A DNA stretch of 64,000 nt, taken from positions 1,054,001 to 1,118,000 of the forward strand of contig NZ_AP022593.1 of NCBI RefSeq assembly GCF_010731815.2, given 5' to 3'. The notes under the pieces were generated by a model that worked only from the letters and a program-made list of their open reading frames with translations, had not been told where the DNA came from and made no database searches. Positions 1 through 64,000 of this stretch are shown here, one piece after another. The DNA is from Mycolicibacterium arabiense (GTDB taxonomy: Bacteria; Actinomycetota; Actinomycetes; Mycobacteriales; Mycobacteriaceae). Position numbers and translations under genes: made by a program. The first letter of the stretch is position 1; each line of letters begins with the position of its first letter.

Positions 1-679
1 CGGCGACGACCTCGACGACGCCGCCGAGCGTGTCACCGTCCTTCTTGGCCGCCTCGATCTCGGCAATCATGGCGGCTTCGGCGTCCTTGTCGAAGGCACG
101 CACCGGGCTGTCGTCGATCGCGTCGAGGTTCTCGGGCCGCGGCGGAGGGCCGTCGTAGGGCGTCGATGCGCCGATGGACACCACGTGGGAGAGCACCTCC
201 ACCCCGAGCGCCTGGCGCAGGAAGGCCCTGGCTATGGTGCCCGCGGCGACGCGCGCTGCGGTCTCTCGCGCGCTGGCCCGTTCGAGTACCGGACGGGCGT
301 CGTCGAACCCGTACTTGAGCATCCCGGCGTAGTCCGCGTGCCCCGGCCTCGGCCGGGTCAGCGGGGCGTTCCGCGCGACATCCAGATCCCCGGCGTCCAC
401 CGGGTCCGACGCCATCACCGTCTCCCACTTGGGCCACTCGCTGTTGCCGATCTGGATGGCGATCGGGCCACCGAGCGTCACGCCGTGGCGCACACCGGCG
501 AGGATCGTCACCTCGTCGGCCTCGAACTTCATCCGCGCGCCGCGGCCGTAGCCGAGCCTGCGCCGCTTGAGTTCGGACGCGATGTCGTCGGAGGTGACGT
601 GGACGCCCGCAACCATGCCCTCGACCACGGCGACCAAGGCCCGTCCGTGGGATTCACCTGCAGTAGTCCATCGCAACAC
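1..679 (-). CDS. aroC: Chorismate synthase, N-terminal part (gene cut by left window edge)
   Basis: Chorismate synthase turns 5-enolpyruvylshikimate-3-phosphate into chorismate, the last shikimate-pathway step, using reduced FMN. About 226 residues from the N-terminus are visible; the family is near 400 residues, so the C-terminus lies left of the window. The start is GTG at 679, giving [12 protein letters not shown], the typical beginning, followed by the [12 protein letters not shown] segment and the [17 protein letters not shown] motif that are hallmarks of the family. A GC-rich hairpin separates it from the upstream acetyltransferase gene. Another shikimate gene, aroE, lies 1 kb upstream on the same strand, as in other mycobacteria. 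Identification is secure. Confidence 0.96.
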
Positions 680-705
680 GCGTCCGATTCTCCCACGCCC
701 GCCCC

Positions 706-727
706 CGCCCGGCGAAAACGCCGGGCG
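706..727 (-). terminator. GC-rich hairpin between the acetyltransferase gene and aroC
   Basis: A perfect 9-bp stem (CGCCCGGCG / CGCCGGGCG) closes a four-base loop, TTTT on the minus strand. It lies 7 bp downstream of the acetyltransferase stop codon and 27 bp upstream of the aroC start. There is no U-run. It could be an intrinsic-type terminator of the kind common in mycobacteria, or a leader hairpin of aroC. Confidence 0.45.
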
Positions 728-733
728 ATCCCC

Positions 734-1225
734 TCACGCGAGGCTGCGCTGCAGCAACACCGTGTCGACGAAGCGGCCGTGCTTGAACCCCACCCTGGCG
801 AGCCGCCCGGCCTCGGTGAAGCCGAACCTGCGGTGCAGCGCGAGCGACGCCGGGTCACCGCTGTCGGCGACGACGGCGATCACCTCCCTGATCCCAGCTG
901 TTCGGCAGGCTTCGAGCAGAGCCTCGAGTAACTCTGCGCCGCACCCGCGTCCGACCGCCCACGGCGCCACGTACACGGAGTCCTCGACGGTGGCCCGGTA
1001 CGCGGGCCGCGTCTTCCACGGCGCGCAGTAGGCGTACCCGGCCACGACGCCGTCGCGTTCGGCGACCAGGAAGGGCAGCCCGGCGGCGTCCACGGCGGTG
1101 AACCGGCGGTGCCATTCCTCGGCGTCGGGCGGTTCGATCTCGAACGTCGCCACGCTCGTCGTCACGTAGTGCGCGTAGATCTGCGCCACGGTGGTCAGGT
1201 CGGCGGTTCCTGCGGTGCGGGCCAC
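734..1225 (-). CDS. GNAT family N-acetyltransferase (phosphinothricin acetyltransferase-like)
   Basis: This 163-residue protein carries a complete GNAT fold. The N-terminal part has AQIYAHYV...TFEIEPP, as in phosphinothricin/methionine-sulfoximine acetyltransferases (PAT/YwnH group). The acetyl-CoA loop lies in VGRGCGAELLEALLEAC, and the C-terminal LHRRFGF segment is typical of the group. The likely reaction is transfer of acetyl from acetyl-CoA to the amino group of an amino-acid analogue; the true substrate cannot be read from sequence. GTG at 1225 was chosen because upstream in-frame codons run into the prepilin peptidase gene and look like non-family residues. There is no strong ribosome binding site. 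It lies between aroC and the prepilin peptidase gene on the same strand. Confidence 0.8.
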   Translation of the reverse strand: MARTAGTADLTTVAQIYAHYVTTSVATFEIEPPDAEEWHRRFTAVDAAGLPFLVAERDGVVAGYAYCAPWKTRPAYRATVEDSVYVAPWAVGRGCGAELLEALLEACRTAGIREVIAVVADSGDPASLALHRRFGFTEAGRLARVGFKHGRFVDTVLLQRSLA

Positions 1226-1242
1226 GTCAGCAGACGGTAGGG

Positions 1243-1668
1243 CTACAGAACCGCCAGCGCGAGCGCCCCGGCGCTGGCAGCGCACATCGCCGGGCCGTGC
1301 GGCAGGGCGCGACGCCCGGCAAGGATGCCCACCGCCGCCGTGAGCACCGGGGCGCCCAGTGCGGCCAGCAGCCACACGTCCGGGCCGAACGCACCGGTGA
1401 GCGCTCCCACGCCGATGGCGAGCTTGACGTCACCGGCGCCCATGCCCGACGGTGCGACGAGGTGGACGACGAGGTAGGTCGCGGTCAGCGCCGCCGCACC
1501 CGCCAGTGCCGCCACGCCGCGGCCGTGTGCCGCGGCGAACGCGAGCACCAGCACGGCGCCGGTGAGCGTCAACGCGTTGGGCAGCCTGCGGTGCCGGACG
1601 TCGTACAGGCTCAGCACCGTCAGCCAGGCGAGCACCACCACGCACGCACACCCCGACCACACCCCCAC
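1243..1668 (-). CDS. A24 family prepilin peptidase (peptidase domain only)
   Basis: A 141-residue polytopic membrane protein with the two aspartate motifs of type IV prepilin peptidases: YDVRHRRLPN near residues 23-32, and the GxGD motif as GMGAGDVKLA near residues 95-104. It lacks the N-terminal cysteine-rich methyltransferase domain of full PilD proteins, as do TadV-type and actinobacterial enzymes. It should cleave the leader of Flp/Tad-type prepilins at the cytoplasmic face of the membrane. No pilin genes are visible nearby. The M. tuberculosis counterpart in the same position is Rv2551c. The start is uncertain by a few codons because the N-terminus is a membrane segment. Confidence 0.85.
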   Translation of the reverse strand: MGVWSGCACVVVLAWLTVLSLYDVRHRRLPNALTLTGAVLVLAFAAAHGRGVAALAGAAALTATYLVVHLVAPSGMGAGDVKLAIGVGALTGAFGPDVWLLAALGAPVLTAAVGILAGRRALPHGPAMCAASAGALALAVL

Positions 1669-1677
1669 CCTCGAAGG

Positions 1678-2463
1678 CTAAGGCCGCGAAAGCGCCGCTC
1701 TCATCACCTCTTTGGGGGCTGGGCGCCCGGTGAACTGCTCGACCTGGGCGAAGGCCTGGTGCAGCAGCATCTGCAGTCCCCCGACCACGCGACCACCGCC
1801 GGCCTCCACCGCGAGCGCCAGCGGGGTCGGCCACGGGTCGTAGATCGCGTCGAGCAGTAGCGGCACCCCGGCGATCGATGGGGCGTGCGCGGCCGCGGCG
1901 TCCGCCGGGATGGTGCTGACGGCGGCTGCGAGGCCGGGCAGTCGCGTGCCGAGCCCGACCCAGCGGGTGGCGACGTCGAGGCGCTCCCCCAGCGCGACGA
2001 GCGGCGCGGACTTCTCCTGGCTGCGCGCCACGATCGACAGCTCGGTGACGCCGAGGCCGGCGAGCGCGACGACGGCCGCGGGTGCGGTCCCGCCCGACCC
2101 GATCACGGCCGCGGAGCCGGTGACCGGCCCCAGCGCACCGGCCACGCCGTCGACGTCGGTGTTGTCGGCGCGCCACCCGGTCGCCGTGCGGACCAGGGTG
2201 TTGGCGGAGCCGACCAGCTCGGCGCGGGCGGTCCGCTCGTCGGCGAAGCGCAGCGCCGCGAACTTGCCGGGCATCGTCACCGACACGCCGACCCATTCCG
2301 GCCCGAAGCCTGCCACCAGCGACGGCAGCCGCTCGGCGGTGCACTCGATGCGCTCATAGGTCCAGTCGGTCAGACCGAGCGCGCGGTAGGCGGCCAGATG
2401 CAATTGCGGTGACCGGGAGTGCGCGATCGGCGATCCCAGTACCGCGGCCCTGCGGACGGTCAC
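1678..2463 (-). CDS. aroE: Shikimate dehydrogenase
   Basis: A 261-residue NADP-dependent enzyme that reduces 3-dehydroshikimate to shikimate. The substrate-binding start AAVLGSPIAHSRSPQLH, the catalytic lysine (Lys67) in VTMPGK, the NTDVDG motif and the nucleotide-binding turn VIGSGGTAPA are all present. The C-terminus has the usual GGLQMLLHQAFAQVEQFTG. The start is GTG at 2463, overlapping the mltG stop by one base (TAGTG), which implies translational coupling. The order mltG-aroE-prepilin peptidase is the mycobacterial one. Lys67 sits in MPGK rather than the more usual IPLK, a variation I recall from actinobacterial enzymes. Confidence 0.93.
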   Translation of the reverse strand: MTVRRAAVLGSPIAHSRSPQLHLAAYRALGLTDWTYERIECTAERLPSLVAGFGPEWVGVSVTMPGKFAALRFADERTARAELVGSANTLVRTATGWRADNTDVDGVAGALGPVTGSAAVIGSGGTAPAAVVALAGLGVTELSIVARSQEKSAPLVALGERLDVATRWVGLGTRLPGLAAAVSTIPADAAAAHAPSIAGVPLLLDAIYDPWPTPLALAVEAGGGRVVGGLQMLLHQAFAQVEQFTGRPAPKEVMRAALSRP

Positions 2464-3830
2464 TACCGCGCGCTGTCCAGCACCCCGTTGCGCAGGGCGA
2501 CCTCGATGTTGGCGAGATGTTGCGGGTAGTCGCGGGTGAACAGGGTCGTGCCCTGCATGTCGACCGTGACGAAGAACAACCAATCCCCCGGCTCGGGATT
2601 CTCCGCGGCGACCAGCGCCGGCTGTCCTGGTGAGCAGATCGGTGACGCGGGCAGGCCCTCGAGCGCGTAGGTGTTCCACGGGGTCTGCCTGGCGCGGTCG
2701 GCGTCGGTGGTCGCGACCTCCTGCCGGTCCAACGCGTAGTTGACCGTCGAGTCGAACTCGAGGCGGCGGTAGACCGGGTCGTTGAGCCGGTTGTAGATGA
2801 CGCGCGCGACCTTGGCGAAGTCGTTGGGCAGCGACTCCTTCTGCACCAGCGAGGCCACGATCAGGATCTCGTAGGGCGAGAGGTTGCCTGCCGCACCGGC
2901 GGTCAGCAGTCCGCCCGCCTCGTATTGGGCGACGCTCGCGCCGACGAGCGTGTGCAAGATCTCCGGTGCGGTTGCCGACGGGTTGACGTTCCAGGTGCCC
3001 GGCGCGATCAGCCCCTCGATGCGACGGTGGTCGTCGGCGAGTGCGGCGATCGGTTCCAACGCCCACTGCGGGATCGCCAGCGCCGCGGGGTCTGCGGTGG
3101 CGGCGGCGTTCTTCAGGTCGTCCACCGACACGCACTGCTGGGCCCCGTCGAGGTCCACGCACGTGGCCTTGGAGATGAGCGAGAAGATGCCGTCGGTCAC
3201 CGAGCCGGTCTTGACGTCGGTGCTGTCGTCGAGTTGCCTGCCCTCGGGAATGACCAGGCGCCCAACTCTGTTCGACGGGTCCGCCAGCCGCTTCACCGCG
3301 TCGGCCGCGGGTATCTCGGTGCGCACCTTGTAGAACCCGGGCTGGATGGAGGTGATGGCGTCGTTGCCCGACGCGGCGGTGACGAACGCCGCCGGGGTCG
3401 CCACCACTGCGGCGTTCTTCAGCGTCTCGCCGATGGCCGTGGTCGAGTCGCCGTTGTTCACCTCGATGACGACGTCCTTGACCCCCGCCCCCTGGTAGTC
3501 GTCGTCGGTGCCGCCGAACATGCCGCTGAACAGTTGCGAGCCGAGGAACACCGCGCCGACGACCACGACGACCAGCGCGGCGATCGAGAGGACCGTGACG
3601 TTGCGGCGCCTGCGGCGATTGCGCTTGGCCCTGGCCCGCTCGGTACGACTCATCGCGCGCCGGGGCGCTCCGACCGCCTCCGGCCCCGGCCGGTCGTGGC
3701 CCCAGGTGGAGAAGCCCTCGTCGGTCGCCCCGTGGTCGAAGTGGTCGTCGTCCAGGCCGTAGCGCTCGTCGCCTCTGGCGCGACCGTAGTGGTCGTCGTA
3801 CCCGAAACCGCGCCCGCGGTCATCACTCAT
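2463..3830 (-). CDS. mltG: Endolytic murein transglycosylase MltG (YceG-like)
   Basis: A 455-residue single-pass membrane protein. Residues 1-77 are a charged cytoplasmic tail rich in Asp, Arg and His, residues 78-100 are the transmembrane helix, and the rest is the extracytoplasmic YceG/LysM-like region. The catalytic glutamate is probably Glu332 in VASLVQKES, followed by the VARVIYNRL segment that marks the family. MltG cuts nascent glycan strands and is thought to set peptidoglycan chain length. The start ATG at 3830 overlaps the ruvX end by 8 bases. The cytoplasmic tail is longer than in E. coli, as is common in actinobacteria. Confidence 0.92.
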
Positions 3831-4326
3831 CGTCGGCTCCGCCGTGTTCCGCCAGCACGTGGCGTCGTTGATCCAGCCAGTTCTGCAGGATGCCTACGGC
3901 GGCAGCCTGGTCGATCATCGCCTTCTGGCCCTTGGCACGCACCCCGGCCTCGCGCAGCGAGCGTTGTGCCGTCACCGTGGTCAGTCGTTCGTCGGCCATC
4001 CGTACCGGGATGGGTTCGATTCGTGCGGCCAGGGTGTCGGCCAGGTCCATGGCGTCCAGTGCCGACGTCCCGGCCCGGTCGGCCAGCGTGCGGGGCAGTC
4101 CCACCACCACCTCCACGACCTCGAGATCGGCCGTCAGCCTGGCGAGTCTGCGAATGTGCTTGTCGGACTTGTCCCGACGCACCGTCTCCACCGGCGTGGC
4201 GAGGATGCCGTCGGGGTCGCACGTCGCGACGCCGATGCGCACCGTGCCGACGTCGATGCCGAGCCGTCGTCCGCGGCCGGGGTCGGAACTCCCGGGGCGG
4301 TCGGGTTGACGGTCGGTACGGCTCAC
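3823..4326 (-). CDS. ruvX: Holliday junction resolvase RuvX / pre-16S rRNA nuclease YqgF
   Basis: A 167-residue RNase H-fold protein. It has the first acidic strand in [13 protein letters not shown], the VVGLPRTL motif and the [18 protein letters not shown] motif with the conserved Asp-Glu, followed by a third conserved Asp in [15 protein letters not shown]. In E. coli the protein trims the 5' end of 16S rRNA, and a junction-resolving role has also been described, including for the M. tuberculosis protein. GTG at 4326 lies 4 bp after the alaS stop, and the 3' end overlaps mltG, so alaS-ruvX-mltG-aroE appear to be one transcript. Confidence 0.92.
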
Positions 4327-4330
4327 CCAG

Positions 4331-7036
4331 CTAGCTCCGGCCTACCTCGGCGCGGAGCGCGGCGAGCGCCGCGTCGATGCCGGAGGCACCGCGGCCCGAG
4401 CCCTGCGCGAGATCGGCCTTGCCGCCCCCGCGTCCGTTCACCGGCGCGCCGAGCACCTTGACCAGGTCGTTGGCGCTGAGCCCCAGATCCTGGGCTCCGG
4501 CGTTGACGGCCACGACGAACGGCACCGCGTCGTCGTCGCCCTCGGCGATCAGCGCGACCACCGCGGGCTCGGCGCCCAGCTTGCCCTTGATCTCACCGAC
4601 CAGGCTGCGCAGATCGGCCGCCGAGATGCCGCCGGCCATCCGCTGTGCCACGACACGGACCCTACCCACGAGTTCCGCTCCGGCTGCCGCGTTGGCCGCC
4701 GCGGCGCGCGCGCCTGCCAGCCGCATGCGGTCGAGTTCCTTCTCGGCGACCTTCAGCCGCTCGACGAGGTTGGCGACGCGCGCGGGCACTTCCTCCGACG
4801 GCACCTTGAGCGACGACGCCAGTCCGGCCATGAGGGCACGTTCCTTGGCGAGGTGCCGGAACGAGTCGAGCCCGACGTAGGCCTCGACGCGGCGCACGCC
4901 GGATCCGACCGAGGCTTCGCCGAGGATCGTGACCGGCCCGATCTGCGCCGAATTGTGCACGTGGGTACCGCCGCACAGCTCGATGGAGAACGGTCCGCCG
5001 ATCTCGACGACGCGCACCTCGTCGGGGTAGTTCTCGCCGAAGAGCGCCATGGCGCCCATCGCCTTGGCCTTGTCGAGTTCGGTGTTGAAGGTGTTGACCG
5101 CGAAGTCCGCCTCGACGGCTTCGTTGGTGACCTCTTCGATCTGCGACCGCTGCTCGTCGGACAGCGAGCCCTGCCAGTTGAAGTCGAACCGCAGGTAGCC
5201 GGGCCGGTTGAGCGAGCCCGCCTGAACGGCGTTCGGCCCCAACACCTGTCGCAACGCGGCGTGCACCATGTGCGTACCGGAGTGCCCCTGGGTGGCGCCG
5301 TGGCGCCACTTCGGGTCGACGGCGGCGGACACCGTGTCGCCCTCGACGAACTCGCCGGACTCCACGTTCACCCGGTGCACCCACAGCGTCTTGGCGATCT
5401 TCTGCACGTCGGTGACGGCGGCCTTGGCGGTGCCGCTCGACCCGATGCCCGAGATGGTGCCGACGTCGGCGATCTGACCGCCGGACTCCGCGTACAGCGG
5501 TGTGCGATCGAGGACGAGTTCGACGCGTTCGAACGCTGCGCCGTCGGGGCCTGCCGCACCGTGGGCGACGACCGGGACGCGCCTGCCGTCGACGAAGATC
5601 CCGAGAATCGTTGCATCCGAAGTGAGTTCGTCGAAGCCGGTGAACTCCGTCGGGCCGGCGTCGACGAGTTCGCGGTAGGCGCTCAGGTCGGCGTGGGCGT
5701 GCTTGCGCGCGGCGGCGTCGGCCTTGGCGCGCTGACGCTGCTCGGCCATCAGGCCGCGGAAGCCCTCCTCGTCGACACTGAGGCCGTGTTCGGCCGCCAT
5801 CTCCAGCGTCAGCTCGATCGGGAAGCCGTAGGTGTCGTGCAGGGTGAACGCGTCGGTGCCCGAGAGCACGGTGGCGCCCGAGGACTTGGTGGTGCGGGCC
5901 GCGTCGTCGAACAGCTTGGATCCCGAGGCCAGCGTCCGGTTGAACGCCGTCTCCTCGGCAACCGCGATGCGCTGGATGCGGTCGAAGTCGGCGACCAGTT
6001 CGGGGTAGGACGGGCCCATCGAGTCGCGGACGGTCGCCATCAGGTTGCCGACGATCGGCGTGTCGATCCCCAGCAGCTTGGCCGAGCGGATGGTGCGGCG
6101 CAGCAGGCGGCGCAGTACGTAGCCGCGGCCGTCGTTGCCGGGGCTGACGCCGTCGCCGATGATGATGGCCGCCGTGCGGCTGTGGTCGGCGATCACGCGG
6201 TAGCGCACGTCGTCGTCGTGGTTTCCTGCGCCGTATCCGCGGGGCGCGATGCTCGCGACGAGGTCGATGACGGGGCGGACGAGGTCGGTCTCGTAGACGT
6301 TGTCGACGCCCTGCAGCAGGCACGCGACGCGTTCGACGCCCATGCCGGTGTCGATGTTCTTGCGCGGCAGCGGGCCGAGGATCTCGAAGTCCTCCTTGGA
6401 GGTGCCTTCGCCGCGCTCGTTCTGCATGAACACGAGATTCCAGATCTCGATGTAGCGGTCCTCGTTGGCTTCCGGGCCACCCTCGACGCCGTACTCCGGA
6501 CCGCGGTCGACGTAGATCTCCGACGAGGGGCCGCACGGCCCGGGGATGCCCATCGACCAGTAGTTGTCGGCCTTGCCGCGGCGCTGGATCCGCTCGAGCG
6601 GCAGCCCGGCGACCTCCTGCCACAGTTCGATGGCCTCATCGTCGTCGAGATAGACCGTCGCCCAGAGCTTTTCGGGATCGAAGCCGTAACCGCCCTGATC
6701 CTGCGGGTTGGTCAACAGGGTCCAGGCGAACTCGATGGCGCCCTTCTTGAAGTAATCGCCGAACGAGAAGTTGCCGGCCATCTGGAAGAAGGTGTTGTGC
6801 CGGGTCGTGATGCCGACCTCGTCGATGTCCGGGGTGCGGATGCACTTCTGCACGCTGACCGCGCGGTTCCAGGGCGCGGTGCGTGCCCCGAGGAAGAACG
6901 GGACGAACTGCACCATGCCTGCGTTGACGAACAACAGGTTCGGATCGTCGAGGATGACCGATGCGCTGGGCACCTCGGCGTGTCCCGCCTTCACGAAGTG
7001 ATCGAGGAAGCGCTTCCTGATCTCGTGTGTCTCCAC
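4331..7036 (-). CDS. alaS: Alanyl-tRNA synthetase
   Basis: A 901-residue class II synthetase that charges tRNA-Ala. In order: a catalytic domain opening with [20 protein letters not shown] and containing [11 protein letters not shown], the tRNA-recognition helices, an editing domain with the zinc motif [11 protein letters not shown] and the partner site CGGTHV, and a C-terminal DHHA1/oligomerisation region with the glycine-rich [15 protein letters not shown]. Length is normal. The start is GTG at 7036. A hairpin with a UUCG-type tetraloop lies in the 115-bp leader. Identification is certain. Confidence 0.98.
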
Positions 7037-7086
7037 GTGCTGTTCGTCCTTAATGACTCATGGGTGGTCCGCGCGGGCCGTTCCTG

Positions 7087-7106
7087 CGACGGGCCGAAGC
7101 CCGTCG
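7087..7106 (-). other. UUCG-tetraloop hairpin upstream of alaS
   Basis: Read on the minus strand, an 8-bp perfect stem (CGACGGGC / GCCCGTCG) closes a TTCG loop with a C-G closing pair, the extra-stable cUUCGg class. It lies 45 bp downstream of the YjbQ gene stop and 50 bp upstream of the alaS start. It may end the YjbQ transcript or fold in the alaS leader. No T-box specifier or antiterminator pattern is visible. Confidence 0.5.
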
Positions 7107-7151
7107 ACCGCATCACAGTACCGGTCCCGGGCAGGTGGGCAGACGCGGTGA

Positions 7152-7553
7152 TCAACCCTCGACGAAGCTCAGGCGGACCGACCGACGGGGATTGTCGCGG
7201 TTCAGGTCGACGAGCACGACGCTCTGCCAGGTGCCCAGCAGCGGCTTGCCGTCCTGCACGGGCACCGTGACCGATGGCGCCACGATGGCAGGCAGTACGT
7301 GGTCCGCGCCGTGGCCTGGTGAACCGTGCGCGTGGCGGTAGCGGTCGTCGCGCGGCAGCAGGCGCTCGAGGGTGTCGACGAGGTCGGAGTCCGACCCGGC
7401 TCCGGTCTCGAGGATGGCCACGCCTGCAGTCGCGTGCGGCACGAACACGTTGCACAGGCCGTCTCCGCGGCCCGCGCAGAACGACCGGACCTCGTCGGTC
7501 AGATCCACGGTCCGCTGCCTGGTGGTGTCTACGTCGAGCACGTCGGTATGCAC
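7152..7553 (-). CDS. YjbQ/UPF0047 family protein (secondary thiamine-phosphate synthase-like)
   Basis: A 133-residue single-domain protein matching the YjbQ/UPF0047 family along its full length. Visible family features are the central NVFVPHATAGVAILE with its conserved His, the DDRYRHAHGSPGHGADHVLPAIVAPS region with several conserved His/Asp residues, and the C-terminal LGTWQSVVLVDLN. E. coli YjbQ has weak thiamine-phosphate synthase activity; the physiological role is unknown. The start is GTG at 7553. It lies upstream of alaS on the same strand, as Rv2556c does in M. tuberculosis. Confidence 0.85.
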   Translation of the reverse strand: MHTDVLDVDTTRQRTVDLTDEVRSFCAGRGDGLCNVFVPHATAGVAILETGAGSDSDLVDTLERLLPRDDRYRHAHGSPGHGADHVLPAIVAPSVTVPVQDGKPLLGTWQSVVLVDLNRDNPRRSVRLSFVEG

Positions 7554-7651
7554 GATTCGAGCCTACGGGCGACAACGATTTTGACGCGCGGGTTTATTAG
7601 GCCGATGCCGTTGGGTACTGCTCTGTCACCATTCATCGGCTGGAGGAAGAA

Positions 7652-7939
7652 ATGACCATCACCGGCATCATCACCGCGATCCTCATCGGCATCGTGATCG
7701 GCGTGCTCGGCCGACTCGTCGTACCTGGCAGGCAGAACATCTCCGTCATCGTGACGATCCTCGTCGGCATCGTCGCGGCGTTCCTGGGCACAGCCCTCGC
7801 TCGCGCGCTGGGCCTGCCCACCGCCACCAACGGCATCGACTGGATCGAACTCCTGGTCCAGGTCGTCGTCGCCGCCATCGGCGTCGCGCTCGTGTCCGCA
7901 CTCATGGGACGTCGCCGCACCGGGGTCGTGCGCCGCTAG
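7652..7939 (+). CDS. GlsB/YeaQ/YmgE family stress response membrane protein
   Basis: A 95-residue, very hydrophobic protein with three predicted membrane segments (about residues 4-22, 30-50 and 62-85). The glycine-rich turn VLGRLVVPGRQ after the first helix is typical of the GlsB/YeaQ/YmgE (transglycosylase-associated) family. The molecular function is unknown; family members are often stress-induced. The ATG at 7652 has a good ribosome binding site (GGAGGAAG) 5 bp upstream. It is the only plus-strand gene in this part of the window and forms its own unit, closed by the hairpin at 7953-7992. Confidence 0.8.
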   Translation: MTITGIITAILIGIVIGVLGRLVVPGRQNISVIVTILVGIVAAFLGTALARALGLPTATNGIDWIELLVQVVVAAIGVALVSALMGRRRTGVVRR

Positions 7940-7952
7940 CCGAGAAACCTCA

Positions 7953-7992
7953 GCGCAGCGGGCGATCCCCCTCGATCCCCTGCCCGCTGCGC
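7953..7992. terminator. Hairpin between convergent genes
   Basis: An 11-bp perfect inverted repeat (GCGCAGCGGGC / GCCCGCTGCGC) with an 18-nt loop that itself contains a direct repeat GATCCCC-N3-GATCCCC. It follows the GlsB-family gene (+) and faces the 3' end of the SRPBCC gene (-), so it could serve both strands. Confidence 0.5.
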
Positions 7993-8095
7993 CCCCGCGT
8001 TGCCGCCGGATTCGGCTCCGCAGACATCGTGCTCCCAAACACGGCCCGTCGCGGAAGCCGATCACCCGGCGGCAACGCCCATTTGGGGGTCCATG

Positions 8096-8566
8096 TCAGG
8101 CCCTGAGCAAGGCATCCAGCTTGTCGTACGCCTCGACCATGCCGCCCTCCATTCCCGACGACAGCAGACCGTCGCGAGCTTCGAGGCTCGGGCAGATCGA
8201 TCGACCGCGGAGCCGGCTGCAGTCGGCGCCCAAGTCCTCGAACCGCAGGAATTCGATGTTGACCATGTCCGGTGCACCCTCGAACTCGAAGGTCTGGATG
8301 ATGAGTTCGTTCTCCCGGACGGTGTGGAAGACGCCGTTGAACGCGTACTCGCCGTCGGCGTCGGCGTGGACGTAGCGGTATCCGCCGCCGGTGCGGAAGT
8401 CCCACCGGTCGATCGTCATCTTCAAATCACCCGGGCCGAGCCACCGGGCCACCAGGTCGGGTTCGGCGTGCGCGCGGAACAGCGCCTGCCTGCTCGCCGC
8501 GAACTCGCGGGTGAAGTCCATCGCCAGCGTGTCCACCGGCGCCATCAGGTCGAGTGCGTTGGTCAT
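8096..8566 (-). CDS. SRPBCC (AHSA1-type) domain protein paired with an ArsR regulator
   Basis: A 156-residue START-like protein of the activator-of-Hsp90-ATPase-1 (AHSA1) superfamily. Typical segments are FTREFAASRQALFRAHAEPDLVARWLGP at the N-terminus, the central FRTGGGYRYVHADADG, and the C-terminal SGMEGGMVEAYDKLDALL. These proteins form a hydrophobic cavity; the ligand is unknown. The ATG at 8566 overlaps the stop of the upstream ArsR gene (ATGA), a layout very common for ArsR/AHSA1 pairs. The TCAA...TTGA palindrome upstream of the pair suggests both genes are controlled by the ArsR protein. Confidence 0.85.
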   Translation of the reverse strand: MTNALDLMAPVDTLAMDFTREFAASRQALFRAHAEPDLVARWLGPGDLKMTIDRWDFRTGGGYRYVHADADGEYAFNGVFHTVRENELIIQTFEFEGAPDMVNIEFLRFEDLGADCSRLRGRSICPSLEARDGLLSSGMEGGMVEAYDKLDALLRA

Positions 8567-8937
8567 CGGTCCTTCTCCTCGTTCTCTCTGGTGTTCTCCG
8601 TGTTCTCCGACATCGCCGCCAGCAGCCCGTCTAGCCGGCGGTAGTTGCGTTCGGCGTCCAGCCGATACCGGTCGATCCACGACGTCAGCGCCTCGAGTGC
8701 CGCCGCGTCGAGATGAACGGGCCTGCGCTGGGCGTCCCGGCTCCGGGTGACCAGGCCGGCCTGCTCGAGCACCTGAATGTGCTTGGACACCGCCTGCTTC
8801 GTGATGTCGAACGGCTCGGCCAACTCGTTGACCGTTGCCGGACCCCGCGACAAGCGCGCCACGATCGCCCGGCGAACTGGATCGGCCAGCGCCAGGAAGG
8901 CCCGGTCGAGTCCGTCCGCATCGCCATCACTCCTCAA
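8563..8937 (-). CDS. ArsR family transcriptional regulator
   Basis: A 124-residue winged helix-turn-helix repressor. FLALADPVRRAIVARL, then TVNELAEPFDITKQAVSKHIQVLEQAGLVTRSRDAQRRPVHLD, is the classic ArsR layout with the recognition helix near TKQAVSKHI. No metal-binding CxC motif is seen, so it is not a standard metalloid sensor. The start appears to be TTG at 8937: a stop codon lies two codons upstream, no other in-frame start fits, and AGAAGG sits 7 bp before it. A palindrome 20-35 bp upstream is the likely autoregulatory operator. Confidence 0.88.
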   Translation of the reverse strand: MRSDGDADGLDRAFLALADPVRRAIVARLSRGPATVNELAEPFDITKQAVSKHIQVLEQAGLVTRSRDAQRRPVHLDAAALEALTSWIDRYRLDAERNYRRLDGLLAAMSENTENTRENEEKDR

Positions 8938-8956
8938 TCGTCAACCTTCTCTTTGA

Positions 8957-8972
8957 TCAACCAATTGATTGA
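8957..8972. promoter_or_regulatory. Candidate ArsR operator
   Basis: TCAACCAATTGATTGA is a 16-bp palindrome with one mismatched base pair (half-sites TCAAyCAA / TTGrTTGA). It lies 20 bp upstream of the ArsR gene's TTG start in an AT-rich patch that stands out in this GC-rich window. Its position and symmetry fit autorepression by the adjacent ArsR protein, which is inferred rather than shown. Confidence 0.65.
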
Positions 8973-9037
8973 TTACAACGGTAGGAGGGCTGCGAAGGAG
9001 TGTCAAGAGCGTTGTGCAGACGGTCTTCGAACGGGGG

Positions 9038-9373
9038 CTAGCGCAACGCGTCGCCCGGGAAACCCGTGCACGGATGCACGTCGTAGACGAACACGCCGGA
9101 TTGGACGCCGGGATCGCCGTCCATGATCGCCTTCGTCTCCTCGATCGTGGCCGCGAACACCCCGACGCCGCAGGTGCCCGAGTCGTCGGTGACCGGCAGC
9201 ACGACGGCCAGCCGACCGTCGTCGCGCAGCCCGAAGTTGCGGCGGCCGTGCTCCCAGATCACCGACTCGGTGTCCGGCCCGCCGAAGTTCGGCCCGGCCC
9301 GCAGCACCATCAGGGTGTAGGTCTTCGCCGTCGCCAGCATGGCCTGCATCTCGTCGTCACCGAAGACCTTCAC
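9038..9373 (-). CDS. YciI-like domain protein
   Basis: A 111-residue protein with features of the YCII ferredoxin-like fold: an N-terminal [13 protein letters not shown] strand, a central segment with several conserved small residues, and a C-terminal [26 protein letters not shown]. Family members are small putative enzymes of unknown substrate. The start GTG at 9373 overlaps the rarA stop (GTGA), so it is co-translated downstream of rarA. Its direct role beside a replication-repair gene is unknown. Confidence 0.6.
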
Positions 9374-10698
9374 TGGTCGCCTCGCTTCCTGCGGATGATC
9401 GCCCTGAGCTTCTCGAGCCGGCCGCTGATCTCGCGTTCGACCCCGTGCGAGGTCGGCCGGTAGTAGTCGACCCCGACGAGTTCCGCGGGCGGGTACTGCT
9501 GCGGCACCACGCCGCCCGGGTCGTCGTGCGGGTAGGCGTAGCCCTGCGCATTGCCCAGCGCCGCGGCACCCGAGTAGTGCCCGTCACGCAGATGCGGCGG
9601 AACCAGTCCGGCCTTGCCCGCCTTGATGTCACCCATCGCCGCGGCCAACGCGGTGGTGACGGCGTTCGACTTCGGCGCGGTGGCCAGGTGAACGGTGGCG
9701 TGGGCCAGCGTCAGCTGTGCCTCCGGCATGCCGATCAATTGCACGGTCTGTGCCGCGGCCACCGCGGTGGGCAGTGCCGTCGGATCGGCCATCCCGATGT
9801 CCTCACTGGCCAGGATCATCAGTCGGCGCGCGATGAACCGCGGGTCCTCCCCCGCGGTCATCATCCTGGCGAGGTAGTGCAGCGCGGCGTCGACGTCGGA
9901 GCCGCGCACCGACTTGATGAAGGCGCTGATGACGTCGTAGTGCTGGTCGCCGTCGCGGTCGTAGCGCACGGCGGCCTTGTCGAGTGACTGCTCGATGGTC
10001 TCGACCGTCAGGTGGTCGCCCGCCTCGGCGGCCACCTCCAGGGCGGTCAGCGCGCGCCGGGCATCGCCTGCGGCCAGCGACACCAGCAGGTCCACCGCGT
10101 CGGCGTCGACCTCGATGGCGCCTGCCAGGCCGCGTGGATCGGTGATCGCCCGTTCCACCAGAACGCGGATGGCGTCGGCGCCGAGCGGTTGGAGCTGCAG
10201 GATCAGCGATCGCGACAGCAGCGGCGCCACGACGGCGAACGAGGGGTTCTCGGTGGTGGCGGCGACGAGCAGCACGATGCGGTTCTCGACGGCTGCGAGC
10301 AGGGCGTCCTGCTGGGTCTTCGAGAAGCGGTGCACCTCGTCGATGAACAGCACGGTCTGCTGGCCACGCAGCAACGCCACCCTGGCCTGCTCGACGACCG
10401 CCCGGACCTCCTTGACGCCCGCGGTCAGCGCGGACAGTGCCTCGAACCGCCGTCCCGTGGCACCCGAGATCAGGGACGCCAGCGTGGTCTTCCCGGTGCC
10501 GGGCGGACCGTAGAGGATGACCGACGCGGCACCCGACCCCTCGACGAGACGCCGCAGCGGAGAGCCCTGCCGAAGCAGGTGGTCCTGGCCCACCACTTCG
10601 TCGAGGTGCGCCGGCCGCATGCGCACCGCGAGCGGCGACGCCGCGGTGATACCCGAGCTGCGTTCAGGGACCGGGTCGTCGAACAGTCCGTCGGACAC
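9370..10698 (-). CDS. rarA: Replication-associated recombination protein A (MgsA/RarA AAA+ ATPase)
   Basis: A 442-residue AAA+ ATPase related to clamp loaders and human WRNIP1, acting at stalled replication forks. Walker A is GPPGTGKTT at residues 64-72, and Walker B is [10 protein letters not shown] with the acidic pair near 120. The sensor-1 region is [12 protein letters not shown], and the C-terminal tetramerisation domain runs from [15 protein letters not shown] to the end. The GTG at 10698 starts VSDGLFDD. The gene overlaps the YciI gene downstream by 4 bases and lies 21 bp from the DUF3097 gene upstream, so the three may form an operon. M. tuberculosis carries Rv2559c here. Confidence 0.94.
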
Positions 10699-10719
10699 GA
10701 CTTCTGCTTACCACGCCGG

Positions 10720-11565
10720 TCAGTCGGCGGGCTGCGTGACGAAGTCGATCAGTTCCTCGACGCGGCCGATCAGCTCCGGCTCCAGATCGGTCCAGTCCCG
10801 CACGCTCCCGCGGATGCGTTGCCAGGCCCTGGCGATGTCGGCCTGATCCCGGTGCGGCCAGCCGAGCGCGTCGCACACGCCGTGCTTCCAGTCCACCCCC
10901 CGGGGAACGACGGGCCACGCCGTGGCGCCGATCCGGGCGGGTTTGACGGCCTGCCAGATGTCGATGAACGGGTGCCCGACCACCAGGGTGTGCGCTCCCC
11001 CCGGCCCACGCGCCACGTCGGCGGCGAAGCGGGCCTCCTTCGATCCCCGCACCAGGTGATCGACGAGGACGCCGAGTCGCCGGCCAGGCCCGGGGCGGAA
11101 CTCTGCGACGATCGCCGCCAGATCGTCTACGCCACCGAGGTATTCGACGACCACGCCCTCGATGCGCAGGTCGTCGCCCCACACCTGTTCGACGAGTTCG
11201 GCGTCGTGGCGGCCCTCGACGTAGATCCGGCTGGCGAGCGCCGTGCGGGCGCGCACGTTCGCGACCGCCACCGAGCCCGACGCCGTGCGCGTCGGCGCCT
11301 TGGGTGCGGGCCGTCGCGGCGGCGGGTTGAGGATGACCGGCTTGCCGTCGAGCAGGTATCCCGGGCCGAGCGGGAAGGACTTGCGCCTGCCGTGCCGGTC
11401 CTCCAGCTTGATCGCGCCGTACTCGACGCCGACGATCGCACCGACGTAGCCGCTCTGCGCGTCCTCGACCACCAGGCCGATCTCGGCGACGCGCTTGGTG
11501 GACTTCGGCCGCCTCCGCGAGTGTGGGTCGCTGGCGAGCACGTCGGAGCCGTATCGATCGTTCAC
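10720..11565 (-). CDS. DUF3097 family protein with a TOPRIM-like centre
   Basis: A 281-residue protein of the actinobacterial DUF3097 family, without an assigned function. An N-terminal segment (about 1-95) is basic with a small beta-rich module (VGLVVEDAQSGYVGAIVGVEYGAIKLEDR). The middle contains IYVEGRHDAELVEQVWG and, about 50 residues later, RRLGVLVDHLVRGSK. This glutamate-strand/aspartate-strand pair resembles the TOPRIM nuclease/primase fold, although the usual DxD is only partly present (D-H-L). The C-terminus is rich in Trp. GTG at 11565 begins VNDRYGSDVL. The family call is fairly secure; the TOPRIM comparison is inference. Confidence 0.75.
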   Translation of the reverse strand: MNDRYGSDVLASDPHSRRRPKSTKRVAEIGLVVEDAQSGYVGAIVGVEYGAIKLEDRHGRRKSFPLGPGYLLDGKPVILNPPPRRPAPKAPTRTASGSVAVANVRARTALASRIYVEGRHDAELVEQVWGDDLRIEGVVVEYLGGVDDLAAIVAEFRPGPGRRLGVLVDHLVRGSKEARFAADVARGPGGAHTLVVGHPFIDIWQAVKPARIGATAWPVVPRGVDWKHGVCDALGWPHRDQADIARAWQRIRGSVRDWTDLEPELIGRVEELIDFVTQPAD

Positions 11566-11642
11566 CCGAGCGATCCTAGGAAGGAGTGAGCGCCGAGTGC
11601 CGCATCGCCACGCGCGGTCACCCGATCGACGCGAGACCCTCG

Positions 11643-11960
11643 CTACTCCGTGGGCTCGAGTTCCTGGAGATCGAAGGTCGCCTCCTTGCCGTTCACCTCG
11701 ACGACCTTCAGGTGCGCGAGGTACCCCGTGCCCTCGGGACCGGTGAAGGCGCATTCGAATTCGACACCGACCTGCGCCTCGATGCCATCGGGACACGTCA
11801 CGTCCTCGGGCGTGAACTGCGTCTGCTTGGCGACGAGGTCCGCCACGAACTGCTGCGTGGGCCCGGGCTCGATCGTCGACTCACCGCATGCCGAGAGGGT
11901 CAGCGCGGCCGCGCCGAGGAACAGGCTGACGCCGACGCGGGCGCCACGGGTGGAACTCAT
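11643..11960 (-). CDS. DUF4333 domain lipoprotein
   Basis: A 105-residue putative lipoprotein. The signal peptide runs to the lipobox LSAC near residue 25 (VGVSLFLGAAALTLSAC), so the mature protein should be lipid-anchored on the outer face of the membrane. The mature part has the DUF4333 pattern: DVTCPDGIEAQVGVEFECAF with two cysteines likely in a disulfide, then a strand pair ending in ATFDLQELEP. The function is unknown; the domain is frequent in mycobacterial exported proteins. ATG at 11960 was chosen because it gives a proper signal peptide. Confidence 0.8.
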   Translation of the reverse strand: MSSTRGARVGVSLFLGAAALTLSACGESTIEPGPTQQFVADLVAKQTQFTPEDVTCPDGIEAQVGVEFECAFTGPEGTGYLAHLKVVEVNGKEATFDLQELEPTE

Positions 11961-12013
11961 GGTGCCGAATGCTGCTGCACCGGCCCGTGAAAGGTCAAAG
12001 GACACGCCGCGCG

Positions 12014-13072
12014 CTAGCCGCCCGCCGCCGCCGCCAGCTTGGCCGGGTCCGAGGTCACTTCGTCGATCACGGTGTGGATGAAGCGCATCTTCTCCAGCAC
12101 CGCGGGCGGTAGGACGAACGGATACAGGTCGTCATGCCCCATCGACCGGTTCACCATGTTGAGCGCCCAGGACAGCGGCAGCCACATCTCGATGATGGCG
12201 TCGAAGCCGCTCGGCCCGAGGTTGCGCCGGTCGAAGGTGGCCGCCGCTGGTGCGAAGCTGAACGCCGCTGCGGTGTCCAGGGTGTCGCGGATGTGCAGGT
12301 AGTGGGCGAACGTCTCGGCCCAGTCCTCGGCGGGGTGCATGGTGGCATACGACGAGACGAAGTCCTTGTTCCACCCCGCGGGCGCGCCCTGGCTGTAGTG
12401 CCGGTCGAGCGCGGCCTGATAGTCGGCGTCGGCGTCGCCGAACAGCTCCCGTGCCCGTTGCTGATACTCGGGGGCGGTACCGACGAGCCGGTAGTAGTAG
12501 TAATGCCCGATCTCGTGCCGGAAGTGGCCGAGCAGTGTGCGATACGGCTCGTCCATGGCGATGCGGAGTTGCTGGCGGTGCACGTCGTCGCCCTCGGCCA
12601 GGTCGAGGGTGATGACGCCGTTCGCATGACCGGTGAACACCTTCTCGTCCGCGCTGGACAGCAGGTCGAAGGCCAGGCCGAAGTGGGGATCGTCGTCGCG
12701 GCCGACGATGGGGAGCTTCAGGTCCACCAGCTCGACGATCAACCGCCGCTTGGCCTTCTCCGCGGCGGCGAAGGAGGCCAGCGCCACCGTGTCCCCGTCC
12801 CGGGGACGCGTCCTGGTCAGCGCACACGACGTGCACAGCTTGCGCACGGGCGCCACCTCGACCAGCCAGTTGCACTTCGCCAGATGGAGATTCGCGCAGA
12901 GCTGGTATTCGCTGGCGTCCACGGCGCCGCCGTGTTCGCTCTCGGACCCCTCGGCGATGACCAGGAACGCCATGTCGTCGAGAGAGAAGCCGAGCTTGCT
13001 CTTGCAGGACAGACACACCGAGTTCTCGAACGCCAGCCGCTGACCGCAGTTGGGGCAGATGAAGTCACGCAC
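12014..13072 (-). CDS. Zinc-dependent metallopeptidase with N-terminal zinc ribbon (DUF2248-type)
   Basis: A 352-residue protein. Residues 1-25 form a zinc ribbon (Cys6, Cys9, Cys20, Cys23), and a second set of cysteines (Cys59, Cys67, Cys80, Cys83) may bind another metal. The zincin motif HEIGH is at 186-190, in LGHFRHEIGHYYYYRLV, with a downstream acidic region AEDWAETFAHYLHIRDT that probably supplies the third ligand. The counterpart in M. tuberculosis is Rv2568c. Start GTG at 13072 overlaps the transglutaminase gene by 8 bases. Comparative genomics (Iyer and co-workers on amidoligases) links such zincins with circularly permuted ATP-grasp and transglutaminase proteins in peptide-modifying systems; the substrate is unknown. 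Confidence 0.85.
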   Translation of the reverse strand: MRDFICPNCGQRLAFENSVCLSCKSKLGFSLDDMAFLVIAEGSESEHGGAVDASEYQLCANLHLAKCNWLVEVAPVRKLCTSCALTRTRPRDGDTVALASFAAAEKAKRRLIVELVDLKLPIVGRDDDPHFGLAFDLLSSADEKVFTGHANGVITLDLAEGDDVHRQQLRIAMDEPYRTLLGHFRHEIGHYYYYRLVGTAPEYQQRARELFGDADADYQAALDRHYSQGAPAGWNKDFVSSYATMHPAEDWAETFAHYLHIRDTLDTAAAFSFAPAAATFDRRNLGPSGFDAIIEMWLPLSWALNMVNRSMGHDDLYPFVLPPAVLEKMRFIHTVIDEVTSDPAKLAAAAGG

Positions 13073-13988
13073 GGAGCAGGCCGCCCTGCAGCGGCGCCAC
13101 GTCGACCGAGACGTCGATCACGCTGCTCTCGGAGTCGGTGTAGATGATGCCGCGCAGCGGTGGCACGTCGGCGTAGTCCCGACCGAAGCCCACGACCACG
13201 TACCGCTCGTCGACCATCGTGTCGTTGGTGGGATCCAGCCCCAACCAATGATTTTGCGGCGTCCACACCGCGGCCCATGCGTGTGTCGCATCGACACCCA
13301 CCATGCGTTCCCTTCCAGGAGGCGGATCGGTTGCCAGGTATCCAGACACGTAGCTGGCGGCGAGACCGTTGGCTCTCAGGCAGGCGATCGCCAGCCGAGC
13401 GAAGTCCTGACATACCCCTTCCCTGGCCACCAAAACCTCCGCCACCTGGGTCGACACCGTGGTGGATCCGGACCGGTAGGTGAAGTCGGCGTGGATCCGG
13501 GCATTCAATTCGGTCAGCACGTCGATCAGTGGCCGCCCAGCCTCGAAAGTCGGTGCCGCGTAGGCACGTAGTGCCTCGGTGATCTCCGGTGGCCGCAGAT
13601 CGAGGGTGAACTCGGTGGCCAGCGCGCCGTCCGCCCCGACGGGCCTGGCGATCTCCCACGGCGCCAGCGCCGAGCCTGCCCCGTAGGACTCCGCCGGTGG
13701 CGGGTCGACCGCCACGACGGAGTGACTGGTCACCGACAGCGTCCGGTGCCGGTCGGTGACGTGGAAGTACGAGCTGACGTTGCCGTAGCCGTCGCGGCTC
13801 GTCGAACGGTCGGCGGCCTCGGGGTCGACGACCAACTCGTGCGAGAGGCAGCGCTGCGTGCCGGAATCCCTCGGCGTGAGGAAGCCCCGGCCGTAGGAAC
13901 TCGTCACGTCGTCGGAGTAGCGGTAGGTGGTCCGGTGGGTGATCTCGTAGAGCCTCCCGCCCTGCGAACCCGGTTCGCGGGGGGTCAT
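13065..13988 (-). CDS. Transglutaminase-like cysteine protease family protein
   Basis: A 307-residue protein with an N-terminal bacterial transglutaminase-associated beta domain (YEITHRTTYRYSDDVTSSYGRGFLTPR) and a papain-like transglutaminase core. The catalytic triad is Cys193 in EGVCQDFARL, His236 in DATHAWAAVW and Asp252 in GLDPTND. Enzymes of this group either hydrolyse or form amide bonds. The ATG at 13988 overlaps the ATP-grasp gene stop (ATGA), and the 3' end overlaps the zincin gene, so the three proteins are translationally coupled and probably act in one pathway. This corresponds to the Rv2566-Rv2569c region of M. tuberculosis. Confidence 0.9.
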   Translation of the reverse strand: MTPREPGSQGGRLYEITHRTTYRYSDDVTSSYGRGFLTPRDSGTQRCLSHELVVDPEAADRSTSRDGYGNVSSYFHVTDRHRTLSVTSHSVVAVDPPPAESYGAGSALAPWEIARPVGADGALATEFTLDLRPPEITEALRAYAAPTFEAGRPLIDVLTELNARIHADFTYRSGSTTVSTQVAEVLVAREGVCQDFARLAIACLRANGLAASYVSGYLATDPPPGRERMVGVDATHAWAAVWTPQNHWLGLDPTNDTMVDERYVVVGFGRDYADVPPLRGIIYTDSESSVIDVSVDVAPLQGGLLRA

Positions 13989-16627
13989 GCCATCACCCGG
14001 CGCTCGGCGGGTCCCCACAGCGGTTGCATCTCCCCCGGTACCGACAGGTGCGTCGCGGTGATGACGCGCGACAGGTCGCGCAGGTCGGAGTGCAGGGCGC
14101 CGAGCAGTTCGGCGAAGTCGGCGCGCCGACCCTCGGGTGTGACGTTCTCCAGGTCGGTGGGGTCGGTCCGGCGCAGCCGGGCGATCACGTCGTCGATGGA
14201 CCGTTCCGGACGCGTCGACCCCGACGAGGACGGAAGTGCCTTGAGGTCGGCCCGGATTCGCTCCAACTGGTAGACCAGCGACCGGGGATTCCCGTCGTCG
14301 AACAGCAGCAGGTCCGCCACCGCGGCCACGCTGACCTTGCCGAGGGTCCGCCGCCGGTAGCTGACCGACGACTCGCATGCCACCAGCGTCGACTCGGTGA
14401 TCGTCTGTTCCGCCTCCGGGCCGCGCACCGTGGTAAGCGTCGCACCGAGCAACGCCGTCAGCCAGGATCCCCGTTCGATGCGCTTGCCGATGTCCATCAC
14501 CGTCCAGCCGACGTCCTGGACCATCGACTCGGCCGCCACGCCCGAGAGCGCGAGCATGCCCACCAGCGTCTGACTGTGTGCCGCCGCGAGGTACGTCTCG
14601 CCCTCGGTCTGGGAATCGGGCGGCAGCGTCGTGGGTTGCAGCACGGCACGCTCGACGGCGGCGAGCACCATCCACGTGTCGTTGGACAATTGGTCGCGCA
14701 CGGCCCGGGACGCCTGGGCGAGACGGTCGATCGACTGCGCGAGCGACCCGGGGCGATGCCGGTCGGCGGTCAGCGACCACAGCGTGGTCGGCGTCGTGGC
14801 GACCATCTCGGCGTGATCGCCGTCGGCGCCGGTGTCCGTGCCGGTGATGTCGCCGAGCGAGGTCAGCAGCACGGGAACGCATTCACTGCCCGCCATCTCC
14901 CGGCGGTAGCGGAATTCGTGATAGCGCTCGCGGGTGACGGTCAGCAGACGCGCCATGCCCTCGGCGCGTTCGGCGTACCGACCGAGCCAGAACAGGTCCG
15001 CCAGCATGCGCGGGGAGCTGACAGCGCGGGTGGCGCTCGGCGTCAGGACGGGCAGGTCGACGACCGGCGACGGCGTCCACTCGGCGGTCCCGCGGCTCGG
15101 GGTGCGAACCCAGACATCCTTTGCCGCAACGGTATTCAACCGGTGGGCGGCGCTGCCAGGAGCCACGAGGTAGCCGAGACCGCCGACCATCGGCGCATAA
15201 CCGCTGCGCTGCGCGACGGAGAACAGCCGCATCCCCACCTTGCCCGCAGACAGGCCGCCGCGTCGCTGATCGGTGGGGGCCGTGGCGAACTCGGGCAGCT
15301 CCTGCCCCACCCACTGCCACGGCGTGGCCGAGATCCGCGCGCCGAGGCGATCGAGTTCGGCCTTGGACAGCTCGGGTCCGACGATCGTTGCGGTCCCGTC
15401 GACGGGTCTGATCACCAACGAGCCCAGATGCGACAGCAGATGCGAGCGTTCGACGTCGATACCACCCCAGTACGCCCGAACCGACCGCAGTGCGGGGGTC
15501 TCACCCAGGAGCAGCTGGGCCAGTTCGGGCAGGAAGCGTTGCACGCCGGCGCTTTCCAGTATCCCGCTGCCCAGTGTGTTGACGACCGTCACCGCGCCTC
15601 GGCGGAGCACCTCGACGAGACCGACGACGCCGAGGCGCGAATCGGCCCGCAGATCCAGCGGGTCGACGAATTCCGCGTCGACGCGGCGCAACACGACGTC
15701 GACCCGCTTGAGCGTGCCCAGCGAGCGCATCCACAGCTTGCCGTCGCGGACCACCAGGTCGGCGCTCTCCACCAGCGGGAAGCCCAGTACGCCCGCGAGG
15801 TAGGCCTGATCGAACGCGGTCTCGGAGTGAACGCCGGGGCTGAGCACCACGACGACCGGTTCCGCCGCCGACTCCGGCGCGGCGTCGACGAGCGCGAGCC
15901 GCAACGCCTGCGCCCACGGCGATGTCGGGCGCGGGCCGATGCCCTCGTACAGGTCGGGCACGGCGTTGGCCACGACGCGTCGGTCTGCCAGTGCGTAGCC
16001 GGCGCCCGAGGGCGCCTGCGTCCAGTCCGCGTTGACCACGAACTCCCCCGATGCGCTGCGGCTGACGTCGCACCCGTGCAGGAACAGTTGGTGGCGTCCC
16101 GGCACCTCGATGCCGCGCGCCGCGCGGACGTACCCGGGATGTGCGAACAGGAGTTGGGCGGGCAGCACGCCGCTGGTGATCGACTTGCGGTCGCCGTACA
16201 GATCGGCCAGCACGGCGTCGAGCAGTCTGGACCGCTGCACCAGACCGGCTTCGAGGACGGCCCAGTCCGCGGCCGACACGACCATCGGGAGCCCATCGAG
16301 GTACCAGGGCCCGGGCGCCGCAGCCACGCCGTCGCCGCCCGCGGCGCCGATCACCGACCCGTACCGGTCGGCCTGGACGTAGGTGATGCCGTAGTCGTCG
16401 ACGAGGCCGCGCACCGTGGCCCGCAGCCGTTCCAGACCACCGTGGCCGCGGTCGGACACGCACTCGGCGAGTTCCCGCCAGGCGGGTCTGACGCCACCGG
16501 TCTCGTCGACGAACTCGTCGTAGTCCGCGCCGTCGCGGACGTCGAACAGCGCCCGCTGCGCGATGGCGGTCTGGTACGCGCCGACGACGTCGGCGGCGGA
16601 CGCACCCGCACCGCCGATCGTCGACAT
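13985..16627 (-). CDS. Circularly permuted ATP-grasp / alpha-E fusion protein
   Basis: An 880-residue fusion. The first 500 residues form the circularly permuted type-2 ATP-grasp domain (DUF404/DUF407), with signatures such as YGDRKSITSGVLPAQLLFAHPGY, PDLYEGIGPRPTSPWAQALR, VVVLSPGVHSETAFDQAYLA and TVVNTLGSGILESAGVQRFLP. The last 350 or so are the helical alpha-E domain (DUF403), starting at MLADLFWLGRYAERAEGMARLL. The ATP-grasp part should be a carboxylate-amine ligase. Many bacteria encode the two domains as separate genes; here they are fused, as in Rv2567. Start ATG 16627 is chosen (MSTIGGAG); ATG 16660 is possible. The gene is the first of the coupled ligase-transglutaminase-zincin set. 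Confidence 0.88.
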   Translation of the reverse strand: MSTIGGAGASAADVVGAYQTAIAQRALFDVRDGADYDEFVDETGGVRPAWRELAECVSDRGHGGLERLRATVRGLVDDYGITYVQADRYGSVIGAAGGDGVAAAPGPWYLDGLPMVVSAADWAVLEAGLVQRSRLLDAVLADLYGDRKSITSGVLPAQLLFAHPGYVRAARGIEVPGRHQLFLHGCDVSRSASGEFVVNADWTQAPSGAGYALADRRVVANAVPDLYEGIGPRPTSPWAQALRLALVDAAPESAAEPVVVVLSPGVHSETAFDQAYLAGVLGFPLVESADLVVRDGKLWMRSLGTLKRVDVVLRRVDAEFVDPLDLRADSRLGVVGLVEVLRRGAVTVVNTLGSGILESAGVQRFLPELAQLLLGETPALRSVRAYWGGIDVERSHLLSHLGSLVIRPVDGTATIVGPELSKAELDRLGARISATPWQWVGQELPEFATAPTDQRRGGLSAGKVGMRLFSVAQRSGYAPMVGGLGYLVAPGSAAHRLNTVAAKDVWVRTPSRGTAEWTPSPVVDLPVLTPSATRAVSSPRMLADLFWLGRYAERAEGMARLLTVTRERYHEFRYRREMAGSECVPVLLTSLGDITGTDTGADGDHAEMVATTPTTLWSLTADRHRPGSLAQSIDRLAQASRAVRDQLSNDTWMVLAAVERAVLQPTTLPPDSQTEGETYLAAAHSQTLVGMLALSGVAAESMVQDVGWTVMDIGKRIERGSWLTALLGATLTTVRGPEAEQTITESTLVACESSVSYRRRTLGKVSVAAVADLLLFDDGNPRSLVYQLERIRADLKALPSSSGSTRPERSIDDVIARLRRTDPTDLENVTPEGRRADFAELLGALHSDLRDLSRVITATHLSVPGEMQPLWGPAERRVMA

Positions 16628-16687
16628 CGGCTCTGGGAGGCCGCCGGCTCGAAGCACCATCAACGCAGAACGGTACGCACCCGGCCG

Positions 16688-17617
16688 CTACTTGCGCATC
16701 TCGTGGCGAACCAGCCGCCCGCTCGGGCGCAGCATCAGCACCAGGACTCCGGCCACCACGATGCCGACGAGGTTGACCACCAGCTGCAGAGCGGACTTCG
16801 CCGCGACGTCCCACTGTCCGACGGTGGCGGCCACGACCGCGAAACCGGCTGCGGTGACGGTGTATACGGAGATGAACACCCCGACCAGCCCCGCGGACCT
16901 CGACGAGACGAGTGAGAGCATGCCCGCCGCGCCCGCGAGCAGGGCGACGACGAACGACAACGGGCCGACCCGGAAGATGAAGTCGACCTCCTGTACGTGT
17001 TCGACGCTGTCGGGGCTCAACCAACCGACGGCCTCGGCCGCCATGGTGGTCAGCGCGGTGATGCCCATTGCGATGGGGAATCCCACGATCAGCGCGGCCG
17101 CGGCACGCCGGGCGAGGTTCGCCCTGCGCTGCACCAGCGCGACCGACAGTGCCGCCAGCGGGCCGAACTCCGGGCCGAGGATCATGGCGCCGACGACCGT
17201 GACGGTGGAGTCGGTGACCACGCCGATGGCCGTCAGCAGGCATGCGAGCGTGAGGAACAGCACGAACGTGACGCTCAGCGACGCCTCCTCCCGCGTGCGA
17301 CCAATCAGCTCGTCCCAGATCACGGCGTCGGCCGGGTCGCCGTCCGCCTCCTTCTCGGCGTGGTGCGCACGGGTGGACAGGACGGTGTCGAGGACTTCCA
17401 GCGTGATCGCTCCGCGATGTTGAACGTCGAGGTCCTTGAGACGCTTGATCACGTCGTTGGCGCACTCGCGCGCGATGTCGGCGGTGATCTCGTCACCCTC
17501 CGGTTCGATCGCCGCCCCCGGGTGCAGCAGTAGGTTCGCGACCCCGGCCTCGCCGCGGAGGACCCCGATGACGTCGTCACGTAGATCCTCGGGTGCGATG
17601 ACGCGCAAGTGCAGCAC
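16688..17617 (-). CDS. DUF389 (TIGR00341) family membrane protein
   Basis: A 309-residue membrane protein. The N-terminal 110 or so residues are soluble and start LHLRVIAPEDLRDDVI, ending in a charged linker (STRAHHAEKEADGDPAD). The rest has about six membrane segments, with family signatures VVGAMILGPEFGPLAALSVALVQRR and the polar C-terminal helix HEMRK. The function is unknown; some relatives are annotated as hydrophobic domain proteins. GTG at 17617 was preferred because the family begins at this strand; ATG at 17659 would add 14 residues without apparent conservation. It lies 60 bp upstream of the ATP-grasp gene on the same strand. Confidence 0.78.
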   Translation of the reverse strand: MLHLRVIAPEDLRDDVIGVLRGEAGVANLLLHPGAAIEPEGDEITADIARECANDVIKRLKDLDVQHRGAITLEVLDTVLSTRAHHAEKEADGDPADAVIWDELIGRTREEASLSVTFVLFLTLACLLTAIGVVTDSTVTVVGAMILGPEFGPLAALSVALVQRRANLARRAAAALIVGFPIAMGITALTTMAAEAVGWLSPDSVEHVQEVDFIFRVGPLSFVVALLAGAAGMLSLVSSRSAGLVGVFISVYTVTAAGFAVVAATVGQWDVAAKSALQLVVNLVGIVVAGVLVLMLRPSGRLVRHEMRK

Positions 17618-17682
17618 GCTCGCACGGTATCGAGGCGATGCGGTGTCGGGGGCCGCCATCGGCAAACCGCCCGGTGTGTCGC

Positions 17683-17991
17683 CTACCCGATCTCGACCCG
17701 GGTACCGGCGTGCCGCTGCTCGATGCCGCTGCTGACACCGGTGAAGAGGTCGTGCGCGTCGACGTCGACGAAACCGTGCAGCTTGAACGTCACGGTGCCG
17801 TCGTGGTCGATGACCTCGACGTTGGCGTGTCGCGACATCGCGTGGTTGATGCCCTTGGCGGTCGGACTCGTCTCGCCCGTCGCCTCGTAGCCGTACTGAT
17901 CCGACAGTCGGTCGCGCAGATCGTCGACGACCTCGCGGATGACTTCGGTGGAGGACGTTCCGACTGGGACGGACACGGTCATCTCTGTCAT
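17683..17991 (-). CDS. Small protein of unknown function
   Basis: A 102-residue, mildly acidic soluble protein that I do not recognise. It starts MTEMTVSVPVGTSSTEVIREVVDDLRDRLSDQYGYE, a strand followed by an amphipathic helix, and ends with paired strands (NVEVIDHDGTVTFKLHGFVDVDAHD) and a short basic tail. There is no signal peptide, membrane segment or cysteine. The predicted alternation resembles a small alpha/beta sandwich. ATG 17991 or 17982 could be the start; neither has a clear ribosome binding site. It lies upstream of the DUF389 gene and divergent from the DeoR gene. Codon bias towards G/C in third positions supports it as a real gene. Confidence 0.6.
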   Translation of the reverse strand: MTEMTVSVPVGTSSTEVIREVVDDLRDRLSDQYGYEATGETSPTAKGINHAMSRHANVEVIDHDGTVTFKLHGFVDVDAHDLFTGVSSGIEQRHAGTRVEIG

Positions 17992-18078
17992 CGGGAGGTG
18001 GTACCCGCTCTGCCGGGGCCGTATTCCGGCGGGCGTGCCGCCCGCACTGGACGGGAAATTCAAGGAATCGTCGTCGAA

Positions 18079-18170
18079 GTGTGGGCATTCCACACCGACC
18101 TGTTATAGATTCACATCCATCGCGCCGCGACGTGCATGTTTCGGTTGTGTTTCGCGGCCACGATGTGAAT
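18079..18170. promoter_or_regulatory. Candidate promoter/operator region of the carbohydrate operon
   Basis: This AT-richer stretch upstream of the DeoR gene holds several symmetric elements: GTGTGG-N5-CCACAC at 18079-18095, then ATTCACATC at 18109-18117 matched by its exact complement GATGTGAAT at 18162-18170 (9-bp arms, 44 bp apart). A possible -10 box, TATAGAT, lies at 18105-18111. DeoR-family repressors often bind pairs of widely spaced half-sites, so this is a plausible operator, but no binding site is established. Confidence 0.42.
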
Positions 18171-18200
18171 TTCGAACACATCCAACTCCCGGAAGGGTCG

Positions 18201-19031
18201 GTGACGTCGACGGTGGATGCCAAGTCCCGGCGGGATCGCATTGCTCGACGCGTGCGTACCGATCGCGAGGTCGGCTTCGCCGAACTGGCGGCTGAGTTCG
18301 ACGTGTCGGAGATGACGATCCGCCGCGACGTCGAGTCCCTCGAGATGCTCGGACTGGTCCGGCGCGTGGTGGGCGGCGCGATCGCGCTGTCCCGCAAGGA
18401 CTCCGAGCCCTCCTTCGCTACCCGGGTCGCCAACGCCGCCGAGGAGAAACGCCACATCGCCGACGCGGTGGCCGACCTGATCGGACCCGCCGAGACGCTG
18501 ATCTTGGACTCGGGCAGCACTGCCCTGGCCGTCGCTCGCTCGCTGCGGGGCCGTGGATTGGGCCTGACGATCGTGACGCCGAGCCTGCTGGCGGCACTGG
18601 AACTGGTCAACGAGGCCGACACGACCGTCGTGCTGACCGGCGGCGAACTGCGGCCTGGCGAGCTGAGCCTGATCGGGCCAGCGGCCGAGGACACCCTTGG
18701 CAACTACAACTGCGACACGTTCGTCATGGGCGTCGCGGGCATCGACGGCGAGCGCGGAATCTCCGACTACCACCAGTCCGAGAGCCGGGTGAAGCGCGCG
18801 GCCAGCCGACGCGCCGACCGGGTCGTCGTCGCGGCGGACAAGAGCAAGCTCGGCCGGGTGACGTTCGTGAGCATCGCCGCGCTCGCGGAGGTCGACGTGA
18901 TCATCACCGACGGCCCGAGTGACCACCCGGCGCTGGTGGCGGCGCGCTCGCTCGGGGTCGAGGTCGTGACCGTGGCCAGCCACGAAGCGGATTCGCTGTC
19001 GAGCCGCGCCGGCGAGGCAGGCACGCGGTGA
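18201..19031 (+). CDS. DeoR family transcriptional regulator of the carbohydrate operon
   Basis: A 276-residue repressor. The N-terminal helix-turn-helix is VGFAELAAEFDVSEMTIRRDVESLEMLGLVRRVVGGA, the standard DeoR pattern. The C-terminal DeoRC domain binds a phosphorylated sugar intermediate and contains LILDSGSTALAVARSL, TVVLTGGELRPGELSLIGP and VVVAADKSKLGR. Start GTG 18201 follows GGAAGGG closely; GTG 18213 has better spacing and is the alternative. The stop overlaps the kinase start (GTGA), so the regulator is the first gene of the operon it probably controls. A sugar or polyol phosphate made by the adjacent kinase is the likely inducer. Confidence 0.9.
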   Translation: MTSTVDAKSRRDRIARRVRTDREVGFAELAAEFDVSEMTIRRDVESLEMLGLVRRVVGGAIALSRKDSEPSFATRVANAAEEKRHIADAVADLIGPAETLILDSGSTALAVARSLRGRGLGLTIVTPSLLAALELVNEADTTVVLTGGELRPGELSLIGPAAEDTLGNYNCDTFVMGVAGIDGERGISDYHQSESRVKRAASRRADRVVVAADKSKLGRVTFVSIAALAEVDVIITDGPSDHPALVAARSLGVEVVTVASHEADSLSSRAGEAGTR

Positions 19032-20524
19032 GCACGCACACGATCGGCATCGACATCGGTACCACCGGCACCAAGACGGTGCTGTTCGACCCGTCGGCCG
19101 GCATCGTCGCCCAGGCCGGCCGGGAGTCGACCCTGCACTCCCCGGTACCCGGTGGCGCCGAGGCCGACACCGCGCAGTGGCACGCCAACGTCGTCGACAC
19201 CATCCGCGAGGTCCTGCGGGTCAGCGGTGTCGACGCCGGCGCGGTGGGCGCCGTCGCGGTGTCCGGCATGGTGCCCGCGGTGATCCCGGTCGACACCCAC
19301 GGAAAGGCGTTGCGCCGGGCCATCCTTCAGAACGACGCCAGGGCCACCGACGAGGTGCGCCGGCTGGCCGAGGCACTGACGGACGTCGACTTGGTCGCGC
19401 TGACCGGTTCGGCGCTGACCCAGCAGTCGGTCGCGCCGACGACGCTGTGGCTGCGGGAGCACGAACCCGACGTCTACGAACGCACGGCGTACTACGTGGG
19501 CTCCTACGACTGGGTGCTGATGGCACTCGGCGCCGACGCGCACGTCGAGCAGAACTGGGCGCTGGAGTCCGGCCTGTTCACCATCGACGGCGAGGTCGCC
19601 CACCGGGTGGCGGCGGCCTCCGGACTCGACGTCTCGACGTTGCCGCCGGTGTACCGGCCCGGCACCAAGGTGGGCGAAGTCAGCTCCGCCGCAGCCGAAC
19701 TCACCGGCCTGCGCCCAGGTACCGCACTCGTCGTCGGGGGCGCCGACCACGTGCTGTCGGCCTTCGCCGCCGGGGTGAACCGGCCCGGTGACGCGCTGGT
19801 CAAGCTCGGCGGTGCCGGCGACATCCTGGTCGCCAGCGACACGAAGATCGTCGACGAGCGGCTCTACCTCGACGCCCACCCGGTACCGGACCACTGGTTG
19901 CCGAACGGCTGCATGGCCACCAGCGGCAGCCTGATCCGGTGGTTCCAGGCGCTGGTTGGCGGCCCGGAACTGACAACGCTGGACGACGAGGCGATGCGCG
20001 CGGCCCCCGCCGAGGTGCTGTGCCTGCCCTACTTCCTGGGCGAGAAGAGTCCGCTGCACGATCCCGATCTGCGCGGAGTGTTCGCCGGGCTGCATCTCGG
20101 GCACGGCAGGGCCGACGTGTACCGGTCGGTGCTCGAGGCCATCGCCTTCGGCTTCCGCCACCACGTCGACGTCTTCACCGACATCGGCATCGCCCCGACG
20201 CGGGTCATGATCACCAACGGTGGGTCGAAGTCCGTGCTGTGGAAGCAGATACACGCCGACGTACTCGGCCTGGAATTGCGTCCCGTCCGTGGGCACCCCG
20301 GCGCATCGCTCGGCGCCGCGGTGATCGCCGCCATCGGGATCGGCGCGCTCGACGACTGGTCCGATGCCGCCCGCTTCGTTGCGCTCGATCCACCGGTGGT
20401 GCCCGATGAGTCCCGCCGGGCGGTCTACGACGACGCCTACCGAACCTGGCTCGACCTCGGCGCGGCGGTCACGCCCGTCTCGCACACCCTGGCACGACGA
20501 ACGCCCCAGCGCATCGACGATTGA
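19028..20524 (+). CDS. FGGY family carbohydrate kinase (xylulokinase-like)
   Basis: A 498-residue ATP-dependent sugar/polyol kinase. The N-terminal phosphate-binding loop is IGIDIGTTGTKTVLFD, the signature regions AVSGMVPAVIPVD and LQNDARATDEVRR follow, and the C-terminal FGGY domain has GGSKSVLWKQIHADVLGLELRPVRGHPGASLGAAVIA. It probably phosphorylates a ketose or polyol imported by the downstream ABC transporter. Substrate choice within FGGY cannot be read reliably from sequence; xylulose- or ribulose-like substrates are likely. It overlaps the DeoR gene by 4 bases and lies 43 bp before the binding-protein gene. Confidence 0.9.
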   Translation: MSTHTIGIDIGTTGTKTVLFDPSAGIVAQAGRESTLHSPVPGGAEADTAQWHANVVDTIREVLRVSGVDAGAVGAVAVSGMVPAVIPVDTHGKALRRAILQNDARATDEVRRLAEALTDVDLVALTGSALTQQSVAPTTLWLREHEPDVYERTAYYVGSYDWVLMALGADAHVEQNWALESGLFTIDGEVAHRVAAASGLDVSTLPPVYRPGTKVGEVSSAAAELTGLRPGTALVVGGADHVLSAFAAGVNRPGDALVKLGGAGDILVASDTKIVDERLYLDAHPVPDHWLPNGCMATSGSLIRWFQALVGGPELTTLDDEAMRAAPAEVLCLPYFLGEKSPLHDPDLRGVFAGLHLGHGRADVYRSVLEAIAFGFRHHVDVFTDIGIAPTRVMITNGGSKSVLWKQIHADVLGLELRPVRGHPGASLGAAVIAAIGIGALDDWSDAARFVALDPPVVPDESRRAVYDDAYRTWLDLGAAVTPVSHTLARRTPQRIDD

Positions 20525-20567
20525 CACACCGAGTGATCCACCCGAAGGAATGAAGGGAAGTGCCGCA

Positions 20568-21893
20568 GTGAAGTTCACGAAATCCACGACACCTCGACGG
20601 AGGCGGCCGTCCCTCGGGTCGGCAACCGTCGCCGTGCTCGCCGCCGTCTCGCTGACGCTCAGCGCCTGCGCAGGCAGCGGAGGACCAGAACAGGCCGAGG
20701 CCACCGGAACCGGCGACGTCGGCAAGGACACCTCGGGCACCGTCCGCGTCCTGATGGAGAACGTCCCCGACACCGACATCGTCAAGTCGATGGTGGGTGA
20801 CTTCAACGCCGAGTACCCCAACGTCACGATCGACGTGGAGACGCTGACCTACGATCAGATGCGCGACAAGCTGGTGTCGTCGTTCCAGGCGCCCGAGGCG
20901 ACGTACGACCTGATCGTGGTCGACAACCCGTGGATGGTCGACTTCGCCGACGCGAAGTTCCTGCAGCCGCTGGACTCCCGCATCGACAGCACCACCGACT
21001 ACGACGCCGCGGACTTCTTCCCGTCGCTGACCGACATCACCACCGTCGACGGCGTGCGGTACGCGGTGCCGTTCTACAACTACGCGCTCGGATACGTCTA
21101 CGACTCCGAGGATCTCGCGCAGGCCAACCAGCAGGTGCCGACCACGCTCGACCAACTGGTCAGCACGTCAAAGGCGCTCAAGGTCGGCGACCGGGCAGGC
21201 CTGGCGATGCAACCGCAGCGCGGCTACAAGATCTTCGAGGAGTGGGGCAACTGGCTGTTCGCCGCCGGCGGCTCGATCTACGACGACGAGGGCAAGGTCA
21301 CGCTGAACACCCCCGAGGCCAAGCGCGCGCTCGAGGCCTACATCGACACATACCGGACGGCCGCCCCGCCGAACAGCCTGAACTGGAGCATGGACGAGGC
21401 GCAGCGATCCGTGGCCGCCGGCCAGGCCGCCGCGATGATCAACTACAACTGGCAGCTGCCCGCGCTGAACGAGCCCGGTTCGGGCCCGTCGGCAGGCAAG
21501 TTCAAGCTGGCGCCCATCCCCGGCGGCAAGCAGGTGCTGGGATCGTGGAGCTGGGCCATCCCCGCCAACTCCGGATCCTCCGACGCCGCATGGGCGTTCA
21601 CGTCGTGGCTGACCGCCAAGAAGAACGACGTCGCCCGCACCGAGAAGGGCGGCGCGGCCATCCGGCAGAGCACGCTGAAGGACCCCGCGGTGCTGGGCGG
21701 ACGCTTCGGCGCGGACTACTACCGCACGGTGGAGCAACTGCTGGCCGACGCGTCGCCGCTGAGCCAGGGACCGAGCGGCGAGGAGATGATCCAGGCCGTG
21801 GGAACCGAACTCAACGAGGCCGTCGCGGGCAACAAGAGCGTCGACGACGCCCTGGCCGCCGCTCAGGCTGCGGCCGAGAAGATCCAGGGCTGA
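20568..21893 (+). CDS. ABC transporter sugar-binding lipoprotein
   Basis: A 441-residue family-1 extracellular solute-binding protein. A twin-arginine-like basic start (TPRRRRPSLG) leads into a hydrophobic helix and lipobox LSAC near residue 33, so it should be a membrane-anchored lipoprotein. The mature region has the typical ligand-binding pattern: YDLIVVDNPWMVDFADAKFLQPLD, YAVPFYNYALGYVYDSE, and aromatic residues near WSWAIPANS. It captures the sugar or polyol and hands it to the two permeases. GTG at 20568 was preferred because GGGAAG lies 7 bp upstream; an in-frame ATG lies at 20550. Confidence 0.92.
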   Translation: MKFTKSTTPRRRRPSLGSATVAVLAAVSLTLSACAGSGGPEQAEATGTGDVGKDTSGTVRVLMENVPDTDIVKSMVGDFNAEYPNVTIDVETLTYDQMRDKLVSSFQAPEATYDLIVVDNPWMVDFADAKFLQPLDSRIDSTTDYDAADFFPSLTDITTVDGVRYAVPFYNYALGYVYDSEDLAQANQQVPTTLDQLVSTSKALKVGDRAGLAMQPQRGYKIFEEWGNWLFAAGGSIYDDEGKVTLNTPEAKRALEAYIDTYRTAAPPNSLNWSMDEAQRSVAAGQAAAMINYNWQLPALNEPGSGPSAGKFKLAPIPGGKQVLGSWSWAIPANSGSSDAAWAFTSWLTAKKNDVARTEKGGAAIRQSTLKDPAVLGGRFGADYYRTVEQLLADASPLSQGPSGEEMIQAVGTELNEAVAGNKSVDDALAAAQAAAEKIQG

Positions 21894-21951
21894 GTTCCGG
21901 GCCCACGATGACGAGGACACCGGCCGCCCCGAGGAGAGGAGTTCTGCGGCA

Positions 21952-22821
21952 ATGAAGTTCATGACCTTCAAGCACGGCATGATCGCGCCGCTGATCGCAC
22001 TGTTCCTCGGGGTGGTCGGGTTCCCGCTGCTGTACGCGTTCTACCTCAGCATCACCGACTACAAGCTGACCGACCGCGGCACGCCGTCGATCGTCGGCGC
22101 CGGGAACTACGTCTCGACGTTCGGCGACGCCGCGTTCTGGCATGCGTTCGGCACCACGGCGACGTTCGTGGGCGTGGCGGTGGGCTTGGAGTTGGTGATC
22201 GGGCTCGCGCTGGCACTGGCCCTGCAGAAGCAGCGCTGGGCGCGCGACGTCACGCGTTCGATGCTGCTGGCGCCCATGTTCATCACGCCGATCGCGGTCG
22301 GGCTGATCTTCCGCTTCCTGCTCAACGATCAGCTCGGCGCCATCCCGCACATGTTGCGGGCCATCGGGATCGACTACGACTTCTTCGGTCCCGGTCGCGC
22401 GCTGTTCACGCTTGCGTTCATGGACGTGTGGCAGTGGACGCCGTTCATGGTGCTGCTGCTGCTCGCCGGGCTGCAGTCCATCCCGTCGGAACCGTTGGAG
22501 GCGGCGCGGGTCGACGGTGCGCGCGGGTGGTACGTGCTGCGCCGCGTGACGTTGCCGCTACTGGCACCGGTGCTCGTGGTGGCGATCCTGCTGCGCAGCC
22601 TCGACGCCATGAAGGTGTTCGAGTACGTCTTCGCCACCACCCGCGGCGGGCCGGGCACCGAGACCGAGACGCTGCAGTACTTCGTGTATCAGACGGGGAT
22701 TCAGTTCTTCCGGCTCGGCTCGGCGTCGTCGATGGCCTTCGTCGTACTCGTGGTGGTGCTGACGATCATCGTGATCGCGTTCCGCAGGCTGGAGCGCACG
22801 CGGCGAGGGGAGCAATCGTGA
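21952..22821 (+). CDS. ABC transporter permease, MalF/UgpA type
   Basis: A 289-residue inner-membrane permease with six predicted transmembrane helices. The EAA loop that contacts the ATPase reads EPLEAARVDGARGWYVLRRVTLPLLAP, near residue 180. The N-terminus carries the YLSITDYKL segment common in MalF-type permeases. It starts at ATG 21952, 10 bp after GAGGAGAGGAG, and its stop overlaps the next permease start by 4 bases (GTGA). It forms the heterodimeric channel with that protein. Confidence 0.93.
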   Translation: MKFMTFKHGMIAPLIALFLGVVGFPLLYAFYLSITDYKLTDRGTPSIVGAGNYVSTFGDAAFWHAFGTTATFVGVAVGLELVIGLALALALQKQRWARDVTRSMLLAPMFITPIAVGLIFRFLLNDQLGAIPHMLRAIGIDYDFFGPGRALFTLAFMDVWQWTPFMVLLLLAGLQSIPSEPLEAARVDGARGWYVLRRVTLPLLAPVLVVAILLRSLDAMKVFEYVFATTRGGPGTETETLQYFVYQTGIQFFRLGSASSMAFVVLVVVLTIIVIAFRRLERTRRGEQS

Positions 22822-23645
22822 AGTCGGCGATCAAGGACTCCCCCGTGCTGACGGTGTGCCGGGTGGCGCTACTGTGGGCTGCTGGGATCACTGTGCTGTT
22901 CCCGCTGGCGTGGGTGGCCCTGGCCAGCGTGAAGTCACCGCAGCAGCTCAACGAGCCGTTCCTGCTGCGGTTCACGCCCACGTTCGAGGCGTGGCGCACG
23001 GTGCTGTCGTCGGACATCCTCGCCGCTGCCGGACGCAGTGCGATCGTCGGGCTGACCACCGTCGGCGTCAGCGTCGTCGTCGGCAGCCTCGGCGCCTACG
23101 CGATCGCCCGCTACCGCGCAGGCGGCACCGCCACGCGGTTCGGGATGCTGGCCGCCCAGGTATTGCCGCCTGCGGTGCTGGTGTTCCCGTTCCTGAGCAT
23201 GGCGTACGCGTTGCGACTCAACGACACCCTGATCCCGGTGATCTTCGCCCACCTCAGTTTCGTTCTGCCCGTGGTGACCTGGTTCCTGATCGGCTTCTTC
23301 GAGGCGGTCCCCCGCTCGCTGGAGGAGCAGGCGCAGGTCGACGGATTCACCCGGTGGCAGGCCTTTCGGCTGGTCGTCCTGCCGCAGGTGCTGCCCGGCA
23401 TCGGCGCCGCAGCGATCTTCGGTTTCACGCTGTCGTGGAACGACCTGTTCTACGGGCTCATCCTGGCCCCCGGCGAGGCGGCGATCCTGCCGGTCGCGAT
23501 CGCCGGCTTCAACACGTTCCGCGGCGTGCAGATCGGGTCGATGAGCGCCGCGATCCTCATTGCCGTCATACCCGTCGTCATCGCGAGCTTCTTCATCCAG
23601 CGCAAGTTGGTGCAGGGCATCAGCGGCGGCGCGGTGAAGTTCTGA
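22818..23645 (+). CDS. ABC transporter permease, MalG/UgpE type
   Basis: A 275-residue permease with six predicted membrane segments. The N-terminal part has LFPLAWVALASVKSPQQL, typical of the MalG class, and the EAA loop is RSLEEQAQVDGFTRWQAFRLVVLPQVLPGI near residue 175. It pairs with the MalF-type permease encoded just upstream, with which it overlaps by 4 bases (start GTG 22818). The ATPase gene follows after 15 bp. Confidence 0.93.
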   Translation: MKSAIKDSPVLTVCRVALLWAAGITVLFPLAWVALASVKSPQQLNEPFLLRFTPTFEAWRTVLSSDILAAAGRSAIVGLTTVGVSVVVGSLGAYAIARYRAGGTATRFGMLAAQVLPPAVLVFPFLSMAYALRLNDTLIPVIFAHLSFVLPVVTWFLIGFFEAVPRSLEEQAQVDGFTRWQAFRLVVLPQVLPGIGAAAIFGFTLSWNDLFYGLILAPGEAAILPVAIAGFNTFRGVQIGSMSAAILIAVIPVVIASFFIQRKLVQGISGGAVKF

Positions 23646-23660
23646 AAGGCACCCAGACAC

Positions 23661-24749
23661 ATGGCAACGGTTCACTTCTCGGGCGTGACGAAGTCCTACG
23701 GCTCGACATCCGTGGTGGACGACCTGAACCTGGAGCTGCCCGATGGGTCGTTCACCGTTCTGGTCGGTCCGTCGGGATGCGGCAAGTCGACGTCACTGCG
23801 CATGCTGGCCGGCCTCGAATCGGTCACGTCGGGGTCCATCACCATCGACGGACGTGACGTCACCCACCTGCAGCCGCGCGAGCGCGACGTCGCGATGGTG
23901 TTCCAGAACTATGCGCTCTACCCACACCTGACCGTTCGGGAGAACATCGCGTTCCCGCTGCGGGCGTCGAAGACCCCCCGCGCCGAGGCGATCACGCGTG
24001 CCGACGAGGTCGGTGAATCACTGGGCCTCGGCAAGCTGATGGCGCGAAAGCCGAAGGACCTGAGCGGAGGTCAGCAACAGCGCGTCGCGATCGGCCGCGC
24101 GATCATCCGCCAGCCCTCGGTGTTCCTGTTCGACGAACCACTGAGCAACCTCGACGCGAAGCTGCGCGTGGAGACCAGGACCGAACTGCTGCAGATCCAG
24201 CGCAGGCTCGGGATCACCTCGCTGTACGTCACGCACGACCAGGAGGAGGCGATGACGCTGTCCGACCGCATGGTGGTGATGCGCGACGGCCGCGCCGCCC
24301 AGGTCGGTACGCCGCTGGAGGTGTACGGGTCACCGGTCGACAGCTTCGTGGCGTCCTTCGTCGGCAGCCCGAAGATGAACCTCGTCGACGGCGAGATCGC
24401 CGACGGCGCCTTCATCGCGCGCAGTGGGCTACGGCTGGCGCTCGACGGCGCCGGTGCGCCCGGGCGGGTCACGCTGGGCGTGCGGCCCGACGACCTGCTG
24501 GTCGTCCCGGACGCGGACGCCGAAGCCCGGGTGACGCTGGTCGAACTGCTGGGCCCCAGGGCCATCGTGACGATCGCCGCTCGGGGCTCGAACCTCACCA
24601 GTGTGGTCGAGACACAACGCATGTCGGGAATCGCCGAGGGCACACCGGTCGCCCTGTCGGTGCGCCCGGGTGCCGCACACGTCTTCGACGCAGAGACCGG
24701 CCGACGACTCGTCGGCGACACCAAGGATGGGAAACAACCTCAGAGATGA
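23661..24749 (+). CDS. Sugar ABC transporter ATPase (UgpC/MalK type)
   Basis: A 362-residue ATPase that energises the two permeases. Walker A is GPSGCGKSTS near residue 37, the Q-loop is MVFQNYALYPHLTV, the signature is LSGGQQQRVAIGRAI near 135, Walker B is VFLFDEPLSNLDAKLR, and the H-loop is THDQEEAMTLSDRM. The C-terminal 120 residues are the TOBE/MalK regulatory domain (GVRPDDLLV). MalK-type ATPases are sometimes shared among several sugar transporters. The stop overlaps the SDR start (ATGA). Confidence 0.95.
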   Translation: MATVHFSGVTKSYGSTSVVDDLNLELPDGSFTVLVGPSGCGKSTSLRMLAGLESVTSGSITIDGRDVTHLQPRERDVAMVFQNYALYPHLTVRENIAFPLRASKTPRAEAITRADEVGESLGLGKLMARKPKDLSGGQQQRVAIGRAIIRQPSVFLFDEPLSNLDAKLRVETRTELLQIQRRLGITSLYVTHDQEEAMTLSDRMVVMRDGRAAQVGTPLEVYGSPVDSFVASFVGSPKMNLVDGEIADGAFIARSGLRLALDGAGAPGRVTLGVRPDDLLVVPDADAEARVTLVELLGPRAIVTIAARGSNLTSVVETQRMSGIAEGTPVALSVRPGAAHVFDAETGRRLVGDTKDGKQPQR

Positions 24750-25519
24750 CCAGGACAGTGGTAGTGACCGGCGCGGGATCCGGTATCGGACGGGCGATCT
24801 CACGCACCCTCGCCGAACGCGGATGGAGTGTCGTGGTGACCGACGTCGATGCCGACGCCGCGGGTGCCGTCGCGGCGGAGCTTCCCGCCGTGGACGGCGC
24901 CCCGCACGAGTGGGCCGCACTCGACGTGAGGTCGCCGTCGGACGCCACCGCGCTGGCCTTCTCGACCGCCGACCGGATCGGCCTGGACGCCTGGGTGAGC
25001 AACGCGGGCGTCTCGTTCATGCACCGCTTCCTCGACGCACCGGTCGAGCGCTTCGACCAGACCATGGACGTCAACCTCAAGGGCGTCTTCGTGTGTGGTC
25101 AGGCTGCGGCTCGGGCCATGCTGCGCTCCGGTACCGGCGGCGCCATCGTGAACACCGCGTCGATGGCGGGCAAGCAGGGGCGCGTGCCGTTCCTCAGCGA
25201 CTACGTGGCGTCGAAGTTCGGCGTCGTGGGTCTGACCCAGGCGATGGCGTACGAACTCGGCGAGCACGACATCCGGGTCAACTGCGTCTGCCCCGGCTAC
25301 GTCGAGACCCCCATGCAGTCAAGGGAATTGGAGTGGGAGGCGCAGCTGCGTGGCACGACGGTCGACGGCGTGCGGACCATGATGCTCGACGACACTCCCC
25401 TGCGCCGCCTCGAGCAGCCCGAGGACGTGGCCCTTGCGGTCGCCTTCCTGCTCTCCCCCGACTCGCGCTTCATCACCGGCGAGGCGCTGGCCGTCAACGG
25501 CGGCGCCTTCATGGACTAG
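24746..25519 (+). CDS. Short-chain dehydrogenase/reductase of the carbohydrate operon
   Basis: A 257-residue NAD(P)-dependent oxidoreductase. The cofactor loop is VTGAGSGIGRAISRTLAERG, an Asp-Val-Asp at the end of strand 2 (VVVTDVDAD) suggests NAD preference, the WVSNAGVS segment is present, and the catalytic YVASK lies near residue 157. The C-terminus ends with FITGEALAVNGGAFMD. Within this operon it probably oxidises a polyol to a ketose, or reduces the reverse, before phosphorylation. It overlaps the ATPase gene by 4 bases. The substrate is not identifiable from sequence alone. Confidence 0.87.
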   Translation: MTRTVVVTGAGSGIGRAISRTLAERGWSVVVTDVDADAAGAVAAELPAVDGAPHEWAALDVRSPSDATALAFSTADRIGLDAWVSNAGVSFMHRFLDAPVERFDQTMDVNLKGVFVCGQAAARAMLRSGTGGAIVNTASMAGKQGRVPFLSDYVASKFGVVGLTQAMAYELGEHDIRVNCVCPGYVETPMQSRELEWEAQLRGTTVDGVRTMMLDDTPLRRLEQPEDVALAVAFLLSPDSRFITGEALAVNGGAFMD

Positions 25520-25574
25520 CCCGACCACGCCTGCACGACACATCGTTCACACACCTGCAACGAAAGGCACGACC

Positions 25575-26396
25575 TTGACCACGACCTGGCTCGACGAGGT
25601 CTTCATCGTCCGCAAACCCGTCATCGCCATGCTGCACCTGGCCGCTCTGCCCGGTGACCCCGGCTACGACAGCGCCGCGGGCATCGCCGCCGTCGTCGCG
25701 CGCGCCCGCGAGGAGCTCGACGCGCTGCAGTCCGGCGGCGTCGACGGCGTGATGATCTCCAACGAGTTCAGCCTGCCCTACCTCACCAAGACCGAGCCGA
25801 TCACCGCGATCACGATGGCCCGCATCATCGGAGAGTTGTTGCCCGAGATCGCCGTTCCGTTCGGCGTCAACGTGCTGTGGGACGGCCGGGCATCGATCGA
25901 CCTCGCCGTGGCGACCGGGGCGAGCTTCGTCCGGGAGATCTTCACCGGCGTGTATGCCAGTGACTTCGGCCTGTGGAACACCAACGTCGGCGAGACGGCA
26001 CGGCACCGCGCCCGCGTCGGCGGCAGCCACGTCAAGCTGTTCTTCAACATCGTGCCCGAGTCGGCCACCTACCTGGCCGCGCGCGATCTGGCGTCGATCA
26101 CCCGGACGACGGTGTTCGCCACCCTGCCCGACGCGATCTGCGTGTCCGGCGCGACGGCGGGAGCGCCCACCGATTCGCAGGCCGTGCGGGTGGTGAAGGA
26201 GGCGGCCGGTTCGGTGCCGGTGTTCGTCAACACCGGCGTGCGCGCCGAGAACGTCGCGACCCAGCTCGACCTCGCCGACGGCGCCATCGTGGGGACCTAC
26301 TTCAAGGAAGACGGCGTCTTCGAGAACCGCGCCAAGCGCTCGCGCGTCGAGGAACTGATGACCCAGGCCAGGGAGTTCCGCAAGCAATTGGCCTGA
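25575..26396 (+). CDS. BtpA/SgcQ family TIM-barrel protein
   Basis: A 273-residue protein of the BtpA family. The start is FIVRKPVIAMLHLAALPGDPGYD, the family's metal/phosphate-site beginning; VDGVMISNEFSLPYL, PFGVNVLWDGRASIDLAVATGASFVREIF and the C-terminal FVNTGVRAENVATQLDLADGAIVGTYFKEDGVFEN follow. BtpA was named for a role in photosystem I, but non-photosynthetic homologues such as E. coli SgcQ sit in sugar operons. A phosphosugar aldolase or isomerase role is inferred. The start is TTG 25575, with GAAAGG 7 bp upstream, giving LTTTWLDEVF. It ends 19 bp before the convergent HxlR gene. Confidence 0.85.
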   Translation: MTTTWLDEVFIVRKPVIAMLHLAALPGDPGYDSAAGIAAVVARAREELDALQSGGVDGVMISNEFSLPYLTKTEPITAITMARIIGELLPEIAVPFGVNVLWDGRASIDLAVATGASFVREIFTGVYASDFGLWNTNVGETARHRARVGGSHVKLFFNIVPESATYLAARDLASITRTTVFATLPDAICVSGATAGAPTDSQAVRVVKEAAGSVPVFVNTGVRAENVATQLDLADGAIVGTYFKEDGVFENRAKRSRVEELMTQAREFRKQLA

Positions 26397-26405
26397 CCCG
26401 GTTCG

Positions 26406-26434
26406 CCGGCGCGCGTCAGGCCGACGCGCGCCGG
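26406..26434. terminator. Bidirectional terminator-like hairpin
   Basis: A perfect 12-bp stem (CCGGCGCGCGTC / GACGCGCGCCGG) with a 5-nt loop. It follows the BtpA gene (+, stop at 26396) and covers the last codons and stop of the convergent HxlR gene (-). It has no U-run, like many mycobacterial terminators. Confidence 0.6.
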
Positions 26435-26895
26435 TCGAGCCGCACGCCGAGTTCGTCTGGTGACACGAGATGCCCCTTGGCGCAGCGAATCTCGACGGTC
26501 GCATCGGATCCGCAGTCGAGGTGGGTGAGCCGCAGCCGGGTGTCGTCGTCGACGTGCTTGCGGCCCCACTCGAACATCGCCCACACAACGGGCATGAAGT
26601 CGGTGCCCGCGTCGGTCAGCACGTATTCGTCGCGGCTGCGCTGGCCGGGTTCACGGTAGGGCCGCTTCTCGAGCAGGCCCACCTCGACGAGTTCGGCGAG
26701 CCGCGCGGACATCGCAGCCTTGGTGACGCCCACGCGCCGGGCGAAGTCGTCGAAGCGCGTGGTGCCGTAGTACGCCTCGCGCATGACCAACATGGCCGAC
26801 TTGGTGCCCACCAGCGCCATGGTCTTCTCGATCGGGCAGCGGCCGACGGCCGACCAGGCATCGCGGTCGGCGAGAGGTCCCTGCAACAGGTTCAC
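26416..26895 (-). CDS. HxlR family transcriptional regulator
   Basis: A 159-residue winged helix-turn-helix regulator. Family features are CPIEKTMALVGTKSAMLVMREAYYGTTRFDDF, with Cys20 at the position used for redox or electrophile sensing in some HxlR proteins. The recognition segment is VGVTKAAMSARLAELVEVGLLEKRPYREPGQRSRDEYVLTDAG. A C-terminal extension of about 45 residues has a further cysteine pair (DCGSDATVEIRCAKGH) that could hold a metal. Start GTG at 26895. It is transcribed away from the thiolase gene, and a perfect palindrome lies between them, so it probably represses that gene and itself. Confidence 0.88.
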   Translation of the reverse strand: MNLLQGPLADRDAWSAVGRCPIEKTMALVGTKSAMLVMREAYYGTTRFDDFARRVGVTKAAMSARLAELVEVGLLEKRPYREPGQRSRDEYVLTDAGTDFMPVVWAMFEWGRKHVDDDTRLRLTHLDCGSDATVEIRCAKGHLVSPDELGVRLDRRASA

Positions 26896-26926
26896 GGAAT
26901 GAACTCCCCATCTGAGTTGTTCTAAC

Positions 26927-26943
26927 TATACCCAGGTGGTATA
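26927..26943. promoter_or_regulatory. Candidate HxlR operator between regulator and thiolase genes
   Basis: TATACC-N5-GGTATA is a perfect 17-bp palindrome midway between the divergent HxlR gene (start 26895) and thiolase gene (start 26992). A second, overlapping symmetry, TACCCAG-N11-CTGGGTA, spans 26929-26953. The region is AT-rich for this genome. A TAC...GTA core is known for several HxlR-family operators. Binding by the adjacent protein is inferred. Confidence 0.65.
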
Positions 26944-26991
26944 TCTCTGGGTACATACGAGAATACTCAGCGATGAGTTCAGGAGGACACC

Positions 26992-28182
26992 ATGAGCGGG
27001 TCGTTTTCAGATCGTGACGCCGTCATCGTCGGCGCGGTGCGCACACCGGTCGGCAAGGGCAAGGCCAACGGCGCACTGCACGACGTGCTGCCCGTCGACC
27101 TGCTGGCGCACAGCCTGCGCGAGATCGTCGAACGGACCGGAGTGGATCCGGCCCTGGTCGACGACGTCATCGCGGGCGCGGTGACCCAGGTGGGCGACCA
27201 GTCCGTGAACATCGCCCGCAACGCCCTGCTGGGCGCGGGGTTCCCCGAGACGGTTCCCGGCACCACCGTCGACCGCCAGTGCGGCAGCAGCCAGCAGGCG
27301 ATCCACTTCGCCGCTCAAGGCGTAATCTCCGGGTCCTACGACATCGTGATCGCCGCGGGCGTCGAGTCGATGTCGCGCGTACCCATGGGCTCGAGCGTGC
27401 TGCCCGGCAGCGACCCGTTCGGCGCCGGCATGGCGGCCCGCTACCCCGACGGGCTGGTTCCTCAGGGCATCAGCGCCGAGCTGATCGCCGCGAAGTGGGG
27501 ACTGTCCCGCACCGAACTCGACGAGTTCTCCGCCGCCAGCCACGAAAAGGCCGCTCGCGCAACGAAGGACGGTTCGTTCGACAGGGAGTTGGCGCCCATC
27601 GCCGGGCTGTCGACCGACGAGATCATCCGCCCCGGCACCACCGTCGAGACGCTGGCCGGTCTGCGGCCCGCGTTCTTCAGCGAGGCCGTCGGCGAGCGGT
27701 TCCCGCAGATCGGGTGGAACATCACGCCCGGCAATTCCTCGCCGCTGTCGGACGGCAGCGCCGCTGTGATGATCACCAGCGGTGCCACGGCCCGCAAGCT
27801 GGGGCTCGTGCCGCTGGCCCGCATCCACACGATGACGGTGGTGGGCTCCGACCCGCTGTACATGCTGACCGGCGTCATCCCGGCGACCGAGAAGGTGCTC
27901 GCCCGTTCGGGACTCAGCCTGACCGACATCGACCTGTTCGAGGTCAACGAGGCGTTCGCGCCCGTGGTGCTGGCCTGGGCGAAGGACACGGGAGCCGATC
28001 TGGCGAAGACCAACGTCAACGGCGGCGCGATCGCGATCGGCCACCCGTTGGGCGCCAGCGGTGCGCGGATCATGACCACGCTCGTCAACGCGCTCGAGCA
28101 GCGGGACGCCCGCTACGGGTTGCAGACGATGTGCGAGGGCGGTGGCATGGCCAACGCAACGATCATCGAGCGACTCGGCTGA
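26992..28182 (+). CDS. Acetyl-CoA acetyltransferase / thiolase
   Basis: A 396-residue thiolase that either cleaves 3-ketoacyl-CoA or condenses two acetyl-CoA units. The acylated cysteine is Cys97 in TVDRQCGSSQQA, the His351 motif is GHPLGASGAR, and the second catalytic cysteine is Cys381 in MCEGGG. The glycine-rich NGGAIAIGHP and NEAFAP motifs are intact. ATG 26992 has a strong AGGAGG 5 bp upstream. It is divergent from an HxlR regulator, from which a palindromic operator separates it, so expression is probably inducible. The acyl chain preference is unknown; the lack of other beta-oxidation genes next to it suggests a solitary FadA. Confidence 0.92.
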   Translation: MSGSFSDRDAVIVGAVRTPVGKGKANGALHDVLPVDLLAHSLREIVERTGVDPALVDDVIAGAVTQVGDQSVNIARNALLGAGFPETVPGTTVDRQCGSSQQAIHFAAQGVISGSYDIVIAAGVESMSRVPMGSSVLPGSDPFGAGMAARYPDGLVPQGISAELIAAKWGLSRTELDEFSAASHEKAARATKDGSFDRELAPIAGLSTDEIIRPGTTVETLAGLRPAFFSEAVGERFPQIGWNITPGNSSPLSDGSAAVMITSGATARKLGLVPLARIHTMTVVGSDPLYMLTGVIPATEKVLARSGLSLTDIDLFEVNEAFAPVVLAWAKDTGADLAKTNVNGGAIAIGHPLGASGARIMTTLVNALEQRDARYGLQTMCEGGGMANATIIERLG

Positions 28183-28263
28183 CCCGGGCCCACCCGCGTG
28201 ACGCCTTCGTGACGCCGGATCCGATGGCGGTTCGCCCATGCGCCAACGGGTTATCGCCACCGC

Positions 28264-28680
28264 ATGAAGAAACTCCACCACTCGATGTTCGTCTCGGGCG
28301 TGGCGGCGATCGCGGCCGCAGGCTTGCTGGTCGGCTGCAGCAGCGACGAGGAGACCGGGCAGCCGAGTGACACCGGCACCTCGGTGAGCACGATGCCGGC
28401 CACCACGCCGTCGGCCGTTCCGCCGCCCACCACGTCCGGGTCGCCCGGCCTCGACAGCCAGGATCCAGCCGGCACGGCGCCATCCCCGACCGGCGGCGCA
28501 TCGGGCAGCGGTGGCGGCGACACCGGGGGCTCCAGCGGCCCCAGCCAGACGGTCAGCGGCGGCATCTCCGCTACTCCCCCGCCGGTGAACGGCAGCGCCA
28601 CGGCGCCGACCGGCGACAACCTGCCCGGGGAGAACGCCGGACCCCAGGGTCGCCCCGGGACGCCCGGCGACGACAACTAG
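28264..28680 (+). CDS. Small low-complexity lipoprotein
   Basis: A 138-residue protein with a signal peptide ending in lipobox LVGC near residue 25 (AAAGLLVGCSSDEE). The mature part is almost entirely Pro, Thr, Ser and Gly (for example SVSTMPATTPSAVPPPTTSG), with no recognisable domain, so it is probably an extended cell-wall-spanning or linker-like lipoprotein. ATG at 28264. It is followed by a perfect 17-bp hairpin. Composition varies greatly among such genes and gives no function. Confidence 0.75.
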   Translation: MKKLHHSMFVSGVAAIAAAGLLVGCSSDEETGQPSDTGTSVSTMPATTPSAVPPPTTSGSPGLDSQDPAGTAPSPTGGASGSGGGDTGGSSGPSQTVSGGISATPPPVNGSATAPTGDNLPGENAGPQGRPGTPGDDN

Positions 28681-28693
28681 CCACGAGACTGCG

Positions 28694-28730
28694 CGCAGGG
28701 CTGCGATCCGCTCCGGATCGCAGCCCTGCG
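28694..28730. terminator. Perfect 17-bp hairpin between convergent genes
   Basis: CGCAGGGCTGCGATCCG pairs exactly with CGGATCGCAGCCCTGCG across a 3-nt loop (CTC). It starts 14 bp after the small lipoprotein gene and ends 18 bp before the stop of the convergent nitroreductase gene. A short T-rich piece (GGTTTC) follows on the plus strand. It is probably a bidirectional intrinsic terminator and is the most stable small hairpin seen in the window. Confidence 0.75.
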
Positions 28731-28748
28731 TGCGGTTTCAGTGAGTGG

Positions 28749-29198
28749 TCAGTCGCGGACGAGTTCGAACAGCGGGATGCGACGCGTGGTGTTCGCCTGG
28801 TACTCGGCGAACACCGGGGCCTGCTCGACCACCTTGGGGTAGGCCGCGTCGCGTTCGTCGTCGGGTAGCTCGCGCGCTGTCACCTCGACGGTCTCGGTAC
28901 CCACCTCGATGCGAGCGCGCGGGTTCGCGCGCAGGTTGTGCACCCACGCCGGATCCTTCGGTGCACCCGCATACGACCCGATGATCACCATCTTGCCGTC
29001 GATGGTGAGGTAGGCCAGCGGTGACAGTCGCGCAGCGCCGGACTTCGCACCCGTGGTGTGCAGGAGCAGGATCTGGCCATCCGCGAACGGCCCGCCGACC
29101 TTGCCGCCGTTGGCGCGGAATTCCTCGACGACGTTGCGGTTGAACTCGTCGAGTGCGTTGATGTCGGAGACCAGCTTGGCCTTGTCGATGTCGGTCAT
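28749..29198 (-). CDS. Deazaflavin (F420)-dependent nitroreductase family protein
   Basis: A 149-residue split beta-barrel protein of the Ddn/deazaflavin-dependent nitroreductase family, which is abundant in mycobacteria. Features are FNRNVVEEFRANGGKVGGPFADGQILLLHTTGAKSG, the core KMVIIGSYAGAPKDPAWVHNLRANPRARIEVG that binds coenzyme F420, and the C-terminal YPKVVEQAPVFAEYQANTTRRIPLFEL. These enzymes reduce quinones, nitroaromatics or unsaturated compounds with F420H2. ATG 29198. It lies 42 bp upstream of the aspS-proximal side on the same strand, as the last gene after aspS. Confidence 0.9.
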   Translation of the reverse strand: MTDIDKAKLVSDINALDEFNRNVVEEFRANGGKVGGPFADGQILLLHTTGAKSGAARLSPLAYLTIDGKMVIIGSYAGAPKDPAWVHNLRANPRARIEVGTETVEVTARELPDDERDAAYPKVVEQAPVFAEYQANTTRRIPLFELVRD

Positions 29199-29240
29199 GT
29201 CACATCAGAAGTCGGCTCGGCGGAGGACTATTCCCGATCG

Positions 29241-31061
29241 CTACGACTTCGCGTCGGCGCCGGCCTGCTTGGGCTTGGCGTCGATTCCCGACTCCTTGCG
29301 CTGCTGTGGCGTGATCGGCGCGGGCGCATCGGTCAATGGATCGACACCGCCGCCGGACTTCGGGAACGCGATCACCTCGCGGATCGAGTCCACGCCCGAG
29401 AGCAGCGCGACGATGCGGTCCCAGCCGAACGCGATGCCACCGTGCGGCGGGGCGCCGAAGGTGAACGCGTCGAGCAGGAAGCCGAACTTGTCCTGCGCCT
29501 CGTCGTGGTCGATGCCCATCATCGCGAACACCCGCTCCTGCACGTCGCGACGGTGGATGCGGATGGACCCGCCGCCGATCTCGTTGCCGTTGCAGACGAT
29601 GTCGTAGGCGTTGGCCAGCGCGGTGCCCGGCTCGGTGTCGAACGTGGCCTCGGATTCCGGCTTGGGCGAGGTGAACGCGTGGTGCACCGCGGTCCACGCA
29701 CCCGACCCGACGGCCACGTCGCCGGAGGCGGTCGCGTCGTCGGCGGGCTCGAACAGCGGCCAGTCGACCACCCAGGCGAACGCCCACGCGGCCGGGTCGA
29801 TCATGTCGAGGCGCTTGGCGACCTCGATGCGGGTGGCGCCGAGCAGTGCCCGCGCCGCCTTGACCGGGCCCGCGGAGAAGAAGATGCAGTCGCCGGGCGC
29901 GGCTCCGACGTGGGCGGCGAGACCGTCGCGTTCGGCATCGGTGAGGTTCTTCGCCACGGGTCCGCCGAGGGTGCCGTCCTCGGCGACCAAGACGTACGCC
30001 AGGCCCTTGTGACCGCGCTGCTTCGCGAACTCCTGCCAGCCGTCGAGTGTGCGCCGCGGCTGGGATGCGCCACCGGGCATGACGACCGCGCCCACGTAGG
30101 GCGCCTGGAACACGCGGAACGTCGTGTCGGCGAAGTACTCGGTGCACTCGACGAGCTCCAGTCCGAACCGCATGTCCGGCTTGTCCGAGCCGAACCGGCG
30201 CATGGCCTCGGCGTAGGTGATGCGCGGGATCGGCAGCGGCAGGTCGTAGCCGATCAGGGCCCATAGCGCCTTGAGGACCTGCTCGGAGACCGCCATGACG
30301 TCGTCGGCGTCGACGAAGCTCATCTCCATGTCGAGCTGGGTGAACTCCGGCTGACGGTCGGCGCGGAAGTCCTCGTCGCGGTAGCAGCGGGCGATCTGGT
30401 AGTACCGCTCCATCCCCGCCACCATCAGCAGCTGCTTGAACAGCTGCGGGCTCTGCGGCAGCGCGTAGAACGACCCTGGCTGCAGGCGGGCGGGCACCAG
30501 GAAGTCCCGGGCGCCCTCGGGGGTGGAGCGGGTCAGCGTCGGCGTCTCGATCTCGACGAAGTCGTGCCCGGCCAACACATTGCGAGCGGCGGCGTTGACC
30601 TTGGACCGCAGCCGCAGCGCTGCGCCCGGCCCTTCGCGACGCAGGTCGAGGTAGCGGTATTTCAGGCGCGCCTCCTCCCCCGGTGTCTCGTCGAGTTGGA
30701 AGGGCAGCGGCGCACTCTCGCTCAGCACGGTGAGCGTGGTCGCGTTGACCTCGATGTCGCCGGTGGGGATGTCGGCGTTCGCGTTCCCCTCCGGACGGAC
30801 CTCGACCACGCCCGTGACGGCAACGCAGAACTCCGAGCGGAGCCGATGCGCCTGCTCCAGCACGCCCGCGTCGCGGAACACCACCTGCGCGACGCCCTGC
30901 CAATTCCCCGAGTCGCTGCGCTCCCGCCCGCCGGAACCGTCCCGCAGGTCGATGAAGATCACCCCACCGTGGTCGCGCCGGCGCGCCACCCAGCCGGCGA
31001 GCGTCACCGTCTGCCCGGCATCGGTGGACCGCAACGATCCGGCGGCGTGACTGCGCAACAC
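29241..31061 (-). CDS. aspS: Aspartyl-tRNA(Asp/Asn) synthetase, with an in-frame repeat insertion
   Basis: A 606-residue class IIb synthetase. It has the N-terminal OB-fold anticodon domain, motif 2 in [22 protein letters not shown], a GAD insertion domain, and motif 3 in [16 protein letters not shown]. tuberculosis AspRS, as I recall it, charges both tRNA-Asp and tRNA-Asn and runs directly from the DLRDxSG strand to AQVVF. Here about 12 extra residues ([12 protein letters not shown]) intervene near residue 45. They are encoded by a 30-bp element that also occurs in the metallo-hydrolase gene at 54.8 kb. The reading frame is intact. Start GTG at 31061. Confidence 0.97.
30905..30934 (-). repeat. 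30-bp dispersed element, copy 1, inside aspS
   Basis: This copy contains CCCCGAGTCGCTGCGCTCCC followed by GCCCGCCGG on the plus strand. It matches the copy at 54833-54862 at 28 of 30 positions. On the coding (minus) strand both copies are read in the same frame as GG(R/Q)ERSDSG. It lies in a surface loop region between two strands of the anticodon-binding domain and adds residues absent from remembered mycobacterial AspRS. Confidence 0.8.
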
Positions 31062-31109
31062 GAAGACTCCTCGTCCTGGGGGTGGGTACTGGTAACGAAC
31101 CGACTGATG

Positions 31110-31115
31110 AGTCTA
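31110..31115 (-). promoter_or_regulatory. Candidate -10 element of aspS
   Basis: TAGACT on the minus strand lies about 50 bp upstream of the aspS GTG, and AGGACGAGGAG precedes the start codon. This resembles the mycobacterial SigA -10 sequence. No clear -35 is seen. The same short divergent region must hold the promoter of the PanE-like gene. Confidence 0.35.
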
Positions 31116-31145
31116 GTGCGGGCGGTGCGGGGGTATTTTCGCCCC

Positions 31146-32060
31146 GTGGACCAGCGCCCTCGCGAAGATGCCGACGTCAGCAGGATCGCCGTGGTCGGGC
31201 CCGGCGCCATCGGGACCACCGTCGCGGCGCTGCTGTACGAGGCGGGACACGACGTCCTGGTCTGCGGACGTACGCCGCGTGCCACCTCCGAGGTGCGCCC
31301 CGACGACGGCGACGCGGTCGTGGTGCCGCATCCGGTGTGCACCGATCCCGCCGAGGTCGACGGTCCGGTCGACGTCGTCCTCTTGACGGTCAAGGACACT
31401 CAGACCGAGTCCGCAGCCGGGTGGCTGCAGGCACTGTGCGGGCCCGACACCGTGGTGTGCGCGCTGCAGAACGGCGTCGAGCAGGTCGAACGCGTCGGGC
31501 GGTACTGCCCGGGATCGACGGTAGTGCCGTGCGTGGTGTGGTTCTCGGCCGAGACACAGCCCGACGGGTCGGTGCGGCTGCGCACCCCGGTGCGGCTCGT
31601 CCTGCCCGACGAGCCGGCGGGACGCGATCTCGTCGAGCGGTTGACCGGTCCGCGGATGTCGGTCGAGGCCAACCCGGATTTCCTCAGCGCCGCGTGGCAC
31701 AAATTGCTCGTCAACGCCGTCGGTGCGTTGATGGTGCTGTCGGGCCGCACCTCGGGCAGCTTCCGTCGCAACGACGTCGCCGCCCTGGCACGGGCCTATC
31801 TCGCCGAGTGCCTGGCCGTTGCGCGCGCCGAGGGGGCGAACCTGGGCGACGAGGTGATCGACCAGACGGTCGCGCTGTTCGCTGGGCTGCCCGAGGACCT
31901 GACGACGTCGATCCTCACCGACCGCCAGCACGGCAGGCCGCTGGAGTGGGACGTCCGCAACGCGGTGGTGGTGCGCCGCGCGGCGGTCCACGGTCTGCCG
32001 ACGCCGATCGGCGACGTGATGGTGCCGCTGCTGGCCGCCGCCAGCGACGGTCCGGGGTAG
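31146..32060 (+). CDS. 2-dehydropantoate 2-reductase (PanE/ApbA) family oxidoreductase
   Basis: A 304-residue NADPH-dependent reductase. The N-terminal Rossmann motif is IAVVGPGAIGTTVAALLYEAGHDVLVCGR, the substrate-binding ALQNGVEQVERV follows, and a catalytic lysine sits in WHKLLVNAVGALMVLSGR, near residue 190. The C-terminal helical domain ends with PLEWDVRNAVVVRRAAVHGLPTP, typical of ketopantoate reductases. It would make pantoate for coenzyme A, though many paralogues act on other 2-keto acids. Start GTG 31146 was preferred; ATG 31107 would add 13 unconserved residues. Its stop codon lies inside an 11-bp inverted repeat before the next gene. M. tuberculosis has Rv2573 here. Confidence 0.85.
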   Translation: MDQRPREDADVSRIAVVGPGAIGTTVAALLYEAGHDVLVCGRTPRATSEVRPDDGDAVVVPHPVCTDPAEVDGPVDVVLLTVKDTQTESAAGWLQALCGPDTVVCALQNGVEQVERVGRYCPGSTVVPCVVWFSAETQPDGSVRLRTPVRLVLPDEPAGRDLVERLTGPRMSVEANPDFLSAAWHKLLVNAVGALMVLSGRTSGSFRRNDVAALARAYLAECLAVARAEGANLGDEVIDQTVALFAGLPEDLTTSILTDRQHGRPLEWDVRNAVVVRRAAVHGLPTPIGDVMVPLLAAASDGPG

Positions 32061-32085
32061 ACACTTGGGCCTAGAGTGTCTACCC
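32055..32085. promoter_or_regulatory. Perfect 11-bp inverted repeat abutting the SRPBCC gene start
   Basis: GGGTAGACACT-N9-AGTGTCTACCC spans from the stop codon region of the PanE-like gene to the base before ATG 32086. A possible -10 box, TAGAGT (32072-32077), lies in the spacer and right arm, 8 bp before the ATG, the spacing expected for a leaderless mycobacterial transcript. No Shine-Dalgarno sequence precedes the ATG. The symmetry therefore looks like a repressor operator over the promoter; the regulator is not identified. Confidence 0.6.
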
Positions 32086-32610
32086 ATGGCACGTACCTAC
32101 CCGTGTGACCGCGTCGGCCTCGACTTCATCGAGTCGGCCCCGTTCCGATTCGTCAGCACCGTCGACCTGCCGATCACACCCGAGCAGCTGTTCGGAGTAC
32201 TCGGCGACGCCGAGTCGTGGCCGCAGTGGGCCTCGGTGATCACCCACGTGGAGTGGACCAGCCCCGAACCGCGGGGCGTCGGCACCACGCGGACGGTCAC
32301 GATGCGCGGCAACATCGTCGGCGACGAGGAGTTCCTCGCTTGGGAGCCGTTCACGCACATGGCCTTTCGCTTCAACCAGAGCACGTCGAACGCGATCTCG
32401 GCGTTCGCCGAGGACTACCGCGTGATCGAGACGCCGGGCGGCTGCCACCTGACGTGGGTCATGGCGATGCAGCCGAACGGGACCGCGGGGCGGCTGGGCA
32501 TGACCCTGTTCCAGCCCGTGATGGCCTGGCTGTTCCAGCGTTTCCTGCACAACCTGCGGCGCTACACCGACGAGCGGTTCAGTACAGCCCCTCCCACGCC
32601 GAACGCCTGA
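32086..32610 (+). CDS. SRPBCC family protein (polyketide cyclase/dehydrase-like)
   Basis: A 174-residue START-like protein. The segments STVDLPITPEQLFGVLGDAESWPQWASVITHVEWTSPEPRGVGTTRTVTM and HLTWVMAMQPNG...RFLHNLRRYTDERF are typical of the mycobacterial polyketide cyclase/dehydrase group that binds hydrophobic ligands. The biochemical role is unknown. The gene starts directly after an 11-bp inverted repeat without a ribosome binding site, suggesting leaderless translation. Its 3' end overlaps the convergent esterase gene by 32 bases. In M. tuberculosis the corresponding position is Rv2574. Confidence 0.8.
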   Translation: MARTYPCDRVGLDFIESAPFRFVSTVDLPITPEQLFGVLGDAESWPQWASVITHVEWTSPEPRGVGTTRTVTMRGNIVGDEEFLAWEPFTHMAFRFNQSTSNAISAFAEDYRVIETPGGCHLTWVMAMQPNGTAGRLGMTLFQPVMAWLFQRFLHNLRRYTDERFSTAPPTPNA

Positions 32611-34078
32611 TCCGGTCGGGATCGGCGACGGTTTCGTCCCTGGTGGACCTGATGATCCGGGTACGTCGGTCGCGGTCGTCGTAGAGCGGCCACTCCCCGC
32701 CCTCCTGCACGCCGAGGCGGCCCTTGGCGAAGTCCAGCCAGGTGCGCTGCATGCGGCGGCCCACCGCGGGTTGGACGCGGCGGCCCAGCGGGTGGATCTT
32801 GCGCCCGAGATACGACGAGTAGCTGTGCTGTACGTGCACGATCTCGCTGCCGTGGGTGGCCCCGAGACCCAGCGCGCGCAGCGTCCAGGTGGCGTGGTCG
32901 AACCGGTAGACGTGCGTCGGCGCGAGCGCGCTGTACGCGTCGGCGAACGCCCACGTCGGCGCGCCGAACATCGCATCGGCACCGAAGGCCACCAGTGCGC
33001 TGCGCCGCGGGTACGCCGGATAGGCGGCGAGCACGTCGTCCTTGGCGTGCGGCGCGGTGCGCGCGAAGTAGGACTCGATCCCGTCGAGGGTCGTCGGCAG
33101 CATGGGCGGCTTGCCCCAGGCGAACATCGACGCCTCGTGGGTGTTGGTGCCGACGATCAGCGGGATGCGTGCCACCGCACCCGCCCGTGCCGCGTCGATC
33201 GGGTGCCGGGGCAGCAGGTCGACGCCGTGGGTGAGCCCGTAGGCGAGGTGCGGACTGTCCGCCGCGCTCTCCCCCTGCAGCTCGCCTGCCGCACGGCGCA
33301 GGCGACGCTGCGGCAGCGCCTTCACCTCGTCGACGCCGACGCCGAGCCGCTCGAGGAAACGCCAGGCGCGCCCGGCCCTGGTCTCGCGGTCCGCGATCAG
33401 TGGCAGGGCGGGGCTCTGCGCGATCGCGCGGGTGAACAGTCCGCGGGCGGCGGGCGTGGCGAGTAGCGCCAACACCGATGTCGCACCGGCGGATTCGCCG
33501 AACACCGTCACCCGGTCGGGGTCGCCGCCGAATGCCGCGATGTTGTCGCGCACCCAGGACAGCGCCGCCAGTTGATCCCGCAGGCACAGGTTGTCGTCGA
33601 ACCCGTCGCCGAGCGTGCTGAGGTCGAAGCCGCCGAAGACGCCAAGCCGGTAGGTCACGTTGACCACGACGACGCCGCCGTTGGCCGCCAGCCGCGATCC
33701 GTTGTAGAGCTGTAGCTGCCCGGCCCCGTAGACGAACGCACCGCCGGGAATCCACACCATCACCGGCAGCGATGCCGTCGGATCGGGCGACCACACCGTC
33801 ACCGTCAGGCACGCCTCGTCGCGGATCTTGGGGTCGTCGCGCCCACCGCCGACGAAGGACCGGCCCTGTGGCGGCAGCGGCCCGTGCTCGACGGCGTCGC
33901 GCACCCCCGACCACGGCTCGAGCGGAACGGGGGCGAGGAAGCGGCGGTCTTCCACCGGCTGCTCGGCAAATGCCACGCCGCGCCACACGTTGACCCCGCC
34001 CTCGACGGCGCCACGCAGGACCCCGTGGCGGGTCTGCGCGATCGTTCGATCCTCCGCGGTTTCGCGCTGAGCCGTCAC
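32579..34078 (-). CDS. Type-B carboxylesterase (alpha/beta hydrolase)
   Basis: A 499-residue esterase of the cholinesterase/type-B family. The oxyanion hole is GGAFVYGAG, the nucleophile Ser196 lies in VFGESAGATS, and an acidic residue and the histidine in LGATHGSEIVHV complete the triad. The edge motif EACLTVTVWSP near residue 88 is characteristic. It hydrolyses carboxyl esters, and no signal peptide is visible, so it is probably cytoplasmic. Start GTG 34078. It is divergent from the metallopeptidase gene and overlaps the SRPBCC gene at its 3' end. Confidence 0.9.
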   Translation of the reverse strand: MTAQRETAEDRTIAQTRHGVLRGAVEGGVNVWRGVAFAEQPVEDRRFLAPVPLEPWSGVRDAVEHGPLPPQGRSFVGGGRDDPKIRDEACLTVTVWSPDPTASLPVMVWIPGGAFVYGAGQLQLYNGSRLAANGGVVVVNVTYRLGVFGGFDLSTLGDGFDDNLCLRDQLAALSWVRDNIAAFGGDPDRVTVFGESAGATSVLALLATPAARGLFTRAIAQSPALPLIADRETRAGRAWRFLERLGVGVDEVKALPQRRLRRAAGELQGESAADSPHLAYGLTHGVDLLPRHPIDAARAGAVARIPLIVGTNTHEASMFAWGKPPMLPTTLDGIESYFARTAPHAKDDVLAAYPAYPRRSALVAFGADAMFGAPTWAFADAYSALAPTHVYRFDHATWTLRALGLGATHGSEIVHVQHSYSSYLGRKIHPLGRRVQPAVGRRMQRTWLDFAKGRLGVQEGGEWPLYDDRDRRTRIIRSTRDETVADPDRIRRSAWEGLY

Positions 34079-34153
34079 GGGGAAATCCTAGTGTGCGAAG
34101 CTGAACGCGGCTGCGGCGCAGCCACCCCTGACGTGTCGATGAATGGAGCGCGC

Positions 34154-35041
34154 ATGACGTTCAACGAGGGCATGCAGATCGACACGAGCACCACCCGATC
34201 CAGCGGTGGCGGAGGCGGCGGTGGACGGGGAATCGCCGTCGGCGGCGGTCTCGGCGGCCTGATCATCGTGGTCGTCGCGCTGTTTCTCGGGGTGGACCCG
34301 AGCACGATGGGCGCCGGCCCAGGCGAGTCGCAGGGCGTACAGACGCCCGGCTTCGACCTGAGCCAGTGCCGCACCGGCGCGGACGCGAACAACATCGTCG
34401 AGTGTCGAGTGGTGGCGACCGGGAACTCGGTCGACGCCGTCTGGTCACAGTTGCTTCCCGACTACACGCGCCCCACGGTCCGGCTGTTCCAGGACAACGT
34501 CGAGACACAGTGCGGGCCGGCCACCGAAGCCGTCGGGCCGTTCTACTGCCCGCCCGACCAGACGGCCTACTTCGACGTGGACTTCTTTCAGACGCTGAAG
34601 ACCGAGTTCGGCTCCAGCGGCGGGCCACTGGCGCAGGAATACGTCGTCGCCCACGAGTTCGGCCACCACGTGCAGGACCTGCAGGGCACCCTCGTCAACG
34701 CGCAGCGGGACCCGACCGGTCCCGAGGGCGGCGGCGTCCGCACCGAGCTGCAGGCCGACTGCTACGCGGGCATCTGGGCGCACTACGCGTCGATCACCAA
34801 GCAGGAGGGCACCGGCCAGCCGTTCCTGGAACCGTTGACGGACAACGACATCGCCGACGCGCTGTCGGCGGCGGCATCGGTCGGCGACGACCGCATCCAG
34901 GAGAAGACGCAGGGTCGCGTCAGCCCCGAGGCGTGGACGCACGGCTCGGCTGCCGGGCGGCAGTACTGGTTCACCGAGGGCTACCGCACGGGCGACGTGA
35001 ACGCGTGCGACACCTTCGCTGCGCAAGACCTGCACCAGTGA
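34154..35041 (+). CDS. Neutral zinc metallopeptidase, YpfJ family
   Basis: A 295-residue membrane-anchored peptidase. The short N-terminal cytoplasmic tail begins MTFNEGMQIDTS and is followed by a poly-Gly stretch and a transmembrane helix at about residues 33-46. The zincin motif HEFGH is at 167-171 (VVAHEFGHHVQD), with a downstream Glu in LQADCYAGIWAHYA as likely third ligand. The C-terminus has DRIQEKTQGRVSPEAWTHGSAAGRQYWFTEGY, diagnostic of the family. The substrate is unknown. In M. tuberculosis the counterpart is Rv2575. The stop overlaps the next gene start (GTGA). Confidence 0.92.
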   Translation: MTFNEGMQIDTSTTRSSGGGGGGGRGIAVGGGLGGLIIVVVALFLGVDPSTMGAGPGESQGVQTPGFDLSQCRTGADANNIVECRVVATGNSVDAVWSQLLPDYTRPTVRLFQDNVETQCGPATEAVGPFYCPPDQTAYFDVDFFQTLKTEFGSSGGPLAQEYVVAHEFGHHVQDLQGTLVNAQRDPTGPEGGGVRTELQADCYAGIWAHYASITKQEGTGQPFLEPLTDNDIADALSAAASVGDDRIQEKTQGRVSPEAWTHGSAAGRQYWFTEGYRTGDVNACDTFAAQDLHQ

Positions 35042-35598
35042 CGACGGCCGAGGTCGACGGTCCGAACGGCATCGAGCCGGACACGAAGGATTGGACGTGG
35101 GTCCTCGAACGACCCTGTGACGAGTGCGGTTTCAACGCCTCCTCGATCTCGCACTACGACGTCGCGGGGGCCATCCGCCGCGACGCCGCCGACTGGGTCC
35201 GCCGCCTGTCCGGGCCCTCGGTGCGCGAGCGGTCGAATCCCGCGGTGTGGTCGGTGCTCGAGTACGGCTGTCACGTCCGCGACGTGCACCGGATGTTCGA
35301 CGGCAGGGTCCGGCTGATGCTCGCCGAGGACGAACCGCTCTTCCCCAACTGGGATCAGGACGCCACCGCCGTGGACGACGACTACGCCTCCCAGCACGCC
35401 GCGGTGGTCACCGAGGGCCTGGTGCAGGCCGCGCACCGGGTCGCCGACACCTACGCGTCGGTGTCTGCCGACCAGTGGTCGCGACCGGGGCTGCGCAGCA
35501 ACGGCAGCAGGTTCACGGTGTCGACCATCGCGGTCTACCACCTGCACGACGTCGTCCACCACGGGTGGGACGTCGACTCGCCACGGATCGGCCGGTAA
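35038..35598 (+). CDS. DinB/maleylpyruvate isomerase-like fold protein
   Basis: A 186-residue helical protein of the DinB-like superfamily. The N-terminal strand WTWVLERPCDECGF is typical of actinobacterial DinB proteins, and three potential metal-binding histidines are visible: in LEYGCHVRDVHRMF and in YHLHDVVHHGWDV near the C-terminus. Related proteins use bacillithiol or mycothiol in transfer or isomerisation reactions. The substrate is unknown. It is translationally coupled to the metallopeptidase gene (GTGA overlap) and ends 47 bp before a TetR gene. Confidence 0.75.
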   Translation: MTTAEVDGPNGIEPDTKDWTWVLERPCDECGFNASSISHYDVAGAIRRDAADWVRRLSGPSVRERSNPAVWSVLEYGCHVRDVHRMFDGRVRLMLAEDEPLFPNWDQDATAVDDDYASQHAAVVTEGLVQAAHRVADTYASVSADQWSRPGLRSNGSRFTVSTIAVYHLHDVVHHGWDVDSPRIGR

Positions 35599-35617
35599 TC
35601 CGAAGAGGCTGATCACG

Positions 35618-35644
35618 TTGAACACATTTCGATAATGTGTTCAA
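35618..35644. promoter_or_regulatory. Perfect TetR-type operator ending at the regulator's start codon
   Basis: TTGAACACATT-N5-AATGTGTTCAA is a perfect 27-bp palindrome with 11-bp arms whose last base touches the GTG of the TetR gene. A possible -10 box, GATAAT (35631-35636), lies inside it, 8 bp before the start codon, matching leaderless promoters. The TetR protein encoded just after it is the obvious ligand. Operator occupancy would block RNA polymerase for the whole TetR-monooxygenase-SDR unit. Confidence 0.8.
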
Positions 35645-36247
35645 GTGCCCGATGACCCGTTGCCACCCCGGGCTGCCTCGCTCGCCCTGCTTCGGGCAAC
35701 TGCCGACACATTGCGCCGTCTCGGTCCCCGCCGCTTCAGCCTGACTGCTGTCGCAGACGCCGCCGGGGTGTCCCGCGGTACCGTGCACAACGCATTCGGC
35801 AGCCGGGACCGGGCAATCAAGGTCGCCCTCGATCACCTCGCCTCGGCGTTCGTCGACACGATGGCCGACGAAGTGCACCGGTCCGGCACGCTGGCCGACC
35901 AGGTGGCCGCCGCCGCCCAGCTGATCTGTGCCCACCGGCAGCGCTCCGATCACGTCGTGCCCGGCGGCATCAACGAGAGCATCCTGGTGCTGCTGCTGCG
36001 CCACAGCGGTGACGACCTGGTCCACCGCGCCATCGAACTGTGGCAGCCGCACGTGTTGGCTGCCCAGAGCAGCGGCGAAGTCGGCCCAGGCGTCGACGCC
36101 AAACGCGCGGGCGAGTGGATCGTCCGCATCCTGTTCAGCTTCGAATTACTGCCCCCCATGGGCGTCAATCTCGACAATCCCCGCGCGGTGCGGCGATTCG
36201 TCACCGACCACGTCGTCAGTGGACTCACTGGAGGAACCCATGATTGA
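35645..36247 (+). CDS. TetR family regulator of the monooxygenase/SDR operon
   Basis: A 200-residue one-domain regulator. The N-terminal helix-turn-helix is FSLTAVADAAGVSRGTVHNAFGSRDRAIKVALDHL, standard for TetR repressors. The C-terminal ligand domain is alpha-helical and rich in Leu/Val, with no recognisable subfamily signature. It starts with GTG 35645, immediately after a 27-bp palindrome and with no ribosome binding site, so it is likely leaderless and autoregulated. The 3' end overlaps the monooxygenase gene by 8 bases. The inducer is probably a substrate or product of that enzyme. Confidence 0.87.
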   Translation: MPDDPLPPRAASLALLRATADTLRRLGPRRFSLTAVADAAGVSRGTVHNAFGSRDRAIKVALDHLASAFVDTMADEVHRSGTLADQVAAAAQLICAHRQRSDHVVPGGINESILVLLLRHSGDDLVHRAIELWQPHVLAAQSSGEVGPGVDAKRAGEWIVRILFSFELLPPMGVNLDNPRAVRRFVTDHVVSGLTGGTHD

Positions 36248-37817
36248 AGCCCACCACGAGGTCGTCGTCATCGGCGCCGGGCCTGGCGGCATCGCCGCGG
36301 CACACCTGTTGCGCGAGAGAGGCATTCACGACGTCGTGATCCTGGAGCGCGGTGCGGACTTCGGCGGCACGTGGCGGGACAACCACTACCCCGGCCTCGC
36401 CGTCGACATCCCCACGCTGTGGTACCAGCTGTCGTTCGCACCGAATCCCAACTGGAGTCGCCTGTTCGCCCCCGGCCCGGAGATCCACCGCTACCTGCGC
36501 GACACCGCGACCGCGCTGGGCCTCTACCCTCTGCTCCGACCGCACACCGAAGTCACCGCACAGCGCTGGGACGATCGAGCAGGCCGCTGGCTGCTGAGCA
36601 CGCGCGACGGCCGCACCATCTCGGCGCGGTTCCTCATCAGCTCCGTCGGCGGGTACGTCAACGCCAAGGAGACCGTGGACATCCCGGGCGTCGAGGACTT
36701 CTCCGGGACGATTCTGCGCCCCAACGCGTGGGACGACGCCTACGACGCCCGCGACAAGCGGATCGCCGTGATCGGCACGGGCTCGAGCGGCGTCCAGATC
36801 TCGGCAGCGCTGTCGCCCGTCGCCCGCAGACTGGAGGTCTACCAGCGCACGCCGGCGTGGGTGCTTCCCAAGGTCGACTTCGACATCCCCCCGTCGATGC
36901 GGCGCGTGCTGCGCCTGCCCGGTGTCGTGCCCGCCATCAACGTGGCGGGGCGAATGTTGATGGACGCGGCCATGATCGCGCCGATCGTGCACGTGTTCTC
37001 CCGACTACCGGACTCGGTGCTGAAACGCGTCATGCCGTGGTACGACGCATACTGCCGCGCCCTGTACCGCCTGCTGCTGCGCGCGACCGTGCGGGATGCG
37101 CGCACGCGCCGGGCGCTGCTGCCGAAGTACGGGATCATGGCCAAACGCCCAGTCATCTCCAGTGCGTTCCTTCCTGCCCTCAACCGCCCCAACACCCAGC
37201 TCGTAACCACACCCATCGAACGGATCACCCGCGACGGCATCCGCACCAGCGACGGCCGGGAACACCCAGCCGACCTGCTGGTGCTGGCCACCGGCTACGA
37301 GTTGTGGACCGACCCCGAGACCTACCGCGAGGGAACCATATTGGGCAGCAACGGTTTCGACCTCGCCACCTACTACCGCGCGCACGGGCTTCGGAGTTAC
37401 GCGGGCACCGCGCACCCGCGGCTGCCCAACCGGTGGGAGATCGTGGGACCGAACGGTTTCGTGGGGTTCGCCTGGCCCGACTTCGTGGAGACCATTGCCG
37501 CGCATGCGGTGCGGGTCATCGACGAGACCAGGCGGCGGGGTGACGACGTCGTCGAGGTGTCGCAGGACGCGTTCAACCGATGGAACGCGACGATGGCCAA
37601 GCGAGGCAGGACCGCCCACCTGTACTTCACCGACTGCAACCCGGGCCTGAACACCTACTTCATCAATTCCCAGAGCGACACCGTCTACCACCGGCCCCAG
37701 ACGATCACCGGCTCACGACGCTTCGCCCGCCGCTCCCCGCTGCGCGACTACCAGTTCTCCCGCCGCGCCGCCGTCGCGCGACCGGCCACGTCCGACCTCG
37801 AGGAGCAACCCGCATGA
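36240..37817 (+). CDS. FAD-dependent monooxygenase, Baeyer-Villiger type
   Basis: A 525-residue flavoprotein monooxygenase. The first Rossmann motif is VVVIGAGPGGIAAAHLL near residue 10 and binds FAD; the second, IAVIGTGSSGVQI near residue 178, binds NADPH. The RGADFGGTWRDNHYPGLAVD motif follows the FAD loop. The Baeyer-Villiger fingerprint (FxGxxxHxxxWP) is only partly recognisable as FSGTILRPNAWDD, where the usual His is Arg, so the exact oxygenation reaction is uncertain. It is coupled to the TetR and SDR genes. ATG 36240 has GGAGGA 4 bp upstream. A ketone or alicyclic compound is a plausible substrate. Confidence 0.88.
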   Translation: MIEAHHEVVVIGAGPGGIAAAHLLRERGIHDVVILERGADFGGTWRDNHYPGLAVDIPTLWYQLSFAPNPNWSRLFAPGPEIHRYLRDTATALGLYPLLRPHTEVTAQRWDDRAGRWLLSTRDGRTISARFLISSVGGYVNAKETVDIPGVEDFSGTILRPNAWDDAYDARDKRIAVIGTGSSGVQISAALSPVARRLEVYQRTPAWVLPKVDFDIPPSMRRVLRLPGVVPAINVAGRMLMDAAMIAPIVHVFSRLPDSVLKRVMPWYDAYCRALYRLLLRATVRDARTRRALLPKYGIMAKRPVISSAFLPALNRPNTQLVTTPIERITRDGIRTSDGREHPADLLVLATGYELWTDPETYREGTILGSNGFDLATYYRAHGLRSYAGTAHPRLPNRWEIVGPNGFVGFAWPDFVETIAAHAVRVIDETRRRGDDVVEVSQDAFNRWNATMAKRGRTAHLYFTDCNPGLNTYFINSQSDTVYHRPQTITGSRRFARRSPLRDYQFSRRAAVARPATSDLEEQPA

Positions 37818-38641
37818 CCGATTCCGACACCCCGTTGGCCGGGCGCGTCGCGTACGTGACCGGCGCCGCACGCGGCCAGGGCCGTTCGCACTGCGTCCGG
37901 CTCGCGCGGGCAGGTGCCGACATCGTCGCGATCGACGCGTGCGGTCCGGTCGCCGAGCACAACGGCTACGCCCATGCCAGACCCGAGCACCTGGCCGAGA
38001 CGACGAGTCTGGTGGAGGGCGAGGGCCGCACGATCCTGGCCACGGAGGTCGACGTCCGCGACCTCGAGGGGCAGCAGCGGGTGGTCGCCGAGGCAATCGA
38101 GCAGTTCGGCCGCCTCGACGTGGTCGTCGCGAACGCGGGCGTGCTCAATTGGGGCCGCCTTTGGGAGATCTCGGCGCAACAGTGGCAGGAGATCATCGAC
38201 ACCAACCTCACCGGCGTGTGGAACACCGTGAAGGCGACAGTCCCCGCCATAATCGACGCGGGCAATGGTGGTTCGATCATCACCATCAGTTCGGCGGCGG
38301 GCATCAAGGCCGTGCCGGGATGCGGCCACTACTGCGCATCGAAGTTCGGCATCGTCGGCCTCACCAACTCGCTGGCGATCGAGTTGGGCGAGTACGGGAT
38401 TCGCGTCAACTCGGTCCATCCGTACGGCACCGACACCCCGATGGGCAACGACGTCTCGATGTATCAGATGTTCGCCGACCACCAGAGGTTCATCCACAGC
38501 TTCTCCCCCGGCGCGCTGCCGACCGACTCACTGGCGGCCCCGGATCTGGTCTCCGACATCGTCGTGTGGCTCGCAGGCGATGGTTCGTCGCTGGTCACCG
38601 CGGCCCAGATCCCCGCGGAGAAGGGCTATCTGAAGGTCTGA
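37814..38641 (+). CDS. Mycofactocin-coupled short-chain dehydrogenase
   Basis: A 275-residue SDR. Its cofactor loop reads VTGAARGQGRSHCVRLARAGADIVAIDAC, and the extra insertion YAHARPEHLAETTSLVE after strand 2 is the hallmark of the mycofactocin-dependent SDR family (TIGR03971). Catalytic Tyr and Lys are in HYCASK, and NSVHPYGTDTPM is also typical. Such enzymes hold NAD tightly and pass electrons to the peptide-derived cofactor mycofactocin. It probably converts an alcohol to the ketone used by the preceding monooxygenase. ATGA overlap with that gene implies coupling. No mycofactocin biosynthesis genes are present in the window. Confidence 0.88.
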   Translation: MTDSDTPLAGRVAYVTGAARGQGRSHCVRLARAGADIVAIDACGPVAEHNGYAHARPEHLAETTSLVEGEGRTILATEVDVRDLEGQQRVVAEAIEQFGRLDVVVANAGVLNWGRLWEISAQQWQEIIDTNLTGVWNTVKATVPAIIDAGNGGSIITISSAAGIKAVPGCGHYCASKFGIVGLTNSLAIELGEYGIRVNSVHPYGTDTPMGNDVSMYQMFADHQRFIHSFSPGALPTDSLAAPDLVSDIVVWLAGDGSSLVTAAQIPAEKGYLKV

Positions 38642-39315
38642 CCGGCGGGCAGCTCGGCCGACACCACCGCGTCTGGGCTCTCGAAGCTGAGGAAGCCCCG
38701 GATCGGCTCGCTTTCGGGCAACGGCTCGTCGTAGCTCCATGCGACGTCCGGGATGACGGTGTCGCCGAGCACCGCCGCCCAGTACGTGGCGACGCCCTTG
38801 TAGTTGCAGTAGCTCGACGTGTCTGTCGCGCGCAGCAGATCGGTGCGCACGCGTGCCGGGTCGACGTACAGCCTTGGTGCCAAGGCCGTTTCGAACACGA
38901 TCACGGTCTCGTCGGTGTCCACCAGCGTCTCGCCCCCGACGGTGACGCGCAGCCGCCGCGTCGTCGGCCTGCAGTCCACCCGGTGGTACGGGTTCGGCGG
39001 ATAGTGGACCAGGCGGCGCCCCTCCTCGAACCACGCGTCCACCGCCGTCCACGGCACCGTGACGTAACCGGGCGCCTCCGGCACCGGTGCGGCCGGGAGT
39101 TCGCCCGCCAGTTCCGCCGGGAACGCGTAGCTCAGCGGTTGCCCTTCGCGATGCACGAGCAGGCACTGCTCGGTGTCGAGCACCACGTCCTCGCCCCGCA
39201 CGGCCCGCACCCGCCGTGGATGCGGCTCGACGAGCACGATCGACCCGTCGACCGGCGGTGACAGCCGCCCGGCGCGCTGCGAGCCGAGCGGTCCGTGACC
39301 CGCGACCAGGCTCAC
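38626..39315 (-). CDS. DUF427 domain protein (two domains)
   Basis: A 229-residue protein with two tandem copies of the DUF427 fold. The first runs from SIVLVEPHPRRVRAVRGEDVVLDTEQCLLVHREG to YVTVPWTAVDAWFEEGR. The second includes LRVTVGGETLVDTDETVIVFETALAPRLYVD and TSSYCNYKGVATYWAAVLG, the domain's core, ending in VAWSYDEPLPESEPIRGFLSFES. The function is unknown. Start GTG 39315. It overlaps the SDR gene at its 3' end by 16 bases, convergent, and lies 7 bp from the thioesterase gene upstream, so it may share that transcript. Confidence 0.82.
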   Translation of the reverse strand: MSLVAGHGPLGSQRAGRLSPPVDGSIVLVEPHPRRVRAVRGEDVVLDTEQCLLVHREGQPLSYAFPAELAGELPAAPVPEAPGYVTVPWTAVDAWFEEGRRLVHYPPNPYHRVDCRPTTRRLRVTVGGETLVDTDETVIVFETALAPRLYVDPARVRTDLLRATDTSSYCNYKGVATYWAAVLGDTVIPDVAWSYDEPLPESEPIRGFLSFESPDAVVSAELPAGQTFR

Positions 39316-39322
39316 CGGTGGC

Positions 39323-40201
39323 CTACAGCCGGGCGGACGCGTCGATCGACGTGTCGGTGGTGCGCAGTGGCCGGATCATCGCGTCCTGGGCGAACGAGGC
39401 GATGAGCTCACCCGCCTCGGTGTGCACGGTGCCGCGGATGTAGGACATCCCCGCGCCCACCTGTGTGCTCTCATGGCCGTAGAGGAGCCAGTCCGACCAC
39501 GTGAACGGCTCGTGGAAGCTGACCCCGATCGTCATCGGCGCGGTCGACACCGTCAGGTGGGCCTGGGCGGTGCCGATGCCCTCGTGTGCCCGCATCGTGG
39601 TCGAGATGCCAAGGTGGCCGGTGAAGTACGCGATGAGCGCCTTGGCGAGGTCGTCGCGCGTCGGCACGGGGTCGTAGTGCAGCCAGGCGTGCAGCTCCGG
39701 CGGTCCGACCTCGTCGGGGCTGTTGACGTCGACGACGTCGACCAGCCGCATCTCGCGGCCCACCATCGGCATGTCTGCGGGATTCGCGTCGGCGGGTGCG
39801 GTGACGTCGGGCCGCGGCAGGTGGTGCCGGATGACGTCGGCGGACGGGACGTCGGTGAAGACAGTCGCCGTGATGCAACGCTTGCCGTTCTGGCTCGCGG
39901 ACACCACGGCGGTGGCGGTGGTGCGTCCCTCTGCGACCACGTCGACGGTCAACTCGACCGGCGGTCCGACGAGCACGGCGCGGGCGAACACCGCGGTCGC
40001 GGACCGAACGGACTTCTCCGGGAAGCGCTTCGCGACCGCGACGATCGCCTGCGCGAGCACCTGAGTGCCCTCCACGACCTGACGTTCGTCGGCCCCTGCG
40101 AGGCCCGTCTGACCGATGAACCGGTCGCCGTCGGGCTCGACGTCGAACAGTTCGAGGAGCCCCGCGAGGGTCCACTGCGATTGATCGGGCTGCGTGGTCA
40201 T
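39323..40201 (-). CDS. Acyl-CoA thioesterase-like, double hotdog protein
   Basis: A 292-residue protein with two hotdog folds, related to TesB-type and acyl-CoA thioesterases. The first half has VEGTQVLAQAIVAVAKRFPEKSVRSATAVFARAVLVG, the second TFTGHLG-like YFTGHLGISTTMRAHEGIGTAQ and HEPFTWSDWLLYGHESTQVGAGMSYIRGTVHTEAGELIASFAQDAMIR, where the last piece is a strong thioesterase signature. It probably frees CoA from acyl-CoA intermediates. ATG 40201 gives MTTQPDQSQ and avoids an unlikely upstream extension. It is divergent from a TetR gene 78 bp away. Confidence 0.85.
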   Translation of the reverse strand: MTTQPDQSQWTLAGLLELFDVEPDGDRFIGQTGLAGADERQVVEGTQVLAQAIVAVAKRFPEKSVRSATAVFARAVLVGPPVELTVDVVAEGRTTATAVVSASQNGKRCITATVFTDVPSADVIRHHLPRPDVTAPADANPADMPMVGREMRLVDVVDVNSPDEVGPPELHAWLHYDPVPTRDDLAKALIAYFTGHLGISTTMRAHEGIGTAQAHLTVSTAPMTIGVSFHEPFTWSDWLLYGHESTQVGAGMSYIRGTVHTEAGELIASFAQDAMIRPLRTTDTSIDASARL

Positions 40202-40256
40202 GGGATGACACCCCTTCCGCTGTCGGAAACTCGCCGCCAAGCACACCACAGACTCG

Positions 40257-40280
40257 CGAGAAACGGTAACGTCGTTCTCG
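40257..40280. promoter_or_regulatory. Candidate operator in the TetR/thioesterase divergent region
   Basis: An imperfect palindrome, CGAGAAACG...CGTTCTCG (right arm matches the left with one extra base), ends at the GTG of the TetR gene. Inside it lies GGTAACGTCGTT (40265-40276), which recurs with one change upstream of the acyl-CoA dehydrogenase operon. The TetR product is the likely binder at both positions. Confidence 0.5.
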
Positions 40281-40936
40281 TGGCCCGGAGCGGAGCGACC
40301 CAGCCCGGTGAGCCGACGAGGCGCGCGAGCGCCGAGCCGGCAGCTGCCGGTGCGGTCGAGGAGGAATCCCGCGCCACCCGGTTCATGCGGTCGGCGCTGT
40401 CGATCCTCGGCGAGACCGGGAGGGCCGACTTCACCGTCCTCGAAGTCGTCGAGCGGTCGAAGACGTCACTGCGGTCGTTCTATCAGCACTTCTCGAGCAA
40501 GGACGAGCTGCTGCTCGCCCTCATCGAGAAGATCATGTCGGAGTCCACGCTGCGCTGGCGTGCCGACACCGACGACCTCGGTGCCGCCGAGGCCCTGCGC
40601 CTGCTGATCGAACGAGTCAGCGCTCCCGCGTCGTCCACCACCCAGGACAGCATCAACAGAGGTCTGACGTTCTACAACGACCACCTGGCCGAGACCGTCC
40701 CCGCCGAGTACGCCAGGGTGTTGGCCCCGGTGAAGGTGCTGATCGGCGACATCATCGACCGCGGCATCGCCGAGGAGGTCTTCGCACCGGACCTCGACGT
40801 CGACGCCTCCGCGACGCTGATCATGCAGTCCGCGATGGGAGCGATGCGGCTGCGGGTGCTGGGCGCCGAACTCAACGGCACCCCTCTCGAGGGCAAGCAC
40901 ATCTACGACTTCTGCCTGCGCGCCCTGGCGAAGTGA
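40280..40936 (+). CDS. TetR family regulator near acyl-CoA dehydrogenase genes
   Basis: A 218-residue TetR-type repressor. After a disordered Ala/Glu-rich N-terminus (about 35 residues) come the helix-turn-helix FTVLEVVERSKTSLRSFYQHFSSKDELLLALIEKI and an all-helical ligand domain. Start GTG 40280, with no ribosome binding site, suggests leaderless translation. A shared 12-nt motif in its own promoter and in front of the acyl-CoA dehydrogenase genes suggests it controls these genes, and the divergent thioesterase. The inducing acyl-CoA is unknown. Confidence 0.85.
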   Translation: MARSGATQPGEPTRRASAEPAAAGAVEEESRATRFMRSALSILGETGRADFTVLEVVERSKTSLRSFYQHFSSKDELLLALIEKIMSESTLRWRADTDDLGAAEALRLLIERVSAPASSTTQDSINRGLTFYNDHLAETVPAEYARVLAPVKVLIGDIIDRGIAEEVFAPDLDVDASATLIMQSAMGAMRLRVLGAELNGTPLEGKHIYDFCLRALAK

Positions 40937-41008
40937 GCCCCACCCGGCGGCAAGCCGACCTGCGCTGAGCAACCGCCAGATTCAGGGCTGTCTACGCTGC
41001 TTGCCTGG

Positions 41009-41025
41009 TGGTAACGTCATTACCA
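41009..41025. promoter_or_regulatory. Candidate operator upstream of the acyl-CoA dehydrogenase operon
   Basis: TGGTAA-N5-TTACCA is a perfect 17-bp palindrome 107 bp upstream of the first acyl-CoA dehydrogenase gene. Its core GGTAACGTCATT (41010-41021) matches 11 of 12 bases of the motif before the TetR gene at 40265-40276. The other ordinary features of the 196-bp intergenic region are unremarkable. Confidence 0.6.
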
Positions 41026-41132
41026 AATTGGACAAACGAGACTTTCATCTCGCGTGAACGCCCCCACGCGAACTCCCCCATCCCGAATTACGCCGCTCCC
41101 CACCCCACGACAGCAGAGGCGCAACCGATCTC

Positions 41133-42275
41133 ATGACACCAGTCGCCAATCCGGAACGAGTCCTCTTCGCGTCGACGGCCGAGGAGTTCCTGCAGCGGGA
41201 GGGCTCGCTGACGCACGTGCGCGAACTGCACGCCGCCGGTGAGACCTTCCGGCCGCAGTGGTGGCGACGCGCTGCAGAACTCGGTTGGACGAGCCTGCTG
41301 GTGCCCGAGGAACTCGGCGGCGGCAGCGTCTCGGGTGACGGCGTGGCGGACCTGGCGCTCATCGCCGAACTCATCGGGCGCTCCGTGGCTCCCGGCCCGC
41401 TGCATCCGGTCAGCACCGTGCTCGCCGGCCTGGTCGACTCAGACGACGCCGAAGGGCGCTCGACCGTCATCGAATCGCTCGTCGCCGGCGAGTTGGTGGC
41501 GTCCTGGGCGGTGTACGAGCCGGGGCGGGGGTGGGCGCCGACGGAGTCCACCGTCACCGCCGTCGCGACGGGGTCCGGGTGGCGCATCGACGGCGTCAAG
41601 GACCGCGTCGAGGCAGGCATCGAGAGCGGCATCGTCCTGCTCGTGGCCGTGGCCGACGGCGTGCCGAGGCAGTTCCTGGTGCCCACCGATGCAGCCGGCG
41701 TCCGCGTCGAGGCGCAGAACTCCCTCGACCTGGTGAAGCGATACGCGCGCATCACGTTCGACGGCGTCGAGGTGGCGCAGGACGCTGCGGTCGGCACGGC
41801 CGAGCAGACGCCGGCCCTGATCGCCCGGCAGGCCCAGATCGCCCAGGTGCTGCAGTGCGCGGAAGTCGTGGGGATACTCGACTCGGTCTTCGCGTTCACC
41901 GTGCAGTGGGCGTTCGACCGGCATTCCTTCGGCAGGCCGCTGGCGTCGTACCAGGCGCTCAAGCACCGGTACGCGGACATGAAGATCTGGCTGGAAGCGT
42001 GCCGCGCGACGACGCGTGCGGCGGTCGCCGCGGTGAGCGCCCGCTCCGGCGACGCCGACCGACTGGTCAGCGTCGCGAAGTCCTACGTCGGTGAGCACGC
42101 ACCGGACATGTTGCAGCACTGCGTGCAACTGCACGGCGGCATCGGTGTGACGTGGGAACACGATCTGCACCTGTTCCTGCGGCGAGCCACCCTGAACCGG
42201 GCCATGTTGGGCACTCCGGAAGAACACGACCTGCGCGTCTACGCGCTCACCGAGGAGTTGGAGTCCGCATCATGA
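41133..42275 (+). CDS. Acyl-CoA dehydrogenase, first of a coupled pair
   Basis: A 380-residue FadE-type flavoprotein. It has the three-part ACAD fold: an N-terminal helical domain (FRPQWWRRAAELGWTSLLVPEELGGG), a middle beta domain, and a C-terminal helical domain (FDRHSFGRPLASYQALKHRYADMKIWLEACRAT, then LQLHGGIGVTWEHDLHLFLRRA). The usual C-terminal GGT(T/N)EI motif is absent; it is only present in the neighbour. In mycobacterial steroid degradation, adjacent FadE pairs form alpha2beta2 enzymes with one complete active site per heterodimer. This pair fits that pattern. ATG 41133. It overlaps the next gene by 4 bases. Confidence 0.88.
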   Translation: MTPVANPERVLFASTAEEFLQREGSLTHVRELHAAGETFRPQWWRRAAELGWTSLLVPEELGGGSVSGDGVADLALIAELIGRSVAPGPLHPVSTVLAGLVDSDDAEGRSTVIESLVAGELVASWAVYEPGRGWAPTESTVTAVATGSGWRIDGVKDRVEAGIESGIVLLVAVADGVPRQFLVPTDAAGVRVEAQNSLDLVKRYARITFDGVEVAQDAAVGTAEQTPALIARQAQIAQVLQCAEVVGILDSVFAFTVQWAFDRHSFGRPLASYQALKHRYADMKIWLEACRATTRAAVAAVSARSGDADRLVSVAKSYVGEHAPDMLQHCVQLHGGIGVTWEHDLHLFLRRATLNRAMLGTPEEHDLRVYALTEELESAS

Positions 42276-43528
42276 CCGACACCACCACCGACGCTCCGGT
42301 CAGCACCGAGACGGTCGCGGAGTTCGCCGACCGGGCGCGAACCTGGTTGGCGGACAACATGCCTCGCGTCGACCCGGCCGACCCGCCCTACGTCGACCGC
42401 GGCGAGGAGGGCCCGTGGCTGCGCGCCCGCGAGCTGCAGAAACTGCTGCACTCGGGCGGCTTCGCCGGGATCTGCTTCCCCCGCGAGTACGGTGGCCTGG
42501 GCCTGTCGATCGCCTACCAGCGCGCGTTCAACGAGGTGTCGCGCGAGTACGAACTCCCGCTCATCCTGAACACCCCGACGTTCACCATCTGCGCGGCAAC
42601 GATTCTCGACACCGGCACCGAGGACCAAAAGCGCACTCACATCGCCGGAGCCATCAGCGGTGACGAGGTCCTCGTCCAACTGCTGTCGGAGCCCAGCGGT
42701 GGGTCGGATCTCGCGGGTGTCATCACCCGCGCGGACCGGCGAGGCGACAAGTGGATAGTCAACGGCGCCAAGACGTGGAGCACCAGCGCCTTCGCCGCCG
42801 ACTACGGGCTACTGCTCGCGCGCACCAACTGGGACGTCCCGAAGCACGAGGGGCTCACGATGTTCCTGGTGCCACTGGCGGCCGACGGCATCACCATGCG
42901 CAGGATCAAGCAGGTCGACGGTGGCAACGAGTTCTGTGAGGAGTTCTTCGACGACCTCGAACTCGGCGACGACGCCGTGGTCGGCGAGGTCGACAAGGGC
43001 TGGGAAGTGGCCTCGCGGCAGATGTTCCACGAACGTCGCGCCGTCGGTGGCGGTTCCGAGTTCGCCAGCGGCATCGGCGCCGAGGGGTCGACGGACCAGC
43101 TGGTCGACTACGTGGAACTGCTGCGCGCCACCGGGCAGACCGGGAACGAACGCATTCGCGCGATGGCGGGCCGCGCGCTGGTGCGCCGCGCGGTCCAGGA
43201 GCAGCTCGTCGACCACGTGTACCACGGGGTGCTCGACGGTTCGCTGCCGTCGGCAGCCGGCTCGATCCTCCGCATCAGCCACGCCGAGACGGTCCAGTTC
43301 GAGGTGGACACCGCGCTCGGGATCGCCGGTGCCGCAGGCGTGGTCGACGACGGCAGCGGGCTGTTCTCGTTCGGTAGCCGCTACCCGTCACGGCAGGCCG
43401 CGTCGTTGGGCGGCGGTACCACCGAGATCGCGCGCAACGTGATCGGCGAGCGCGTACTCGGCTTCCCTCGCGAACACGCACCCGACCGGGGCGTGCCGTT
43501 CAATCAGGTGAAGCGCAACAAGAACTGA
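42272..43528 (+). CDS. Acyl-CoA dehydrogenase, second of a coupled pair
   Basis: A 418-residue FadE-type flavoprotein. Features are FAGICFPREYGGLGLSIAYQRAFNEVSREY, the flavin-contacting LLSEPSGGSDLAGVITRADRRGDKWIVNGAKTWSTSA, and the C-terminal GGGTTEIARNVIGERVLGFPRE. It introduces an alpha,beta double bond in an acyl-CoA thioester, passing electrons to ETF. It is coupled to the preceding acyl-CoA dehydrogenase gene (ATGA), and the two may form a heterotetramer. The likely substrate is a branched, cyclic or steroid-like acyl-CoA. A short hairpin follows the stop codon. Confidence 0.92.
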   Translation: MTDTTTDAPVSTETVAEFADRARTWLADNMPRVDPADPPYVDRGEEGPWLRARELQKLLHSGGFAGICFPREYGGLGLSIAYQRAFNEVSREYELPLILNTPTFTICAATILDTGTEDQKRTHIAGAISGDEVLVQLLSEPSGGSDLAGVITRADRRGDKWIVNGAKTWSTSAFAADYGLLLARTNWDVPKHEGLTMFLVPLAADGITMRRIKQVDGGNEFCEEFFDDLELGDDAVVGEVDKGWEVASRQMFHERRAVGGGSEFASGIGAEGSTDQLVDYVELLRATGQTGNERIRAMAGRALVRRAVQEQLVDHVYHGVLDGSLPSAAGSILRISHAETVQFEVDTALGIAGAAGVVDDGSGLFSFGSRYPSRQAASLGGGTTEIARNVIGERVLGFPREHAPDRGVPFNQVKRNKN

Positions 43529-43533
43529 CGGAT

Positions 43534-43550
43534 CGGGGCGGTCAGCCCCG
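43534..43550. terminator. Short hairpin between convergent genes
   Basis: CGGGGC-N5-GCCCCG forms a 6-bp GC stem just after the second acyl-CoA dehydrogenase gene and over the last codons of the convergent alpha/beta hydrolase gene. It is short, so its role as terminator is only plausible. Confidence 0.35.
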
Positions 43551-44300
43551 GTGTGCCCGCCAGAACTCCACCATCACGGCCGCCGCCGACCCGGGGTCCT
43601 GCGTCATCCACCAGTGCCCGAGCCCGTCGAGCACCTCGATCCGGGCACCGGCCCTGGCCGACGCACGCTGCTTCTGCTCGGCGGTCCCGACGTAGTCGTC
43701 CTCGGTGGGCAGCAGCGTGAGACCCGGCCGTGCGGCGGCGGCTTCGAGGTGGTCGCCGGCCCTGGCGGCGTTGGGTTGTGCGGCCGAGCGGTAGAGGGCG
43801 AGGATCGACCGGCCCATCGCCTCGTCCACGCCGGGGGCCACGCGTTCGGCGATCTCGGCCGCCATCCCGGCTCCCGTGAGGAACGCGGCGCGATCGGACA
43901 CCGGCATGGCGGCCAGTCCCGCGACCACCTGCTCTCCCACCTCGGGCGTCTGCCACTGCTGGGCGAGCTCGTGCCACACGTACTCGGCGTCGAACACGCC
44001 CGGCACGTCGGACGTCCACGTGCGGATCAGATCGGGTCGCGTCATCGCGACGTTCAGTACGTGGCCGCCGCCCCAGTCGTGGCCGACGAGGTCCACGGGT
44101 TCGCCGATGGCCTCGAGTTCGGCGACCAGCCAGTCGCGGTAACCGTGCATCGTGGCGCTGAAGCCGTCCGGCACCGGCGCGCCGAAGCCCGGTGGCGACA
44201 GCCTGCGGACGTCGGTCTCACCGAGTTCCGCGAGCGAGGCGACCAACAGGTCCCACACCGCGGCCGTCTCGGGCACTCCATGGACGAGGACGACGGTCAT
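43542..44300 (-). CDS. Alpha/beta hydrolase with an aspartate nucleophile
   Basis: A 252-residue alpha/beta hydrolase. The oxyanion HGVPET motif is at residues 7-12, and the nucleophile elbow reads LVGHDWGGG with Asp75, as in haloalkane dehalogenases and epoxide hydrolases. The catalytic His229 is in LDGLGHWWMTQDP. Two tyrosines in the cap (as in epoxide hydrolases) cannot be assigned safely, so dehalogenase or epoxide-hydrolase activity are both open. The M. tuberculosis neighbour of the radical SAM gene is the haloalkane dehalogenase Rv2579, but this protein is shorter and not clearly its orthologue. ATG 44300 has AGGAGAG 5 bp upstream. Confidence 0.82.
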   Translation of the reverse strand: MTVVLVHGVPETAAVWDLLVASLAELGETDVRRLSPPGFGAPVPDGFSATMHGYRDWLVAELEAIGEPVDLVGHDWGGGHVLNVAMTRPDLIRTWTSDVPGVFDAEYVWHELAQQWQTPEVGEQVVAGLAAMPVSDRAAFLTGAGMAAEIAERVAPGVDEAMGRSILALYRSAAQPNAARAGDHLEAAAARPGLTLLPTEDDYVGTAEQKQRASARAGARIEVLDGLGHWWMTQDPGSAAAVMVEFWRAHRG

Positions 44301-44375
44301 GCGCTCTCCTGTCGGTCGACGAGCATCGTGTCGCAACCTACCTGCGACGGGTGACGACGCGTCGACGCCCTCGGG

Positions 44376-45386
44376 TCAGAACAGCGTCGGCTCCGGTTCG
44401 GCCACCACGGCAGGCGTCGGCCGCACGCGGAACGGCCGGTTCCGCGCCTCCAGCCCGTGGCGGCGCACCAGCGGAGCGGCCCTGTCGCGCAACGCATCCC
44501 GATAGTCCTGCGGAAGATAGGCACCTCGCCGGTACAGCTCGCGGTACTGCGGCAGCAGCTCCGGCCGGGCCTCGGCCAGCCAGTTCATGAACCAGCCGCG
44601 CGTCGACCCCCGCAGGTGCAGACCGAACACCGTCACCCCGGTGGCCCCCGCCGCGGCGACGTCGGCGAGCAGTGCGTCGAGATGCTCGACGGAATCGGTG
44701 AGATGCGGCAGCACCGGGGCGATCATGACGTGGCAGTCGAGGCCGGCATCCCGGATGGCTCGCACCAGGTTCAACCTTGCGCGCGGTGTCGGCGTCCCGG
44801 GTTCGATCTGCTGATGCAGATCGGCGTCGCCGATCGCCAGCGACACCGAGACGGTGACGTCGACGGTCTTGCCCGCTTCGGCGATCAGCGGCAGATCCCG
44901 TTGCAGCAGTGTGCCCTTCGTCAGGATGGACATCGACGTTCCGGATCCGGCCAGGGCGTCGATGATCCCGGGCATCAACGCATAACGCCCCTCGGCCCGC
45001 TGATAGGGGTCGGTGTTGGTGCCGAGGGCGACCGTCTCGCGGGTCCACGATCTGCGCCGCACCTCCCGGCGCAGCACGTCGACGACGTTGGTCTTCACCA
45101 CCACCTGGGTGTCGAAGTCGACGCCGGAGTCGAAGTCGAGGTACTCGTGGGTGGGCCGGGCGAAGCAATAGCGGCAGGCGTGGCTGCACCCGCGATAGCC
45201 GTTCACGGTGAACCGGAACGGTAGACCCGAGGCCTCGGGCACCTTGTTCAATGCCGACTTGCACAGCACTTCATGGAACGTGATGCCGTCGAACTGCGGC
45301 GTGCGCACCGACCGGACGAAGCCGAGGCGCTGCAGCCCGGGCAGCGCTCCGTCGTCGACCTCGATGCCTTGACCGTCCCAGCGCAT
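44376..45386 (-). CDS. Radical SAM protein with SOS box (Rv2578c-like)
   Basis: A 336-residue radical SAM enzyme. The iron-sulfur cluster motif CxxxCxxC is Cys67, Cys71, Cys74 in NGYRGCSHACRYCFARPTHEY. The N-terminal HEVLCKSALNKV and the core LGTNTDPYQRAEGRY belong to the SplB-like/Rv2578c family, some members of which are annotated as DNA-repair-like photolyases. A LexA box lies 9 bp upstream of ATG 45386, so the gene should respond to DNA damage; I recall Rv2578c being listed in the mycobacterial LexA regulon. The damage or substrate it acts on is unknown. Confidence 0.88.
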   Translation of the reverse strand: MRWDGQGIEVDDGALPGLQRLGFVRSVRTPQFDGITFHEVLCKSALNKVPEASGLPFRFTVNGYRGCSHACRYCFARPTHEYLDFDSGVDFDTQVVVKTNVVDVLRREVRRRSWTRETVALGTNTDPYQRAEGRYALMPGIIDALAGSGTSMSILTKGTLLQRDLPLIAEAGKTVDVTVSVSLAIGDADLHQQIEPGTPTPRARLNLVRAIRDAGLDCHVMIAPVLPHLTDSVEHLDALLADVAAAGATGVTVFGLHLRGSTRGWFMNWLAEARPELLPQYRELYRRGAYLPQDYRDALRDRAAPLVRRHGLEARNRPFRVRPTPAVVAEPEPTLF

Positions 45387-45394
45387 GCCTCCAT

Positions 45395-45410
45395 TCGAAC
45401 GTGCGTTCGA
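45395..45410. promoter_or_regulatory. LexA (SOS) box before the radical SAM gene
   Basis: TCGAACGTGCGTTCGA is an exact match to the mycobacterial SOS box consensus TCGAAC-N4-GTTCGA. It is centred 16 bp upstream of the radical SAM start at 45386 and lies between that gene and the 3' end of the TetR gene, so control of the radical SAM gene is by far the likeliest role. No other match was found in the window. Confidence 0.88.
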
Positions 45411-45417
45411 TGATCTG

Positions 45418-45993
45418 TCAAGGGTGGGTTGCGTGGGCGACCAGGGTTGCGGCGACCCGGCGCCCCACGGCGGACGACCGTCGGCGGTCGTCGTCGCGCA
45501 GCCGCATCCCGAGTTCGCCGGTGAGCACCAGCAGAATCGATTCGGCCAGGTCGTCGGGCGCGTCGCACGGCAACCGTCGCGCGAGGTCGCGCAACGTGCG
45601 ACGCATGTGATCGGTGTCGCGCTCGATCGCCGCGGCGATCTCCGCAGGCGGGTTGGCATACTCGGCGGCCGCGCCCAGGAACGCACACCAGCGCGCTCCG
45701 TCCGGCCGGTCGGCGTACTGGTCGATCGCGTCGAAGATCGCCAGCAGTCGCTGCTCGTCGTCGGTGGCCGCGTCGATCGCGTCGGCCCAGACCCGTCGCC
45801 ACCGTTCGTGCCGCCGTTCCAGTGCGGCGGCGATCAGCGCCTCCTTGCTGCGGAAGCCGCGGTAGAGCGTGGCCGCCGACACCCCCGCCCTTGCGAGCAC
45901 GGCGTCCACGGGGGTCGACTCGATGCCGCGGGTGAACACGACGTCGTCGACCGCGTCGAGCAGTTTCTCCTCGGAGCCCTTGCGCACCGGCAT
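45418..45993 (-). CDS. TetR family regulator divergent from an MFS transporter
   Basis: A 191-residue TetR repressor. The helix-turn-helix is STPVDAVLARAGVSAATLYRGFRSKEALIAAALERRHERW. The ligand domain is helical and ends in LTGELGMRLRDDDRRRSSAVGRRVAATLVAHA. ATG 45993 gives MPVRKGSEEK. It is divergent from the MFS gene (24 bp between starts), and a 12-bp palindrome spans the first codons of that gene. It most likely represses the MFS gene and itself, in the usual drug-efflux arrangement. Confidence 0.87.
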   Translation of the reverse strand: MPVRKGSEEKLLDAVDDVVFTRGIESTPVDAVLARAGVSAATLYRGFRSKEALIAAALERRHERWRRVWADAIDAATDDEQRLLAIFDAIDQYADRPDGARWCAFLGAAAEYANPPAEIAAAIERDTDHMRRTLRDLARRLPCDAPDDLAESILLVLTGELGMRLRDDDRRRSSAVGRRVAATLVAHATHP

Positions 45994-46004
45994 GCCAATC
46001 AGCC

Positions 46005-46010
46005 TAGACT
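46005..46010 (+). promoter_or_regulatory. Candidate leaderless promoter -10 of the MFS gene
   Basis: TAGACT ends 7 bp before GTG 46018. This is the distance expected if transcription starts at the start codon, and no Shine-Dalgarno sequence is present. It agrees with a leaderless mRNA. Confidence 0.45.
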
Positions 46011-46017
46011 CGCAAAG

Positions 46018-47211
46018 GTGAAACGATCGTTTTCGTTTGGTGACGTCCGCCCGAGCCTCCTCGTGGTGTTCGGGACGTGCTTCATCGCCGCCACCTACGG
46101 GCTGGTGCGGCTGGCCTACGGACTGTTCCTCCCCGACGTCCAGCGGGACCTGGGGCTGGGCGCGGCGGGCGCCGGATACGTCTCGTCGGGCTCGTCGCTG
46201 GCGTACTGCGCGGCCGCCCTGGCCGGCTTCCGCCTCGGCGGTCGCCGGCCGCGAGCATTGGTGGTGGCCGCAACCGCCACGGCCTGCCTCGGCGTGTTCG
46301 GCATGGCCGCCGCGACCAGCATCCCCGTCTTCGCCGGGTTCGCCATACTCAGCTCGGCCGGTGCCGGGTTCGCCTCCCCTGCGCTGGTGACCATCGTCGC
46401 GCGCAACGTGGGTCCCGACCGTCACGACAGCGCTCAAACGGCGGTCAACGCGGGCACCGGACCGGGCCTCGTCGCCGCCGGAGTGTTGGCGCTGATAATG
46501 CTGCCGCAGTGGCGCGCCAGCTGGGTCCTGGTCGGCGTCGTGACGGCGGCCATCGCCGTAGCGGTGCTGGCGGCCGATCGGGCGTCGACCGTCGACGCGC
46601 CTGCGACACAGCGGCTCTCGATGGGCTGGGCGCGGCGGCACCTGACCGCCATCACCGCCGCCGTGCTCTTCGGAGCGGGATCCAGCGCCGTGTGGACCTA
46701 CGGGCGGAGCCTGCTCGTCGAGGTCGGAGGCGGGTCCCAAGGCGACACCGTCACCGCGTGGATCCTGCTCGGCGTGGGGGGCACCGCGGTCATCGCGACC
46801 GCTCGGTTACTGGCCAAGTCGACACCGACCGGCGCGTGGATGCTCACTTGCGCACTCGTCACGTGCGCCGTCACCGCACTGGCCATCGCGCCTGGCCGGA
46901 CCTTCGTCGTCGTCACCGCGTGCCTGGTGTTCGGCTGGGCGTTCGTGGCCGCCACCTCCGCGCTCATCGCGTGGACCACGGGCATCGATCCCGCCAATGC
47001 CGCGGCGGGCACGGCAATGCTGTTCGTGGCGCTGATCTTCGGGCAGGCCGCGGGTGCGGCCGCGCTCGGATACGCGATCTCGCTGGCGGGCTACCCCACG
47101 GCGTTCATCGCTGCGGCCGTCCTCACGGCGTCGGCCGTGGCCGTCGCAGCGCTCGACCGACGTCGCCCCGCCGGTGTCAGTTCCAGGACCGCAGTTGGCA
47201 CTGCGTCGTGA
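46018..47211 (+). CDS. Major facilitator superfamily transporter
   Basis: A 397-residue MFS protein with twelve predicted membrane segments. Transmembrane helix 1 begins [26 protein letters not shown], the loop after helix 2 carries the [15 protein letters not shown] version of the MFS A-motif, and a short cytoplasmic loop follows helix 6. It resembles YbfB/YjiJ-type transporters, with an efflux role likely. Substrate unknown. Start GTG 46018, probably leaderless. Codons 2-5 form a palindrome that may be the TetR operator. The 3' end overlaps the convergent secreted-protein gene by 35 bases. Confidence 0.87.
46021..46032. promoter_or_regulatory. Candidate TetR operator in the first codons of the MFS gene
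   Basis: AAACGATCGTTT is a perfect 12-bp palindrome covering codons 2-5 of the MFS gene. If the transcript is leaderless, this position is at +4 to +15, where a bound repressor would block initiation or clearance. The divergent TetR protein is the natural candidate. Confidence 0.5.
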
Positions 47212-47593
47212 ACGGACCCGTCTGCTCCACGACGACCTGGCCGTCGACGGCGATCTCGCAGCGCACGTTCGGGTCGGCCTGCATGGCGTGCGCGGCACCG
47301 CTGGCCGAGAGGAACGCCCACTGCGAATCGGCCAGCGTGGTCTCGAAGACCCATGGGGCACCCGGCGCGAGGTTCACCTTCTCGCTCTTGACGAACGCGT
47401 TCGGGTCGGCGTGGTACGCCTCGAGGCTCGGCGGCGCCGCGAACGAGTAGTAGAGATTGAAGTCCCCCGGCCCCAACGCCGAGAGCGTGTACCTGACCTG
47501 GTGTGCGGCGGGTTCCGCACTCGCCGTCTGGCCCAGCCCGAGCGACGCTGCCGCCAGCGCGAACGCGGTTCCAACCACTGCTGTCTTACGCAT
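47177..47593 (-). CDS. Secreted mycobacterial protein of MmpS-like composition
   Basis: A 138-residue exported protein. [30 protein letters not shown] is a signal peptide with probable cleavage after ASA near residue 27. The mature part ([35 protein letters not shown]... then [29 protein letters not shown]) is beta-rich and holds two cysteines that could form a disulfide. It recalls the MmpS/transport-accessory fold found in mycobacteria, but the similarity is by eye and the function is unknown. ATG 47593. It is divergent from urtA and overlaps the MFS gene at its 3' end. Confidence 0.7.
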
Positions 47594-47848
47594 GATCGTC
47601 ACATCGACGGACCGTACCGCACCGTTACACGGCACACCCGGGGACTCGAAGCCATCGTGGATACCCGCCGATCCTCGGGTGAACACCGTGCGAACGCGGC
47701 GTTAATTCATTCGTCACGTACAGAAATTTCACAGAAACAAAGCGTCTCTAACGTCCCGCATCGACGCTCGACGAGCGTCGAACCTCAGCGCTCGCAGCGG
47801 ATTCGGAATCCGCGTGCCAGCGCCTCGCGGCACGACGAAAGGTTGTTC
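47594..47848. promoter_or_regulatory. AT-richer divergent region before urtA
   Basis: This 255-bp region lies between the secreted-protein gene and urtA. Around 47702-47742 it becomes notably AT-rich (TTAATTCATTCG, GAAATTTCACAGAAAC), as is usual for regulated nitrogen-uptake promoters. Sequence pieces such as GTCAC and GAAAC recall the half-sites of the nitrogen regulator GlnR, but the spacing does not fit the consensus well. GAAAGG at 47837-47842 is the urtA ribosome binding site. No other structure was seen. Confidence 0.35.
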
Positions 47849-49126
47849 ATGCGGTTGTCCAATGGGGGTACCACCCGCTCGCGGCTCAATAAATCGGCCC
47901 TGGCGGCCGGGAGCCTGATCGCCACGACCAGCCTCCTCCTGGCCGGTTGTGGCAGCAAGGCGAGCGAAACCGATGGCGCCGCAGCCGCGTCGTGCGTCGA
48001 CACGTCCGGCTCGACCGTCAAGGTGGGGTCACTCAACTCCCTGTCGGGCACGATGGCGATCTCCGAGGTCACCGTTCGCGATGCCATCAAGCTGGCCGTC
48101 GACGAGATCAACGCCTCCGGCGGCGTCATGGACAAGCAACTCCAACTCGTCGGGGAAGACGGAGCGTCGGAACCCACGGTGTTCGCGGAGAAGGCCGAGA
48201 AGCTCATCAGCAGCGACTGTGTCGCAGCGGTGTTCGGCGGCTGGACGTCGTCGAGCCGCAAGGCCATGCTGCCGGTCTTCGAGAGCAACAACGCGCTGCT
48301 CTACTACCCCGTGCAGTACGAGGGCCTCGAGTCGAGCAAGAACATCTTCTACACCGGTGCCACCACCAACCAGCAGATCGTGCCCGCCCTGGACTACCTG
48401 AAGGAGAAGGGCATCAAGTCGCTCTACCTCGTCGGTAGCGACTACGTGTTCCCCCAGACGGCGAACCGGATCATCAAGGCCTACGCGAGTGCCAACGGCA
48501 TCGAGATCAAGGGCGAGGACTACACCCCGCTCGGATCGACCGACTTCTCCACCATCGTGAACAAGGTGCGCAGCGCGGACGCCGACGCCGTGTTCAACAC
48601 GCTCAACGGCGATTCCAACGTCGCCTTCTTCCGCGAGTACCGCAACGTCGGCCTGACCCCACAGCAGATGCCGGTGGTCTCGGTGTCGATCGCCGAGGAA
48701 GAAGTCGGCGGCATCGGCGTGCAGAACGTCGCGGGCCAGCTCACGGCCTGGGACTACTACCAGACCATCGACACCCCGGTGAACCAGAAGTTCGTCGCCG
48801 CGTACGAGAAGGCCTACGGCGCCGACAAGCCGACCTCGGATCCTATGGAAGCCGCGTACGTCTCGGTGTACCTGTGGAAGAACACCGTCGAGAAGGCGAA
48901 GTCGTTCGACGTCAAGGCCATTCAGGACAACGCGGGCGGTGTCACGTTCGACGCGCCCGAGGGTCTGGTGACCATCGACGGTGAGAACAACCACATCACC
49001 AAGACCGCACGCATCGGCGAGATTCGGCCCGACGGACTGATCTACACGGTGTGGGAGTCCCCCGGCCCGATCGAGCCGGACCCCTACCTGAAGTCCTACC
49101 CGTGGGCCGCCGGCCTGTCCGGCTGA
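47849..49126 (+). CDS. urtA: Urea ABC transporter substrate-binding lipoprotein
   Basis: A 425-residue amide/urea-type binding protein. The signal peptide ends in lipobox LAGC with Cys34. The mature region has [27 protein letters not shown], then [33 protein letters not shown] and [18 protein letters not shown], closely typical of UrtA/FmdD proteins. It captures urea or a short-chain amide outside the membrane. ATG 47849 has GAAAGG 6 bp upstream. The other four urt genes follow with tiny gaps or overlaps. Confidence 0.92.
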
Positions 49127-49133
49127 TTCGCCC

Positions 49134-50018
49134 GTGGATGTCCTGATCGGACAGCTGGCAACGGGATTGAGCCTCGGCTCGATCCTGTTGCTGGCTGCAC
49201 TGGGACTGTCGCTGACGTTCGGCCAGATGGGCGTCATCAACATGGCGCACGGCGAGTTCATCATGGCCGGCTGCTACACCGCGTACGTCGTGCAGCAGGT
49301 GTTCTCGAACGCCGGTGTCTCACTGCTGCTCTCACTGGTCATCGGGTTCTTCGTCGGTGGCCTCATGGGAGTGGTCCTGGAGGTCACGCTGATTCAGCGG
49401 ATGTACGACCGGCCGCTGGACACCCTGCTGGTGACGTTCGGCGTGGGGCTGATCCTGCAGCAGGTGGCGCGCGACGTGTTCGGCGCACCCGCCGTCAACG
49501 TCATCGCCCCGACGTGGCTGCCGGGTGGTGTCGAGATCTTCGGTGCCGTGGTACCCAAGACCCGCATCTTCATCCTGATCCTCGCCGCGGTGTGCGTGGC
49601 GGCGCTGGCCACGGCGCTCAAGACGAGCCCGATGGGACGGCGCATCCGCGCCGTCGTGCAGAACCGGGATCTGGCCGAGACGAGCGGCATCTCGTCGCGC
49701 AAGACCGACATCACGACGTTCTTCCTCGGATCGGGTCTGGCGGGCGTGGCCGGGGTGGCACTGACCTTGATCGGCTCCACGAGCCCCACCACCGGGCAGA
49801 GTTACCTCATCGACGCGTTCCTCGTCGTCGTCGTCGGCGGTCTCGGCCACATCAAGGGCACGGTGATCGCGGCCCTGGGGCTGGGGTTCTTCAACTCGTT
49901 CATCGAGTACAACACCACCGCCTCGCTGGCCAAGGTGATCGTGTTCGTGATCATCGTGTTCTTCCTGCAGGTTCGCCCGCAGGGACTGTTCACCGTTCGG
50001 ACCAGGAGCCTCGTATGA
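49134..50018 (+). CDS. urtB: Urea ABC transporter permease UrtB
   Basis: A 294-residue branched-chain/urea-type permease. GLSLGSILLLAALGLSLTFGQMGVINMAHGEFIM is the LivH/UrtB N-terminal pattern, and the C-terminal region has LIDAFLVVVVGGLGHIKGTVIAALGLGFFNSFIEY. About eight or nine transmembrane helices are predicted. It forms the channel with UrtC. The start is GTG 49134, 7 bp after urtA, and the end overlaps urtC by 4 bases. Confidence 0.92.
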   Translation: MDVLIGQLATGLSLGSILLLAALGLSLTFGQMGVINMAHGEFIMAGCYTAYVVQQVFSNAGVSLLLSLVIGFFVGGLMGVVLEVTLIQRMYDRPLDTLLVTFGVGLILQQVARDVFGAPAVNVIAPTWLPGGVEIFGAVVPKTRIFILILAAVCVAALATALKTSPMGRRIRAVVQNRDLAETSGISSRKTDITTFFLGSGLAGVAGVALTLIGSTSPTTGQSYLIDAFLVVVVGGLGHIKGTVIAALGLGFFNSFIEYNTTASLAKVIVFVIIVFFLQVRPQGLFTVRTRSLV

Positions 50019-51133
50019 CACGCGTACTCGGCCGCTGGCAGACGTGGGCGGGGTTCGGCATCGCCGCCGTCGCGCTGTTCGGCGTCGCCCCCGCGCTGCT
50101 GTCGGACTTCCGGCTCAGCCTGCTGGCGAAATTCCTGTGCTTCGCCATCGTGGCGGTCGGCATCGGATTGGCATGGGGCCGTGGTGGAATGCTCGTCCTG
50201 GGCCAGGGCGTCTTCTTCGGTCTCGGCGGCTACATCATGGGGATGCATCTGAAGATCTCCGACGCCGCGCTCACCAAGCAGGCGGTGCCGGACTTCATGC
50301 AGATCGCGGGCGTTCGAGAACTGCCCGCCTACTGGCAGCCGTTCGCATCGCCCATCGTCACGCTGCTGGCGGTCGTGTTCGTCCCGACGGCGATCGCCGC
50401 CCTGCTCGGACTCGGCGTGTTCAAGCGCCGCGTCAAGGGCGCGTACTTCGCCATCCTGTCCCAGGCGCTGGCGGCCGCGCTGGCGATCCTGCTGATCGGC
50501 CAGACCAGCATCGGGGGAAGCAACGGGCTCAACAACTTCCGCACGTTCTTCGGGTTCGCGCTCAAGGACCCGGTGAACAAGCAGATGCTCTACTTCATCG
50601 CGGCGGCGGTCCTGCTTATCGTCGTCGCAATCGTGCGCCAGCTGATGCAGAGCCGCTACGGCGAGCTCTTGGTCGCGGTGCGCGACGGTGAGGAGCGCGT
50701 GCGCTTCCTCGGGTACGACCCGGCGAACGTCAAGGTCGTCGCCTACACGGTGGCCGCGTTGTTCGCCAGCATCGCGGGCGCGCTGTTCGCCCCGATCGTC
50801 GGCTTCATCGCGCCGTCACAGGTTGGCATCCTGCCGTCGATCGCGTTCCTCATCGGGGTGGCGATCGGGGGCAGGACGACGCTACTCGGACCGGTGCTCG
50901 GCGCGATCGGCGTGGCGTGGGCGCAAACCGTGTTCTCCGAACGCTTTCCGTCGGAGTGGACCTACGCCCAAGGCCTGCTGTTCATCGTGGTCGTCGGGTT
51001 CTTCCCCGCCGGCCTCGCGGGGCTCGGCGTCTTCCTGCGTCGCCGACGCAAGGGCAAGCCCAAGGCGGAACCTGACCCGGTGGCGTTAACGGACCCCGAC
51101 CCCGCTCCCGAGAAGGCAGGAGCCAGCCGATGA
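50015..51133 (+). CDS. urtC: Urea ABC transporter permease UrtC
   Basis: A 372-residue permease of the LivM/UrtC type. It has GIGLAWGRGGMLVLGQGVFFGLGGYIMGMHL near residue 50, the insert between helices with DAALTKQAVPDFM, and VGFIAPSQVGILPSIAFLIGVAIGGRTTLLGPVLGA near the C-terminus, followed by a charged cytoplasmic tail. ATG 50015 overlaps urtB; the stop overlaps urtD (ATGA). Confidence 0.93.
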   Translation: MTRVLGRWQTWAGFGIAAVALFGVAPALLSDFRLSLLAKFLCFAIVAVGIGLAWGRGGMLVLGQGVFFGLGGYIMGMHLKISDAALTKQAVPDFMQIAGVRELPAYWQPFASPIVTLLAVVFVPTAIAALLGLGVFKRRVKGAYFAILSQALAAALAILLIGQTSIGGSNGLNNFRTFFGFALKDPVNKQMLYFIAAAVLLIVVAIVRQLMQSRYGELLVAVRDGEERVRFLGYDPANVKVVAYTVAALFASIAGALFAPIVGFIAPSQVGILPSIAFLIGVAIGGRTTLLGPVLGAIGVAWAQTVFSERFPSEWTYAQGLLFIVVVGFFPAGLAGLGVFLRRRRKGKPKAEPDPVALTDPDPAPEKAGASR

Positions 51134-51954
51134 CCGAGACGCAGACTCCAGGCAGCATGACGACGCCGGTGGCCGGCGGCAATGTCGGCATGGGCACCCA
51201 GTACCTCGAAGTGCGCGGGCTGACCGTGGACTTCGACGGTTTCAAGGCCGTCAGCGACGTCGATCTCACGCTCTTTCAGGGTGACCTGCGATTCCTGATC
51301 GGGCCCAACGGCGCGGGCAAGACGACCGTCATCGACGCCATCACCGGGTTGGTGTCGGGCACGGGGTCGGTCAGCAAGTCCGGCGTCGAACTGCTCGGCA
51401 AGAAGGTGCATCAGATCGCCCGCCTGGGCGTGGGCCGAACGTTTCAGACGGCGAGCGTGTTCGAGCAAATGACGGTGCTGCAGAACCTCGACATCGCCGC
51501 AGGCGCGGGGCGGTCGGCGTGGACGCTGCTGCGGCGACGATCCGGGGTGTTGCCCGCCATCGAGGAGGCGCTCGAGATCACCGGCCTGGCCGACCTGGCG
51601 GACCGGCCCGCGGGGGTGCTGGCGCACGGGCAGAAGCAGTGGCTGGAGATCGGCATGCTCCTGGTCCAGAACGCCGACGTGCTGCTGCTGGACGAACCCG
51701 TGGCCGGGATGAGCCACGACGAACGCGAGGAGACGGGAAACCTGTTGCGACGCATCGGTAGCGAACGGACCGTGGTCGTCGTCGAACACGACATGGACTT
51801 CATGCGGGCGTTCGCGACGTCGGTGACGGTGCTGGCGCGCGGGCAGGTGATCGCCGAGGGAACCGTCGCCGAGGTGCAGGCCAACCCCAAGGTGCAGGAG
51901 GTCTACCTCGGCACCGCCGCGGCGGGCACCGATGCTCTGGTGGAGGAGCCCTGA
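51130..51954 (+). CDS. urtD: Urea ABC transporter ATPase UrtD
   Basis: A 274-residue ABC ATPase. Walker A is GPNGAGKTTVIDAITG near residue 58, the signature is the variant LAHGQKQWLEIGMLL, and Walker B is DVLLLDEPVAGMSHDE; the H-loop is VVVEHDMDFMRAFA. The unusual LAHGQ signature in place of LSGGQ is normal for UrtD proteins. A 25-residue Thr/Gly-rich N-terminus precedes the domain. It works with UrtE to energise urea import. Confidence 0.93.
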   Translation: MTETQTPGSMTTPVAGGNVGMGTQYLEVRGLTVDFDGFKAVSDVDLTLFQGDLRFLIGPNGAGKTTVIDAITGLVSGTGSVSKSGVELLGKKVHQIARLGVGRTFQTASVFEQMTVLQNLDIAAGAGRSAWTLLRRRSGVLPAIEEALEITGLADLADRPAGVLAHGQKQWLEIGMLLVQNADVLLLDEPVAGMSHDEREETGNLLRRIGSERTVVVVEHDMDFMRAFATSVTVLARGQVIAEGTVAEVQANPKVQEVYLGTAAAGTDALVEEP

Positions 51955-52646
51955 TGCTCGAACTCGTCGACGTCCGTAGCGGTTACGGCCGCTCGGAGGT
52001 GATCCACGGGGTGAACCTCGAGGTGCCCACCGACGGCGTCGCCGCGGTGATGGGACACAACGGTGCAGGCAAGACCACGCTGCTGCGCGTCGCGGTCGGG
52101 CTGTTGAAGTGCTCGGGCGGCAAGGTGATGTTCGATGGCGAGGACGTCACGAAGATGCGACCGAGCGCCCGGGTCGCGCGCGGGCTGGCGTACGTGCCGC
52201 AAGGCCAGCAGTCCTTCGGGCAGCTCACCACGGCGGAGAACCTGCAGGTGGTCGCCGACGGTCGCAAGAACGGCAAGCAGCTCATCGACGAGCAACTGGA
52301 CCTGTTCCCGGCGCTCAAGGAGCTGCTGGGCCGGCGGGCCGGGTTGCTGTCGGGCGGTCAGCGCCAGCAACTGGCGATCGCGCGGGCGCTCATCACCACG
52401 CCGACGTGCCTGATCCTCGACGAGCCCACCGAGGGCATCCAACCCTCGGTGGTCGCCGAGATCGAGGCGGCGATCACAGCGCTCACCCGGCGGGGTGGTC
52501 TGGGCGTGCTGCTGGTCGAGCAGCACATCGGGTTCGCTCTCGAGTCGGCGCAGCGCTACTACATCCTCGAGTCTGGGCGCGTGACGTCGAGTGGCACTGG
52601 TGGTTCCGCGTCGGAGGCCGACGTGCGCGCCGCGATGGCGATCTAG
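51954..52646 (+). CDS. urtE: Urea ABC transporter ATPase UrtE
   Basis: A 230-residue LivF-type ATPase. Walker A is [16 protein letters not shown], the signature is [16 protein letters not shown], and Walker B is [16 protein letters not shown], with the EGIQP form characteristic of UrtE. It starts at ATG 51954, overlapping the urtD stop by one base (TGATG). The 3' end overlaps dtd (convergent) by 4 bases. This completes a five-gene urea importer; no urease genes are in the window. Confidence 0.94.
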
Positions 52647-53077
52647 GACAGTTCGAGCAGCAAGGTAACCGGTCCGTCGTTGACCAGTTCGACCTTCATG
52701 TCGGCGCCGAAGACGCCCGTCTCGACGTCGGCGCCGAGACCGCGCAGCGCGTCGCACATCGCATCGACGAGGGGTTCGGCGACGGCGCCGGGTGCGGCCG
52801 CGTTCCACGACGGCCTCCGCCCCTTCGCCGTGTCGGCGTACAGCGTGAACTGGCTGACCACGAGGATGGGTGCCGCCACGTCGGCAGCGCTGCGCTCACC
52901 GTCGAGAATGCGCAGGCGCCAAAGCTTCTCGGCCATCCGCGCGGCCACGTCGGCGTCGTCGGTGTGCGTGATGCCGACGAGCGCCAGCAGTCCCTGACCT
53001 GCCGGGGCGATCTCCCCTACCACGTCGCCTTCGACCACGACCCGCGCCGAAGTCACCCGTTGCACCAGTACCCGCAT
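52643..53077 (-). CDS. dtd: D-aminoacyl-tRNA deacylase
   Basis: A 144-residue proofreading enzyme that removes D-amino acids, and in some cases glycine, from mischarged tRNA. The SQFTLYAD motif near residue 80 and the cross-subunit [12 protein letters not shown] motif at the C-terminus are intact; [17 protein letters not shown] is the typical start. ATG 53077 was chosen because it gives this N-terminus. It is convergent with urtE (4-bp overlap) and lies downstream of the 254-bp intergenic region beside hisS. Confidence 0.93.
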
Positions 53078-53331
53078 GGGCCATGATGCTGCCATCCCCG
53101 CGGTGCTCTGGGTCGCGGGGGTCGACGGCACGCGCCTCGGGGCGGCACCGGACCTTAGCGCTGTGGAGTGTCGACTTACGCTACGCGACACGCTATCTCG
53201 CGTAGCTCAACCCCACACTCGGCGCGTACACCCCGGCTTCGGCCCCACGAGCGTGCGCACACTCCCGCCCCCACCCGGCGTGTCGCCCGCAGACACGCAC
53301 GCTCGCGGGAGGAGGTAACCCAGCAAGCGGC
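53078..53331. repeat. Repeat-rich intergenic region between dtd and hisS
   Basis: This 254-bp stretch carries no convincing gene. It holds GCTACGCGA-N9-TCGCGTAGC (53180-53188 / 53198-53206) and a second inverted repeat, CGAGCGTGCG / CGCACGCTCG (53248-53257 / 53296-53305), around a GC-rich centre with GGCGTGTCGCCCGCAGACACG. The latter resembles a class of short GC-rich repeats seen in mycobacterial intergenic DNA, from memory. It also contains the hisS 3' flank and any dtd promoter. Confidence 0.45.
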
Positions 53332-54606
53332 CTAGAGGAGGCGGACGCGGCCCAGGCGCGCGAGCACGTTGCCCACGACGGCGTCGATGGCCACGTCGAC
53401 CTGCTCGCCGGTGGCCAGGTCCTTGACGCCCACGGTGCCCGCCTCGACGTCGCGGTCGCCGGCAACCAGGGCCATCGACGCACCGGAGCGGTCGGCAGCC
53501 TTCATCGCGCTCTTCATGCTGCGGTCGCCGTAGGCCAGGTCCACCCGAACACCCGCATCCCGCAGCGCCGCACCCAGTTTCGCCAACTCGAGCTTCGCCG
53601 CGTCGCCCAGCGGCACGGCGAACACGTCGACGGCGCTCGTCTGGCCCACCGTCTTGCCCTCGGCCTTGAGCGCGAGCAGCGTCCGGTCCACGCCGAGCCC
53701 GAAACCGATGCCGGACAGGTCACGCCCGCCGAGCTGGCGCATCAACCCGTCGTAGCGTCCACCGCCACCGATACCCGACTGCGCGCCGAGACCGTCGTGG
53801 ACGAACTCGAACGTCGTCTTCGTGTAGTAGTCCAGCCCGCGCACCATTCGCGGGTTGATCACGTACGGCACCCGCAGCGCGTCGAGATGCGCGAGCACCG
53901 TGTCGAAGTGCTGCTTGGCCACGTCGGACAGGTGGTCCATCATCACCGGGGCGTCAGCGGTCATCTTCCGCACGTGCGGCCGCTTGTCGTCGAGCACCCG
54001 TAGCGGGTTGATCTCGGCCCGCCGCCGGGTGTCCTCGTCGAGGTCGAGCTTGAACAGGAACTCCTGCAACAACTCTCGATACTGCGGTCGGCACGTGTCA
54101 TCGCCCAGGGAGGTGATCTCCAGGCGAAAGCCGTCGAGCCCGAGCGCACGGAACCCACTGTCGGCGATGGCGATCACCTCGGCGTCGAGCGCCGGGTCGT
54201 CGACGCCGATGGCCTCGACGCCCACCTGCTGCAGCTGCCGGTAACGACCGGCCTGCGGGCGCTCGTAGCGGAAGAACGGACCCGAGTAGCAGAGCTTGGC
54301 GGGCAGCGCACCGCGGTCGATGCCGTGCTCGATGACGGCGCGCATCACGCCCGCGGTGCCCTCGGGCCGCAGGGTCACCGACCGCTCCCCGCGATCGGCG
54401 AAGGTGTACATCTCCTTGGACACGACGTCGGTGGACTCCCCCACGCCGCGCGCGAACAGGGACGTGTCCTCGAAGATCGGTAGCTCGACGTAGCCGTAGC
54501 CGGCACGACGGGCCGACTCCAGCAGACCGTCGCGGACGGCGACGAACTGGGCGGACTCGGGCGGCAGGTAATCCGGGACGCCCTTGGGCGCCTGAAATTC
54601 GCTCAT
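53332..54606 (-). CDS. hisS: Histidyl-tRNA synthetase
   Basis: A 424-residue class II synthetase. Motif 2 region is [26 protein letters not shown], the histidine-recognition motif is [14 protein letters not shown], motif 3 is [15 protein letters not shown], and the C-terminal anticodon-binding domain has the usual [13 protein letters not shown] start and [17 protein letters not shown]. The ATG at 54606 overlaps the metallo-hydrolase gene stop by one base (TGATG), so the two are translationally coupled. The gene order matches M. tuberculosis Rv2580c-Rv2581c. Confidence 0.97.
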
Positions 54607-55304
54607 CACAGACCTTCGAGGAAGGGGTTGGTTCGGCGTTCGGCGCCGATGGTGGTCTTCTCGCCGTGCCCCGGCAGCACCACGGTGGAGTCGTCGAGGA
54701 CCAACAGCTTCTCGACGATCGACGTGTAGAGGTCGCGACCGCTGCCACCCTCGAGATCCGTCCGGCCGATCGACTTCTTGAACAGCGTGTCGCCCGTGAA
54801 CGCCATCTCCGCCGGCCCGTTCGCCCACGACATCCCCGAGTCGCTTCGCTCCTGCCCGCCGGCAACGCGGAACGTCACCGACCCCCTGGTGTGCCCCGGG
54901 GTGTGGTCGACGGTGACGGTCATGCCGCCGAGTTCGATCTTGTCGCCGTCGCGGTCGAGTTCGACGACCTGCCGCGGCTCGGTGAACATCACTCCGACCG
55001 CGAGTTGAGCGAGCCGAGGACCGAAGCCCTTGATCGGATCCTTGAGCATGGCCCGGTCCTCGGGGTGGATGAAGGCCGGGCACCCGTAGGTGTCCGCAAC
55101 CTTCTGCGCGGACCAGACGTGGTCGATGTGCCCGTGGGTGAGCAGCACCGCCGCCGGAGTCAGCCGGTTCTCGTCGAGGATCTTGCGCAGCCGCGGCATG
55201 GCCTTCTGGCCTGGGTCGACGATGATCGCGTCAGCGCCCTGACTCGGGGCGAGGACATAGCAGTTGCACTGCAGCCATCCCGCAGGGAAACCGGTGATCA
55301 ACAC
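54606..55304 (-). CDS. Metallo-beta-lactamase-fold hydrolase (glyoxalase II-like) with in-frame repeat insertion
   Basis: A 232-residue metallo-hydrolase related to glyoxalase II. The zinc motif HxHxDH is [10 protein letters not shown] near residue 60, and further ligands are the His in [10 protein letters not shown], the Asp in AFTGDTLF and the His in LPGHGEKTT. It probably hydrolyses a thioester such as a thiol-linked hydroxyacid. Between the FRVAG strand and AFTGDTLF lies an extra segment [19 protein letters not shown], encoded by the 30-bp element also present in aspS. The frame and all ligands are intact. GTG 55304 was chosen as start. Confidence 0.9.
54833..54862 (-). repeat. 30-bp dispersed element, copy 2, inside the metallo-hydrolase gene
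   Basis: This copy has CCCCGAGTCGCTTCGCTCCT followed by GCCCGCCGG on the plus strand and differs from the aspS copy at two of 30 positions. It is read in the same frame as the aspS copy, giving GGQERSDSG. It falls in a loop just before the AFTGDTLF metal-binding motif. The inner part is an imperfect palindrome (GAGTCGCT/CGCTC). Confidence 0.8.
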
Positions 55305-55466
55305 GGAGTCCAGTTTCCCACCTCGTGGTCGGCTGCCAGTCGTGCGGGTCGCGGGACCTCTTTTCAGGCATTCCTGGCACACTCGGTGCCGAACGCGAGT
55401 GAGGTCGCCGTCCCGGCGACACCCCGTTCACCGAAGAACGAAGCGATCACCAGGAGGACAGCGGCG

Positions 55467-56348
<882 letters not shown>

Positions 56349-56367
56349 CACCACCGGTGTCGACCCC

Positions 56368-57381
56368 GTGACCGTTCCGCCCCCGGCACCAGGACCGCCA
56401 CAGCCATACCCGTACGGCGACCCACAGCCGTACGGGTATGGCTACGGGCCACCACCGCCGACCGGAACCAACGGGCTCGCAATCGCGTCGCTGATCTTTG
56501 CGTTCCTGTTCGCGCCGCTCGGCATCCTGTTCGGCCACCTCTCGCTGGCGCAGATCAAGCGCACCGGCGAGCAGGGGCACGGCCTGGCGCTGGCCGGCCT
56601 GATCCTCGGGTACGTCCTGACCGCTCTCGGCATCCTGTTCCTGGTCGCGACGATCGTCGTCGCGAGCCTCGCGATCCAGGCCGTCGACGACTACCGAGCC
56701 CAGAACCCCGGCTTCCCCGGCACCACGGCAGGCCCGCTCCCGCAGAACGGCCTGCCGCCGTTCAAACCGCCGGCGACGCTGGGTTCCAACTGCCAGTACC
56801 CGGCGACCACCGAGGCCGCCAGCAGGCCCAGCCGGCCGCCGCGTACCGGCCGGGTGCCCACCACACCCCCGGTCGTGGACGCCACCCTGGTCACCGACTC
56901 GGGTGCGATCGGCCTGCGGCTCGACAACGCCAAGTCGCCGTGCACGGTCAACAGCTTCGTCAGCCTCGCGCAGCAGGGGTACTTCGACGGCACCACCTGC
57001 CACCGGCTCACCACGTCGGAGTCGTTACGGGTGCTGCAGTGCGGTGACCCGTCGGGCACCGGAAGCGGCGGGCCCGGTTACCGCTTCCCCAACGAGTACC
57101 CCACGAACCAGTACCGGATGACCGATCCCGCGTTGCAGCAGCCGGTGCGCTACCCGCGCGGGACGCTCGCGATGGCCAACAGCGGCCCGGGCACCAACGG
57201 CAGTCAGTTCTTCGTCGTCTACGAGGATTCGGCCATGCCGCCCACGTACGCGGTGTTCGGCACGGTCGACGAGACCGGTCTCGCGGTGGTCGACCGGATC
57301 GCGGCCGACGGCGTCGAGGACGGGTCCGACGACGGGGCGCCGAAGTCGGCGGTGACCGTCGAATCCGTGCGTCTGGACTGA
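56368..57381 (+). CDS. Second peptidyl-prolyl cis-trans isomerase, with DUF4190 membrane region
   Basis: A 337-residue cyclophilin paralogue located 19 bp after the first. The N-terminus is rich in Pro, Tyr and Gly (residues 4-32), then comes a DUF4190 module with two membrane helices (GLAIASLIFAFLFAPLGILFGHLSLAQIK and GLILGYVLTALGILFLVATIV). The cyclophilin domain closely follows that of ppiB: CHRLTT, LQCGDPSGTGSGGPGYRFPNE, MANSGPGTNGSQFFVVYEDS. The pair looks like a tandem duplication in which the anchor was replaced. The Pro/Tyr-rich start includes a 17-bp perfect inverted repeat. GTG 56368. Confidence 0.88.
   Translation: MTVPPPAPGPPQPYPYGDPQPYGYGYGPPPPTGTNGLAIASLIFAFLFAPLGILFGHLSLAQIKRTGEQGHGLALAGLILGYVLTALGILFLVATIVVASLAIQAVDDYRAQNPGFPGTTAGPLPQNGLPPFKPPATLGSNCQYPATTEAASRPSRPPRTGRVPTTPPVVDATLVTDSGAIGLRLDNAKSPCTVNSFVSLAQQGYFDGTTCHRLTTSESLRVLQCGDPSGTGSGGPGYRFPNEYPTNQYRMTDPALQQPVRYPRGTLAMANSGPGTNGSQFFVVYEDSAMPPTYAVFGTVDETGLAVVDRIAADGVEDGSDDGAPKSAVTVESVRLD
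56402..56443. repeat. Perfect 17-bp inverted repeat inside the second cyclophilin gene
   Basis: AGCCATACCCGTACGGC pairs with GCCGTACGGGTATGGCT across an 8-nt loop. It covers codons 12-26 of the gene, encoding the PYPYGDPQPYGYG region, and lies about 35 bp after the start codon. The mRNA would fold into a very stable stem near the start. It could have arisen by duplication and inversion of a Pro/Tyr/Gly codon repeat. Confidence 0.85.
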
Positions 57382-57386
57382 CGTCG

Positions 57387-57761
57387 CTAGCGCGCGGCCT
57401 GGGACGACGGCGCCGCTTCACGGTTCGCCTTGCCCACGACGGACGCCAGCAGACCGGGGACTGCGCGGTCGACGTCGTCGACCCGCAACCGCTGATGGAT
57501 CTGGCCGTCGTGCACCAGCCGTTCGGTGAGACCCGCCTCGCGCAGGATCTTGAAGTGGTGGGTGGCGGTCGACTTGTTGATGCCGTCGTAGAGCAGGGCG
57601 CACGGCGTCGGCTCGCCCGCGTTCATCAGCCTGCGCACCATCTCGAGCCGGACCGGGTCGGCCAGGGCGGACAGGATCCGGTGCACGCCGGCGACGGGCG
57701 CGACGTCGAGGCTCTCGCTTGTCACTCCCGTGCCCTCCGTCACAACCGGTTTGATGACCAT
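57387..57761 (-). CDS. ArsR family regulator divergent from an MFS transporter
   Basis: A 124-residue winged helix-turn-helix protein. After a 25-residue N-terminal extension comes RILSALADPVRLEMVRRLMNAGEPTPCALLYDGINKSTATHHFKILREAGLTERLVHDGQIHQRLR, the ArsR DNA-binding core, with the recognition helix near STATHHFKIL. A single cysteine (PTPCAL) could sense oxidants, but no metal site is obvious. ATG 57761 is used; a GTG 36 bp downstream is an alternative. It is divergent from the MFS gene, suggesting repression of it, and lies 5 bp from the convergent cyclophilin gene. Confidence 0.85.
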   Translation of the reverse strand: MVIKPVVTEGTGVTSESLDVAPVAGVHRILSALADPVRLEMVRRLMNAGEPTPCALLYDGINKSTATHHFKILREAGLTERLVHDGQIHQRLRVDDVDRAVPGLLASVVGKANREAAPSSQAAR

Positions 57762-57821
57762 CGAACCCGAGCGTACTCTCGACCGAGTTCGACGTCCGTC
57801 AAACCATGCGCAGGAGGCACC

Positions 57822-59033
57822 GTGACAGTGGCCCCGACCGACCGGCTCGCCGGTGAGTCGCAGCGCTGGGCGTACTCGCTGCTGCTGGTGCTGTCCGGCG
57901 TCGCGCTCGGCGTCTCCGGCCTACCCGCCCCGCTCTATCGGATGTACGAAGAGGTCTGGCACCTCTCGCCGCTGTCCACGACCATCGTGTTCGCCGTCTA
58001 CGCCGTCGCCGCGCTCGGCGCGGTCCTGGTCTCCGGACGGATCTCCGACGTGATCGGCCGCAAGCCGGTGCTGCTCGGCGCACTCGCCGCGATGATCGTC
58101 GGCCTAGGCGTGTTCCTCATCGCCGACAACATGGCGCTGTTGATCGTGGCCAGGGCCATTCACGGGGCCGCCGTTGGCTCCATCGTCGTCGCAGGCGCTG
58201 CGGCGCTGCTCGACCTGCGACCGGACCACGGTGTGCGCTCCGGGCAGCTCAGCGGCGTCGCCTTCAACATCGGCATGACGGTCGCCATCCTCGGCTCCTC
58301 GCTGCTGGCCCAGTACGTGCCCCACCCCATGCGCACCCCGTACGCGGTGGTCGCCGTCGTCTGCGCGGTCGTCGGGGTGGGAGTGATCGCCTTGCGCGAG
58401 CCGCACTCCGCCCGCTCGTCGGGACCGATCCGCATCGCGAAACCGTCTGTGCCGCGCGAGATCCGCGGCGACTTCTGGTTCTCCGCCCTCGGCGTCATCG
58501 CGTCGTGGTCGGTGCTCGGCGTGCTGCTCTCGCTCTACCCCGCGCTCGCGTCGGCGCAGACCGGTGTGCACAACCTCGTCTTCGGTGGCGCGGTCGTCGG
58601 TGCCACGGCGTTCTCGGCGGCCATCGCGCAGCTGTTCGCGACCCGCGTGCCCGCACGGCGGGCGGCCATCATCGGCGACGTCGGCATGGCGGTGGCTCTC
58701 GGGCTGACGATCCCGGCGCTGGCCACCCACCAGTGGCTCCTCGTCCTGGGCGCCGCAGCCCTGCTCGGCGCGACGTTCGGCCTCAGCTTCGGTGGCTCGC
58801 TGCGGCACCTGTCCAACGTCGTGCCCGCCGACCGCCGCGGCGAGACCATGTCGGCGTACTACCTGCTGGCCTACACGGCGATGGCAGTCCCGACGCTCGT
58901 CGCGGGCTGGGCGGCCACGCAGTGGGAACTCGGCGCCGTGTTCCCGTGGTTCGCCGGCGCCGTCGGCGTGGCCTGCATCGCCGCCGCGGTGGTCGGCGCC
59001 GTCAGCACGCGACGCGCGGCCGAGTCGATCTGA
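57822..59033 (+). CDS. Major facilitator superfamily transporter
   Basis: A 403-residue MFS protein with twelve predicted membrane helices. The A-motif after helix 2 is GRISDVIGRKPVLLGA, close to the ideal GxLaDrxGrkp. The start VTVAPTDRLAGESQRW leads into helix 1 (LLLVLSGVALGVSGLPAPL). It is probably a drug or metabolite exporter controlled by the divergent ArsR protein. GTG 57822 sits only 4 bp after AGGAGG; GTG 57828, with 10 bp spacing, is equally possible. It ends 4 bp before the convergent relA. Confidence 0.87.
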   Translation: MTVAPTDRLAGESQRWAYSLLLVLSGVALGVSGLPAPLYRMYEEVWHLSPLSTTIVFAVYAVAALGAVLVSGRISDVIGRKPVLLGALAAMIVGLGVFLIADNMALLIVARAIHGAAVGSIVVAGAAALLDLRPDHGVRSGQLSGVAFNIGMTVAILGSSLLAQYVPHPMRTPYAVVAVVCAVVGVGVIALREPHSARSSGPIRIAKPSVPREIRGDFWFSALGVIASWSVLGVLLSLYPALASAQTGVHNLVFGGAVVGATAFSAAIAQLFATRVPARRAAIIGDVGMAVALGLTIPALATHQWLLVLGAAALLGATFGLSFGGSLRHLSNVVPADRRGETMSAYYLLAYTAMAVPTLVAGWAATQWELGAVFPWFAGAVGVACIAAAVVGAVSTRRAAESI

Positions 59034-59037
59034 GCGG

Positions 59038-61377
59038 CTAGGCCGCCGACGTCACGCGGTAGACGTCGAACACGCCCTCCACGTTGCGCACCACGTTCAG
59101 TACGTGGCCGAGGTGCTTGGGATCGCCCATCTCGAAGGTGAACCGGCTGATCGCCACGCGGTCGTTCGACGTGGTGACCGACGCCGAGAGGATGTTGACC
59201 TTCTCGTCGGCCAGCACCCGCGTCACGTCCGACAGCAGCCGGTGCCGGTCGAGCGCCTCGACCTGAATGGCGACCAGGAACACCGACGACGGGCCCGGCG
59301 CCCACTTCACGTCGATCAGGCGTTCCGATTGTTGTTGCAGCGATTCGGCATTCGTGCAGTCGGTGCGGTGCACGCTGACGCCGCCGCCGCGGGTCACGAA
59401 GCCCATGATGTTGTCGCCGGGCACCGGCGTACAACACTTGGCCAGCTTGGTCAGCACGCCTGCCGCACCGGGGACCGATACGCCGACGTCGTCGCTGGTG
59501 CACTGGCGCACCGGCATCGTCGCGGGAGTCGACCGCTCGGCGATCTCGTCCTCGGCCTCCTCGTCACCACCGAGCTGGGCCACCAGACGCTGCACCACGT
59601 GCCGCGCGGAGACGTGCCCCTCGCCGACCGCGGTGTACAGCGCGGAGACGTCGGTGTACCGCAGCTCGCGCGCCAGCGCGGCCATCGACTCGGCATTCAC
59701 CAAGCGCTGCAACGGAAGTCCGCCGCGGCGCACCTCACGCGCGATCGAGTCCTTGCCCGAGTCGAGCGCCTCCTCGCGGCGCTCCTTGGCGAACCACTGC
59801 CGGATCTTGGCCTTCGCGCGGGGCGACACCACGAACGTCTGCCAGTCCCGTGAAGGACCCGCGTTGGGCGCCTTCGAGGTGAACACCTCGACCGCCTCAC
59901 CGTTCTCGAGCTTGCGTTCGAGCGCGACGAGCCTGCCGTTCACCCGCGCTCCGATGCAGCGGTGCCCCACCTCGGTGTGCACGGCGTAGGCGAAGTCGAC
60001 CGGCGTCGAACCCGTGGGCAGCGTGATCACGTCGCCCTTGGGGGTGAACACGAAGATCTCCTGCACCGCAAGGTCGTAACGCAGCGACTCGAGGAACTCC
60101 CCGGGGTCGGCGGCCTCCCGCTGCCAGTCCAGCAGTTGCCGCATCCACGCCATGTCGTCGATCTCGGCGGCGGCGTTGGTCGCCGGTAAACCGTTGCGGC
60201 CCTTGGCCTCCTTGTACCGCCAGTGCGCGGCGATGCCGAACTCGGCGGTCTTGTGCATCTCCTGCGTGCGGAGCTGCACCTCCAGCGGCTTGCCCTCGGG
60301 GCCGATCACGGTCGTGTGCAGCGACTGGTAGACGCCGTACCGGGGCTGGGCGATGTAGTCCTTGAACCGGCCCGCCATCGGCTGCCACAGCGAGTGCACG
60401 ACGCCGACGGCGGCGTAGCAGTCGCGGATCTCGTCGCACAGGATGCGCACGCCGACCAGGTCGTGGATGTCGTCGAAGTCGCGGCCCTTGACGATCATCT
60501 TCTGGTAGATCGACCAGTAGTGCTTGGGCCTGCCCTCGACGACCGCGCTGATCTTCGAGGCGTTCAGCGAGGCGATGATCTCGCCCCGCACCTTCGCCAG
60601 ATACGTGTCGCGCGACGGCGCCCGGTCGGCGACCAGGCGCACGATCTCCTCGTACTTCTTCGGGTGCAGGATCGCGAACGACAGGTCCTCGAGTTCCCAC
60701 TTGACCGTCGCCATCCCGAGCCGGTGGGCCAGCGGAGCGATCACCTCGAGCGTCTCGCGCGCCTTGCGGGCCTGCTTCTCCGGCGGCAGGAACCGCATCG
60801 TGCGCATGTTGTGCAACCGGTCGGCGACCTTGATCACCAGCACGCGCGGATCGCGCGCCATCGCGATGATCATCTTGCGGATGGTCTCGCCCTCCGCGGC
60901 CGACCCCAGCGCGACCTTGTCAAGCTTGGTGACGCCGTCGACGAGGTGGCCGACCTCGGTGCCGAACTCGGCGGTCAGCGCCTCCAGCGTGTAGCCGGTG
61001 TCCTCGACCGTGTCGTGCAGCAGCGCGGCAATGAGCGTCGTGGTGTCCATCCCCAGCTCGGCGAGGATGTTCGCGACGGCCAGCGGGTGGGTGATGTACG
61101 GGTCGCCCGAGCGGCGCATCTGATCGGCGTGCCGCTGCTCGGCCACCTCGTATGCACGCTGCAGCAGCGTGAGGTTGGCCTTCGGGTAGAACTCCCTGTG
61201 CACTGCGACCAGCGGCTCGAGCACGGGGTTCACCGCGCTGCGCTGCGCGGTCATGCGCCGTGCGAGCCGGGCCCGCACGCGCCGCGACGCGCTGGAGGTC
61301 GACTTCGGCGGGTCGACGGCATCGGCCGGGATGACCGGCATCGGTTGCGTCTGCGTCAGGGCATGATCGTCAGCCAC
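59038..61377 (-). CDS. relA: Bifunctional (p)ppGpp synthetase/hydrolase RelA/SpoT homologue
   Basis: A 779-residue enzyme that makes and degrades the alarmone (p)ppGpp. In order: an N-terminal HD hydrolase domain ([18 protein letters not shown], then [13 protein letters not shown] with the HD pair near residue 117), the synthetase domain ([46 protein letters not shown]), a TGS domain ([24 protein letters not shown]), a conserved-cysteine region ([15 protein letters not shown]) and a C-terminal ACT domain. Both catalytic halves look intact, as expected for mycobacterial Rel (Rv2583c). GTG 61377 has AGGAGG 7 bp upstream. Confidence 0.97.
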
Positions 61378-61448
61378 GTCACCACCTCCTGACCTCTGCC
61401 GGCATCTCGAGGATATCCCTCAGTCTGCGCTGCGCTTCGCACGAGCGC

Positions 61449-62000
61449 TCACTGCACCACCGTCAGGCTCGTCACCTTCAACTCACCCACGACCGCGCGC
61501 CCACCGAGCGCCTCCAACTCGAGCAGTACGGCGGCGCCCACGACGATCGCCCCTGCCCGCTCCAGCAGCTTCACCGTCGCTGCGACCGTGCCGCCGGTCG
61601 CGAGTACGTCGTCGATCACCAGAACGCGTTTGCCGGTCAGATCGATTCCATCGGCGGGAATCTCCAGCGTGGCGGTGCCGTATTCGAGGGTGTAGGTCTC
61701 GCTGAACACCGGCGGCGGCAGCTTGCCGCCCTTGCGTACTGCCAGCACGCCCGTGCCGAGCCTGATCGCCACAGCCGCCCCCAGCAGGAACCCCCTGGCG
61801 TCGATGCCTGCCACCATGTCGCAGCCGTCGGCGACCTCGGCAAGTGCCTCGGTGATCGTGGCCAGCCCCGCAGGGTCGGCGAGCACCGGCGTCAGGTCCT
61901 TGAACTGGATGCCCGGCTCGGGGAAGTCGGCGACCTCCCGGGTCAGCGACGCGATGGCCTGGGACGCCGCCGACGTACCGTCGGCATCAGTCTCGCTCAC
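61449..62000 (-). CDS. apt: Adenine phosphoribosyltransferase
   Basis: A 183-residue salvage enzyme that makes AMP from adenine and [22 protein letters not shown] is the adenine phosphoribosyltransferase start, [17 protein letters not shown] follows, and the PRPP-binding loop is [17 protein letters not shown]. Start GTG at 62000 overlaps the upstream lipoprotein stop (GTGA), so it is translationally coupled. It lies 71 bp from relA, the usual order in actinobacteria. Confidence 0.95.
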
Positions 62001-63649
62001 GATTCCAGCGCCCAGCGGTCCATGTTCCAGCCGGCACCCCAACGGGTCGGATTGCTACTCACGGCGTCCATCTTGGTCGATACCAGCAGCATGCGCTGCT
62101 GGCGGTACAGCGGAAGCGTCGGCATGCCGTCCCACAGCACGCGACTTCCCTCGCCGAGCAGGCGTGCGGACTCCTTCGGGTCGGCGGTGACGGCCAGCGC
62201 GCCGATGATGCCGTCGATCTGCTCGTTGGAGTATCCCGAGAGGTTGTTGCCGTTGCCGGTGTGCAGTTCGTAGGCGTCCATCGCCGACGAGCCCGTGGAG
62301 CCACTGCCCACTGCTCCCCCGGTGCTCGCCAGCAGGGCGTCGATCTGACCGTCGCGCAGCGCCTGCGGCCCGACCCCGTCGCCTGCGGCGTCCTCCACCA
62401 CGATCCCGGCAGGCTCGCACGCCTTGGCGATCGTCCCCGCGATCGCGGCCAGGCGGGCGTTGGGAGTCTGGTAGCCCAGTCGCACGGTGAGCGGCCTCCC
62501 CCCGATGGCGTCGCGTGCGGCGCCGGGGTTGGCGACGACGAACTGCTCTGCGCCGCCGCCGTTCTCGGCCGCGGTGATCGAATCCTCGGCCGCGGGGTTG
62601 AGCCTGTTGTTGGCGATGGGCACCTCGGCGTTGCGCGCGATCACGTCGCGCGGCGTGCACAGCGCCAGCGCCCGGCGCGCCACGGGGTCGGCCACCGAAC
62701 CCCTTGCGCCGAAGATGATCTGCTCGATACCGGCGGACGGCGCGTCGGTGCGGGTGTAGTCGTCGGAGAGCGTCAGCGTGCCCGACGAACCGGCGGCGAC
62801 GTCCACGACGTCATAGAACCCCTCGTTGACGCGGTCCTGGATGTCGGCGCCGCGGGGCCACACCGTGATCTCGGCGGTGACGGGCTTGGCGCCCCACCAC
62901 TTGTCGTTGGCGACCAAGACCACCGCGCCGTCGTCGGTCACGGCGCCGAGCTTGTACGGGCCCGACGACGGGAACTTCTTCAGGTCGACGTCCGGCGTTA
63001 GGTTCCACGTCTGATTCCAGGCGGTGGCGATGCGGTCGACGGTCGGAACGTCACCGGACTGCAGCGCGGTGGTGACCCCGCCGTCGCCGAGACCGAGTTC
63101 GTCGGCGAGCACGTGCGACGGCATCATCGACGTCGCGGCGAACAGCTGCCCGTAGTCGACGAACCCGCGATCCTGGGCGAACGTGACCCTGGCCTTCTTC
63201 TGACCCGGAGCGCAGTCGATGGACGCGATGTCGCCGTAGCCTGCGCGATTGGCGGCGTCGAAGCCCTGGAACCGGCCGGACTGCGCGGCCCAGGCGAGCA
63301 CCATGTCGTCGCACGTGATCGGCTTGCCGTCGGAGTAGACCGCGCTGTCGCTGATCTCGTAGTCGAGCACCTGCGGGCTGCGTCCCACCACCGAGATCGA
63401 CCCGAAGTCGCGGTCACCGACGATCTGCCCTTCGGGCCCGTGGTAGTTGAACCCGGTCAGGACACGCGAGAACGCCTGCGGCCCACCGGATGCAGCGCCC
63501 ACCACGGTGTTGGTGTTGTAGGTGACCAGCGTGCCGTCGACGGCGTAGTCGATCTGATCGGCCGTGCTTCCAGAGCACGACGCGGTCAGCCCGGCGACGA
63601 GTGACAGCGTGGCTGCGAGGATCGCAGTTCGCCGAAAGCGGGCAGCCAT
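61997..63649 (-). CDS. Family-5 extracellular solute-binding lipoprotein (Rv2585c-like)
   Basis: A 550-residue peptide/oligopeptide-type binding protein. The signal peptide runs through [18 protein letters not shown], a lipobox-like site with Cys near 25. The mature part follows the SBP family-5 layout: a beta domain with [20 protein letters not shown], the hinge region [28 protein letters not shown], and the C-terminal [46 protein letters not shown]. No matching permease or ATPase genes lie nearby. ATG 63649 is used; GTG 63655 directly after the secF stop is an alternative. It is coupled to apt and follows secF. Confidence 0.88.
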
Positions 63650-63655
63650 CGCCAC

Positions 63656-64000
63656 CTACCGCCTGGGGCTCCGCTTGCCCGAGGGACGTCCGGTCGGACG
63701 GGTCGGCTTGACGCCGGGCGCGGGCTTGTCCGGGGCGATCGCGACCGGCGCGGACGCCGCCACCGACGCCGGCTCGGCGACGCCGCCCGACTCCACCGAA
63801 GCAGCGGCCTTGGCCGACGCGCCCTTCCGGCGATTCATCACCCGTCGGGTGTGGTTGCGGACCAGTTCGGTGCGTTCGCGCATCGTGACCAGCAGCGGGG
63901 TGGCGAAGTAGATCGACGAGTACGTGCCGACGATGACACCCACCAGCTGCACCAGCGCCAGGTCCTGCAACGTGCCAACGCCCAGCAGCCACACCGCGAT
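63656..64000 (-). CDS. secF: Protein translocase subunit SecF, C-terminal part (cut by right window edge)
   Basis: The last 114 residues of SecF, a membrane component of the SecDF complex that uses the proton gradient to pull exported proteins through SecYEG. IAVWLLGVGTLQDLALVQLVGVIVGTYSSIYFATPLLVTM is the final membrane portion of SecF, and a basic, Ala/Pro-rich cytoplasmic tail follows. The N-terminus and secD lie right of the window. The gene order secF, binding lipoprotein, apt, relA agrees with M. tuberculosis Rv2586c to Rv2583c. Confidence 0.93.
   Translation of the reverse strand: MAVWLLGVGTLQDLALVQLVGVIVGTYSSIYFATPLLVTMRERTELVRNHTRRVMNRRKGASAKAAASVESGGVAEPASVAASAPVAIAPDKPAPGVKPTRPTGRPSGKRSPRR

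Follow-up and report, generated by a model that had tools for sequence, protein, structure and literature searches.

At two places in the window, the whole stretch of 64,000 nucleotides analysed here, nearly the same 30 bp lie inside genes for different proteins, which raises the question of whether they are alike by chance, by convergence of short peptides or because one dispersed sequence has been inserted twice. The segments, at 30905..30934 and 54833..54862 with the minus strand as sense, are identical at 28 of 30 positions, and direct comparison upholds the claim of a preliminary description of this DNA that they share strand and frame. Both sit in frame. The first, CCGGCGGGCGGGAGCGCAGCGACTCGGGGA, lies within aspS (29241..31061, minus strand; NCBIfam aspartate--tRNA ligase), differs from the family 30-mer by one mismatch and encodes GGRERSDSG, residues 44-52 of AspRS. 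The second is identical to the family 30-mer and encodes GGQERSDSG within the gene for an MBL-fold, hydroxyacylglutathione hydrolase-like protein (54606..55304, minus strand; alternative upstream start at 55382). A scan of the window at ≤3 mismatches with a pattern built from both copies recovered just these two, as had been claimed, and 0 of 100 dinucleotide shuffles of the window held a match. A looser scan (≤9 mismatches) added a single weak match, at 60066 with 8 mismatches, and shuffles scanned on one strand gave 0 to 2 such matches each.

Copies across the genome and the genus

The search through the genome and its relatives that the preliminary description had called for placed the 28-bp core, at ≤3 mismatches, at 50 sites in the genome from which the window is taken and at 0 for the reversed pattern; a further count gave 67 against 5 in the control. 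In the genus, which is Mycobacterium as delimited by the genome set, 102 of 198 sampled genomes carried copies, with a maximum of 101 per genome and 0 in the control, and 96 of 198 were free of copies at ≤3 mismatches. Outside the genus there were few or none. Plasmid records gave no mycobacterial match among 17 (best E 0.07), and on the phage side three M. abscessus prophage records matched at 84% with E 4, which is chance level. Open-access full text held no description of the element that we could find, and three papers contained one of its letter or peptide strings, none of them about mycobacteria by title; most subscription journals fall outside that scope, so an earlier account is possible.

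In coding copies the element is mostly in sense orientation and mostly in the frame that reads GGQERSDSG, and some copies fall outside genes or in other frames. At the third codon positions of the 67 coding copies, as delimited by an in-house gene caller, for which 9628 codons of the window were the training set, with start codons uncertain and with orthologous sites in two species counted as two, agreement was complete (67/67) at five, 66/67 at one and 60/67 at two, and just the CGN codon was mixed. The copies thus have codons in common rather than independent ones. The preliminary description had named independent codons and a lack of further copies as the signs of a chance similarity; the codons proved to be shared and the copies many. 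Nothing except the shortness of the segments speaks for chance or for convergent peptides, and against them stand the empty shuffles, the synonymous positions held in common and the copies that are read in another frame or lie in no gene. Because of the 50 places against none for the reversed pattern and the 102 genomes with copies, we regard chance as ruled out, its probability being negligible.

Insertion, empty sites and arrays

The unit consists of YCGGCGGGCAGGAGCGNAGCGACYCGGGGA followed by a variable tail, after which CCGGCG-like sequence comes again at +36. Across 163 copies, positions 0-21 are identical in at least 159 except at positions 3 (C in 145), 8 (A in 144) and 15 (A 74, C 49, G 32, T 8), an invariance set in part by the search itself, which used ≤5 mismatches and a core pre-filter. 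Position 15, the one free base in an otherwise near-invariant core, is the N of the motif GCGNAGC, which reads GCGCAGC in copy 1 (30915..30921, minus strand) and GCGAAGC in copy 2 (54843..54849, minus strand).

Alignment of orthologues, as the preliminary description had proposed, found the insert in some AspRS and hydrolase proteins and not in others. When the solved AspRS 4rmf, which we take to be that of M. smegmatis, is aligned, an exact 12-residue gap stands opposite copy 1, and relatives with a 3-residue loop have the same gap. The corresponding 36-bp inserted unit of aspS, made up of the conserved part and 8 more bases, lies at 30897..30932 (minus strand); its borders can be placed only to within a few bases, since target and element start are alike. 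The unit of copy 2, drawn by analogy, would span 54825..54860 (minus strand); the shortest orthologous hydrolase loops found are 13 residues shorter, a true difference of 39 bp. The AspRS loop has 12-15 extra residues in 5 of 83 loci (4 lineages), and on the tree four gains fall in this one loop, at least three of them forced by well-supported branches. An AlphaFold model of AspRS (24 sequences, mean pLDDT 70) served solely to place the insert. To judge from the intact frames, the host proteins appear to tolerate it.

Elsewhere, alignment columns give the same picture. Gaps of 36 columns stand opposite loci L261, L266 and L270 in 3/3 relatives, L260 has three units against none, and L263 and L271 differ in unit number between species. 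Set against related sequences, the clearest copies stand as clean 36-bp insertions. At 5 of 14 sites in genome G035 (L264, L267, L268, L272, L273) the alignment was untidy or a relative retained partial sequence, and partial loss may be at work there besides gain. No insertion was caught within a species. Taken together, the copy number, the empty sites, the repeated gain in AspRS and the shared codons support the idea of a miniature repeat, scattered over the genome, that enters coding DNA and is tolerated by the proteins, and we consider it very probable that the two segments belong to such an inserted element. If this is true, the genus has at its disposal a ready-made supply of 12-residue in-frame insertions that repeatedly hit the same loops of core enzymes, a natural experiment on insertion-tolerant protein loops.

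Units also occur head to tail, with neighbours spaced by 36 (31 cases), 37 (7) or 35 (2) bp as counted from overlapping loci, and the number of units in an array varies between species. Arrays with a variable number of units are familiar from MIRU/VNTR loci. Variable unit number is common to both, between species in the case of the mycobacterial element, which is also found as single units at unrelated new places; the comparison is one of described arrangement. By eye, the genes between adjacent copies in genome G000 look like ordinary cell genes.

No target duplication was seen at the clean empty sites. The left flank and the tail are weakly similar at offset 36 (252/756 matching bases against 206.7 expected, z 4.1; z 2.8 in an earlier comparison), and runs of at least 4 matching bases occurred in 5 of 126 comparisons with about 1 expected. 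Since this signal is thinly spread over positions (z 0.0 to 2.4) and some of the longest matches adjoin a decayed neighbour copy, we read it as hidden arrays and not as duplication, with a minority of real target duplications possible among the matches. These observations bear on the idea that the unit descends from an ordinary insertion sequence, as a decayed end of it or in the manner of a MITE, and is moved by the transposase of that sequence. Such a derivative would, like the element, be dispersed, non-coding and inserted, and the transposases surveyed so far cover few families. However, inspection and folds revealed no terminal inverted repeat in the consensus, the loci examined held 0 inverted neighbours within 100 bp, target duplication is not clear and the genes between the G000 copies look ordinary, so that this origin seems quite improbable.

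How the element may be copied

We favour, at a probability of about 0.6, a non-autonomous 36-bp mobile element of the genus for which CCGGC-like sites serve as targets, a factor supplied in trans does the copying and slippage builds the arrays. Copying would be sequence-specific and would depend on a trans-acting factor that reads single-stranded DNA, a component that we propose tentatively and hold to be possible rather than probable. The structure recognised may be a GNA-loop mini-hairpin at GCGNAGC and the target a CCGGC-like sequence. Slippage between CCGGCG repeats would then lengthen or shorten arrays, and selection would spare copies at gene ends, in gaps and in exposed loops; 36 bp are 12 codons, free of stops in that frame, and should do little harm. 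Copies range from 0 to about 100 per genome, empty sites are clear and the units of an array can be counted, which opens to direct testing the question of how elements well below coding size are copied.

A route that needs no dedicated enzyme has to be weighed against this. At a replication fork stalled on the motif, the growing strand may jump from one CCGGC-like micro-homology to another and so carry a single 36-bp unit to a new site, with slippage adding units to the arrays or removing them. The CCGGCG-like bounds at 0 and +36 would suit such a process, as would the empty site in genome G161, which is GCCCCGGCGGGTCGG, that is, the start of the element, together with the between-species differences in array number and the failure of any tested mover family to track the copies. 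Template switching alone nevertheless leaves unexplained both the constancy across many species of a 22-bp core in which just one base is free and the absence of copies from about half of the sampled genomes, and we consider it somewhat unlikely.

The palindrome of the preliminary description was not borne out, for neither strand folds better than shuffles (z +1.3 and +2.0 as DNA, +2.0 and +1.4 as RNA, worse than most shuffles). A DNA hairpin with a GNA loop and two G-C pairs is very stable whichever base stands at N (PMC4686876). No GNNA-loop variant occurred among the 163 copies, whose only one-base indels are two deletions outside the loop. Because the standard folding model gives the motif no advantage and such variants are absent, the hairpin is best taken as a reading of the one free base. 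A bolder and unlikely version would make the element a minimal mobile DNA of a new class, in which the GNA-loop mini-hairpin GCGNAGC marks a 36-nt unit for mobility and a putative enzyme moves this unit as single-stranded DNA. A very small circular single strand may be the intermediate and would also yield the head-to-tail 36-bp arrays; the hairpin is possibly extended in this version by two sheared G-A pairs and one G-C pair in the 13-nt GGAGCGNAGCGAC.

Three families were considered as movers, and none tracked copy number. Y1/RAYT (PF01797) was present in 2/10 copy-rich and 3/11 copy-free genomes, reverse transcriptase PF00078 had matches in 7/19 and 6/20 (above cut-off 5/19 and 5/20), and DUF222 was present in 39/39 genomes.

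Orientation with the replication fork, the terminus being taken as opposite dnaA, was strong in the genome of the window (38/49 copies; 58% of coding bases at these loci run with the fork). Elsewhere it was absent or reversed (18/27 in G122, 10/28 in G175, 7/12 in G004 and, among the matches listed, which cover 17 of 38 places, 10/16 in G120) and was rejected as a general rule. The bias at home and the strong conservation would suit a functional site, such as a recombination hot spot or a segregation or protein-binding motif, selected and kept where it works. The origin of copies through insertion of 36 bp rather than through point changes, the lack of bias elsewhere and the many copy-free genomes speak against it, and we regard it as very improbable.

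Relation to known short repeats

The preliminary description likened the repeat to the Rickettsia palindromic element. The likeness holds for the idea of tolerated in-frame insertion and fails for structure, the mycobacterial unit showing no stem-loop beyond shuffles. The Rickettsia element is dispersed and tolerated in frame inside conserved protein genes (PMC2229807, PMC3733652), as is the mycobacterial one; it has 105-146 bp with terminal inverted repeats (PMC2229807) and forms a stem-loop, in contrast to a non-palindromic 36-bp unit in head-to-tail arrays. REP and REPIN sequences are likewise very short, numerous per genome and lineage-specific (PMC3733652, PMC3116915), but are palindromic, tagged with GTAG or CGTC, often arranged as inverted doublets and linked to RAYT, none of which holds here; neither consensus nor folds have the tagged palindromic core. 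That the element is of REP/REPIN type with a RAYT (Y1) transposase as its mover, or else is a true Rickettsia palindromic element, is suggested by its REP-like size and in-frame insertion, but the distribution of Y1 and the lack of palindrome and inverted doublets make either extremely improbable. Bacterial MITEs (NEMIS, ERIC, RUP) are also non-autonomous, non-coding and inserted in or beside genes (PMC3733652, PMC2229807), but they end in inverted repeats and as a rule duplicate their target; in the mycobacterial element neither feature is clear.

For annotators, 13-residue peptides of this kind in mycobacterial proteins may derive from the repeat. The small dispersed repeats (SDR) of Nostoc, 21-27 bp long, are apparently mobile, and to our knowledge have no known mover. 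They are probably the nearest in spirit, with a different host and, to judge by their description, a different sequence. They are mentioned briefly in PMC3116915.

The repeated unit and its range

The segments at 30905-30934, in aspS, and 54833-54862, in the gene of an MBL-fold hydrolase, were recompared and match at 28 of 30 positions as first reported, reading GGRERSDSG and GGQERSDSG, respectively, on the minus strand. With up to 3 mismatches allowed, a pattern built from both copies had no third match in the window, in agreement with the preliminary description, and none of 100 shuffles of the window contained a match to it. At 40288-40298 an exact GAGCGGAGCGA core lies beside a predicted gene start (40280), with the rest of the element unmatched. 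The genome-wide search proposed in that description yielded many further copies. In the source genome G000 (6.45 Mb, two contigs), a search with GGAGCGNAGCGACTCGGG allowing 2 mismatches gave 67 places and its backward control, the same pattern read in reverse, gave 5, so that some few of these places could be chance matches; for the 28-mer GGCGGGCAGGAGCGNAGCGACTCGGGGA with 3 mismatches allowed, the counts were 50 and 0, respectively.

Of the 198 genus genomes, 102 had at least one place (30-mer, up to 3 mismatches; backward control 0 throughout), with the highest counts in G183 (101), G180 (91) and G018 (86). The order-level search gave a match in 19 of 298 genomes, and beyond the genus in G343 and G351 only, each with one place at 3 mismatches. 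The single G343 copy (TCGGCGGGCAGGAGCGGAACGACCCGGGAA, locus L331), in another genus of the family, looks real by eye and may be old or transferred. With a shorter pattern and 1 mismatch, 21 of 296 genomes of the class had a match, 10 within the genus and 11 outside it, the latter with 1-4 places, as many as the backward control gives in about two dozen genomes. The motif GGCAGGAGCGCAGCGACTCGGC, common to L318, L319 and L320 (G604, G541 and G509, one other family) in the same context, may be a conserved coding stretch rather than the element.

The consensus was drawn from 163 distinct copies in the collected loci (up to 5 mismatches, core pre-filter), and their conserved part is YCGGCGGGCAGGAGCGNAGCGACYCGGGGA. 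Each base at positions 0-21 is present in at least 159 of the 163, save at positions 3 (C in 145), 8 (A in 144) and 15 (A 74, C 49, G 32, T 8), and variation is greater beyond position 21 (T/C at 22, C/G at 23, G/A at 27). Past the variable tail a CCGGCG-like sequence returns at +36 (58 copies; again in 126 single copies). Head-to-tail neighbours are spaced by 36 bp (31), 37 bp (7) or 35 bp (2), loci overlapping in this count, and no inverted neighbours within 100 bp were found in the collected loci. Fifteen units at 36-bp steps are among the matches listed for G013:C90:24165-24696; further head-to-tail arrays occur at L117, L120, L123, L182, L183 and L204, and such arrays could be used as polymorphic markers. 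The imperfect palindrome first proposed was not borne out, as in folding calculations for DNA and RNA alike the two strands came out worse than most shuffles.

Empty and occupied sites

Presence and absence among orthologues, a comparison already suggested in the preliminary description, could be followed in both host genes. The AspRS loop has 3 residues (ASG, SSG and similar) in 69 of 83 loci, and 15-18 residues with the element in five (the window's own L005, L031, L061, L131 and L133); eight loci were unparsed by the loop rule and L110 gives 5 residues. Alignment to the solved AspRS 4rmf leaves a gap of exactly 12 residues at the insert. With L061 and L131 treated as one MAG, an aspS tree of 55 genes requires four changes to account for the four carriers, at least three of them forced by starred branches; the deep placement of the window's own aspS is weakly supported. 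A shallow and weak AlphaFold model (24 sequences, mean pLDDT 70) shows the insert as a turn, probably flexible, that links strands 34-40 and 57-62; pLDDT is below 50 at 45-54.

The hydrolase gene was matched in 197 of 198 genus genomes, and among the best 30 loci, 7 of which the loop rule left unparsed, six including the window's own carry a copy in the same loop at up to 6 mismatches (four at up to 3). L145 has two copies in tandem. L144 and L157 appear remnant-like by eye.

Fifteen copy loci were taken from G035, and all 14 that were sought in the relatives G176, G178 and G161 were recovered in each. A 36-column gap is found at L261, L266 and L270 in all three relatives alike, and L260 has three units in G035 against none in the relatives. 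At L263 the four units of G035 face a single unit in G176, another in G178 and only a remnant in G161. L271 has two in G035, one in G178 and none in G176 or G161; the empty L271 site of G161 is GCCCCGGCGGGTCGG, which includes the element start. Copy-like sequence is present in G161 as well at L265 and L274, and alignment is untidy at L264, L267, L268, L272 and L273, where in some cases a relative has part of the sequence. The AspRS, hydrolase and closer-relative comparisons together indicate that the element is an insertion. An older intergenic variant with a 35-bp unit, CACGGAGGGCAGGAGCGGAGCGACTCGGGA, was observed at L269 (G035:C20:45250-46550) together with L302, L286 and L309; G035 has three units of it, and each of the three relatives retains a single, decayed one.

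Placement in genes and on replicons

Among 67 coding GGQERSDSG copies, the third codon position is identical in 67 of 67 at five of nine codons, in 66 at one and in 60 at two; it is mixed only in the CGN codon, where the same base is mixed in intergenic copies too. Codons are thus shared rather than independent, as the idea of a common element implied, and point to DNA, not peptide, as the repeated unit.

Counting one site per array (first unit), 94 of 139 distinct sites lie inside predicted genes (81 sense, 13 antisense), and 58 of the 81 sense sites use the GGQERSDSG frame. The repeat is dispersed in coding DNA as originally supposed. The other 45 sites are intergenic, and at 30 of these the following gene has the same orientation. 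Twenty sites start within 60 nt of a predicted gene start, and for another count of 20 the distance from the site's end to a stop is at most about 60 nt. Such a distribution would result if insertions were selected against where they did damage; a bias of insertion along transcription may also play a part. In the source genome, copies at first or last codons were seen at L027 (G000:C2:1271956-1274973), L002 and L218 (G000:C2:599038-603700) and L025, in genes that look by eye to have core functions.

All 50 places listed for G000 are on the 6.02-Mb contig, with 0 on the 434-kb contig (C1) against about 3 expected, and all 42 listed for G175 are on its largest contig, none on minor contigs, a pattern that would fit an element that avoids the smaller replicons or has never arrived there. 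Plasmid and phage records gave no significant match. After arrays are collapsed, 38 of the 49 copies on the 6.02-Mb contig are oriented along the replication fork, a bias stronger than that of coding bases in the genome's own loci (58%). Fork orientation was rejected as a general rule, being absent in the other genomes examined.

Possible mechanism and known elements

The single free base of the core is the N in the motif GCGNAGC. Exceptional stability is described for DNA hairpins in which two G-C pairs close a GNA loop, whatever the N (PMC4686876), and on these two grounds recognition of a single-stranded hairpin is favoured. Two sheared G-A pairs and one G-C pair could be contributed by the flanking GGA...GAC. 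In the favoured model a trans-acting factor would recognise the GCGNAGC hairpin, CCGGC-like sequences would be the insertion targets and slippage would generate the arrays. The main rival to this factor-dependent model is template switching without an enzyme. Y1 transposases, reverse transcriptases and DUF222 proteins were considered as movers and rejected, as the presence of these three families does not track the copies in the genomes compared.

No description of the element was found in searches of an open-access full-text library. The suggested likeness to the Rickettsia palindromic elements holds for in-frame entry into genes but not for size or palindrome. REP sequences are equally short but have a palindrome, inverted doublets and a RAYT link, all three absent here. 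Nearest in spirit may be the small dispersed repeats of Nostoc.
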